Shown one piece after another: positions 1-25,903 of a stretch of 25,903 nucleotides of DNA; position 1 is the first letter of the stretch, and every line of letters begins with the position of its first letter. A program made the translations under genes and the position numbers. This stretch comes from a virus. The notes under the pieces are model-generated. The model had not been told where the DNA came from, ran no database searches, and was given only the letters and a program-made list of their open reading frames with translations. The DNA lies in the IMG/VR virus record IMGVR_UViG_3300027977_002751, positions 1 through 25,903 of that record, one strand, 5' to 3'.

Positions 1-551
1 TCCTCATACTTGGGTACAAATTGTTTGATGATGTAATAAAGGTTCTTAAAATCAGGAACTTGATTGATATCTCGCACATTTTTTTTGTTAAGGGAAACCT
101 TGCTTTTGTTTTTATCGTAAATTTTCAAATCGCTGTTCAATTTATAAAGATCCTCGTTCATGAATCGTTTCAGGTCATTTAATGTTTTTCCAGCACCTTC
201 ACCTTTTTCATCAAATATTTTTAAAAATGTTTTTAATATCCAATCACTGTATTGACCAGCATATCCTGCTCCTTTTTCCATGTCCACTTTGCTGAAAGGA
301 TCTGCTCCTATCAGATTGTCCATGGTTTCACTCAGAAACTCCAAATAAGCTTTGTATTTGGAATTGGTTTCTGTTCCTTTTTTAAAATCTTCGTAACTGC
401 TGGGCAGGTTGCTTTCATCGGGCCATATGTGCAAAAGCTTGGCGTAAAATAATGGAACATACTTGTTTTTTAGAAAATCCAGACGATCCACATTTTCCCT
501 CAAAACATTACGTTCATAGCTTTCCCGTATGTTTTGCAAATCTTTTCTCAT
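1..551 (-). CDS. Partial hypothetical protein, C-terminus beyond the left edge
   Basis: An open frame starts at ATG 551 on the minus strand, reads MRKDLQNIRESYERNVLREN, and stays open for about 183 codons to the window edge, so only the N-terminal part is visible. I do not recognise the family. It is a soluble-looking, charged, mostly helical sequence with no signal peptide, membrane segment or clear catalytic motif. The start is well supported: a perfect T4-type late promoter TATAAATA lies nine bases upstream on the same strand (561-568). A late promoter suggests a virion or assembly protein rather than early metabolism, but that is inference. It is divergent from the AAA+ ATPase gene at 753. 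Confidence 0.75.
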   Translation of the reverse strand, partial: MRKDLQNIRESYERNVLRENVDRLDFLKNKYVPLFYAKLLHIWPDESNLPSSYEDFKKGTETNSKYKAYLEFLSETMDNLIGADPFSKVDMEKGAGYAGQYSDWILKTFLKIFDEKGEGAGKTLNDLKRFMNEDLYKLNSDLKIYDKNKSKVSLNKKNVRDINQVPDFKNLYYIIKQFVPKYE

Positions 552-560
552 ACTTGTTAT

Positions 561-568
561 TATTTATA
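561..568 (-). promoter_or_regulatory. Late promoter motif TATAAATA
   Basis: The minus strand reads TATAAATA, identical to the T4 late promoter consensus, ending nine bases before the ATG at 551. With T4 geometry the transcript would carry a leader of about four bases. Confidence 0.7.
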
Positions 569-608
569 AAATTACAGCTTTGTCAATGCTAAAGACTAGG
601 TTGCATGC

Positions 609-626
609 TGCCTGCAGCTGCAGGCA
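609..626. repeat. Perfect 18-bp palindrome
   Basis: TGCCTGCAGCTGCAGGCA equals its own reverse complement. As RNA it could form a GC-rich hairpin with almost no loop. As DNA it could be a protein-binding site or a cruciform. It lies between two divergent late promoters, where a terminator for either gene is not expected. Confidence 0.8.
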
Positions 627-639
627 AAAATGCGGTGTT

Positions 640-664
640 GGGCATGGTGGTGGCATCCATGCCC
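640..664. repeat. Inverted repeat with 7-bp arms
   Basis: GGGCATG (640-646) pairs with CATGCCC (658-664) across an 11-base loop, followed on the plus strand by the T-rich stretch TTATTCTTT. It could act as a weak terminator for transcripts entering from the left on the plus strand, or be a structural or binding element. Confidence 0.55.
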
Positions 665-739
665 TTATTCTTTACAAAATACTTAAATGGCACAATTTTG
701 CGTTTCTTTTTTGACTTTTTCACACATCTATTTACAATG

Positions 740-747
740 GCTAAATA
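740..747 (+). promoter_or_regulatory. Late promoter-like motif GCTAAATA
   Basis: The TAAATA core ends five bases before the ATG at 753. With T4 late-promoter spacing the first transcribed base would be the A of the start codon. Confidence 0.55.
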
Positions 748-752
748 CAGTT

Positions 753-1886
753 ATGTCAGAATCTTACCAACCATATTCACGCAGCAATTCTGGTTATAAT
801 CCATTTAATATGTTTTATTACTATACATATAGATTCAAAGTGCAGCCATTGGTTTTTAAACTGAACAACATATTGGTGGATGAAACCATTGTTGAAAAAT
901 TAGAAAAGAAAAAAGCTGAAAAAATATTCGATAGTAAAATGGATTATCGCAGCAAAAAAAATGATAAAAGGGACATTTTCACAACCCAGATTTATTATGT
1001 GTACAAAGATGCATTGGTTTGTTTGGATTGCACAAAAGATGATGATGATGATTTTATATCTTCAACTGCAAACAATGAAACGTTTGAGGAAAAGATGCAG
1101 AACAAAAGTTTTTGGGTGCAGATTTTATATACGGACACCACTACATTGGAAGAAATTAGAGGAATGTTTGAATACAAAGAAAATATTAAAAAAGGAAATG
1201 TGTTTTTAATTTGTCAGGATGGAATTGAAGGAACATATTTGAAAAAATTTGATATTAAACTTCCAAACCATGATATTGATATTGAATTGAACTATGGAAA
1301 AGAATTTGTAAAAAAATATGATAATATTTTGCAAAAATTAAGAAATGATAAAAAATCAGGATTGATATTGTTTTCTGGTGTTCCAGGAAGCGGTAAAACA
1401 ACCATTGTTAAAAATTTGGCAATGAATATTGATAAAAAAATAATTTTTGTTCCACCTGGCACTGTGGATGTTATCACAACACCTGGATTTTTGAATTTTA
1501 TGCTGGATCATAAAAACAGTATTTTGCTTATTGAAGATGCTGAAAAAGTGATACGGAGCAGGGAAGGTGAAGGCAGCAATCCTGAAGGAGTAAGCAACAT
1601 TTTGAATCTTACAGATGGTTTTCTTGGAGATTGCTTAAATCTCTTTATCATAGCAACTTTCAATACACCCCGTGAAAAGATAGACAAAGCTCTTATCCGA
1701 AAAGGTCGTCTTGTGGCAGAACATCATTTTGATGAATTAACAGCAGATCAAGCCAATATTATTTTGAAAAAAATAGGAAGCAAAAGAAAAGCTGATAAGA
1801 ACATGACTCTTGCCGAAATATATAATGAAGAGGGCGGTATGGAAGAAAATTCACAAGAAAAAGAAAAGAAAAGGATTGGTTTTTAA
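753..1886 (+). CDS. AAA+ ATPase
   Basis: A 377-residue protein with a C-terminal AAA+ module. Visible motifs: Walker A GVPGSGKTT at residues 209-217, Walker B ILLIED at 257-262, a sensor-1-like segment FIIATFNTP, and an arginine-finger-like LIRKGRL. Such modules use ATP hydrolysis to remodel proteins or nucleoprotein complexes; the BCS1/FtsH-like layout of one domain after a long N-terminal region fits a substrate-specific unfoldase or chaperone. The first 200 residues match nothing I recognise. The tail is lysine- and glutamate-rich. The frame is open upstream to an ATG at 687, but I chose 753 because a TAAATA motif ends five bases before it and the extra 22 residues would be encoded across that promoter. 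It lies just upstream of the fibre array, so a role in fibre or virion assembly is possible but unproven. Confidence 0.85.
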   Translation: MSESYQPYSRSNSGYNPFNMFYYYTYRFKVQPLVFKLNNILVDETIVEKLEKKKAEKIFDSKMDYRSKKNDKRDIFTTQIYYVYKDALVCLDCTKDDDDDFISSTANNETFEEKMQNKSFWVQILYTDTTTLEEIRGMFEYKENIKKGNVFLICQDGIEGTYLKKFDIKLPNHDIDIELNYGKEFVKKYDNILQKLRNDKKSGLILFSGVPGSGKTTIVKNLAMNIDKKIIFVPPGTVDVITTPGFLNFMLDHKNSILLIEDAEKVIRSREGEGSNPEGVSNILNLTDGFLGDCLNLFIIATFNTPREKIDKALIRKGRLVAEHHFDELTADQANIILKKIGSKRKADKNMTLAEIYNEEGGMEENSQEKEKKRIGF

Positions 1887-1908
1887 TCTAAAATAACCCT
1901 TCGTTTTG

Positions 1909-1916
1909 TGTAAATA
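1909..1916 (+). promoter_or_regulatory. Late promoter-like motif TGTAAATA
   Basis: The TAAATA core ends seven bases before the ATG of the first fibre gene (1924). No Shine-Dalgarno sequence lies between them. Confidence 0.55.
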
Positions 1917-1923
1917 TTAGTTA

Positions 1924-3918
1924 ATGGCGCTCAAGAATTTTACACAATTTAGCCCCCAAATAGTATTATCCGCAACTGACTTTTTGGTGGGATATCGCAA
2001 TCTGGATGAAATACGCACAGATCTGGATAGCATGTCGTTGGGTGTTAGTGCTCTGCTCATCAGCAAGGGCTTTCTGCCTGGAACAACATTAGGAAGCATA
2101 AAAAGAAAAAGTTTTCAATATACCATTGTTCCGGGCAACAATCTGAACGCAGTTAGTGGCACAGACGACTACGGAAACATTTTAAGTTATACAGTCAATC
2201 AAGTGGAAGTGTATCGGAACGGTTCTCATTTGGTTAATAGCCAAGATTATTTGGCCAATAACAGCACACAGATACTGAATCTGAGCACACTTAATTTTGG
2301 AGATATCGTGCAAGTGGTGGGACTTAGTGGAATTGGCGTAACACAACAAAATACGTTGAGCGGATTTTTAGGCAATTTGGTTCAAACAAATTTCCGTTAT
2401 AGTGTGGCTAGTAGCAACACTATCACACCCGGCAGCACTGTTATCAGTGGATCTGATGATTATGGAGCTGTTCTTAGTTTCAAAACAAATGCTTTTGAAG
2501 TTTATCTGAACGGATCTCATTTGGTGCGAGATTATGATTATACTTCCTATAATCTAGGAACAAGTTTCACATTAGCATCTCCTGTATCAAATGGTGACAG
2601 TGTGAACGTGGTTTCATTAAGTTCGGTCACAACATCACAATTGAGTTCAATCAGTGCATTTAGTGGAATCAGCAAAATACTAGCAGGAGATAGAACCGCA
2701 ATTTCCTCTTCTACTGGAAATGTCACAGTATCTTCACAAACATGTATTAGTGATATTCTTGTTCCAAGTTGGACAAATGCTAATCATATTTCACAATTCA
2801 GCTTGCTACAAGATTATCTATCAGCAGTTGCTGCATCTAATACAAGTGCGGCCAGTGCAGTTTATATATCATATTTTGGAGCAAGTACTTATGGCGGAGG
2901 ATCGTCCCAAGTCACAGCTCAGGGAATATTAGGTCCGAATGGAAAGATATATTGCATGTCAGGGGATACAGATCAACCTGTTTTGGTTATCAATCCAGAT
3001 GATTTGACCATATCTAGCATTGCTCCAATAGGGGGAACACTTAACCGGAGAGAAAATGCGACAGGGTCGCTTGCCCCAAATGGAAAAATATATGAAGTTC
3101 CTGGAGGTATGTTTGCGGGTGTTATAAATAATACTTTTCGTTTCATAGATCCAAGCACAGGAACACGATCTGTATTTGCAACCGTGCCAGCCGTTAATCC
3201 CGGGGTAGACACTCCTTTAAGTAACTCCGTTGTGGCACCTGACGGAAAAATACATATGATAGCTAGTGAAATTAGTTTGAATTTTGTTGTGGATCCGTAT
3301 AGCAATGCAATTTCCAGTTATGTTTTGAATAGTGTACCTCCTCGTGTTAGAGGTATTCTTGCTCCTAATGGAAAAATTTACTGTTTGCCTACAACATATT
3401 CCACAATCTTTATTGTGGATCCTTCCAACAATGCAGTATCATCAATAAGCACATTTGTGCAAGGTGGAAATGGTATTGATAATCTTAGTCAAATTTCTTG
3501 TTTGGCACCCAATGGAAATATATATTTTGGATTGGGTGAAGGAAGTAAACGATTGTATGTTTTGGATCCTTCAAACAATTCGGTAACATCTTTTGGAACT
3601 TTTGCAGATAGTTATGGGAGTTCTACATTATGTCCCAATGGAAAAATTTATTGTTTACCAACAGCAAGTGTTAACACTACTTCGTTGCTTTGTATCGACC
3701 CTCAAACAAACACAACTACTGAAATAGGTGGTTTTACTTTTGTAGCTACTCTATATAGTGGCATATTTGCATCTAATTCTAAACAAACAAGACTTATAAT
3801 AAATAATAGCGGATATTTTAACACACCTTCAAACGCACATATATGTGTTGATATACCCACAAACAATAATTGGAACATGAATGTTTCCACCAATCCTCTG
3901 TTTAACAATCAAGACTAA
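1924..3918 (+). CDS. Tail fibre 1 (type A), C-terminal seven-repeat propeller
   Basis: A 664-residue putative tail fibre or receptor-binding protein. Residues 1-50 form a conserved N-terminal end (MALKNFTQFS) shared with the fibres at 3971 and 6432, probably the virion-attachment part. Two copies of a repeat module follow, at about 62-136 and 156-235, each with a V(E)VYxNGSHLV core then a D-Y pair, a pattern common in phage tail fibres. A linker around VPSWTNANHIS leads to seven repeats from about residue 330, each centred on a PNGKIY-like strand and a (I/V)(D/N)P loop; the seventh is degenerate (ASNSKQTRL). This predicts a seven-bladed beta-propeller. The C-terminal cap reads NNNWNMNVSTNPLFNNQD. 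The final residues differ from the other fibres, and a relic of an alternative 3' end lies just downstream. The function as a fibre is inferred from the modules and the neighbouring chaperone-like gene. Confidence 0.8.
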   Translation: MALKNFTQFSPQIVLSATDFLVGYRNLDEIRTDLDSMSLGVSALLISKGFLPGTTLGSIKRKSFQYTIVPGNNLNAVSGTDDYGNILSYTVNQVEVYRNGSHLVNSQDYLANNSTQILNLSTLNFGDIVQVVGLSGIGVTQQNTLSGFLGNLVQTNFRYSVASSNTITPGSTVISGSDDYGAVLSFKTNAFEVYLNGSHLVRDYDYTSYNLGTSFTLASPVSNGDSVNVVSLSSVTTSQLSSISAFSGISKILAGDRTAISSSTGNVTVSSQTCISDILVPSWTNANHISQFSLLQDYLSAVAASNTSAASAVYISYFGASTYGGGSSQVTAQGILGPNGKIYCMSGDTDQPVLVINPDDLTISSIAPIGGTLNRRENATGSLAPNGKIYEVPGGMFAGVINNTFRFIDPSTGTRSVFATVPAVNPGVDTPLSNSVVAPDGKIHMIASEISLNFVVDPYSNAISSYVLNSVPPRVRGILAPNGKIYCLPTTYSTIFIVDPSNNAVSSISTFVQGGNGIDNLSQISCLAPNGNIYFGLGEGSKRLYVLDPSNNSVTSFGTFADSYGSSTLCPNGKIYCLPTASVNTTSLLCIDPQTNTTTEIGGFTFVATLYSGIFASNSKQTRLIINNSGYFNTPSNAHICVDIPTNNNWNMNVSTNPLFNNQD

Positions 3919-3920
3919 AT

Positions 3921-3953
3921 ATTTGCACCAACCCTTTCTTTAACAAATATTAA
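3921..3953 (+). pseudogene. Relic of a fibre gene 3' end
   Basis: Just after the stop of the first fibre gene, the bases read in frame ICTNPFFNKY then stop. This matches the C-terminal cap of the other fibres (for example NVCTNPMFNK and NVATNPFFNK). It lies in a different frame from the upstream gene and has no start codon. The 15 bases 3933-3947 are identical to 8358-8372 at the end of the third type A fibre. It is best explained as a leftover from recombination or duplication among the fibre genes. Confidence 0.7.
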
Positions 3954-3954
3954 A

Positions 3955-3962
3955 GATAAATA
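3955..3962 (+). promoter_or_regulatory. Late promoter-like motif GATAAATA
   Basis: Matches seven of eight positions of TATAAATA and ends eight bases before the ATG at 3971. Confidence 0.6.
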
Positions 3963-3970
3963 ATAACAAA

Positions 3971-5944
3971 ATGGCACTTAAAAATTTCACACAATTTACT
4001 CCTCAAACGGTTCTTAGCGGGACTGATAACTTTGTGGGTTATAGAGTTTTAGACGAAATTCGTTCAGATCTGAGCAGCGTTACAGATGCCATCAGTGGTT
4101 TGCTTCTTAGCAAAGGTTTTGTTCCGGGCAGCAGCGAGGGTGTTGTAAGAAAAGTAAGTTTTCGATACACTTTAACATCGGGCAGTTCACTTAATGCAGT
4201 TAGCGGTGCAGATGATTATGGATTAGTGCTTAGTTACACACCCACTCAGGTCGAGGTTTATCGGAACGGAGCATATTTGGCAGAATCATTGGATTTTGTT
4301 GCAAATAACGGAACTCAAATTACCAATCTGAGCACAATGAATGTGGGAGATATTGTGGAAGTGGTTGCACTCAGTTCCACACGTTTGACTTTGGCTAGTG
4401 GGTTTGGCACCGGAGACGTATCAAAAATAAATTATCGTTATAGTGTGGCCACAGGCAACACGATTGAACCAGGCGACACACTGATCACAGGAAATGATGA
4501 TTTTGGATTCGGCTTAAGTTTCGTGTCGCCCAATCTGGATGTTTACTTGAACGGTTCACATTTGGTTCGAGATATGGATTATGGTTCGTATGGGAGTGGA
4601 AATTCATTAATACTAAATGATGCAGTTGCAGATGGTGACACTGTGGAAGTGGTCAGTCTCAGTGCAAACAATCTGACACAAGTTGTGGGCATCACCGCAT
4701 ATAAAGGAATTCAACAAATACAAGCAGGCAAAGACTTTTTCATTTCTAATATTACTGGAACAGGAATTGTCACACTTTCAGCAAAACCCGGAATCAGAGA
4801 TATTAAAGTTCCTGATTGGACCACGGGTGCACATATAACTAATTTTAGCACTTTGCAACAATATCTTAGTGCGGTAGCACAAAGCAATAGATTCACTCAA
4901 CCTAGTGCAGTTTACATGGAAATTTTCGCCACAAATGCATATCCTGTTGAAGCAGGAACACAGAATTGGGAAGGGGGAGTTTTACATCCCAATGGAAAAA
5001 TATATTGTTTTCCGGAAAATGCATCAGTAATTCTTATTATTGATCCTGATTCCAATACAACAACAACAACAGGGGCAGGATCCTTTGGAACAGTTGGAAA
5101 CAAGTATCAAGGTAGCATATTAGCTCCAAATGGAAAAATATATGGAGTTCCTTGTGGAAGTGGTACAACATCTAGACCTCAAACAGTTTTTCAATTATTG
5201 GATCCGTCAAATAATACAATAACAGCTTATGCAAGCATAGCTTCTCTTCCTCCAACAAATGCATTTCAGGGAGGTGTATGTGCTCCTAATGGAAAATTAT
5301 ATTTAACTCCTTCAACCAGTTCAATTTTTTATTTTATTGATCCTTCTAACAATACTGTCAGTGCATTTGCCACATATGTTACAAATTCCTCAATTTTTGG
5401 ACAAAATTATAGTTTTGGATGTGTTGGTCCTAACGGAAAAATATATATATCACCTACAGGAGCAACCGTGGGGCGCATTATTGATCCAGATACTAATACA
5501 ATAACAACTTTTGGAATAACAGGACAGAGTCTACCTAATTTGGGTGCAGGAATTGTTGCTCCTAATGGAAAAATTTATTTCGTACCAAATCATAGTATAG
5601 GATATATTTTAGATCCTTTTAATAACAATACAATTTCAACATATTCATGTGCTCCAGTTATAACAGGAGCTACTTCCTCTTTCGGAGGAAGGTTGGCACC
5701 AAATGGTAAAATATATTTTGCATCATGGGCCGGAACATTTTTTGGCATGCTTGATCCAGACAACAATACTGTAACACAATTAGGAACAGTAGCTTCAGTA
5801 GGCTATCTTGGCATGGTTCTTACACCGAAAGGAAAACTTGTTCTTATACCAGCAGCAGCAACAAGCATTACAGCTTATAATTTAAATTTAAATAATAATT
5901 TTAACATAAACGTTTGCACCAACCCAATGTTTAACAAAATTTAA
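3971..5944 (+). CDS. Tail fibre 2 (type A), C-terminal seven-repeat propeller
   Basis: A 657-residue paralogue of the fibre at 1924 with the same architecture: an N-terminal end starting MALKNFTQFT, two YxNG repeat modules, a linker with VPDWTTGAHIT, and seven propeller-type repeats from about residue 330 (cores include HPNGKIYCFP, APNGKIYGVP, APNGKLYLTP, GPNGKIYISP, APNGKIYFVP and APNGKIYFAS, with TPKGKLVLIP last). It ends with NVCTNPMFNKI. The linker closely resembles that of the type B fibre at 8426, although the N-terminal halves of the two proteins are unrelated, so the propeller and linker appear to move as a unit. It probably forms a receptor-binding fibre or fibre tip. A role as a lactonase-type enzyme is not supported by any visible active-site pattern. 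Confidence 0.8.
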   Translation: MALKNFTQFTPQTVLSGTDNFVGYRVLDEIRSDLSSVTDAISGLLLSKGFVPGSSEGVVRKVSFRYTLTSGSSLNAVSGADDYGLVLSYTPTQVEVYRNGAYLAESLDFVANNGTQITNLSTMNVGDIVEVVALSSTRLTLASGFGTGDVSKINYRYSVATGNTIEPGDTLITGNDDFGFGLSFVSPNLDVYLNGSHLVRDMDYGSYGSGNSLILNDAVADGDTVEVVSLSANNLTQVVGITAYKGIQQIQAGKDFFISNITGTGIVTLSAKPGIRDIKVPDWTTGAHITNFSTLQQYLSAVAQSNRFTQPSAVYMEIFATNAYPVEAGTQNWEGGVLHPNGKIYCFPENASVILIIDPDSNTTTTTGAGSFGTVGNKYQGSILAPNGKIYGVPCGSGTTSRPQTVFQLLDPSNNTITAYASIASLPPTNAFQGGVCAPNGKLYLTPSTSSIFYFIDPSNNTVSAFATYVTNSSIFGQNYSFGCVGPNGKIYISPTGATVGRIIDPDTNTITTFGITGQSLPNLGAGIVAPNGKIYFVPNHSIGYILDPFNNNTISTYSCAPVITGATSSFGGRLAPNGKIYFASWAGTFFGMLDPDNNTVTQLGTVASVGYLGMVLTPKGKLVLIPAAATSITAYNLNLNNNFNINVCTNPMFNKI

Positions 5945-5972
5945 ATAATAAACATAAATATTAATCAACAAA

Positions 5973-5980
5973 GATAAATA
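5973..5980 (+). promoter_or_regulatory. Late promoter-like motif GATAAATA
   Basis: Ends ten bases before the ATG at 5991. A second copy, CATAAATA, lies at 5953-5960. Confidence 0.55.
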
Positions 5981-5990
5981 AATATATTAT

Positions 5991-6368
5991 ATGACAACTT
6001 ATATTGATTACGGAAGCTATTATGAAACGGGTGATGTGGTGGTTTGCCGCATGGGTAAAAATCAACCTTATAATCCTTTTGGCGGAGCGCAGATCACATG
6101 GGAACAGTATGTAAATCAACAGGTTGCAGCAGGAACAGCTCAAGTTGTGCAACTAATTAATGATCCCACTCGTCTTGCCGCTTATTGGAGCGATGTGATT
6201 ACCAAACGAAATGGTCTTCTTGTGGATAGCGATTGGACACAACTGCGAGATGTAACTCTTTCTGACAACACACAATGGACAACTTATCGTCAGCAACTTC
6301 GCGATATTCCGCAAACATATGCAAGTGATCCTCGCTTGATTGTTTGGCCCACTGCTCCAACAGCTTAA
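5991..6368 (+). CDS. Tail fibre assembly chaperone-like protein
   Basis: A 125-residue protein. Its C-terminal half carries the pattern typical of phage tail assembly chaperone proteins: an arginine/asparagine-containing helix, then LLVDSDWTQLRDVTLSDN, then a WTTYRQQLRDIP segment and a proline-rich end (IVWPTAPTA). Proteins with this R...LL..SDWTQ...W..YRQ.LRD.P signature are usually encoded next to tail fibre genes and help the fibres fold or attach. Its position between the second and third type A fibres fits. The N-terminal part (MTTYIDYGSYYETGDVVV) is not familiar. A single such gene may serve the whole array. Confidence is high for the family and moderate for the exact client. Confidence 0.78.
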   Translation: MTTYIDYGSYYETGDVVVCRMGKNQPYNPFGGAQITWEQYVNQQVAAGTAQVVQLINDPTRLAAYWSDVITKRNGLLVDSDWTQLRDVTLSDNTQWTTYRQQLRDIPQTYASDPRLIVWPTAPTA

Positions 6369-6391
6369 AATATTTTTTATTAATAAAACAT

Positions 6392-6408
6392 CACCAGTTT
6401 TCTTGGTG
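6392..6408. terminator. Possible weak terminator hairpin
   Basis: CACCA (6392-6396) pairs with TGGTG (6404-6408) around a seven-base loop, followed by five T (6411-6415). The stem is short, so only partial termination after the chaperone-like gene is likely. The T run leads directly into the next late promoter motif. Confidence 0.35.
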
Positions 6409-6415
6409 CATTTTT

Positions 6416-6423
6416 AATAAATA
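6416..6423 (+). promoter_or_regulatory. Late promoter-like motif AATAAATA
   Basis: Seven of eight matches to TATAAATA, ending eight bases before the ATG at 6432. Confidence 0.6.
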
Positions 6424-6431
6424 ATACAAGA

Positions 6432-8378
6432 ATGGCACTCAAGAATTTTACACAATTTACACCCCAAACAGTCCTATCCGCAACTGACTTTTTGGTGGGA
6501 TATCGCAATCTGGATGAAATACGCACTGATCTAAGCAGTTTGACCGATGCTATTAGTGGTTTGCTTCTTAGCAAAGGATTCACTCCAGGTGGTACTTTTG
6601 GTAGTGTTACTCGTTTGGGTTATCGTTTCACGATTGCTCCAGGCAATAATCTGAACGCAGTCAGTGGTACTGATGATAACGGACAATTTTTATTGTATAA
6701 TCCTGGGGCTGTGGAAGTTTATCGAAACGGTTCCCATCTTGTTGAAACATTAGATTATCAGGCCACTAACGGAACCCAGATACTTAATTTAAGCACAATG
6801 AATGTGGGTGACATTGTGGAAATATCATCGTTGAGCGGAATACCTCTCACAATTATACCTGCAATTACTGGAGCGGGAAATGCTCTTGTTGCTTCGTTTC
6901 GTTACACCGTAAACAGTGGCAACACAATTGTTCCTAACGCAACATTGATTAGTGGTGCCGATGATTATAATGCAGTGCTTAATTTCATTCCAGCAAATAT
7001 TGATGTTTATGTGAACGGATCGCATCTGATCCGTGATATTGATTATGGTTTGTATAGCAGCGGAAGTTCTTTCACACTTAATGATGCTGTTACCGGAGGT
7101 GACGTGATAGACGTGATAACTTTGAGCGGAACCAGTCTAACTCCTACCATTGGAATCAGCGCATATTCTAATGTGACAAATGTTAACCGAGGAAAAAATA
7201 TATTAGTTTCACAATCATCTGGAGTTGTTACAATCAGCGCCAAATCCGACATTTGCAGTGAAATTAGTTTGGATGATATTCCCGTTCCAGGTTGGACAGA
7301 TGGTCAACACATTTCTCGATTCAGCTTGCTTCAAGATTATCTATCAGCAGTTGCCACAACAAATACAAGTCCTGCCAGCAATGTTTATGTTGAATATTTT
7401 GGATCTTCCTCTGGGCTAGCGGCGCATGTAAATTTAGTTAATCTACCCAATGGTAAAATTTATGCAATGCCCCATCAAACTAGTTTTTTAAGAATTATAG
7501 ATCCAAATACAAATACTGTTAGTGTTGTGGCCACAATAACTAATCCAACTTCAGTTAATATTACACATGGAGGTGTTTTAGGTTCTAACGGAAAAGTTTA
7601 CACTATTCCTGCCGATGATACTGTTTTGAGAAAAATAGATCCAAGCAATAATACTATATCTATTATAGCAACTCTTGGCACCAGCTCGTACCAAACCTCT
7701 AGTCAAGGAGGTGTATTGGGACCTAATGGAAAAATTTATATTATCCCACTGATCAGCACTTTTCTTAGAATGATTGATCCAAATAATGATACCGTAACTG
7801 TTATTGCTACTATAACTCCTGGTACCCAATATCAAAGTGCCAATTGTTTGGCTCCCAACGGAAAAATATATTTGTTTCCTGGTACTACTAACGGAACCAT
7901 GATACGAGTAATCGATCCCTCTAATAATCAGATAAGCAGTCTGGGATTTGTGTGTCCTAAAACGTCAAGTGCAATTTTGGCTCCAAATGGAAAAATTTAT
8001 CTGGCAGCAAGTTTGGCCAATGCACGTCCTCTGGTATTTGATCCTCAAACCGAAACCATAAGCACGTTTGCGGTTATTTCGTTTAGCACCAACATAGTTC
8101 CAAATCAAGCTTGTTTGCTTCCTAATGGAAAAATATTTTCTTATAATGGATTTGGTGGTAATTCTATGATTATGATTTTAGATCCAGATACAAATACGGC
8201 CACAACTTTTTCAACTGCACCTTATAATAGTATTGATTCATATGGTTTAATTGCTGGACCCAACGGAAATGTATATTTGGCTCCTTATGGTTCTACTAAT
8301 TTTGTATCTTTTAATTTTTTAAACAACAATAATTGGAATATTAATGTTGCAACAAATCCTTTCTTTAACAAAACTTAA
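6432..8378 (+). CDS. Tail fibre 3 (type A), C-terminal seven-repeat propeller
   Basis: A 648-residue paralogue with the type A plan: conserved N-terminus, two YRNGSHLV / YVNGSHLI repeat modules, a linker with VPGWTDGQHIS, and seven repeats from about residue 335 (cores such as LPNGKIYAMP, GPNGKIYIIP, APNGKIYLFP and APNGKIYLAA). It ends NVATNPFFNKT. It is a visible mosaic. Bases 6475-6526 are identical to 1967-2018 of the first fibre, whereas the codons just after, encoding TDAISGLLLSKGF, match the second fibre. The stretch around FSLLQDYLSAVA again follows the first fibre. This points to gene conversion within the array. Role as above: inferred receptor-binding fibre. Confidence 0.8.
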   Translation: MALKNFTQFTPQTVLSATDFLVGYRNLDEIRTDLSSLTDAISGLLLSKGFTPGGTFGSVTRLGYRFTIAPGNNLNAVSGTDDNGQFLLYNPGAVEVYRNGSHLVETLDYQATNGTQILNLSTMNVGDIVEISSLSGIPLTIIPAITGAGNALVASFRYTVNSGNTIVPNATLISGADDYNAVLNFIPANIDVYVNGSHLIRDIDYGLYSSGSSFTLNDAVTGGDVIDVITLSGTSLTPTIGISAYSNVTNVNRGKNILVSQSSGVVTISAKSDICSEISLDDIPVPGWTDGQHISRFSLLQDYLSAVATTNTSPASNVYVEYFGSSSGLAAHVNLVNLPNGKIYAMPHQTSFLRIIDPNTNTVSVVATITNPTSVNITHGGVLGSNGKVYTIPADDTVLRKIDPSNNTISIIATLGTSSYQTSSQGGVLGPNGKIYIIPLISTFLRMIDPNNDTVTVIATITPGTQYQSANCLAPNGKIYLFPGTTNGTMIRVIDPSNNQISSLGFVCPKTSSAILAPNGKIYLAASLANARPLVFDPQTETISTFAVISFSTNIVPNQACLLPNGKIFSYNGFGGNSMIMILDPDTNTATTFSTAPYNSIDSYGLIAGPNGNVYLAPYGSTNFVSFNFLNNNNWNINVATNPFFNKT

Positions 8379-8411
8379 CATGAAAAAAGATTCTCAACAT
8401 TCTGAAACGGG

Positions 8412-8419
8412 GGTAAATA
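8412..8419 (+). promoter_or_regulatory. Late promoter-like motif GGTAAATA
   Basis: The TAAATA core ends six bases before the ATG at 8426. Confidence 0.5.
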
Positions 8420-8425
8420 ACTAAT

Positions 8426-9712
8426 ATGCCGACGCGAGCACTATCTGGAGCCCGAATGGTACGTGATTTGGGTGTAACCAATGAATTTTTAGCAGCCAAT
8501 GTTGCATCTGCCACCAAAATACAACAGGTACCTAGTGACAGGTTTATAAGCAGGGGACTTGCTAACACTAGTACAGGCAATGTTCAAGGAGAACAGCCGT
8601 GGTATGATGTGCAGGTGCCAGATTGGACTACGGGTGCACACATAACCAACTCGAGCACTTTGCAACGTTATCTGAGCAGTGTGGCGGAGACCAATAGTCT
8701 TGTTCCGGCCAGCGATGGTTTTGTTGAAAGGTTTGGAACTTTTCCAGGAAGTGCTGGTTTTTTTGGAGGTGTATTAGCTCCTAATGGAAAAATATATTGT
8801 GTTCCTCACGGAACAACTTATTGTGCAGTCATCGATCCTATTAATAATTCTGTATCATCAATAGGTAATGGTTTGTTTCCAATGGTAAATCCTGCTCTTG
8901 GTTCATATGCAGGAGGTGTTTTGGCTGCAAATGGAAAAATATATCTTGTTCCAAGCAATCAAACTACTATGCGGGTAATTGATCCGTCTAGTAACACAGT
9001 TTCGAGTATTAATAATATAAAAACAGCTTATGATTCAGGTGTGTATCATCCTAATGGAAAAATTTATATGAGTCCATGGAGCACAGCAACTCAATTTTTG
9101 ATTGTTGATACCTTTAATAATGATTCCATAAGCTATACTTCAAATATACCAGTTAGAAACGGTAGAACTGGAACGAGTGTTGCTCCCAATGGTTTTATAT
9201 ATTCGAATGGGTCAACCATTATTTCAAAAATAGATCCATCTAATGACACAGTTACTAATATTATTAGTATTACACAGGGGGGAATGAGTGACACCCTTGT
9301 TCTGGCACCAAATGGAAAATTTTATAATTATAATTATGCCAGAACATGTATTACTGTGTTAGATCCTTCGAATGATACATTAATTACCTTTCAAACACCC
9401 GATCCAAGCATATTATCAGACGGATATGTTTTAGCTCCCAACGGAAAAATATATTTCGTACCGAACAGAGGATTACACAATCAAACTGTCATGACATTTA
9501 TTGATCCAAATAATAATACTTTAGGAACTTGCGTAAATCTTAGCAATCTTACATTGGGAACGGAGGCATATGAAGGAGGAATTGTGGCACCTAATGGGAA
9601 AATGTATTTTATTCCTTTTGCAGCAACCAGTGTTTTGTGTTTTAATTTTTTAAACAATAACAATTGGAACATAAATATATGCACCAATCCAATGTTTAAT
9701 AAGGGAATTTAA
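8426..9712 (+). CDS. Tail fibre 4 (type B, short N-terminus), seven-repeat propeller
   Basis: A 428-residue protein with a different N-terminal end from type A. Residues 1-45 (MPTRALSGARMVRDLGVTNE...KIQQVPSDRFISRG) follow a pattern common in phage fibres: a G-V-T segment, a K-I segment, then F(I/L)xR and a GTG or TGN turn. The linker VPDWTTGAHIT resembles that of the type A fibre at 3971. Seven propeller-type repeats start near residue 113 (APNGKIYCVP first, APNGKMYFIP last), and the cap reads NNNWNINICTNPMFNKGI. The protein is essentially a type A fibre without the two YxNG modules and with another attachment end, so it may join a different virion site or form a shorter fibre. The start is supported by the TAAATA motif six bases upstream. 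Confidence 0.8.
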   Translation: MPTRALSGARMVRDLGVTNEFLAANVASATKIQQVPSDRFISRGLANTSTGNVQGEQPWYDVQVPDWTTGAHITNSSTLQRYLSSVAETNSLVPASDGFVERFGTFPGSAGFFGGVLAPNGKIYCVPHGTTYCAVIDPINNSVSSIGNGLFPMVNPALGSYAGGVLAANGKIYLVPSNQTTMRVIDPSSNTVSSINNIKTAYDSGVYHPNGKIYMSPWSTATQFLIVDTFNNDSISYTSNIPVRNGRTGTSVAPNGFIYSNGSTIISKIDPSNDTVTNIISITQGGMSDTLVLAPNGKFYNYNYARTCITVLDPSNDTLITFQTPDPSILSDGYVLAPNGKIYFVPNRGLHNQTVMTFIDPNNNTLGTCVNLSNLTLGTEAYEGGIVAPNGKMYFIPFAATSVLCFNFLNNNNWNINICTNPMFNKGI

Positions 9713-9715
9713 ATA
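9708..9715 (+). promoter_or_regulatory. Late promoter-like motif TTTAAATA
   Basis: Overlaps the stop codon of the preceding fibre gene (9710-9712) and ends five bases before the ATG at 9721. Confidence 0.5.
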
Positions 9716-9720
9716 AAACC

Positions 9721-11013
9721 ATGAGCTTACCACAAGATGCAGCAAAGATGGCGCGAGATGGGGGAATACAAACCCCCAAACTCGCCCCTAATGCTTTCAC
9801 CACGGACAAAATTTTTCAAATAGGGCAAGGAGAATTTATAGGCCGGGACAATCTGCAAAGTGGAAATGGAAATGTAGGTGCCACTCAAAGCTATCCTGAT
9901 ATTAGTCTCACCAGCGCACTGAGCGCACCTTTCAATGCCACCACAGCATGGAGGAGTTTGAGTGCTTACCTGAATCAAGTTAAAAATACAAACACAAGTT
10001 CATCTTTTTATCTTGAAAAATTTGGTAGTTTTCCGGGAACAGGGGCATATGCAACCGCAGTTGTGGGTCCAAACGGATTGATTTACATGCCTGCCAACAA
10101 CAATAGTGTAGGGAGAATTATCAATCCTATTAATAATACCGTAACAACTTATGGAAGCTTTTTTCCATCACCAAACGGAGCAATTCATGGAGGAGCGCTT
10201 ACACCTAATGGATTAATTTATTGTACTGCCTACAACCAATCTACAGCATCCATCACCAACCCATTCAACAACACAACCACAACATTTGGAACTTTCCCCG
10301 GAACGTCAAGTGGCTGGGGAGCAGGTGCAGTGTTGGCACCTAATGGAAAAGTATATATGATTCCCTTCCTAGGAACAGTTTTTGCCGTGGTGGATCCTTT
10401 GGCCGCTAATCCTACAAGTATTCAATTTTTCGGGACCAACAATCAAAATTGTTTAGCAGGCACACTCGCACCCAACGGAAAAATTTATTGTGGCGTAAGC
10501 AGTCCTTACACGTATGGTATTATTATAGATCCCGCTACAAATACTTTATCATCATACGGACCCATTCCCAGCCAAAGTTATGCTGGTGGATCAGTCTTAG
10601 CACCTTCTGGAATAATATACATGATTCCAGTCGGATCCGCAGGCAACACTGTTGTTGTGGTTATTGATCCTTCAACAAACAGTGTTGTTAAAACATTTTC
10701 CGGTGTAACAGGAAATGGAGCATCTCCATACGTTGGAAGTTGTATTGATCAATTCGGAAGAATATTTTTAGCTCCTTATGATTCTACCACAGGATTGGTA
10801 ATTGACACGAATAATGACAGCATCCAAACATACGGTAATTCTTCATTTTTCCCCGGAAGTCAAGCCTATGAAGGTGCTATTCTAGCACCAAATGGAAAAG
10901 TATATTTTGTACCTTATAGTGCAACTAGCGGATTGTGCGTAAATGGGTTGAGCAATAATATTTGGAATTTAAATGCCACTATAAACCCAAGTTTTAATAG
11001 AACAAATAGTTAA
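9721..11013 (+). CDS. Tail fibre 5 (type B), seven-repeat propeller
   Basis: A 430-residue type B fibre. The N-terminal pattern is MSLPQDAAKMARDGGIQTPK, then a TTDKI segment and FIGRDN with a GNGNVG turn. A serine/asparagine-rich linker (ALSAPFNATTAWRSLSAY) is the most divergent in the array. Seven repeats begin near residue 114 (GPNGLIYMPA, TPNGLIYCTA, APNGKVYMIP, APNGKIYCGV, APSGIIYMIP, DQFGRIFLAP, APNGKVYFVP). The cap reads NNIWNLNATINPSFNRTNS, differing from the CTNP form of its neighbours. Only eight bases separate it from the preceding gene. It is inferred to be a receptor-binding protein. The high content of Asn, Ser and Thr would also make it a plausible glycosylation target. Confidence 0.78.
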   Translation: MSLPQDAAKMARDGGIQTPKLAPNAFTTDKIFQIGQGEFIGRDNLQSGNGNVGATQSYPDISLTSALSAPFNATTAWRSLSAYLNQVKNTNTSSSFYLEKFGSFPGTGAYATAVVGPNGLIYMPANNNSVGRIINPINNTVTTYGSFFPSPNGAIHGGALTPNGLIYCTAYNQSTASITNPFNNTTTTFGTFPGTSSGWGAGAVLAPNGKVYMIPFLGTVFAVVDPLAANPTSIQFFGTNNQNCLAGTLAPNGKIYCGVSSPYTYGIIIDPATNTLSSYGPIPSQSYAGGSVLAPSGIIYMIPVGSAGNTVVVVIDPSTNSVVKTFSGVTGNGASPYVGSCIDQFGRIFLAPYDSTTGLVIDTNNDSIQTYGNSSFFPGSQAYEGAILAPNGKVYFVPYSATSGLCVNGLSNNIWNLNATINPSFNRTNS

Positions 11014-11019
11014 TAAATA
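11012..11019 (+). promoter_or_regulatory. Late promoter-like motif AATAAATA
   Basis: Overlaps the end of the preceding gene and ends five bases before the ATG at 11025. Confidence 0.55.
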
Positions 11020-11024
11020 CTCCT

Positions 11025-12299
11025 ATGCCAACTCCTGCATTATCCGCCGCCAAGATGAGAAGAGATTTGGGTGTAACCACCCTCAAATTGGCGAATAATA
11101 GTGTCACAACCGATAAGATTCAGCAACTGGAAGCTAGTAAATTTCTGGGTCGCACCAGCAGCGGCACAGGCAATCCTGAACAAATCAATCAGTTTTTGCA
11201 CATGCGAGTGCCTGGATGGACAGATGGAGGAATATATACAAATATTTCTGCAGTTACCGCTCACGCTCAAGGATTGGCTTTTAGCAACAAAAACATAAGC
11301 ATAAGTGCTGCCACATTTGAAGTTTTTGGATCTGGTGCTTTTCCCGGAACAAATGCATATACTGGAGGCACGATTGCTCCCAATGGAAAAATATATTTTA
11401 CTCCTTATACTGCCACAGTTGGAGTAATTTTAAATCCTGTAGATAATAGTCTAGCAACTTTCGGACCCATACCTGCCAACGCAAGTGGAAAATATCAAGG
11501 AAGTGTGTTGGCTCCTAATGGAAAAATTTATCTAATAGGGGATAACAATGCTTTTGTAACAGTTGTAGACCCAAGCACAAATACAGTTGCAAACATTGCT
11601 GCTCCGGGGGGAAATGACAAAACCGCAGGAGGTGCATTAGGTTCAAGCGGAAAGATATATTGTTTTCCTGCAAATATTAATAATTTTATTTTTGTAGTTA
11701 ATCCCAATACTGATACAATTTCAAGCATTTCTCTACCATCAGTAGGAGGATATGGTAAAGCAATAACATTACAAAATGGAAAAGTACTTTGCAATCCTAT
11801 TGCAGGATTAGGAATGACCTTGTTGCTAGTCGTGGATCCTTCCAATGATAGTGTCACTAGTTATGCAATAAGTGACGCATCAATACAAACTGGGGGATTC
11901 GTGCCAGAACAGGCACATAATGGTAAAATATTATTAATTCCCGCTGGTAGTACTAATTTGATAGGTGTCATCGATCCCAACACTTATGCAATAAGCACCT
12001 ATTCAAGTGGAGGATTAAACGGTTGCCAATATCCTACAAAACTAGCCAATGGAAAAATATTCTCAACTAGCGGAAGTCAGACAGTAATAGCGTGGATTGA
12101 TCCAGATGATTTATCTGTAACAACACTAAGAGTTCCTAGTGTGGGAGGTTCTGCACCATATGGATTTCATATAAATCATCCCAATGGAAAGGTATATTTT
12201 GTTCCAAGTAATGCATCAAGTGGTTTGGTTATGAATCCTGGATTTAACAATAATTTTAACATAAATCTTTGTACCAGTCCTCTTTTGAACAACGCCTAA
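11025..12299 (+). CDS. Tail fibre 6 (type B), seven-repeat propeller
   Basis: A 424-residue type B fibre, last of the array. The N-terminus (MPTPALSAAKMRRDLGVTTL) closely follows that of the fibre at 8426, with TTDKIQQLEASKFLGRTSSG showing the classic fibre turn. The linker has VPGWTDGG but then diverges. Seven repeats begin near residue 115; the middle ones are more worn (GSSGKIYCFP, LQNGKVLCNP, AHNGKILLIP, LANGKIFSTS). The cap reads NNNFNINLCTSPLLNNA. Its stop codon overlaps the stop of the convergent glycosyltransferase gene, with no terminator between them, so transcripts from the two strands may run into each other. Confidence 0.78.
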   Translation: MPTPALSAAKMRRDLGVTTLKLANNSVTTDKIQQLEASKFLGRTSSGTGNPEQINQFLHMRVPGWTDGGIYTNISAVTAHAQGLAFSNKNISISAATFEVFGSGAFPGTNAYTGGTIAPNGKIYFTPYTATVGVILNPVDNSLATFGPIPANASGKYQGSVLAPNGKIYLIGDNNAFVTVVDPSTNTVANIAAPGGNDKTAGGALGSSGKIYCFPANINNFIFVVNPNTDTISSISLPSVGGYGKAITLQNGKVLCNPIAGLGMTLLLVVDPSNDSVTSYAISDASIQTGGFVPEQAHNGKILLIPAGSTNLIGVIDPNTYAISTYSSGGLNGCQYPTKLANGKIFSTSGSQTVIAWIDPDDLSVTTLRVPSVGGSAPYGFHINHPNGKVYFVPSNASSGLVMNPGFNNNFNINLCTSPLLNNA

Positions 12300-13747
12300 T
12301 TGTTCTTAAGCAAAGCCACATAAATTCCATTCCGCCAAGCTTCTTTGCTTCGTGGATATAGAATTTTTTCATAAATTATCTCAAAACCCCCCTCAGCTAT
12401 TCCTTCCATGGTTCCAAACACCACATCCATGCTGTTAGAGTAGTCATCACAATAATATATAAAATATTCTTTCATGTATTTCTTATAATGTGTAAGAGCC
12501 ATTTTTTGAGCTTCCCTTGAATGGCAACCATCATAAAAATACACATCAAATTTTTCATTTAAATGATCCAATATACCCTTGGAAAAACTGTCATTATCAA
12601 CAATAATACTGGGTTTGTTTGCACTCTTTAATTTTTGTAAAAATTCTTCCTTGCCACCATATTCACTCCAATTGTCCACACCCACATAAAGATTTGGAGT
12701 ATTCTTCCACAATCCTGCAATAAACGTTGCACCTTTATAAACACCAACCTCCAGATAATTGCATTTGTATAAACTTGCAAGATTATTGGTCAAATGTTTT
12801 GTGGCAGAACAGGTCATGCCATCCACTTTAAGATCAATATATTCACCATCCAGTTTGGAACTTCCAAAATCAGCGTTTTTAATGCTGTATAGCATGTGTT
12901 GCAAAAGATAGTATGGGTGATTGGTTTTCAGTGAAATTTCAACATCATTTCCTTCAATAAGGTTTTTCAATTTATCCTTGTTTTCCAATACATATTTGGG
13001 AAAATTGTCATTTAATTCAACTTTTTCTATAATGTATCCCATCCGTCCAAATATATCTTTGCCTTGTTTTATCTTTTCCTTGATATCATCCTCTGTGAAA
13101 ACGATACCAGAATCACGATATTCACTATGAGCAAAGTTTTGTATTTTTTTCAAAACATTTTTGGGTCCGCCCATGCTGGTAAAATGCCAGCCTGCATCAA
13201 GTATGCGCGGAAGACTTGTGGATCTTATGTTTCTGTAATGTTGCAGATCGTTTTTTGTTTTGTATTGACTGTATTTTATGGCAACTGTGCTGTCGTTATG
13301 CAGCTGATTTTCCGGACTGATGACATGGTTATGAAAAGACCCGCTATACATGCTGTAACAAAGTGTCACTGGAAATTGATTCACATCTCTTGTTTTTAAT
13401 TGTTTCAGTGTATTTTTACTGGGAATTTCATCCAAATCAGAAAGCAAAAGAATATCCGCATCATCTAAATTTAAAGGTATTTTTTCACTTAATGCACGAC
13501 GGTGATCATTTTCAATGCTCCAACTATCTGTATGTTTTACATTGTCAAAAATGACTAAATCTATCTTGTGTAAAAATTTTCTAAACCGTTCCCTGTTATT
13601 TGAAAAATAAAGAGGTTTGGGTTCGTTGTTGTGCGACATTGTACTTTCACAAATAACGAATCTGTCAACAACACTATTCAATTCATTCAACCGGATTTCC
13701 AACAGATCCAGTTCGTTATTAAAAGTAAATAAATCGTAAATTTTCAT
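12296..13747 (-). CDS. GT17-like glycosyltransferase fused to a methyltransferase
   Basis: A 483-residue two-domain protein. Residues 1-270 resemble glycosyltransferase family 17 (beta-1,4-N-acetylglucosaminyltransferase-like): MKIYDLFTFNNELDLLEIRL, then VICEST, KPLYF, and the nucleotide-sugar/metal site SDLDEIP at 103-109, then a GWHFTSMGG segment. Residues from about 325 form a class I SAM-dependent methyltransferase-like domain with motif I YLEVGVYKGATF (331-342), an acidic strand end GVDNW, and YFYDGCH. The fusion suggests that a transferred sugar, or the acceptor, is methylated. It is the last gene of a four-gene minus-strand operon and overlaps the preceding one by four bases (ATGA). 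The acceptor is unknown. The protein has no membrane segment, so it acts in the cytoplasm. Confidence 0.8.
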   Translation of the reverse strand: MKIYDLFTFNNELDLLEIRLNELNSVVDRFVICESTMSHNNEPKPLYFSNNRERFRKFLHKIDLVIFDNVKHTDSWSIENDHRRALSEKIPLNLDDADILLLSDLDEIPSKNTLKQLKTRDVNQFPVTLCYSMYSGSFHNHVISPENQLHNDSTVAIKYSQYKTKNDLQHYRNIRSTSLPRILDAGWHFTSMGGPKNVLKKIQNFAHSEYRDSGIVFTEDDIKEKIKQGKDIFGRMGYIIEKVELNDNFPKYVLENKDKLKNLIEGNDVEISLKTNHPYYLLQHMLYSIKNADFGSSKLDGEYIDLKVDGMTCSATKHLTNNLASLYKCNYLEVGVYKGATFIAGLWKNTPNLYVGVDNWSEYGGKEEFLQKLKSANKPSIIVDNDSFSKGILDHLNEKFDVYFYDGCHSREAQKMALTHYKKYMKEYFIYYCDDYSNSMDVVFGTMEGIAEGGFEIIYEKILYPRSKEAWRNGIYVALLKNN

Positions 13748-15144
13748 TTTTCTAAAATAAGCAAGCCATTATTTTTAGGTGTATAATAACTTATTTTCCA
13801 TTCAGGATAGTCTATTAAAAATTCCATAATAGCAGGAATTAGTCCCAAATCTTGATTATCTTCTCCTCTTTGACCAAATGAAAATACATCATGAAAAGCC
13901 AGATATTTTTTGGCTTTATTTGCATGCAATTTCAGTTCCTGTTTGAGTTGTGTGTATGTGTGCCAAGTGTCTATGAATAGAAAATCATATTCATCAATCT
14001 GTGTTTGGAGAACATCTTGTACAATATATTCATAATCCAATCCCTCTTTTTTTGCATATTGTTTATGTTTTTCAAGATCTTGTGAATATTCAATATCATA
14101 TGAAACCAATTTTTTGGGACGAGCATTCAAAAATGACCATGTTGAAATGCCTTTTCTAACACCCATTTCACAAATAGTATCGCACTTTTTTGCATAATTT
14201 TCTAATATATGCAGGTGTTCATTTATATCACTAGGAGTTTTGCAGTTTTTTAGGTGATATTCATTTATGGTTTCCGGCATTTTTAAATTTGTTTGTAAAA
14301 TATTTTTAACTGCGTTCACTGTTCTTTCCAATGAGTAGATACTTCGGTAAGTTTCCTGGATTTTTTTATTATCAATATGTTTACTTTTTTCAAAAGCTTC
14401 AGCTATGCTCATTTCATCCTTGAAAAGGAAAAGTTCATCAGGAAGATCACTAAATCCGATAAGTTCCTTGGTGCTTCGTTCCATATACACAGGAATGCCT
14501 GTATCCAATGCTTTGCATACAGCATAACAATTGATTCCTACATTTTTATTGTGAACAAGAAGAGAAGTATAAGGAAGCAAATCAATATCCCGAGCAAAAC
14601 CATCCGGAGCTAATTGAGATCCCACTATTTTCACATCATAACCATTATGTTTCAGATACATGAGTTCCCCAGTTTCTTCAACAAGAGCAGGAAGTGACAC
14701 TATTTGTGTTATATATTTTTTTTCTTTATGTTTGGTCTGGTGTGGCACCCAATTGGGACAAAATTGAAATCCGAAAGTTTCAGCATTTGGATGGTTACAT
14801 GTTTTAAGAATATCCAAATGACCAAATGCTTTTAATTCAGCTTGCATTTGGCAATCCCACCACGTTTTTTCAGCAAAAAGATCGTTAGGAATGATAGACA
14901 CATATTTGTCATATCCATTCCAATCATTGCTAAAATTTATATTTTTAAAATCAGGATAAACAATTTCTGGATCAAAAGATAAATTCGCAATTACAAATTT
15001 GTTTTTTCTTATGCCTCCTGGTGGAAATCCAAGATGTTTGACCAATTCTTCACTGGCCACATCAACTTGGATACCAAGCTCATGAAATGCCTTCCATAGA
15101 TATAGAAGACAATCTTGATGATGATTAAACATCAAGACGCGCAT
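13744..15144 (-). CDS. GT-B-like glycosyltransferase fused to a methyltransferase
   Basis: A 466-residue protein, apparently two domains. The N-terminal 280 residues look like a GT-B (GT4-type) glycosyltransferase: MRVLMFNHHQD start, and a C-terminal Rossmann-like half ending in NVGINCYAVCKALDTGIPVY, the usual donor-binding region. Residues from about 305 form a SAM-dependent methyltransferase-like domain with motif I ICEMGVRKGIST (324-335), a YDIEYS acidic strand end, and FLFIDTWHTY near 394-403, similar to Methyltransf_24-type proteins. It overlaps both operon neighbours, by 13 bases upstream and 4 bases downstream, which implies translational coupling. A GGAGG lies 18 bases before the ATG, too far for normal use. 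The glycosyltransferase half is the less certain assignment. Confidence 0.72.
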   Translation of the reverse strand: MRVLMFNHHQDCLLYLWKAFHELGIQVDVASEELVKHLGFPPGGIRKNKFVIANLSFDPEIVYPDFKNINFSNDWNGYDKYVSIIPNDLFAEKTWWDCQMQAELKAFGHLDILKTCNHPNAETFGFQFCPNWVPHQTKHKEKKYITQIVSLPALVEETGELMYLKHNGYDVKIVGSQLAPDGFARDIDLLPYTSLLVHNKNVGINCYAVCKALDTGIPVYMERSTKELIGFSDLPDELFLFKDEMSIAEAFEKSKHIDNKKIQETYRSIYSLERTVNAVKNILQTNLKMPETINEYHLKNCKTPSDINEHLHILENYAKKCDTICEMGVRKGISTWSFLNARPKKLVSYDIEYSQDLEKHKQYAKKEGLDYEYIVQDVLQTQIDEYDFLFIDTWHTYTQLKQELKLHANKAKKYLAFHDVFSFGQRGEDNQDLGLIPAIMEFLIDYPEWKISYYTPKNNGLLILEK

Positions 15145-15815
15145 AAATTTTTATATAATCCTCCGGTAACCCATTTAGTTTCCCAATATTTCATATCCAA
15201 AAACATGATGTCTTCAAATTCCTCATTATGGGGCTTTTTGCTAACTCCACCATCATGTGTGCAACTTGCTTCAGCACAATACCATACTTCCCATCCCCGT
15301 GCACGGGCCGTAAAGCACCAGTCACTATCGGATCCAATTAAAAACATGTTCTCATCCATGAGTCCAATTTCTTTTACCATTTCTCGACGCACAATGAAAC
15401 ACGCCCCATTTACCCATGGAACCATACTGCTTTCGTTATGCATTCCCAAACTAACTTTTCCGGTGATATGAACGCCATAAGGATATGCCTGACTGCATCC
15501 AGCATGAACAATGGTGTCGCCATCCGATGAAATTTGTTTAACTCCAGCAATACCACATCTGGGGTGCAGATCCATGAAAAGCTCCAGATTTTCAATAAAA
15601 CGATCATGAACATAACAATCACTGTTGATGACCAGAACATATTCATAATCTTGTTCAAACATTTGAAAACGTATTCCTTGGTTGTATGCCTTGGTGAATC
15701 CAATGTTTTTCGTGCTGTTATTATGATGATAAACCTCAACACCCTTCAACAGATTTATGCATTTTTCAGTTTGTTCAGGATTCTTATAACTGGCAATCAC
15801 TGCTGATGTTTTCAT
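15132..15815 (-). CDS. GT2-family glycosyltransferase
   Basis: A 227-residue GT-A glycosyltransferase of the GT2/rhamnosyltransferase-like type. Visible: the nucleotide-binding start TSAVIASYKNPEQTEKC, a conserved GFTKAYNQGIR segment, the DxD-equivalent VLVINSDCYV (N64-S65-D66), an acceptor-side NGACFIVRREM, and a DSDWCFTARARGWEVWYC segment containing the usual catalytic acidic residues. It is short for the family but holds the full core domain. Its ATG overlaps the TGA of the upstream TPR-glycosyltransferase by four bases. It would transfer a sugar from a nucleotide-sugar donor in the cytoplasm; donor and acceptor cannot be read from the sequence. Confidence 0.85.
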   Translation of the reverse strand: MKTSAVIASYKNPEQTEKCINLLKGVEVYHHNNSTKNIGFTKAYNQGIRFQMFEQDYEYVLVINSDCYVHDRFIENLELFMDLHPRCGIAGVKQISSDGDTIVHAGCSQAYPYGVHITGKVSLGMHNESSMVPWVNGACFIVRREMVKEIGLMDENMFLIGSDSDWCFTARARGWEVWYCAEASCTHDGGVSKKPHNEEFEDIMFLDMKYWETKWVTGGLYKNLCAS

Positions 15816-17326
15816 AGTTTTTGTAACCTTTCATCTACCTGGTCAATCACGCTTTTCCAATCAAACGCTTTATTTTGACGCATTATTTCCACACTAGGAT
15901 ACCAAACCGTGGTATCACCTTCCATTCCCCACCGCCACTCTGGAAACCAAGGAAGCATAAGAATAGTGGGTACTTTCATGGCTCCAGCCAAATGTGCCTG
16001 TAATGTGTCTATGCTGATGACCAGATCCAATCCTTTTATGAATTGAGCTGTTTCATAAACATTTTTAAAATCTTTAACAGGATTGGTTATGCCCAACTTT
16101 TTGTTGTCATCTTCATATTCATCCTTGATCAATGAATACCATTCAAACTTATCATTCTTTTTAATAAGATTACGAAGCAAATCATAGTCTTTTTCAAATA
16201 TTGTGCGATATCGGTTGTATTGATGATTATTGCTTCCTGCCCAACATATTCCTATTTTTTTCTTGGATCCTTCTAGTTTTTTAGGTTCTATAATCAAATA
16301 AGGATCATCATTCATCATGTCTTCGTTGGTAAGACCAAGCCGTTGAGGAATACTCATGATGGGCATCCACACATCAAAATTTGTGGCATCACTGGCACTT
16401 TGAATAATTTCTGTTTTTTGTTTCAAGTGTAGCATCACATCATAAATTCTGGGATTGCACCAGTATTTCACATGTTTAAAATGTTTTTTCAACAGATGAA
16501 GCCAACGTGCTGCCATCACATTATCTCCTAATCCCTGTTCGGCAGCCACCAATATGGTTTTGTCTGGCATGGGTGTACCATCCCACATGGGCTTTTCTCG
16601 CAGAGGTTTTACTGCCCACACACCTTCATTTCTCACTTCATAATTTTTCCATGCTTCGGTATAATTTTTATCAAGAAATGTCATGTATGCCAAATACCAT
16701 TTTTTACTGAAAAGATCTATTTTAAGATTTTCAAAAGTCTTTTTAGCGGATATTATTTGTTTATTGAACAATTGGGCAATACCCAAAGCAATGTTACAAT
16801 GATGATTTTCCGGATCTATTTGTTTACCTCTATTCACCCACATAACAGCTTCATCATTCCGACCCATGCTGTTGCAACTGAGCGCAATTTTCCAGTAAAA
16901 GGAAACTTCTTGAGGAAATTGTTTGATAAGGTTCAGATAAGCATCATAGGCTTCTTCATACTTTGCCACATTGGTGTAAAGCTCTGCCAACATGATTTTT
17001 TGATTTGGATCTTGTGGATTATACAAATGTTTGGTAAAAATCTCTATTGCTTCTTTGTTTTTGCGTTGAAATTTGTGCAGATTGAAAAGATTATTATATA
17101 ATAATTTGTTACCAGGATCCATTTCAATAGCTTTTTTATATGTTTCTTCTGCTTTTTTGGTTTGTTCATCCTTTTCTAAAGCGTTGCCAAGAGCATTCAA
17201 ACAAAGAGCTTTATGCTCTTTTGTTTCATAAAGATCCAAACATTTTTCAAAATATTTTATGGCTTTATCAAAAATCCCGTATCCTATGAACTGCATGCCC
17301 ATGTCAAAATATTTGTCTCTATCCAT
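15812..17326 (-). CDS. TPR-repeat glycosyltransferase (GT9/OGT-like)
   Basis: A 504-residue protein with about six tetratricopeptide repeats over residues 1-210 (for example LCLNALGNALEKDEQTKKAE and a following EMDPGN turn), then a GT-B domain. The latter has EQGLGDNVMAARWL (263-276), KKIGICWAGSNNH, and the donor-binding segment SIDTLQAHLAGAMKVPT followed by PWFPEWRWG and WYPS. This is the arrangement of bacterial and phage TPR-GT9 proteins, in which the repeats bind the protein acceptor, so protein glycosylation is plausible. The frame is open to an ATG at 17362, but I chose 17326 because a TTTAAATA motif sits eight bases upstream of it, inside the longer version. It is the first gene of the four-gene overlapping operon. 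Confidence 0.82.
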   Translation of the reverse strand: MDRDKYFDMGMQFIGYGIFDKAIKYFEKCLDLYETKEHKALCLNALGNALEKDEQTKKAEETYKKAIEMDPGNKLLYNNLFNLHKFQRKNKEAIEIFTKHLYNPQDPNQKIMLAELYTNVAKYEEAYDAYLNLIKQFPQEVSFYWKIALSCNSMGRNDEAVMWVNRGKQIDPENHHCNIALGIAQLFNKQIISAKKTFENLKIDLFSKKWYLAYMTFLDKNYTEAWKNYEVRNEGVWAVKPLREKPMWDGTPMPDKTILVAAEQGLGDNVMAARWLHLLKKHFKHVKYWCNPRIYDVMLHLKQKTEIIQSASDATNFDVWMPIMSIPQRLGLTNEDMMNDDPYLIIEPKKLEGSKKKIGICWAGSNNHQYNRYRTIFEKDYDLLRNLIKKNDKFEWYSLIKDEYEDDNKKLGITNPVKDFKNVYETAQFIKGLDLVISIDTLQAHLAGAMKVPTILMLPWFPEWRWGMEGDTTVWYPSVEIMRQNKAFDWKSVIDQVDERLQKL

Positions 17327-17334
17327 AGTTCTTT

Positions 17335-17342
17335 TATTTAAA
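17335..17342 (-). promoter_or_regulatory. Late promoter-like motif TTTAAATA for the glycosyltransferase operon
   Basis: On the minus strand TTTAAATA ends eight bases before the ATG at 17326. It is the only such motif found at the head of the four overlapping genes. Confidence 0.5.
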
Positions 17343-17370
17343 CATAAGATTTGATATTTCAATATTAATG

Positions 17371-17378
17371 TTAAAATA
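17371..17378 (+). promoter_or_regulatory. Weak promoter-like motif TTAAAATA
   Basis: One change from the TAAATA-type core, ending six bases before the primase ATG at 17385. A replication gene would usually be expressed early or middle, so a degraded or different promoter is reasonable. Confidence 0.25.
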
Positions 17379-17384
17379 CAACGA

Positions 17385-18353
17385 ATGATTGATGTTCATA
17401 GTTTTCTCAGCGGTCATTTATCAAAATTAAGTTACAGCAAATACAATCAAACGTATACGGCTTGCTGTCCCATATGCCGGGAAGGTGATTCTTGGCTTAA
17501 ACGCAAACGGTTTTATTTTTATACAAAAACAAACAGCTGTTATTGTTTCAATTGCGGATACAGCTCAAAATTATACAAATTATATTATGATCTGACAGGC
17601 AAGCCAATTAATGAAAAAACCTTTATAAATGATCGAATCAAACAGGAAGAACAAGAAAAAGTGATTGAACCTGAAATATTACCAAAAGATTCAATCAACA
17701 TTTTTGATACAACTCAGGTTTTTAAAAATATGAAAAATCGGTATTTTAAAGAATGTGTAAGTTATGTTTGCAGCCGTCGATTGCATTCAGCGGTAAATCG
17801 ACCCAAAAGTTTTTGGTTTTCCCCAGTAGATTATATTCATAAAAATCGGTTGATTATTCCTTTTTACGATTTGGACGGAAAGATTGTTTATTATCAAAGT
17901 CGTAAACTTCCTTCTGACAAATCAGAATTGCCCAATTATCTTTCAAAATCAGGGGGAGATAGAAGTCTTTTTAATGCAGATAAAATAACCGACTATCCAT
18001 ACGTTTTCATATTTGAAGGACCAATCGATTCATGTTTTTGTCGAAACGGCGTGGCAGTATCCGGCATCAACAAGTCTCGAAGCAGTCTTACAGATAAACA
18101 AGAATCGCAGTTGAAAAACTTTCCTTTGCATACCAAAATATGGGTTTTGGACAATCAAAACAAAGATGAAACTGCTCGCAAGAAAATGAAGCAATTGATT
18201 GAAATAAATCAAAAAGTTTTTGTTTGGCCGAAAGATTTGGATTATAAGGATCTTAACGAAATGTGTCTGGATAAGAAAATCAACGGTATTGAAACAGACT
18301 TTATATTAAAAAATACATTTAACGGACCAAAAGCCCGATTGAAAATGTGTTGA
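17385..18353 (+). CDS. DNA primase (zinc ribbon plus TOPRIM)
   Basis: A 322-residue primase of the phage gp61/DnaG-like kind, making RNA primers for lagging-strand synthesis. The N-terminal zinc ribbon has the cysteine pairs C28-x2-C31 and C54-x2-C57 (CCPIC ... CYCFNC). The central region carries RLIIPFYDLDGKIVYYQSR, typical of the catalytic core entrance. A TOPRIM domain follows, with FIFEGPIDS (near residue 209) and WVLDNQNKDETARKK as the acidic motifs. The length fits T4-like phage primases. It would work with a replicative helicase, which is not in this window. Its stop abuts the stop of the convergent gene at 18354, with no terminator. Confidence 0.88.
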   Translation: MIDVHSFLSGHLSKLSYSKYNQTYTACCPICREGDSWLKRKRFYFYTKTNSCYCFNCGYSSKLYKLYYDLTGKPINEKTFINDRIKQEEQEKVIEPEILPKDSINIFDTTQVFKNMKNRYFKECVSYVCSRRLHSAVNRPKSFWFSPVDYIHKNRLIIPFYDLDGKIVYYQSRKLPSDKSELPNYLSKSGGDRSLFNADKITDYPYVFIFEGPIDSCFCRNGVAVSGINKSRSSLTDKQESQLKNFPLHTKIWVLDNQNKDETARKKMKQLIEINQKVFVWPKDLDYKDLNEMCLDKKINGIETDFILKNTFNGPKARLKMC

Positions 18354-18782
18354 TTATTTCTCGCTCTTGCTGGCGATAAGGTAAGCTTTCAGACGCTCAC
18401 TCAATCCAGAAAGTTCAACGCAAACACGAGCAATTTTTTTGGTTTCACTTTTGGCAACCCTTTCAAAAAGAGTGTCACAAGGAGCAACATGCAATTGTGT
18501 TTGAACTGAATTTGTATCTGGGCTGTTTAGATATTCCAAAAACTTATCAATGTTTTTTATCCATGTTTGCAATTCTATTGCTTGGGAAGAATTTGTTTGA
18601 CGAGCTGCCATTTGTTCGCGTGTAACAGCTTTAACATCGAATTGTTGAGGAATAGTATTTTTGTCCAACTCTGATTCCATGCTGGCTCGATCATCTGTAG
18701 CATCCGCAGGTTCTGGTGCAACAACATCAGTTTCTTCCTGTTCTTTGATTATATTTGCAAAATATCTAGAAAATACTGCCAT
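18354..18782 (-). CDS. Hypothetical helical protein
   Basis: A 142-residue protein of unknown family. The N-terminus is MAVFSRYFANIIKEQEETDV, followed by an acidic, probably disordered stretch, then a predicted helical C-terminal half with an SETKKIARVCVELSGLSE segment. It has no membrane helix or recognised catalytic motif. The start is fixed by an AATAAATA motif ending five bases upstream. Together with the convergent orientation to the primase, this suggests an independently expressed late protein, perhaps a small virion component; that is only inference. Confidence 0.7.
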   Translation of the reverse strand: MAVFSRYFANIIKEQEETDVVAPEPADATDDRASMESELDKNTIPQQFDVKAVTREQMAARQTNSSQAIELQTWIKNIDKFLEYLNSPDTNSVQTQLHVAPCDTLFERVAKSETKKIARVCVELSGLSERLKAYLIASKSEK

Positions 18783-18787
18783 ATTAT

Positions 18788-18795
18788 TATTTATT
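18788..18795 (-). promoter_or_regulatory. Late promoter-like motif AATAAATA
   Basis: On the minus strand it ends five bases before the ATG at 18782. It stands back to back with the plus-strand motif at 18801-18808; the two start codons are only 34 bases apart. Confidence 0.55.
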
Positions 18796-18800
18796 ATAAT

Positions 18801-18808
18801 GATAAATA
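18801..18808 (+). promoter_or_regulatory. Late promoter-like motif GATAAATA
   Basis: Ends eight bases before the ATG at 18817. It is why that ATG was preferred over the in-frame ATG at 18799, which lies upstream of the motif. Confidence 0.6.
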
Positions 18809-18816
18809 ATTTATAT

Positions 18817-19176
18817 ATGTTTAATGAAGATACACAAATGATTTATAACCGATGGGTATCTGGAATAGCCACTAGGGAGCTTAAAGGACAAACACTTACA
18901 GTAGATGATTTGATTAAAAAATTTAGTCCAGAAGGAGCAACTTTAGCTCCTAAAATATTACCATATCCTTTGGATAAGATTTTTGAAAGTTTGGCGGATA
19001 ATTTTGTAAAATTAAGTGGAAGTAAAATGATATGCGAAACAAGCAAGAATAACCCCCTTATAGGCAACAAGAAAGAGAAATTAGCACAACTGGAACAAGT
19101 CATATCCAAGATCAATCAGGCACAAAAGATACTTGAAGAAACAATAGACCCTCTAAATAAAATTTTAGAGGGATAA
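18817..19176 (+). CDS. Hypothetical protein
   Basis: A 119-residue protein beginning MFNEDTQMIYNRWVSG. I do not recognise it. The C-terminal third is a predicted coiled or long helix (KLAQLEQVISKINQAQKILE). The frame is open further upstream, but the GATAAATA motif places the start here. Its last codons form the left arm of a hairpin that covers the ribosome-binding region of the next gene (19178), so its translation could affect that gene by melting the hairpin. Confidence 0.65.
   Translation: MFNEDTQMIYNRWVSGIATRELKGQTLTVDDLIKKFSPEGATLAPKILPYPLDKIFESLADNFVKLSGSKMICETSKNNPLIGNKKEKLAQLEQVISKINQAQKILEETIDPLNKILEG
19149..19172 (+). promoter_or_regulatory. Hairpin hiding a ribosome-binding site, with embedded late-promoter motif
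   Basis: CCCTCTAAA (19149-19157) pairs perfectly with TTTAGAGGG (19164-19172) around the loop TAAAAT. The right arm contains AGAGGG, the only good Shine-Dalgarno-like site near the ATG at 19178. The left arm and loop contain TCTAAATA (19152-19159), a late-promoter-like motif. A transcript starting about six bases after that motif would lack the left arm and leave the site free. Confidence 0.6.
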
Positions 19177-19177
19177 A

Positions 19178-19594
19178 ATGTTATACCGATTAATTCTTTT
19201 TTTAAGCTTACCAGTAGCTGCTTCAGGACTGCTTTATTCTATTGGTGTGACATCATTTTGGACATATTTGTTTACAATTTTATTCACAGTAGGCTTGCAA
19301 TATGCTATAGATTTTGGATTTCAGAAATATGCAATCATTCGTTATGGCATGCAAATAAAACAAGTTAATTTGGATTTGGAAAAAGAATATAACAAACGAG
19401 GAATTGAATTAACATGTCCTTGTGCTGAAAAAACAAAGTGTTTTGTTCCTGTAAGTTTAGAAGAAGGAACAACTTATGCTTGTCCAAAATGTGAAAAAAA
19501 TGTTTCCGTTTATGTAAAATTAGGAACAGCTCTTAACACAGAACCTATGGTTACGCAAAGTTTGGAAGCATTGCCTCTTAACCTAAATGAGTAA
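19178..19594 (+). CDS. Small membrane protein with cysteine-rich tail
   Basis: A 138-residue protein with two predicted membrane helices, about residues 5-24 (LILFLSLPVAASGLLYSIGV) and 27-48. A charged segment and a possible zinc-binding domain follow, with C80, C82, C88 and the pair C102-x2-C105 (TCPC ... CPKC). I do not recognise the family. Two helices plus a cytoplasmic domain could suit a holin-like, superinfection-exclusion or membrane-anchoring role, but nothing visible decides this. Unlike most genes here, it has a Shine-Dalgarno-like AGAGGG with normal spacing, locked in a hairpin. Its 3' end overlaps the next gene by eight bases. Confidence 0.72.
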   Translation: MLYRLILFLSLPVAASGLLYSIGVTSFWTYLFTILFTVGLQYAIDFGFQKYAIIRYGMQIKQVNLDLEKEYNKRGIELTCPCAEKTKCFVPVSLEEGTTYACPKCEKNVSVYVKLGTALNTEPMVTQSLEALPLNLNE

Positions 19595-20024
19595 TTTATT
19601 GTTTCAGATAGCCAAAAGTGTAAGCAGCAGTTCAGTTGTTCCACTTTCTACTGTAAAAAATGAAAATTGGATGAATGATTTTGATGTTGAATTGAGCAAT
19701 TTTTTTATTAAAAAAGGACCAGAGTATTATAATTTATATAAAATCTTTCGAACCAAAAAGAAGAATTTGAATGATTCGGAGAGGATCCTCATAGATTTAT
19801 TTGATGAAATATTTCAGGAATATAAGAAATTAAGCATACAAAAGCCCGAAGGAATAGATCGAAAAAGTTTTGTGGTGCATAAAATTTATGAAAACGTATC
19901 TGCAAGCTTTAGTATTTTGAGTGAACTTAAAATAAAGCTTGACGTTCCTCTGCTTTTTTGTATCTTGGCAGCCTATGTTCAACAATACATCCACGATCAA
20001 ACCCAACAACGAAATCAACAATAA
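19587..20024 (+). CDS. Hypothetical protein
   Basis: A 145-residue protein, MSNLLFQIAKSVSSSSVVPL at the start, rich in Lys, Glu and aromatic residues, probably helical, ending in a glutamine-rich tail. There is no recognised motif. It overlaps the preceding gene by 8 bases and the following one by about 50 bases, so it is likely translated by coupling from the same mRNA. It has no TAAATA motif of its own. Confidence 0.65.
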   Translation: MSNLLFQIAKSVSSSSVVPLSTVKNENWMNDFDVELSNFFIKKGPEYYNLYKIFRTKKKNLNDSERILIDLFDEIFQEYKKLSIQKPEGIDRKSFVVHKIYENVSASFSILSELKIKLDVPLLFCILAAYVQQYIHDQTQQRNQQ

Positions 20025-20628
20025 TCAAAATATCATTCTGGATTTGGATCTGCAAGGTCGAAATGCCCGAATTGAAATGAGCAGCGATGAATGGTATGAC
20101 GTTCAAAATATCGTTTCAAAACAATCATCCAATTCAACTTCTGGTCAAATGTTTATTCTTCCTATGATATTTCATGGTCGGGCTGCACAATTGAATTTAA
20201 ATAAAAAAGAATATAAATTTCTGCAAGAAACAATTTTAATTTCAGCTTATAATGATCCTAAAAAAACTAAAGATAAAATTACTATGGAAATGAATATTAA
20301 TAATCGTCCTGCTCGTGTTGAAATGCGTAAAGCAGAAATGGCTAGATGGTTATGCTTGATTGAATCAATCGATCTTATAGAAAAGAAGTGTTCTGAAATG
20401 AACGTGACCATGTCAGAAGATTTTTGGATTCAACCAATCGCCATGCAAAAATACATGGATAGTCGTTTTGAAACCATGATGGATGAAGTCAACCATCATG
20501 AATTTGGTATCGATACTAAATCAGCAAACATGGATATATTAAAGAAAAAACGCAATTTGGAGCGTATGGAAGAAGTGGAAACTGAAGAAGAATTTGATCC
20601 GCGTTATGTGTCAGTGTGCACATCATAA
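19975..20628 (+). CDS. Hypothetical protein with three internal repeats
   Basis: A 217-residue protein. Three related segments are visible at about residues 20-37, 60-78 and 101-118. Each has a beta-strand pair around a basic turn: LDLQGRNARIEMS, IFHGRAAQLNLNK and MNINNRPARVEMR. Such internal triplication suggests a repeated small beta domain or a pseudo-threefold assembly. The C-terminal part is helical and acidic (EEVETEEEFDP). The start chosen (19975) lies inside the previous gene; a downstream ATG at residue 35 would break the first repeat. Its end overlaps the convergent gp14-like gene by 25 bases. The function is unknown. Confidence 0.65.
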   Translation: MFNNTSTIKPNNEINNNQNIILDLDLQGRNARIEMSSDEWYDVQNIVSKQSSNSTSGQMFILPMIFHGRAAQLNLNKKEYKFLQETILISAYNDPKKTKDKITMEMNINNRPARVEMRKAEMARWLCLIESIDLIEKKCSEMNVTMSEDFWIQPIAMQKYMDSRFETMMDEVNHHEFGIDTKSANMDILKKKRNLERMEEVETEEEFDPRYVSVCTS

Positions 20629-21374
20629 GTGCCATACACACTATCATTACTGGTTCCTGAATAATCGAAAACAAACCGTTTAGTAACTTCTTGAGCACTA
20701 TTTCCTAGTGTTTCAGGACGAGGATTATCTGGTTGTTTTCCACTAAGTGTGGCAGACAGTGTTCCATATCCGGTATTGTCCATGACTTGTAAGTTTCCTT
20801 CTTCATTTGGAAGATTAACCTCCTCGCTATAATCAAAACGTTTCAGTTTCAAAAACCAAAGATAATGGCCAGCCAAAGGATTGATGGTGTTATTTTCGCT
20901 TTCTAACCGTTGAGTCACTTCAAATAATTTTCCGTCTCTATCGCCTGGACGATCATTACCATATTCAGTTAATTTTATAATATCTCCGCTTTTCGGTTCT
21001 TGACCATTACCAAACACGTAATAAAAACTGCTTATGGCAACTGTTGCGGTCATATAGTCTTGGGCATCAAAACCAAATCGATTGATTGTAAGGTTATCCT
21101 CGTCCAATTTTATGCCCATTATGATTGATTTGGGTTGGGGCCAGTTTCTTGTAGGGTCTTCTCCGTATATATTGTCCGCACTTAATGTGCTGTAAGGATT
21201 TTGCCAATAATCAACTTTTTGACCAAAAAGATCAATTTGTTCTCTTAATTGATTGCCAATAACATCCCGTTCACATTCATTGTTTTGTTTATCGGTAAAG
21301 CGCAAAACGCTTGGTGTATATGCCAAAGGATATACAGAAACACATCCTGGACCTAAATAACGATCAACACTCAT
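20604..21374 (-). CDS. 14: Neck protein gp14-like (head completion)
   Basis: A 256-residue protein, the length I recall for T4 gp14. The order of features fits the T4 neck protein family: REQIDLFGQKVDYWQNPYS near the N-terminus, an EDPTRNW segment, a long beta-rich middle with RFGFDAQDYMTATVAISS, PKSGDIIKLTE, then a KLFEVTQ...LAGHYLWFLKLKRFDYS region. In T4, gp13 and gp14 close the filled head and form the site where the tail joins. The ATG overlaps the TAA of the upstream nucleotidyltransferase gene (TAATG), so the two are translationally coupled. The C-terminal extension, rich in Gly, Asn and Thr, is less familiar. No gp13-like gene is visible in this window. Confidence 0.78.
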   Translation of the reverse strand: MSVDRYLGPGCVSVYPLAYTPSVLRFTDKQNNECERDVIGNQLREQIDLFGQKVDYWQNPYSTLSADNIYGEDPTRNWPQPKSIIMGIKLDEDNLTINRFGFDAQDYMTATVAISSFYYVFGNGQEPKSGDIIKLTEYGNDRPGDRDGKLFEVTQRLESENNTINPLAGHYLWFLKLKRFDYSEEVNLPNEEGNLQVMDNTGYGTLSATLSGKQPDNPRPETLGNSAQEVTKRFVFDYSGTSNDSVYGTYDVHTDT

Positions 21375-22417
21375 TAGCTCTCCAATACATATATATTATT
21401 CTTTTTTCTTATACTTACAGGAGATCTTCCTAGTTTCGTGGGGTTTTCACTTAAAATTATGTTATAAAATGCAGCAATTTGCATCGCTCTAGGTTCGCTC
21501 ACAATCTTTCTACCTTTGGATTTTTTAAGCATTCCTACTTCAGGAAATGTGTCTAAATTTTGATGCATTTTGGGTACTGTTCTCACATGTTTACGTGTTC
21601 CAGGATCACGGATTATTGGTTTCATATGACGAGGATCTTTTGTTTTCTTTTGTTTGCCCATCAGATCTGTCATGAAAAGAGCAGGCAAACCACTGTTCCA
21701 TGTTTGTTCAGTGAATATTTTATCAAATGTTTCAATTTTCAAATCATTCAACTTATCCAGATATCCTGCATCCCGTAGTTTTTTAAAAACTAGATTTTCC
21801 ACGCAATAATCAAAACCTTTTTCATCGTTCATGCATTCTTTTCTTGCTTCAGATAATTTTGTTTTTATATTTTTTGCACGATGAAGAATTGATTTTAATT
21901 TCGATTTATTTGTTGTTTTATTTTTTTCTTTTATTAAAAAATCTATTTCATTTCGGAAAAAATTATATTTTTTATACACATTCTGTTCATCAATTTGGGG
22001 AGGGTTGAATATAGGTTTTTTGATCCATTCATTTTTTAAAACACTATATACACTTCTGGTTTTATGTGGCTGTATGTTTGTATCTTCCACAAATATTTCA
22101 ACAGGATGATTTTTAATTAATATGTCATGTTTCAAACGCCATTTATATGCTTCTCCATCAAAAGCCAAGAAAACTAAATTTTTTTCTGGATTTACTTTAT
22201 TGAAATCTATTCGTAAATGCAAATCCAAATCACTTTTTTTAGTATAATTGTAATTTGTTATACTTCCTGTTATTTGTATATCTTCCAAAGGTGCTTTTGT
22301 TTTTAAACTACCATAAAAATCAAGTGCAATATCCACAAGTTTGTTTCTAGTATTTTTGTCAAATTTTTCATTTTTCCAAAATTTTTCATTTAGGGTTTTA
22401 TGATATTCAAATGGCAT
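21374..22417 (-). CDS. Nucleotidyltransferase-fold protein
   Basis: A 347-residue protein with an N-terminal polymerase-beta-type nucleotidyltransferase signature: ITGSITNYNYTKKSDLDLHL, where G51-S52 and the D63-x-D65 pair are the expected nucleotide- and metal-binding residues, with a later VEIFVED supplying a possible third acidic residue. A lysine-rich helical middle and a basic C-terminal segment (RHMKPIIRDPGTRKHVRTVP) could bind nucleic acid. Family members transfer nucleotides to RNA, proteins or small molecules; the target here is unknown. It sits in a structural-gene block, directly upstream of and coupled to the gp14-like gene, so it may be packaged or act in late infection. The ACTAAATA motif five bases upstream fixes the start. 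Confidence 0.75.
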   Translation of the reverse strand: MPFEYHKTLNEKFWKNEKFDKNTRNKLVDIALDFYGSLKTKAPLEDIQITGSITNYNYTKKSDLDLHLRIDFNKVNPEKNLVFLAFDGEAYKWRLKHDILIKNHPVEIFVEDTNIQPHKTRSVYSVLKNEWIKKPIFNPPQIDEQNVYKKYNFFRNEIDFLIKEKNKTTNKSKLKSILHRAKNIKTKLSEARKECMNDEKGFDYCVENLVFKKLRDAGYLDKLNDLKIETFDKIFTEQTWNSGLPALFMTDLMGKQKKTKDPRHMKPIIRDPGTRKHVRTVPKMHQNLDTFPEVGMLKKSKGRKIVSEPRAMQIAAFYNIILSENPTKLGRSPVSIRKKNNIYVLES

Positions 22418-22422
22418 AAATG

Positions 22423-22430
22423 TATTTAGT
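22423..22430 (-). promoter_or_regulatory. Late promoter-like motif ACTAAATA
   Basis: On the minus strand it ends five bases before the ATG at 22417 and begins one base after the T run of the terminator at 22432-22461. Confidence 0.55.
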
Positions 22431-22431
22431 C

Positions 22432-22461
22432 AAAAAAAAACCCCCGTCTATTAAACGGGGG
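22432..22461 (-). terminator. Strong intrinsic terminator
   Basis: CCCCCGT (22441-22447) pairs with ACGGGGG (22455-22461) around a seven-base loop, and the stem can extend by A-T pairs on each side. On the minus strand it is followed by nine T, ideal for ending the transcript of the acidic protein gene (22482-23093). On the plus strand the hairpin is followed by TTTTCTTTATAATTTTTTT, so it may work both ways. Confidence 0.85.
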
Positions 22462-22481
22462 TTTTCTTTATAATTTTTTTA

Positions 22482-23093
22482 TCAGTTGGCTTGAAAAAGG
22501 TCTTGATCACCTTTTCCACCACCCTTGACCACTCCGGAAACGACGTTGGATTTTCCTTTTGTGCTTGTGGGTGCTCCACCTTTTACGCCACTACCAACAA
22601 GTGCATGGCCCCTTTCGCCTTCGGTGCCTACCTTGTCAGTTACTTTGGCATCTCCACCCTTACCATTTTTGGCAAGATTGGAAACTGTACTGGCAACTTT
22701 GTTGCTGCCAGATGAAACTTTCGAGAGTTCTTGACCTTTTTTAGCATTAACGAGTGCATGGCCAATTTCTTCAGATTCGATTTCTTCTGTGGTAATTTCT
22801 TCATTGTCTTCAGACGGCATCATCTGTTCATAATCTTCATCGCCAGCATTTTCGTCTTCGCCAACAGCTTCACCATCTTCTTCACCGTCACTTTGATCGG
22901 GAATAAGATCGAGGCTTTGTAGTTTTTGCAGAAGCTCAATAGCTTTTGCGAGATGCTCTTTGGGAGTCAACTCTGTTTCTTCGCTAGCGGCTGCCGGGGC
23001 GACATCGGCCATGCCAGGTTGAGCACCAGTGATACCAAGTTCAACGTCGTCCTCGGACATCACGGCTTCATATAGTTTATCGAAGTTACTCAT
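22482..23093 (-). CDS. Acidic low-complexity protein, possible head core protein
   Basis: A 203-residue protein with three zones: an N-terminal region (MSNFDKLYEAVMSEDDVELG) with a helical segment KEHLAKAIELLQKLQSLDL, a very acidic Glu/Asp middle at about residues 68-108, and a Gly/Lys/Ser-rich tail. In the tail GHALV occurs twice, each time followed by a lysine/serine stretch, suggesting internal duplication. Its base composition is more GC-rich than its neighbours. Acidic low-complexity proteins next to packaging genes are often prohead core, scaffold or DNA-mimic internal proteins, but I cannot name a family. It has its own AATAAATA motif and the only strong terminator in the window, suggesting abundant late expression as a single-gene unit. 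Confidence 0.7.
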   Translation of the reverse strand: MSNFDKLYEAVMSEDDVELGITGAQPGMADVAPAAASEETELTPKEHLAKAIELLQKLQSLDLIPDQSDGEEDGEAVGEDENAGDEDYEQMMPSEDNEEITTEEIESEEIGHALVNAKKGQELSKVSSGSNKVASTVSNLAKNGKGGDAKVTDKVGTEGERGHALVGSGVKGGAPTSTKGKSNVVSGVVKGGGKGDQDLFQAN

Positions 23094-23098
23094 ATAGA

Positions 23099-23701
23099 TT
23101 ATTTATTGTTATCCTTTCTATTTTTTGTATTTTTATTTACAAAACTAAAAAATTCTTCAAGTGCTTCAGTTTGACCATTCACTGCAGCAATTGTAAGAAG
23201 ATTAATAAAATTATCTTTACCCCATATTGTTTTATATTCGCAAAGGCGTTCATAAGCTTCGTTTTTATCTTCTTTTGTAAGTTCCATAGTGATAAGAGAT
23301 ACGTTTTTATCATTAATTATGCTTTCATTAGCAGAACTGAGTTCTTCTGGATTAAAATAGTTATTTTTGCGAAACTTATTTTCTTTTGCATCAATAGGTT
23401 CGGCCAATTGTTTCAAATCAGGACCGCTATCTTTATGTGCAAAATCTTTTAATTTTGGATTCAAATCAGGTTTTTTATCTTTTACAAGCTCCAAAGATAT
23501 TCCACCTTTTCCTGGTTTTGTACCAAATTTGGCTTTGGGATCCGCAAGCTTTTTGGTCTTTTTTTCTTCAATAACTGCTTGTTCTTGTTGGGCAGCATTT
23601 TCCAGAAGCATTTTATGATAAACTGCTCCTATATCAACTAATGTATTTGCGTTACTTCTAGGCATACCGTATTTCTTAATATATTTACTCTTTTGATTCA
23701 T
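23099..23701 (-). CDS. Hypothetical charged protein, divergent from terminase
   Basis: A 200-residue lysine/glutamate-rich protein starting MNQKSKYIKKYGMPRSN. The middle (about residues 50-110) looks disordered and is rich in K, P and D; the C-terminal 70 residues look helical (KNEAYERLCEYKTIWGKDNF...). A small terminase subunit (gp16-like) or a head protein is conceivable because of its position beside the large terminase, but no diagnostic motif is visible and this is only a guess. The start is strongly supported by a perfect TATAAATA eight bases upstream. The next gene on the strand follows after five bases. Confidence 0.7.
   Translation of the reverse strand: MNQKSKYIKKYGMPRSNANTLVDIGAVYHKMLLENAAQQEQAVIEEKKTKKLADPKAKFGTKPGKGGISLELVKDKKPDLNPKLKDFAHKDSGPDLKQLAEPIDAKENKFRKNNYFNPEELSSANESIINDKNVSLITMELTKEDKNEAYERLCEYKTIWGKDNFINLLTIAAVNGQTEALEEFFSFVNKNTKNRKDNNK
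23100..23107 (-). promoter_or_regulatory. Late promoter-like motif AATAAATA
   Basis: Lies within the last codons of the 23099-23701 gene and ends six bases before the ATG at 23093. Confidence 0.55.
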
Positions 23702-23709
23702 ACGTTAAG

Positions 23710-23717
23710 TATTTATA
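23710..23717 (-). promoter_or_regulatory. Late promoter motif TATAAATA
   Basis: A perfect match to the T4 late consensus on the minus strand, ending eight bases before the ATG at 23701. Only 20 bases separate the two divergent start codons. No plus-strand TAAATA is present for the terminase. Confidence 0.7.
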
Positions 23718-23721
23718 TCAC

Positions 23722-25386
23722 ATGAAATCAAATGATAGGTATTTGGGCAATCCAAATTTACCCACTTCTCAGGCTGAGTTTGAATATACGCCACAGATGA
23801 TAAAAGAGATGGATAAGTGTAAAAATAATATTCTGCATTTTGCTGAAAATCATTTTTTTATTATTAATTTGGATGTGGGAAGAATAAAAATAAAACTGCA
23901 TCCTTATCAAAAAAGAATTTTAAGAAGTTTACGAGACAATCGTTTTGTTTGTTTGTTATCAAGTCGGCAGGCAGGAAAAACAACCGTCATGACCATTTAT
24001 TGTCTTTGGCTTGCATGTTTTCAAAATGATCAACGCATTCTTCTTGTGGCAAACAAAGAAGAAACAGCAAAAGAAATTTTTTCTCGTGTGCGTCTTGCTT
24101 ACGAAAATCTTCCTAATTTTTTAAAACCAGGTGTGACTGAATATGGAAAAACCGCGATGGGTCTTGCTAATGGAAGCCGAATCAGTATCAGCACCACATC
24201 ATCTGATGCAGGTCGAGGAAGTTCCGTGAATGTATTGGTTATTGACGAGTTGGCTCACATTGACAACAGCATGGTGGAAGCATTCTGGTCTGCTGTTTAT
24301 CCGATTATTTCATCATCTAAACGAAGTAAAATTTTTGTGGCAAGTACACCGAATGGAACAGGAAATCTTTTTTATCAATTGTATACAGACGGAATGGAAG
24401 GAATCAATAATTGGAAAACAGAACGAGTGGATTGGTGGGAAGTTCCTGGACGAGATGACAAATGGAAAGACAGCACAATACGAAGTTTGGGTAGCCGAGA
24501 ACTCTTTGACCAAGAATTTGGAAATGAATTTCTTCAAGAGGGCGAATCAGTATTAAACGGAGACGATTTTGAAAAATATAAAAGTGGGTGTAGTGATCCT
24601 CTTTTTGTTTTTGATGATGGAAAATATAAGATTTGGGAACAACCTCATAAAAATGGAGTATATGTGGCAGGTGTGGATGTGGCAGAGGGTGTTGGTCAAG
24701 CCAGCAGCGTGATTCAGATATTTGATTTGGCAGATCTGTCCTCTATTCGTCAAGTAGCAGTTTACCGAGATAATACCATAACTCCTTATAATTTTACAAT
24801 AAAGCTTTTGGAAATACTCAACCAGTGGGGAAATCCACCATTGCTTATTGAAAGAAATAATTGTGGAGCACAGATAGCTGATTCACTTTTTGAAAATTAT
24901 AATTATGATCCAATGATTAGTTATAGTCATGGTAAAACTTTTGAAAAACCAGGCATATTCACAAATACAAACACAAAATATCATGCTGTTATCAACATGA
25001 GGTATTGGATCAATGAACTGCGATCAATTGTATTTCGAGATGTTGTAACATTGAATGAATTAAAAATTTTCACACGATATCCAAATGGAACTTGGGCTGC
25101 AAGAAAAGGATCAAATAATTTTGATGATTGTGTCATGAGCATGGCCATGGCACTTTTAATTTTAAATGATGATCTTGTTGAAAAATATTATGAAGTTGTT
25201 TCTCGTGATTCAAACAATCGACCCAGTAGTATTATTCCTTTCAAAAAAAATGATAATTTAACATATAAATTTGGAGGCAATGACGATACACTTCCAAACA
25301 TGCCTATTATGTTCGGTTCTCAGGAACAAGATGATAGGGATATGGAAATGGATTATTACAGCAAAGAAGGTTGGAAACTTCTTTAA
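23722..25386 (+). CDS. terL: Terminase large subunit (gp17-like DNA packaging motor)
   Basis: A 554-residue large terminase that pumps DNA into the prohead and cuts the concatemer. ATPase domain: Walker A SSRQAGKTT (80-88), Walker B VIDE (173-176), and a coupling motif ASTPNGTGN. Nuclease domain of the RNase H fold: D319 in AGVDVAEG, E377 in LLIERNNCG and D468/D469 in FDDCVMSMAMAL, the expected acidic triad. Order and length follow T4 gp17, though it is shorter than T4's 610 residues as recalled. The protein looks intact, with no intein or frameshift. The start is 20 bases from the divergent 23099-23701 gene; no ribosome-binding site or late motif is seen on the plus strand, so how it is expressed is unclear. 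Confidence 0.96.
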   Translation: MKSNDRYLGNPNLPTSQAEFEYTPQMIKEMDKCKNNILHFAENHFFIINLDVGRIKIKLHPYQKRILRSLRDNRFVCLLSSRQAGKTTVMTIYCLWLACFQNDQRILLVANKEETAKEIFSRVRLAYENLPNFLKPGVTEYGKTAMGLANGSRISISTTSSDAGRGSSVNVLVIDELAHIDNSMVEAFWSAVYPIISSSKRSKIFVASTPNGTGNLFYQLYTDGMEGINNWKTERVDWWEVPGRDDKWKDSTIRSLGSRELFDQEFGNEFLQEGESVLNGDDFEKYKSGCSDPLFVFDDGKYKIWEQPHKNGVYVAGVDVAEGVGQASSVIQIFDLADLSSIRQVAVYRDNTITPYNFTIKLLEILNQWGNPPLLIERNNCGAQIADSLFENYNYDPMISYSHGKTFEKPGIFTNTNTKYHAVINMRYWINELRSIVFRDVVTLNELKIFTRYPNGTWAARKGSNNFDDCVMSMAMALLILNDDLVEKYYEVVSRDSNNRPSSIIPFKKNDNLTYKFGGNDDTLPNMPIMFGSQEQDDRDMEMDYYSKEGWKLL

Positions 25387-25389
25387 ATA
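25382..25389 (+). promoter_or_regulatory. Late promoter-like motif TTTAAATA
   Basis: Overlaps the terminase stop codon and ends five bases before the ATG at 25395. Confidence 0.55.
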
Positions 25390-25394
25390 CTAAT

Positions 25395-25903
25395 ATGTCA
25401 GGTTTATACAATCAGGCGATGCTTAACAAAACACGTCGCGACAAATTTATCATGGTGGTAAATCCACCAAATATTCTGCGTCCTTATTTGAACCAATATA
25501 CAAGAAATAACAGTGATGTTAATTTGGAAAGTTTTCAGTTTTCTGTTTATGGAATTGTGGTTCCAAGCATGAGTGTTCCAGAAGTGGAAACCAAATATGC
25601 TGGTCAAGTGATGAAGGTAACCAGTTATGAGCGGCCCAGTTATGGAAATGTTGCGGTCAATTTTACAGTGGATAATTTGTACAATAATTATTGGTTTGTA
25701 TATAGTTGGCTTAAAACACTTAATGACAATAAAGCTAGTATTCCTAATGCTAGAAATCGAAATGATGATCCTAAATTAAACGATTATAGCACAACCATAA
25801 CAGTTTATGGATTGGATGAATATAATAATAATAAAATAAAATTTGAATATACAGGGGCCATACCTGTTGAATTGGGGGGTATTAATTACAATTATAGGGA
25901 CAG
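25395..25903 (+). CDS. Probable tail tube protein (gp19-like), cut by the right edge
   Basis: An open frame from ATG 25395 runs 169 codons to the window end. It starts MSGLYNQAMLNKTRRDKFIM and shows features typical of T4-like tail tube proteins: an early R-x-DKF-x3-V-x-PP segment, FQFSVYGIVVPSMSVPEVE, a Y-x-GQ turn, ERPSYGNVAVNFTVDN, WFVYSWLKTLND and a beta-strand TTITVYGLDEYN near the visible end. In T4 the tail tube gene lies shortly after gene 17, which agrees. T4 gp19 is about 163 residues, so this protein is somewhat longer. The sheath gene expected between them is not present at this spot. The assignment rests on motif pattern and position. Confidence 0.65.
   Translation, partial: MSGLYNQAMLNKTRRDKFIMVVNPPNILRPYLNQYTRNNSDVNLESFQFSVYGIVVPSMSVPEVETKYAGQVMKVTSYERPSYGNVAVNFTVDNLYNNYWFVYSWLKTLNDNKASIPNARNRNDDPKLNDYSTTITVYGLDEYNNNKIKFEYTGAIPVELGGINYNYRD

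Follow-up and report, generated by a model that had tools for sequence, protein, structure and literature searches.

Putative T4-type late promoters at start codons predict leaderless and near-leaderless mRNAs in an uncultured clade of the T4 superfamily

Introduction

The textbook example of late transcription in phages is T4, whose late messages have leaders with ribosome-binding sites; late transcripts of phage phiKZ are leaderless. The T4 late-promoter geometry, with +1 at the sixth base past the box and about one helical turn from it, was taken from the literature (PMC2988020). Late promoters of the cyanophages S-PM2, Syn9 and P-SSM2, NATAAATA, contain the same core motif (PMC2984593). 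According to the paper on phage AR9, phage transcripts are often leaderless (PMC5312081). Mycobacterial leaderless mRNAs have been described in which +1 belongs to ATG or GTG, no Shine-Dalgarno (SD) sequence is present and a -10 box lies just upstream (PMC4633059). The Far-T4 phages are uncultivated freshwater and marine relatives of T4, common in lakes (PMC4360716); the words "promoter" and "Shine-Dalgarno" do not occur in the article text available. Searches of open-licence PMC papers listed none whose title and beginning of the abstract report leaderless late mRNAs in T4-like phages.

The DNA analyzed here (the window, meaning the whole stretch of 25,903 nt) comes from a virus of the T4 superfamily, as its homologous terminase large subunit (TerL), primase and tail proteins indicate (family matches phrog_2, phrog_45, phrog_679 and phrog_47). 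TerL identity to T4-like isolates is 31-38%, and among the matches listed from 50,697 phage records no isolate is closer than 38% for TerL or about 34% for DNA polymerase. An earlier note on this DNA had proposed that late-promoter motifs abut its start codons.

Materials and Methods

The pooled set comprised 2012 genes from 124 related sequences. Genes were called as the longest ATG frame of at least 70 codons (100 in the Verrucomicrobia-bin sample), and therefore some starts are wrong. Pooled gap, -35 and thinned counts cover loci with at least 43.5% TerL identity (L184, L185, L187 and the isolates are thus outside them); whole contigs were used in place of eight loci. Set aside beforehand, and therefore missing from the pooled histograms, were the exceptional loci L190, L296, L182, L287 and L279/G026. 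From the set of TerL relatives, 15 loci already covered by whole contigs or overlapping copies were dropped. The TerL tree was built from the 158 of 187 rows with a TerL of 480-640 aa. The gap is the number of nucleotides between the end of the motif and the start codon.

Results

Motif Placement in the Window

An exact TAAATA ends 5-9 nt before the ATG in 15 of the 24 genes of the refined gene list (Table 1), and the same placement is found at only 2 of the 1022 other ATGs of the window. The earlier count of 16 of 25 genes with an exact core holds for these 15; the sixteenth, TerL, qualifies only through TAAGTA. Gap 5, at which the first base of the mRNA is predicted to be the A of ATG, occurs in six genes (753+, 9721+, 11025+, 18782-, 22417- and 25395+), in line with the six or more that had been anticipated; the remaining gaps are 6 (three genes), 7 (one), 8 (four) and 9 (one). 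Both octamers TATAAATA which had been pointed out are present on the minus strand, and they are the only 2 of the 15 motifs with the full octamer. A third, intragenic copy lies at 3123-3130.

Table 1. Motifs preceding gene starts in the window.
Feature	Position	Strand	Gene	Gap (nt)	Remark
late promoter TATAAATA (putative)	561..568	-	3-551 (-)	9	predicted leader 4 nt
TAAATA	742..747	+	AAA+ ATPase gene from 753	5	in-frame ATG within 687 ORF; predicted leader 0
TAAATA	1911..1916	+	1924-3918	7	PNGKIY-repeat, fibre-like
TAAATA	3957..3962	+	3971-5944	8	
overlapping TAAATAAATA	5975..5984	+	tail-fibre-assembly gene 5991-6368	6 (and 10)	
TAAATA	6418..6423	+	6432-8378	8	
TAAATA	8414..8419	+	8426-9712	6	
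TAAATA	9710..9715	+	9721-11013	5	contains TAA stop of preceding gene
TAAATA	11014..11019	+	11025-12299	5	
TAAATA	17335..17340	-	15812-17326 (-)	8	head of overlapping-gene operon 17326 to 12296
TAAATA	18788..18793	-	18354-18782 (-)	5	
TAAATA	22423..22428	-	21374-22417 (-)	5	directly past hairpin terminator 22437-22465
TAAATA	23100..23105	-	22482-23093 (-)	6	
late promoter TATAAATA (putative)	23710..23717	-	23099-23701 (-)	8	
variant TAAGTA	23706..23711	+	terminase large subunit 23722-25386	10	back to back with minus-strand promoter
TAAATA	25384..25389	+	tail-tube-like gene from 25395	5	contains terminase stop codon
exception: TAAATA within hairpin	19149..19177	+	19178	18	followed by SD-like AGAGGG before the gene

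That chance or faulty gene calling in AT-rich DNA produced the pattern has a negligible probability. Composition does make TAAATA frequent, the window containing 32 copies against a shuffle mean of 40.1, so that the hexamer itself is not over-abundant; it is its placement that stands out, both against the other ATGs and against 2000 dinucleotide shuffles of the window upstream regions, where the count at starts averaged 0.62 and never exceeded 5 (15 in the real sequence). Moreover, when all hexamers are ranked, TAAATA is the top start-proximal one in close relatives and in the long contig G001, and gaps 5-8 are empty in T4, although its genome is AT-rich as well (GC 0.35). Chance was discarded on the basis of these shuffle, other-ATG and hexamer-ranking controls. 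In far relatives, TAAGTA is the commonest start-proximal hexamer.

As had been claimed, no usable SD sequence is found at any motif-bearing start of the window; the sole AGGA (gene 23093-) sits upstream of TAAATA. Six of the nine motif-less starts are overlapped by a neighbour, and three (primase 17385, gene 19178 and TerL) are not.

Gap Distribution, Initiator Bases, and Start Codons in Relatives

The motif/spacing histogram which had been suggested as a check shows, over the 2012 pooled genes, a sharp one-base cliff at gap 5: the counts at gaps 3, 4, 5, 6, 7 and 8 nt are 9, 5, 251, 173, 66 and 64 genes. Upon thinning to 1774 genes (<80% identity) the cliff persists, with 5, 210 and 132 genes at gaps 4, 5 and 6. 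At gap 5, the base preceding the start codon is a pyrimidine in 244/251 genes, compared with 56% of 1285 genes without motif (Fisher p 1.5e-45); in the thinned set, it is so in 203/210. The sixth base past the motif (+6) is a purine in 85% of genes at gap 7, 79% at gap 8, 74% at gaps 9-12 and 62% at gaps 13-25, and a pyrimidine-purine step at +5/+6 is seen in most gap classes. At gap 6, the second commonest class (173 genes), only 49% have a purine at +6, and hence the choice of start is ambiguous there. In T4 and in four T4-type phages, +6 is a purine in 79% of 19 and 78% of 87 sites, respectively.

When start codons followed by an open frame were counted at offset 5, ATG was found 348 times, GTG 86 and TTG 9. 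As GTG occurs 1-13 times at each other offset tested, it is the only codon besides ATG enriched at this position; TTG is not. SD-like 4-mers precede 1-5% of the genes with gaps 5-12. Of nine long clade contigs, eight have them at a frequency near background (0.06-0.15 versus 0.03-0.11 in a shifted window), and in the ninth (G002) it is 0.17 versus 0.05. The major capsid gene mostly retains a leader and an SD sequence, and in an exceptional subclade many motifs lie 16-18 nt upstream, with AGGAG between box and ATG.

Promoter or Translation Signal

Seven sequence results support TAAATA being a promoter rather than a translation signal. Two of them are the cliff at gap 5 and the pyrimidine-purine step at +5/+6, the +6 purine being present also in T4-type phages with long leaders. 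Third, the motif is found at 0.18-0.46 of genes in the non-overlapped classes (0.38 with a divergent neighbour), and at 0.03 of overlapped genes, where the SD rate of T4 is 0.55. Fourth, the motif goes with late homologues (25/57 versus 1/23 early ones; orthologues repeat, so the counts are not independent, and labels come from T4 knowledge applied to homologues of Pelagibacter phage HTVC008M, every non-virion-type protein being counted as early). Fifth, relatives encode the late sigma factor gp55 (6/8 long relatives; in G001 it matches phrog_234 at 2.3e-31 in the family scan) and gp45 (8/8).

TAAATA might instead guide translation in a host poor in SD sequences, as an AT-rich initiation signal, an S1-binding site or a Kozak-like element, transcripts beginning elsewhere. 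Such a signal would fit the near-background SD-like 4-mers of the eight contigs, which call for some other signal, and non-SD phyla have an AT-rich upstream bias (PMC5397173). Nevertheless, it would hardly be an exact hexamer that varies in distance and is cut off by a one-base cliff, instead of keeping a fixed spacing to the ATG, and it should not be nearly missing at overlapped genes, which need initiation as well. Sites of the TATAAT type, complete with a -35, are found at the corresponding position, shifted by one base away from the start, and the exceptional subclade combines the distant box with AGGAG. We thus regard a translation signal as very unlikely.

Absence of a -35 Element and Early Promoters

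The sixth argument for a promoter is that, as in T4 late promoters, a -35 element is missing: at 568 thinned TAARTA sites the information stays below 0.08 bits at every position upstream of -7. A minor TTG peak is found at spacer 16 (39/568 sites; other spacers 4-20), an indication that a part of the TAARTA sites may be of mixed or sigma-70-like character. The A preceding the TAAATA core is present in 54% of clade sites versus 65% in T4-types. Seventh, the same genomes carry separate -35/-10 promoters at start codons: TATAAT sites have a TTG -35 at spacer 16-17 and a modal gap of 6 (9/18 sites in G001; 22/55 pooled sites at gaps 5-8), shifted by one base as sigma-70 geometry predicts. The arrangement had been proposed for late genes; these are indeed favoured, but early sigma-70-type promoters are also found at start codons.

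These data bear on whether the host sigma-70 reads the TAAATA sites as extended -10 elements, with gp55 not involved. The minority TTG peak and the motif at the early nrdB gene of G001 agree with this proposal; however, the sites have overall no -35 information, unlike the TATAAT sites, late homologues are enriched in the motif and gp55 is present in most long relatives. This reading, too, is very unlikely.

The search for gp55- and gp33-like genes that had been proposed found gp55 in relatives, but not in the 25,903-nt window itself, which is a fragment; gp33 was not identified by the family scan, and a 112-aa candidate in G001 has no family match.

Compaction

It could also be that compaction alone has brought real promoters to the ATG, most functional mRNAs being leadered read-through products and leaderless ones a minor species. 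Genes are packed and co-directional, the motifs at 9710 and 25384 each contain the upstream gene's stop codon, and a single strong terminator was seen in the window (22437-22465). Leadered copies may also arise by read-through from upstream promoters. Yet compaction would neither forbid gaps of 3-4 nt nor select a pyrimidine at -1 or ATG/GTG over TTG at +1; the motif is also common at genes with a divergent neighbour, and non-overlapped T4 genes retain SD sequences at 0.61-0.80, without a close box. This explanation is therefore considered unlikely.

Clade Limits and Host Clues

The TerL tree places every one of the 79 "near" rows on the same side of one branch (SH-aLRT 100). T4, RB49, Syn9 and P-SSM2 keep the motif 16-40 nt before the ATG. 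In RM378 (13/10), KVP40 (12/9) and S-PM2 (17/18), TAAATA at 5-10 nt from the ATG is not clearly more frequent than in a reversed control.

A Bacteroidetes-type host was discarded, since starts show no enrichment of the -7 box TAnnTTTG. A phage S21, looked for as a host marker, was not found in six clade contigs. The host search of genome contigs gave a single match, to a contig binned as Verrucomicrobia; its GC content shifts from 0.40 around the terminase to roughly 0.60, and for this reason chimerism, an insertion or misbinning may be involved. A 234-kb sample of the bin (GC 0.62) has too few TATAAT boxes for a placement test, and a pattern count was only mildly above the control (23 versus 8). 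G001 encodes PSCyt2/PSD1 and DUF1501 domains (PSD1 in just 1/22 records), which are typical of Planctomycetota/Verrucomicrobiota. There is a hint of a host from these phyla.

Discussion

We assign a probability of roughly 0.85 to the reading that promoters of the T4 type are set at the ATG, late and many early mRNAs being leaderless or near-leaderless as predicted from the sequence. Established at that level are the position of the motif, the cliff, the initiator bases, the start-codon rule, both promoter classes, gp55/gp45 in relatives and the restriction to the clade. TAAATA would be the core of a gp55-dependent late promoter in an uncultured T4-superfamily clade. Transcription would start six bases past the motif, at a base which for gap 5 is the A of ATG itself and otherwise precedes it by 1-4 bases, and a promoter this close to the gene implies late mRNAs with no or almost no leader, transcription and translation beginning almost at one point. 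The host ribosome would recognize a 5'-terminal AUG or GUG rather than an SD sequence, overlapping downstream cistrons would be translated by coupling, and early sigma-70-type promoters would be placed likewise, with the extra base of distance that their geometry demands. It is also likely, if less so, that in an entire uncultivated T4-superfamily branch both promoter systems, the host sigma-70 type and the phage gp55 type, have moved onto the start codons and most units are leaderless without SD; leader plus SD would then persist mainly at the major capsid gene, a small subclade having regained them.

A sister branch without leaders would represent a whole virus lineage that rewired its contact with the ribosome with the same sigma factor and box, and the single TerL-tree branch beyond which all near rows fall offers a clean evolutionary contrast. 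Start sites are predicted to the single base, and HTVC008M provides a cultured test case. Where gene prediction or promoter scanning presupposes leaders and SD sequences, starts in such phages may be misplaced. The arrangement also hints at hosts whose ribosomes readily accept leaderless mRNA.

With T4, the clade shares the TAAATA core, the lack of a -35, the purine at the sixth base past the motif, gp55/gp45 homologues (in relatives) and late virion genes on both strands. The contrast with T4 leaders that had been drawn is real: the gaps of TATAAATA in T4 are 13-52 nt, those of the motif in the clade 5-12 nt, and 65% of T4 genes have SD-like sites, a rate far above that of the gap 5-12 genes. 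The base before the core is also less conserved in the clade, and some relatives use TAAGTA. The cyanophages Syn9 and P-SSM2 differ in that their motif peaks 16-40 nt before the ATG. The Far-T4 phages resemble the clade in being uncultured T4 relatives. HTVC008M has 11 genes with TAAATA at a gap of exactly 5, 10/11 of them with a pyrimidine at -1, but these are only a subset of its genes, and SD-like sites precede 54% of all its genes. Several of the gap-5 genes are annotated as virion proteins. Mycobacterial leaderless genes are similar in having ATG or GTG at the (here predicted) +1, no SD sequence and a box close upstream; they differ in being bacterial genes with sigma-type promoters, whereas the clade would also use the late promoter of a phage sigma factor.

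Probable late-promoter boxes abut start codons across a clade

The window (G000), a 25.9-kb piece of an uncultured virus genome, matches T4-type families (terminase, primase, tail-tube-like and head-closure genes), the terminase being only about 38% identical to those of the best isolates. An exact TAAATA ends 5–9 nt before the ATG of 15 of the 24 genes in our refined list, versus 2 of 1022 other ATGs. As the T4 late box spans −13 to −6 relative to the transcription start, according to PMC2988020, the predicted leaders are of 0 nt (six genes), 1 nt (three), 2 nt (one), 3 nt (four) and 4 nt (one). Six of the nine motif-less starts are overlapped by the upstream gene, five of them by 1–13 nt, which suggests translational coupling.

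Sixteen loci encode a terminase 83–100% identical to that of the window, and G001, a 222-kb contig with a 57% identical terminase, carries T4 core genes (gp55, uvsW, gp46, gp47, gp43 and others). At gaps of 4–10 nt between box and start codon, TAAATA ranks first of all hexamers for enrichment in close relatives (94/235 genes, 96-fold) and likewise in G001 (44/258, 35-fold); in the far relatives G009–G011 the commonest start-proximal hexamer is TAAGTA (13/62 genes). Pooling of 124 clade sources (2012 distinct upstream regions) gave 9, 5, 251, 173, 66, 64, 52, 53, 31 and 15 boxes at gaps 3 to 12, respectively, and the edge is kept after thinning to 1774 regions of <80% identity (5, 210 and 132 at gaps 4, 5 and 6). 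The analysis supports the earlier note's reading of these boxes as T4-type late promoters of probably leaderless or near-leaderless mRNAs, and widens it to a clade. The sequence architecture is established; the mRNA ends and the mode of translation are predictions from it.

Features of the window and of related sequences
Sequence	Position	Feature
Window	1924–12299	Six repeat-rich fibre-like proteins; common APNGKIY-type repeats and similar C-terminus; N-terminus MALKNFTQF common to three; separate predicted late promoter before each gene
Window	12296–17326 (−)	Four-gene operon, some glycosyltransferase-like; overlaps of 4–13 nt; single predicted late promoter at head
Window	19149–19177	Hairpin containing TAAATA, also presenting AGAGGG before gene 19178; SD-like exception
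Window	23701–23722	Divergent start codons 20 nt apart; overlapping back-to-back late boxes; kept in relatives
Window	23706–23711	Variant box TAAGTA; precedes terminase in window clade
G001	49004–51052; 58513–59781	PSCyt2/PSD1 and DUF1501 genes
L048	12277–12660	tmRNA gene of G001; predicted tag unusually long
L300	1–12492	Terminase 43% like that of the window, at end of contig in Verrucomicrobia bin
HTVC008M	18916 (−); 18943 (+)	Divergent gp2 and gp4; TAAATA at gap 5 before both

At gap 5, a pyrimidine directly precedes the ATG in 244 of 251 genes, versus 56% of 1285 motif-less genes. The pyrimidine–purine step at motif +5/+6 (bases after the box) persists at other gaps, with a purine at +6 in 85% (gap 7), 79% (gap 8), 74% (gaps 9–12) and 62% (gaps 13–25). 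Gap 6 fits less cleanly (purine in 49% at +6 and 67% at +5), so these transcripts may start either at +5 or on the ATG. Enriched at offset 5 are ATG (348) and GTG (86; at most 13 at each other offset tested), and not TTG (9).

The boxes behave like promoters

In long clade contigs, the motif precedes 0.38 of genes whose neighbour is divergent; the fraction is 0.18–0.46 across the co-directional classes without overlap and drops to 0.03 for overlapped genes. Of the overlapped genes of T4, by contrast, 0.55 have a Shine-Dalgarno (SD) sequence, a true translation signal. The motif is found at 25/57 late versus 1/23 early homologues (nrdB of G001), counts that include same-gene orthologues. Of the long contigs, 6/8 carry gp55 (the two others, of 76–77 kb, are probably partial) and 8/8 gp45; a family scan did not identify gp33.

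A sigma-70-type −10 box, TATAAT, is also placed at start codons of G001 (9 sites at gap 6, 3 at 5, 3 at 7), with 11 TTG occurrences at spacer 16–17 over 18 sites. Nine long contigs pooled yielded 55 TATAAT sites (gaps 6: 22; 5: 13; 8: 11; 7: 9), 32 of them with TTG at spacer 16–18. The sigma-70 start site lies one base further from its box than that of gp55, hence the TATAAT and TAAATA modes would both place the predicted +1 on the A of ATG. Taken together, the 568 thinned TAARTA (TAAATA or TAAGTA) sites lack a −35 element, except that TTG rises slightly at spacer 16. A translation signal would hardly account for this pattern.

Exceptions point the same way. In the sheath and tube genes of G001, TAAATA is followed by AGGAAGG or AGGAG and then ATG, and in the clade subgroup L279 and L190/L296 boxes lie mostly farther upstream, with AGGAG between box and ATG (SD-like sites at 0.50–0.86 of genes); the box is thus shifted upstream where there is a putative SD leader, as would be expected of a promoter. 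Of the six clade members in which the major capsid gene was found, five have an SD-like leader before it. L182 and L287, both outside the length limits of the tree described below, look similar to the L279 and L190/L296 subgroup (SD-like sites at 0.50–0.53). The SD leaders of these five loci, in or near the clade, apparently represent a reversal.

Distribution and host

A terminase tree of 158 rows, to be read with caution given its quick method and long branches, splits at SH-aLRT 100 into two sides. One has 105 rows (box position near the ATG in 79, mixed in 5, far in 2, undetermined in 19); none of the 53 on the other is near, 24 being far, 2 mixed and 27 undetermined.

As a hint of the host, G001 carries PSCyt2/PSD1 and DUF1501 genes, which are typical of Planctomycetota/Verrucomicrobiota, but PSD1 is in only 1/22 records. 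The L300 contig, whose GC climbs from 0.40 to about 0.60, seems composite and may be an insertion, a chimera or a misbinning. Planctomycetes are listed, in a 2017 survey (PMC5397173), among phyla with few SD genes and a leaderless and/or S1-type bias.

Comparison with known systems

The cultured pelagiphage HTVC008M, on the "far" side of the tree with the label mixed, has 11 gap-5 genes, several of them virion genes, and offers a test of the leaderless idea. Start-codon choice at offset 5 resembles the ATG-or-GTG rule of mycobacterial leaderless mRNAs (PMC4633059). A purine at motif +6 is also common in T4 (79% of 19 promoters) and in four T4-type phages (78% of 87), but their +5 base, unlike that of the clade, is not pyrimidine-rich. 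Also unlike the window clade, T4, Syn9, RB49 and P-SSM2 have their TAAATA peak 16–40 nt before the ATG, T4 itself with 20 copies at 21–30 nt and none at 5–8 nt.

Follow-up and report, generated by a model that had tools for sequence, protein, structure and literature searches.

The locus and its genes

The question raised by this locus is what six neighbouring genes for related proteins, all ending in the same kind of repeat, do for a single virus. The locus lies on a contig of 25,903 bases, one complete IMG/VR record of class virus, and the whole of this stretch is called the window here. The terminase in the window shares 34-38% identity with terminases of T4-like phages, among them Caulobacter phage Cr30 and Sinorhizobium phage phiM9. 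A head-closure/neck protein is encoded at 20604-21374. Judged by these two proteins, the source is an uncultured T4-like phage. A nucleotidyltransferase-like protein adjoining the neck gene (21374-22417) matches PF22600 below the cut-off (E 5e-4) and phrog_36119, a family without known function, with E 1.4e-31.

An earlier note on this DNA had described an array of six tail-fibre paralogues at 1924-12299. All six long open reading frames were found there, on the plus strand, and are named A1-A3 (type A) and B1-B3 (type B). The array does not consist of fibre genes exclusively, however, because a gene for a tail-fibre assembly chaperone (5991..6368, plus strand; PF16778, E 4.8e-16; phrog_4912) sits between A2 and A3. 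A1 (1924..3918, 664 aa) has an anchor at residues ~1-235, a linker and helix up to ~310, a predicted propeller at ~314-644 (nucleotides ~2863-3855), and then a C-terminal tail. In A2 (3971..5944, 657 aa) and A3 (6432..8378, 648 aa) the blade profile described below places the propeller at ~312-640 and ~312-630, respectively. The type-B proteins are shorter. B1 (8426..9712, 428 aa) has a short anchor at ~1-85 and a propeller at ~95-405; it is followed by B2 (9721..11013, 430 aa), identified by its reading frame and the blade profile, and by B3 (11025..12299, 424 aa). The B3 propeller is modelled at residues 97-404 (11313..12236) and is followed by a conserved tail, NNNFNINLCTSPLLNNA (12237..12296), of a kind common to all six proteins.

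The fibre genes are bordered on the left by a conserved AAA ATPase gene (687..1886, plus strand; 96% identical in the related locus L009) and on the right by a block of four minus-strand genes (12296..17362). These encode a GT17 glycosyltransferase fused to a methyltransferase, a methyltransferase, a GT2 glycosyltransferase, and a TPR protein. The block may serve glycosylation of virion proteins or alteration of the host surface, and its order is the same in L038 and L077 (73-91%). Promoter-like sites are no more frequent in the array than chance predicts (40 versus 39.6 expected), and terminator-like sites are slightly above it (12 versus 8.2 expected). Scans found no Rfam match and no tRNA. 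No reverse transcriptase, which together with a template repeat would point to a diversity-generating retroelement (DGR), was found among the window proteins scanned, the contig being a fragment.

Identity of the fibres

Gene context and stem similarity suggest that the six proteins are tail fibres. Besides the neighbouring chaperone, there is similarity of the type-A stem to proteins annotated as tail fibres in phages of Pelagibacter, Roseobacter and Bradyrhizobium (E 4e-5 to 9e-3) and to phrog_38058 (E 1.6e-8). The type-B stems gave no match of that kind, either to annotated tail fibres or to phrog_38058. Cultured Vibrio phages encode a tip relative immediately after the tape-measure gene or after the gene that takes its position; the tape-measure gene is annotated as such in phage 2E1 and was assigned by position in the others. 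In 2.095.A and 2E1 the tip relative precedes a pectin-lyase-fold protein or a hemagglutinin.

Predicted seven-bladed propellers

The number of repeats is nearly constant. The earlier note had counted seven copies of the repeat in all six proteins. A blade profile built for each protein from the other five finds seven in A2, A3, B1, B2 and B3, and six in A1, where blade 7 is unrecognisable by sequence. Shuffled sequences gave a mean of 0.02-0.07 blades and a maximum of 1. Some copies had been described as degenerate, and this holds for blade 7 of A1, which went undetected, and of A2 (2.2 bits). The spacing is 41-53 residues, mostly 41-49, instead of 40-45. The DPxxN loop that was said to follow every motif is absent from blade 7 in 6/6 proteins, and the tail motif is found there instead. 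Propeller starts had been put at about residue 330 in type A and 113 in type B; when the start is taken at the strand that closes blade 7, they lie slightly earlier, at ~314 in A1 and 97 in B3.

The same count is found well beyond the window. Of the viral relatives with E up to 1e-30, 89 are distinct and full-length, and 74 of these score exactly seven blades. Eight-blade relatives have one additional match of at most about 5 bits, and those with fewer than seven are mostly short reading frames or contain stretches too degenerate to score. One relative has 14 blades and apparently two propellers; single reading frames of this kind, apparently tandem propellers, occur in L086 (9587-11686) and L087 (2708-4807). 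The relatives are mostly 22-40% identical to B3, and a constant count of seven despite such divergence is what a closed ring demands. In Pfam, A1 (33.9) and A3 (49.4) score above the Kelch_6 cut-off of 25.3, A2 is just under it (25.2), and B1-B3 are not above the curated cut-off. PHROGs held no useful family for the tips.

Structure models also predict the closed seven-bladed propeller that the earlier note had proposed. Models were made for B3 and A1, and A2, A3, B1 and B2 align over the whole propeller. The AlphaFold2 model of B3, which has the most degenerate motifs of the six, was run with 63 aligned sequences and is confident (mean pLDDT 84.5, pTM 0.83, with 277 residues at 90 or more). 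It consists of a helix at 74-87, a strand at 97-101, six four-strand blades, and then three strands of blade 7; the first strand of blade 3 is unassigned by DSSP and was placed by alignment. The A1 model is moderately confident (mean pLDDT 64.9, 35 sequences). It has a strand at 314-320 followed by 27 strands, including three strands of blade 7 with pLDDT around 44-51. From the order of strands, both chain ends would close the ring, with the N-terminal strand (97-101 in B3, 314-320 in A1) completing the three-strand blade 7.

Comparison with structural databases gave seven-bladed best solved matches for both models. Virginiamycin B lyase is the best PDB match of B3 (Z 29.2, rmsd 2.6, 294 residues) and the best solved match of A1 (Z 27.5), and YncE matches the B3 model with Z 26.5. 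These closest solved folds have seven blades like the tips, but they are only about 10-16% identical to them. The viral protein closest in fold to the B3 tip in BFVD is A0A1V0SG21, a collagen-repeat protein of Hokovirus HKV1 that is 26% identical to the B3 propeller over 345 columns; the propeller family may also be present on giant-virus proteins.

Two faces of the propeller

The two faces of the predicted propeller differ in conservation. In propellers, one face bears the a-b and c-d loops and the opposite face the b-c and d-a loops. Here the a-b loop is the PNGK turn and the c-d loop is the DPxNN turn, both of which are conserved and nearly fixed in length, whereas the b-c and d-a loops vary in both sequence and length. 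The relative entropy is 2.59 bits for the a-b/c-d loops versus 1.11 bits for the b-c/d-a loops (p 3e-17), and the mean standard deviations of loop length are 0.27 and 0.07 versus 1.26 and 1.94. In 13 of 13 closely related tip pairs, which are not all independent, the b-c/d-a loops differ more (46% versus 20% overall).

The main mechanistic inference is that the conserved face is likely to be the stalk side and the variable face the binding side. The N-terminal d strand adjoins the C-terminal c strand in the ring closure, so both chain ends would exit on the a-b/c-d face. With the chain ends on the conserved face, that face is likely to lie against the stalk and the variable face to point outward. 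The outward orientation, like a trimer, is a prediction from topology. The conserved loops may have been kept for folding instead of stalk contact.

Separate evolution of stems and tips

Comparison with related loci indicates that stems and tips evolve separately and that tips are shuffled among positions and phages. The relatives, cited here by handles such as L009, keep the same gene slots, which are recognisable from the first 60-75 residues. Sorting the five slots takes 4 changes on the tree of stems, the smallest possible number, and 14 on that of tips, where shuffling gives a mean of 17.0. An AU test rejects slot clades for the tips of B1 (p 1e-69), B2 (p 1e-28) and s2 (0.001), and does not reject them for the tips of B3 and s3. 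The change from stem to tip is abrupt. The B1 proteins of L009 and L010 are identical for ~80 residues and then 38% identical, and B2 of the window and B2 of L038 share 98% of their first 60 residues, against 39% identity in the propeller. The identity break sits after the YLSxVAxTN helix, where the propeller begins.

Related tips are also found on different stems. The window A2 tip groups with the B2 tip of L024, to which it is ~70% identical, and with the s2 tip of L017; the latter two are sisters with high support although their stems differ. The tips of L010 B1 and L038 B2 are sisters with support of 100/100. The tips in slot 1 of L020 and slot 3 of L016 are ~97% identical on different stems. 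Recent tandem duplication within the phage was also considered and was rejected, as the six tips form no clade (6 changes).

A short reading frame between B1 and B2 points to the limits of the exchanged unit. It has ~57 codons, occurs in L009 (11108-11285) and L024 (2187-2364), and combines the start of a B3-like stem with the conserved tail LNNNWNLNVATNPNFNKN, the propeller being absent. By its sequence, it is a fibre gene that lost its propeller. Since stem and tail are retained, the stem helix and the conserved tail are likely to be the flanks of exchange, with the C-terminal tail as the downstream flank.

B3 is an exception: in most relatives compared, its anchor and tip have remained together. 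The stable B3 tip is seen in the window, L009, L023, L024 and L077, and the propeller is ~73-75% identical to those of L077 and L024. Perhaps its partner is a conserved ligand or a part of the virion.

Distribution of the locus and of the propeller

The number and order of fibre genes vary among relatives. A chaperone gene follows B3 in L024, L038 and L077. The window has three type-A propeller fibres, whereas in L009 a single type-A gene is present and bears another tip. Type-A stems with non-propeller C-termini occur in L009 (8001-9371), L011 (1177-2526) and L013 (8001-11102), and these C-termini matched no Pfam family. The window has six propeller tips in one locus, compared to about three or four at most in the relatives examined, most of which are fragment contigs.

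The propeller occurs more widely than the locus. A scan of genome contigs with the alignment of the six found no relative, and one with B1 alone found 12 bacterial loci. Among isolated phages, tblastn with A3 found two Cylindrospermopsis phages only, and a search with the consensus-like relative L035 found 84 records. Tip relatives are also present in bacterial genomes, some of them starting in a lipoprotein-like manner, so the domain is not confined to phage tips. Lipoprotein-like signal starts were seen in L092, L095 and L103 (Leptospirales, Spirochaetaceae, Deltaproteobacteria).

Function and alternative explanations

The best explanation as a whole, with a probability of about 0.72, is that the locus encodes six T4-like tail fibres with host-facing propellers whose tips are exchanged as cassettes. 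It starts from the sequence anatomy, the predicted fold, the asymmetry of the faces, and the stem/tip mosaicism, which are established here; from there we infer virion presence, trimerisation, binding, and the recombination route. Each stem would dock on the tail, and the C-terminal propeller would touch the host surface. The N-terminal strand would pair with three C-terminal strands to give a closed propeller with its chain ends on the same face. The face with conserved loops of fixed length would rest on the stalk, and the opposite face would bind receptors, most likely glycans, through its variable loops. Recombination would swap tips as cassettes between stems and phages, while the stem and the conserved tail motif stay in place. 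An exchangeable receptor-binding repertoire is the most likely role, supported indirectly by the variable face and by tip exchange between stems.

It is unlikely that some of the six are instead whiskers, collar or capsid fibres, or proteins acting in assembly only, with one or two binding the receptor. The long type-A and short type-B stems do suggest different docking sites, the B3 tip is stable while others are exchanged, and in jumbo phage CBB a Kelch-like protein of unknown role belongs to the virion (PMC5259590). However, tip exchange and the variable face suggest that a changing partner exerts the selection, which would fit host recognition. An enzymatic role, in which the propellers would be lyase- or oxidase-like and cut or modify surface polymers as depolymerase tailspikes do, is improbable. 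The top fold matches include virginiamycin B lyase and galactose oxidase, but neither His nor Glu occupies an invariant position in the six proteins or a nearly invariant one in 63 relatives, which makes a shared enzyme mechanism unlikely. The conserved tip positions are structural (Gly, Asn, Pro, Tyr, Ile, and the DP of the loop), and the fold is common to many non-enzymes. The virginiamycin B lyase family has conserved catalytic His and Glu. As these are not conserved in the tips, a virginiamycin-lyase-like function was dropped.

The mosaicism might be only apparent. If tips diverged in place by fast adaptive change, a difference in rate between stem and tip would look like a mosaic. Within single tip lineages it is indeed the variable face that changes faster, and B3 fits divergence in place. 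This account is very improbable for the locus as a whole, given the rejected slot clades, the well-supported sister tips on different stems (L010 B1 with L038 B2, L024 B2 with L017 s2), and the identity of up to ~97% between L020 slot 1 and L016 slot 3. Assembly chimeras of metagenomic contigs have an even slighter chance of explaining the mosaics. The close relatives are all contigs from metagenomes, and arrays of paralogues are prone to misassembly, but the tips common to different stems have diverged by 28-40% or more (A2, L024 B2, L017 s2), a divergence that cannot arise when near-identical reads are joined, and the same stem-tip pairs are found again in separate contigs.

Comparison with known systems

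Propeller tips have been described in other phages. Tail protein gp131 of phage phiKZ (4GBF) has a seven-bladed propeller at its C-terminus (PMC4901313), as the six proteins are predicted to have. It belongs to the gp131-gp135 cluster of neighbouring virion proteins with a common N-terminal module, of which gp133-135 are only ~460 aa long. Neither phmmer nor blastp found significant similarity between gp131 and the six, and 4GBF is not among the fold matches listed, which tells nothing against a shared fold. The receptor-binding protein gp45 of phi11 has a five-bladed propeller whose last blade is closed by an N-terminal strand (PMC4901313). It resembles the tips in having a propeller closed in this way, and differs from the six in having five blades, in forming a trimer with stem and tower domains, and in lacking a paralogous array. 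Vibrio phages 2.095.A, 2E1 and 14E30.2 (phrog_34644) are isolated phages with relatives of the tip family, 29-35% identical to L035, but each has one such gene of another architecture and no tandem fibre array.

Sets of receptor-binding proteins and exchange of their domains are also known. Klebsiella phages of the PhiK64-1 type have up to 11 receptor-binding proteins (PMC6872550), and a conserved motif in some Kuttervirus tailspikes has been proposed to permit recombination between paralogues (PMC10892097). Like the phage studied here, as proposed, Ackermannviridae with TSP1-TSP4 and phages of the PhiK64-1 type have several receptor-binding proteins each; their tips are depolymerase tailspikes, whereas all six here belong to one propeller family. 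Domain shuffling is general in receptor-binding proteins (PMC10684548). The earlier note had called six propeller fibres unusual, and the number does exceed that in the relatives examined, but larger receptor-binding sets and a propeller tip in gp131 were already known. The open-access literature contained no report of tandem propeller-tipped fibres with tips circulating between slots. Propeller receptor-binding proteins, phages with several receptor-binding proteins, and tip swapping are each known, and in that literature their combination, as read here from sequence, is apparently unreported.

Implications

The odds are about even that the locus represents a repertoire built on a single fold. 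At least six propeller heads would be carried in parallel and drawn from a pool shared with relatives, they would be joined to different stems through a fixed junction helix on the upstream side and the conserved tail on the downstream side, and exchange of whole heads would change host recognition. If this is true, the seven-bladed propeller joins beta-helix tailspikes and lectin-like tips as a base for interchangeable recognition heads. Specificity residues would then be predictable from sequence alone, because topology separates the stalk face from the variable face, and such prediction would help link uncultured phages to their hosts. A repertoire of this kind would also suggest a function for a family whose members in isolated Vibrio and cyanobacterial phages are now mostly annotated as hypothetical, DUF or Kelch/YVTN.

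Follow-up and report, generated by a model that had tools for sequence, protein, structure and literature searches.

The DNA analysed here, referred to as the window, is an entire IMG/VR contig (IMGVR_UViG_3300027977_002751; 25,903 nucleotides) of a T4-like phage, with genes for a large terminase (TerL), a DNA primase, a gp14-like neck protein and tail fibres. It carries an operon of four complete minus-strand genes (17326-15812, 15815-15132, 15144-13744 and 13747-12296), with the primase on one side and an array of six fibre genes on the other. Neighbouring operon genes overlap by 4-13 bases each, and the stop of the last one overlaps the stop of the convergent last fibre gene (11025-12299) by 4 bases. 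These coordinates bear out an earlier note on this DNA, which had described four overlapping genes ending against the last fibre gene. Fibres and glycosyltransferases are found together near gp14, the arrangement that marks a host recognition cluster. An Rfam scan of the window gave no match. The features of the locus are as follows.

1924..3918, plus strand: fibre gene A (Kelch_6/DUF5074, propeller-like), with late box
3971..5944, plus strand: fibre gene B (Kelch-like, tail-fibre PHROG), with late box
5991..6368, plus strand: tail-fibre assembly chaperone (Phage_tail_APC, 58.8 bits, cut-off 26.6), with late box
6432..8378, plus strand: fibre gene C (Kelch_6, tail-fibre PHROG), with late box
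8426..9712, plus strand: fibre-like gene D, resembling the other fibres, with late box
9721..11013, plus strand: fibre-like gene E, with late box
11025..12299, plus strand: fibre-like gene F, convergent with the operon, with late box
12296..13747, minus strand: fourth enzyme, 483 aa, fusion of a GT17 glycosyltransferase with a methyltransferase domain (Glyco_transf_17 113.6 bits, cut-off 26)
12440..12754, minus strand: fourth enzyme, Methyltransf_24 domain at residues 332-436 (30.6 bits, cut-off 26.3)
13744..15144, minus strand: third enzyme, 466 aa, unclassified N-terminal region and C-terminal methyltransferase-like domain
13888..14169, minus strand: third enzyme, Methyltransf_24-type domain at residues 326-419 (23.9 bits, marginally below the cut-off of 26.3)
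15132..15815, minus strand: second enzyme, GT2-family glycosyltransferase, 227 aa (Glyco_tranf_2_3 53.8 bits, cut-off 27)
15812..17326, minus strand: first enzyme at the operon head, TPR and GT9-like glycosyltransferase, 504 aa (TPR_1 49.9 bits; Glyco_transf_9 E 0.012, under cut-off; family alignment)
17335..17342, minus strand: TTTAAATA, late-type promoter box of the operon, 9-16 nt ahead of its first ATG (17326)
17385..18353, plus strand: T4-like DNA primase (phrog_47), the other flank of the operon, without late box
20604-21374: gp14-like gene, neck protein

The first enzyme had been described as TPR-GT9-like. Its N-terminal TPRs are clear (49.9 bits against a cut-off of 27.8), whereas the Glyco_transf_9 match stays below the Pfam cut-off (E 0.012), although the C-terminal half is recognisable as a member of a phage family. 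The AlphaFold2 model of this protein (pLDDT 53, from a shallow alignment) is too poor for fold assignment. Its reading frame reaches back to a TTG at 17362, but the ATG at 17326 is the likely start, because the relative G004 aligns only from there. The GT2 and GT17 labels of the second and fourth enzymes hold well above the Pfam cut-offs (53.8 against 27 and 113.6 against 26 bits), and an acidic SDxDEIP motif is conserved in the GT17 protein. The N-terminal half of the third enzyme had been called GT-B-like by inspection only; no library supports the label and the AlphaFold2 model (pLDDT 44, again from a shallow alignment) is unusable. A bacterial source of the third enzyme was sought and none was found. 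What the description of four glycosyltransferases had missed are the C-terminal Methyltransf_24-type domains of the third and fourth proteins, the former with the conserved motifs ICEMGVRKG and FIDTWHTY. The operon probably also encodes a methyl-adding activity. Via its methyltransferase half the GT17 protein has distant cyanophage relatives, which lie among fibre-like genes in P-HM2 and about 2.6 kb before the neck genes in S-CAM4. None of the four enzymes shows a likely membrane segment (hydropathy means over 19 residues reach at most 1.04), as expected if the acceptor is a cytoplasmic protein.

The late-type promoter motif reported for the operon is well founded. All 8 relatives examined retain a box, TTTAAATA or CTTAAATA, ahead of the first enzyme. 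In the window, 13 of the 22 genes have TAAATA 5-22 nt ahead of their start codon, far beyond the chance expectation of 0.8% per gene (binomial p ~1e-22). TAAATA precedes the first operon gene, the chaperone gene and each of the six fibre genes; it is absent before the other three operon genes and before the genes for primase, TerL and the gp14-like protein. The box of operon and fibres resembles the T4 late promoter, and from it we infer late expression of the operon.

Related contigs show how stable this arrangement is. The operon lies beside the primase in eight other contigs, and two further ones carry the distal part of the locus only, with all four enzyme genes (L003) or part of the GT17 gene (L015). 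A fibre, or chaperone and fibre, faces the operon in the window and in 4/4 relatives in which the far side is visible (L003, L006/L080, L015 and L004/L081). The chaperone itself, located inside the array in the window, follows the last fibre in four relatives and there abuts the operon. A sister lineage (TerL 89% identical) is represented by five contigs that have the primase and lack the operon. In four of these five a repetitive fibre of the S74 type stands immediately upstream, at the position of the operon, and in L084 the gene is unclassified. The sister fibre is a giant protein (L046:882-3581, L048:2-2404) with CNTTG..NTAVG repeats and a Peptidase_S74-like end. On a core-gene tree (trees were built with FastTree and treekit) a single origin of the operon-bearing group is not rejected (p-AU 0.108). 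The exchange of fibre and operon therefore amounts to one or two evolutionary events, and its pattern is only weak evidence for a coupling of the two; at genus level the evidence consists of a few contigs from related groups. The earlier note had proposed comparing relatives and named an operon without propeller fibres in many of them as the outcome that speaks against virion glycosylation; in the comparison made here this outcome did not occur. No glycosyltransferase operon adjoins the second propeller array that this phage group carries, which counts against virion glycosylation.

The operon is genuine and intact and evolves under purifying selection, with dN/dS values against the window of 0.05-0.13 for the four enzymes in pairs with estimable dS. 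Synonymous divergence differs between genes. Between window and G004, dS is 0.51 and 0.63 for the last two enzymes and 1.64 for TerL; between the window and its near relative L009, it is 3.0 for the GT2 gene and 0.38-0.49 for core genes. Low dN/dS together with these dS differences therefore indicates functional enzyme genes that are exchanged between lineages by recombination, and the last two enzymes have moved between the lineages of G004 and the window. The last fibre of G004 is only 40-47% identical to that of the window, so the enzymes show no tight match to the fibre beside them. Such a mismatch is expected for enzymes that only extend a glycan, and equally if the fibre is not the acceptor. 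Amino acid composition was considered as a further argument and rejected. As had been noticed before, the window fibres are rich in Asn, Ser and Thr, which make up 28-32% of their residues and 14-23% in nearly all other proteins, but a partial tail-tube reading frame likewise reaches 28% and the S74 fibre of the operon-less sister lineage is equally rich (30.5%), so that this richness does not argue for glycosylation.

The strongest new evidence comes from other aquatic phages, in which a homologous, putative TPR/GT9-like enzyme is independently adjacent to propeller fibres or to a head gene. In S-SRM01 (MW015081) a homolog of the first enzyme (26.8% identical over 59% of the query) directly follows an RCC1-propeller gene. 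The surrounding cluster holds two further RCC1 genes and also encodes an S74 fibre, a sulfotransferase, a nucleotide-sugar epimerase and a fusion of GT2 with Methyltransf_24. The cultured phage BUCT-ZZ01 of Synechococcus elongatus PCC 7942 has a minimal version, a GT9-like homolog directly after an RCC1-propeller gene (L156:5737-7452), with an extra C-terminal region that is methyltransferase-like by eye; the enzyme is UTS52179 and its neighbouring RCC1 fibre UTS52180. AG-345-E08 encodes the homolog among RCC1-propeller genes together with genes for a 2OG-Fe(II) oxygenase, a sulfotransferase and, judged by eye, glycosyltransferase-like proteins (L155:3176-13523), and hydroxylation of fibres before glycosylation is possible there. 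The podovirus MW202512 carries the homolog 0.9 kb after the major head protein, along with an FkbM methyltransferase and another glycosyltransferase-like gene. Two weaker relatives give a less clear picture: the one in RHph_X2_30 abuts a gene for a 663-aa protein of unknown family, which is followed by endolysin and tail genes as neighbours, and the one in MW202713 lies about 3.5 kb from the terminase. A genome scan with a single TPR-glycosyltransferase protein reached three bacterial loci, in Rhodospirillales.

A profile scan of IMG/VR added 77 distant loci, at which selected neighbours of the enzyme were scanned; the unclassified loci among them include provirus flanks. All 12 loci whose enzyme is closest to that of BUCT-ZZ01 have an RCC1-type propeller upstream, immediately so in 11 (8 independent loci after removal of near-copies). 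The starting alignment already contained BUCT-ZZ01 and AG-345-E08, and this count therefore describes that subgroup and not the whole family. A fibre chaperone is confirmed just downstream in L217 and L234, and in several podovirus-like loci the head protein lies just upstream of the enzyme (confirmed for L198, L223 and L227). The reverse search, with an RCC1-fibre as query, found a GT9-like gene in 3 of 14 loci, two of them near-copies; elsewhere no GT9-like gene is present or the far side is not visible. The pairing is thus not universal.

It is already known that T4-like aquatic phages carry glycosyltransferases in their host recognition cluster, and when these lie beside fibres the usual explanation is modification of the host surface or of DNA. 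The window resembles the cluster of pelagimyophages and cyanomyophages in that a T4-like aquatic phage carries fibres and several glycosyltransferases in a variable block near gp14 (PMC7029224). BUCT-ZZ01 likewise keeps the gene order of this cluster, with gp14, a virulence-associated protein, the GT9-like gene and the RCC1-fibre. The window differs from it in having the primase and small genes between operon and gp14, and VrlC was not identified in the window or in G011. The enzymes differ as well, mostly GT8 in the published cluster (PMC7029224), and TPR-GT9, GT2, an unclassified-methyltransferase fusion and a GT17-methyltransferase protein in the window. For the first enzyme a well-characterised precedent of TPR-directed protein glycosylation is FlmG of Caulobacter, the TPR-glycosyltransferase for flagellin, whose TPR domain binds the protein acceptor (PMC7591256); this agrees with the earlier statement that such proteins bind protein acceptors elsewhere. 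The likeness is one of domain layout, with N-terminal TPRs and a C-terminal glycosyltransferase domain in one soluble protein. Unlike FlmG, the first enzyme is encoded by a phage, in an operon with further glycosyltransferases and methyltransferase domains. Glycans on capsid and tail-tube subunits have been observed in mycobacteriophages (Freeman et al. 2023, as cited in PMC12619734), where, by that account, phage-encoded glycosyltransferases are proposed to decorate virion proteins, as we propose here. In contrast to the glycans reported there, the candidate system of the window is linked to tail fibres. The S-SRM01 cluster shares with the window a TPR-glycosyltransferase in the fibre neighbourhood and a glycosyltransferase-methyltransferase fusion, but it has a different fibre family and a larger enzyme set.

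With slightly better than even confidence, we propose that the operon is a late-expressed pathway that would modify the phage's own virion proteins, most likely the propeller tail fibres, in the cytoplasm before assembly. A glycan on the fibres would most likely be small. The acceptor, the order of steps, the glycan and the benefit that we infer are as follows. The TPR half of the first enzyme would hold the acceptor protein, as FlmG does with flagellin, while the GT9-like half would add the first sugar. The chain would then be extended by the GT2, the unclassified third enzyme and the GT17, and the two methyltransferase domains may methylate or cap it. The phage might benefit by shielding or by a tuning of receptor binding. 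Virion glycosylation had been suggested in the earlier note. It gains from the fibre facing the operon in relatives and from the linkage to propeller or head genes in unrelated phages. It loses the argument from Asn, Ser and Thr, the swap with the sister lineage shrinks to one or two events, and the lack of co-divergence between the enzymes and the adjacent fibre counts against it, as does a GT9 assignment that stays below threshold with a poor structure model.

The main rival is that the enzymes alter the host lipopolysaccharide or O-chain, blocking competing phages or the sticking of released virions. O-antigen pathways typically contain GT2, GT9-like and methyltransferase enzymes. Fibres and surface-modifying genes would also swap as one host-range cassette, and the exchange of enzyme alleles is what variable glycans lead one to expect. 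Modification of the O-chain is moreover the published reading for the glycosyltransferases of the comparable pelagimyophage locus (PMC7029224). However, the operon has its late box in common with virion genes, the enzymes have no predicted membrane segment, the first one bears a TPR domain, and a position of the enzyme family after the major head protein in podovirus-like contigs is not explained in this way. A GtrA-type flippase gave no match in 11 incomplete records, which also counts against it, and we regard host-surface modification as rather unlikely.

Less probable still is that the operon acts on some other phage or host protein or on a small molecule, and lies beside fibres only because T4-like genomes tolerate insertions at this spot. 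The comparable locus of T4-like phages is indeed a hypervariable island that collects unrelated genes (PMC7029224), and the enzymes evolve independently of the adjacent fibre. Hitch-hiking does not lead one to expect that, in unrelated phages, this enzyme family repeatedly lies directly beside propeller fibres or the major head protein, and the late box common to operon and fibres also speaks against this reading. Glycosylation of phage DNA against restriction, as with the alpha- and beta-glucosyltransferases of T4, would suit a T4-like phage with enzymes predicted to be soluble. It is nevertheless unlikely, with the slightest chance of the readings considered: the box is late and not early, GT17 and GT2 are not the families of the T4 DNA-glucosyltransferases, the linkage is to fibre and head genes, and no match to a thymidylate-synthase-type hydroxymethylase was obtained in the 11 incomplete records. 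Modification of virion proteins is favoured over O-chain change and over DNA modification because of the late box, the predicted solubility, the TPR domain and the repeated adjacency to fibres or a head gene.

More tentatively, and with somewhat less than even confidence, these loci may represent a widespread phage system that has so far escaped notice. Its glycosyltransferase, TPR-guided or GT9-like, would have methyl- and sulfotransferases and perhaps hydroxylases as tailoring enzymes, and would glycosylate the beta-propeller tail fibres of myoviruses and the head proteins of podoviruses. If this is true, receptor-binding proteins of abundant aquatic phages would be glycoproteins, which bears on host range and on models of binding. 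The recurrent pairing with propeller fibres or a head gene makes virion glycosylation testable in cultured phage.

Two further observations concern the same phage group. An RmlD-like sugar reductase gene lies directly upstream of the second propeller-fibre array in L063/L064 (G014), G016, G019 and G020, and the same contigs carry a GT2-like gene between UvsX and the DnaB helicase. In L079 (IMGVR_UViG_3300014720_000060; L079:6545-9465) the terminase gene is in two pieces with an endonuclease-like reading frame between them. The N-terminal part ends in a short intein-like tail (CIAKETVLEIL...) and the C-terminal part opens with a C-intein-like stretch ending VHN|C, so that this terminase looks like a gene fractured by a split intein.
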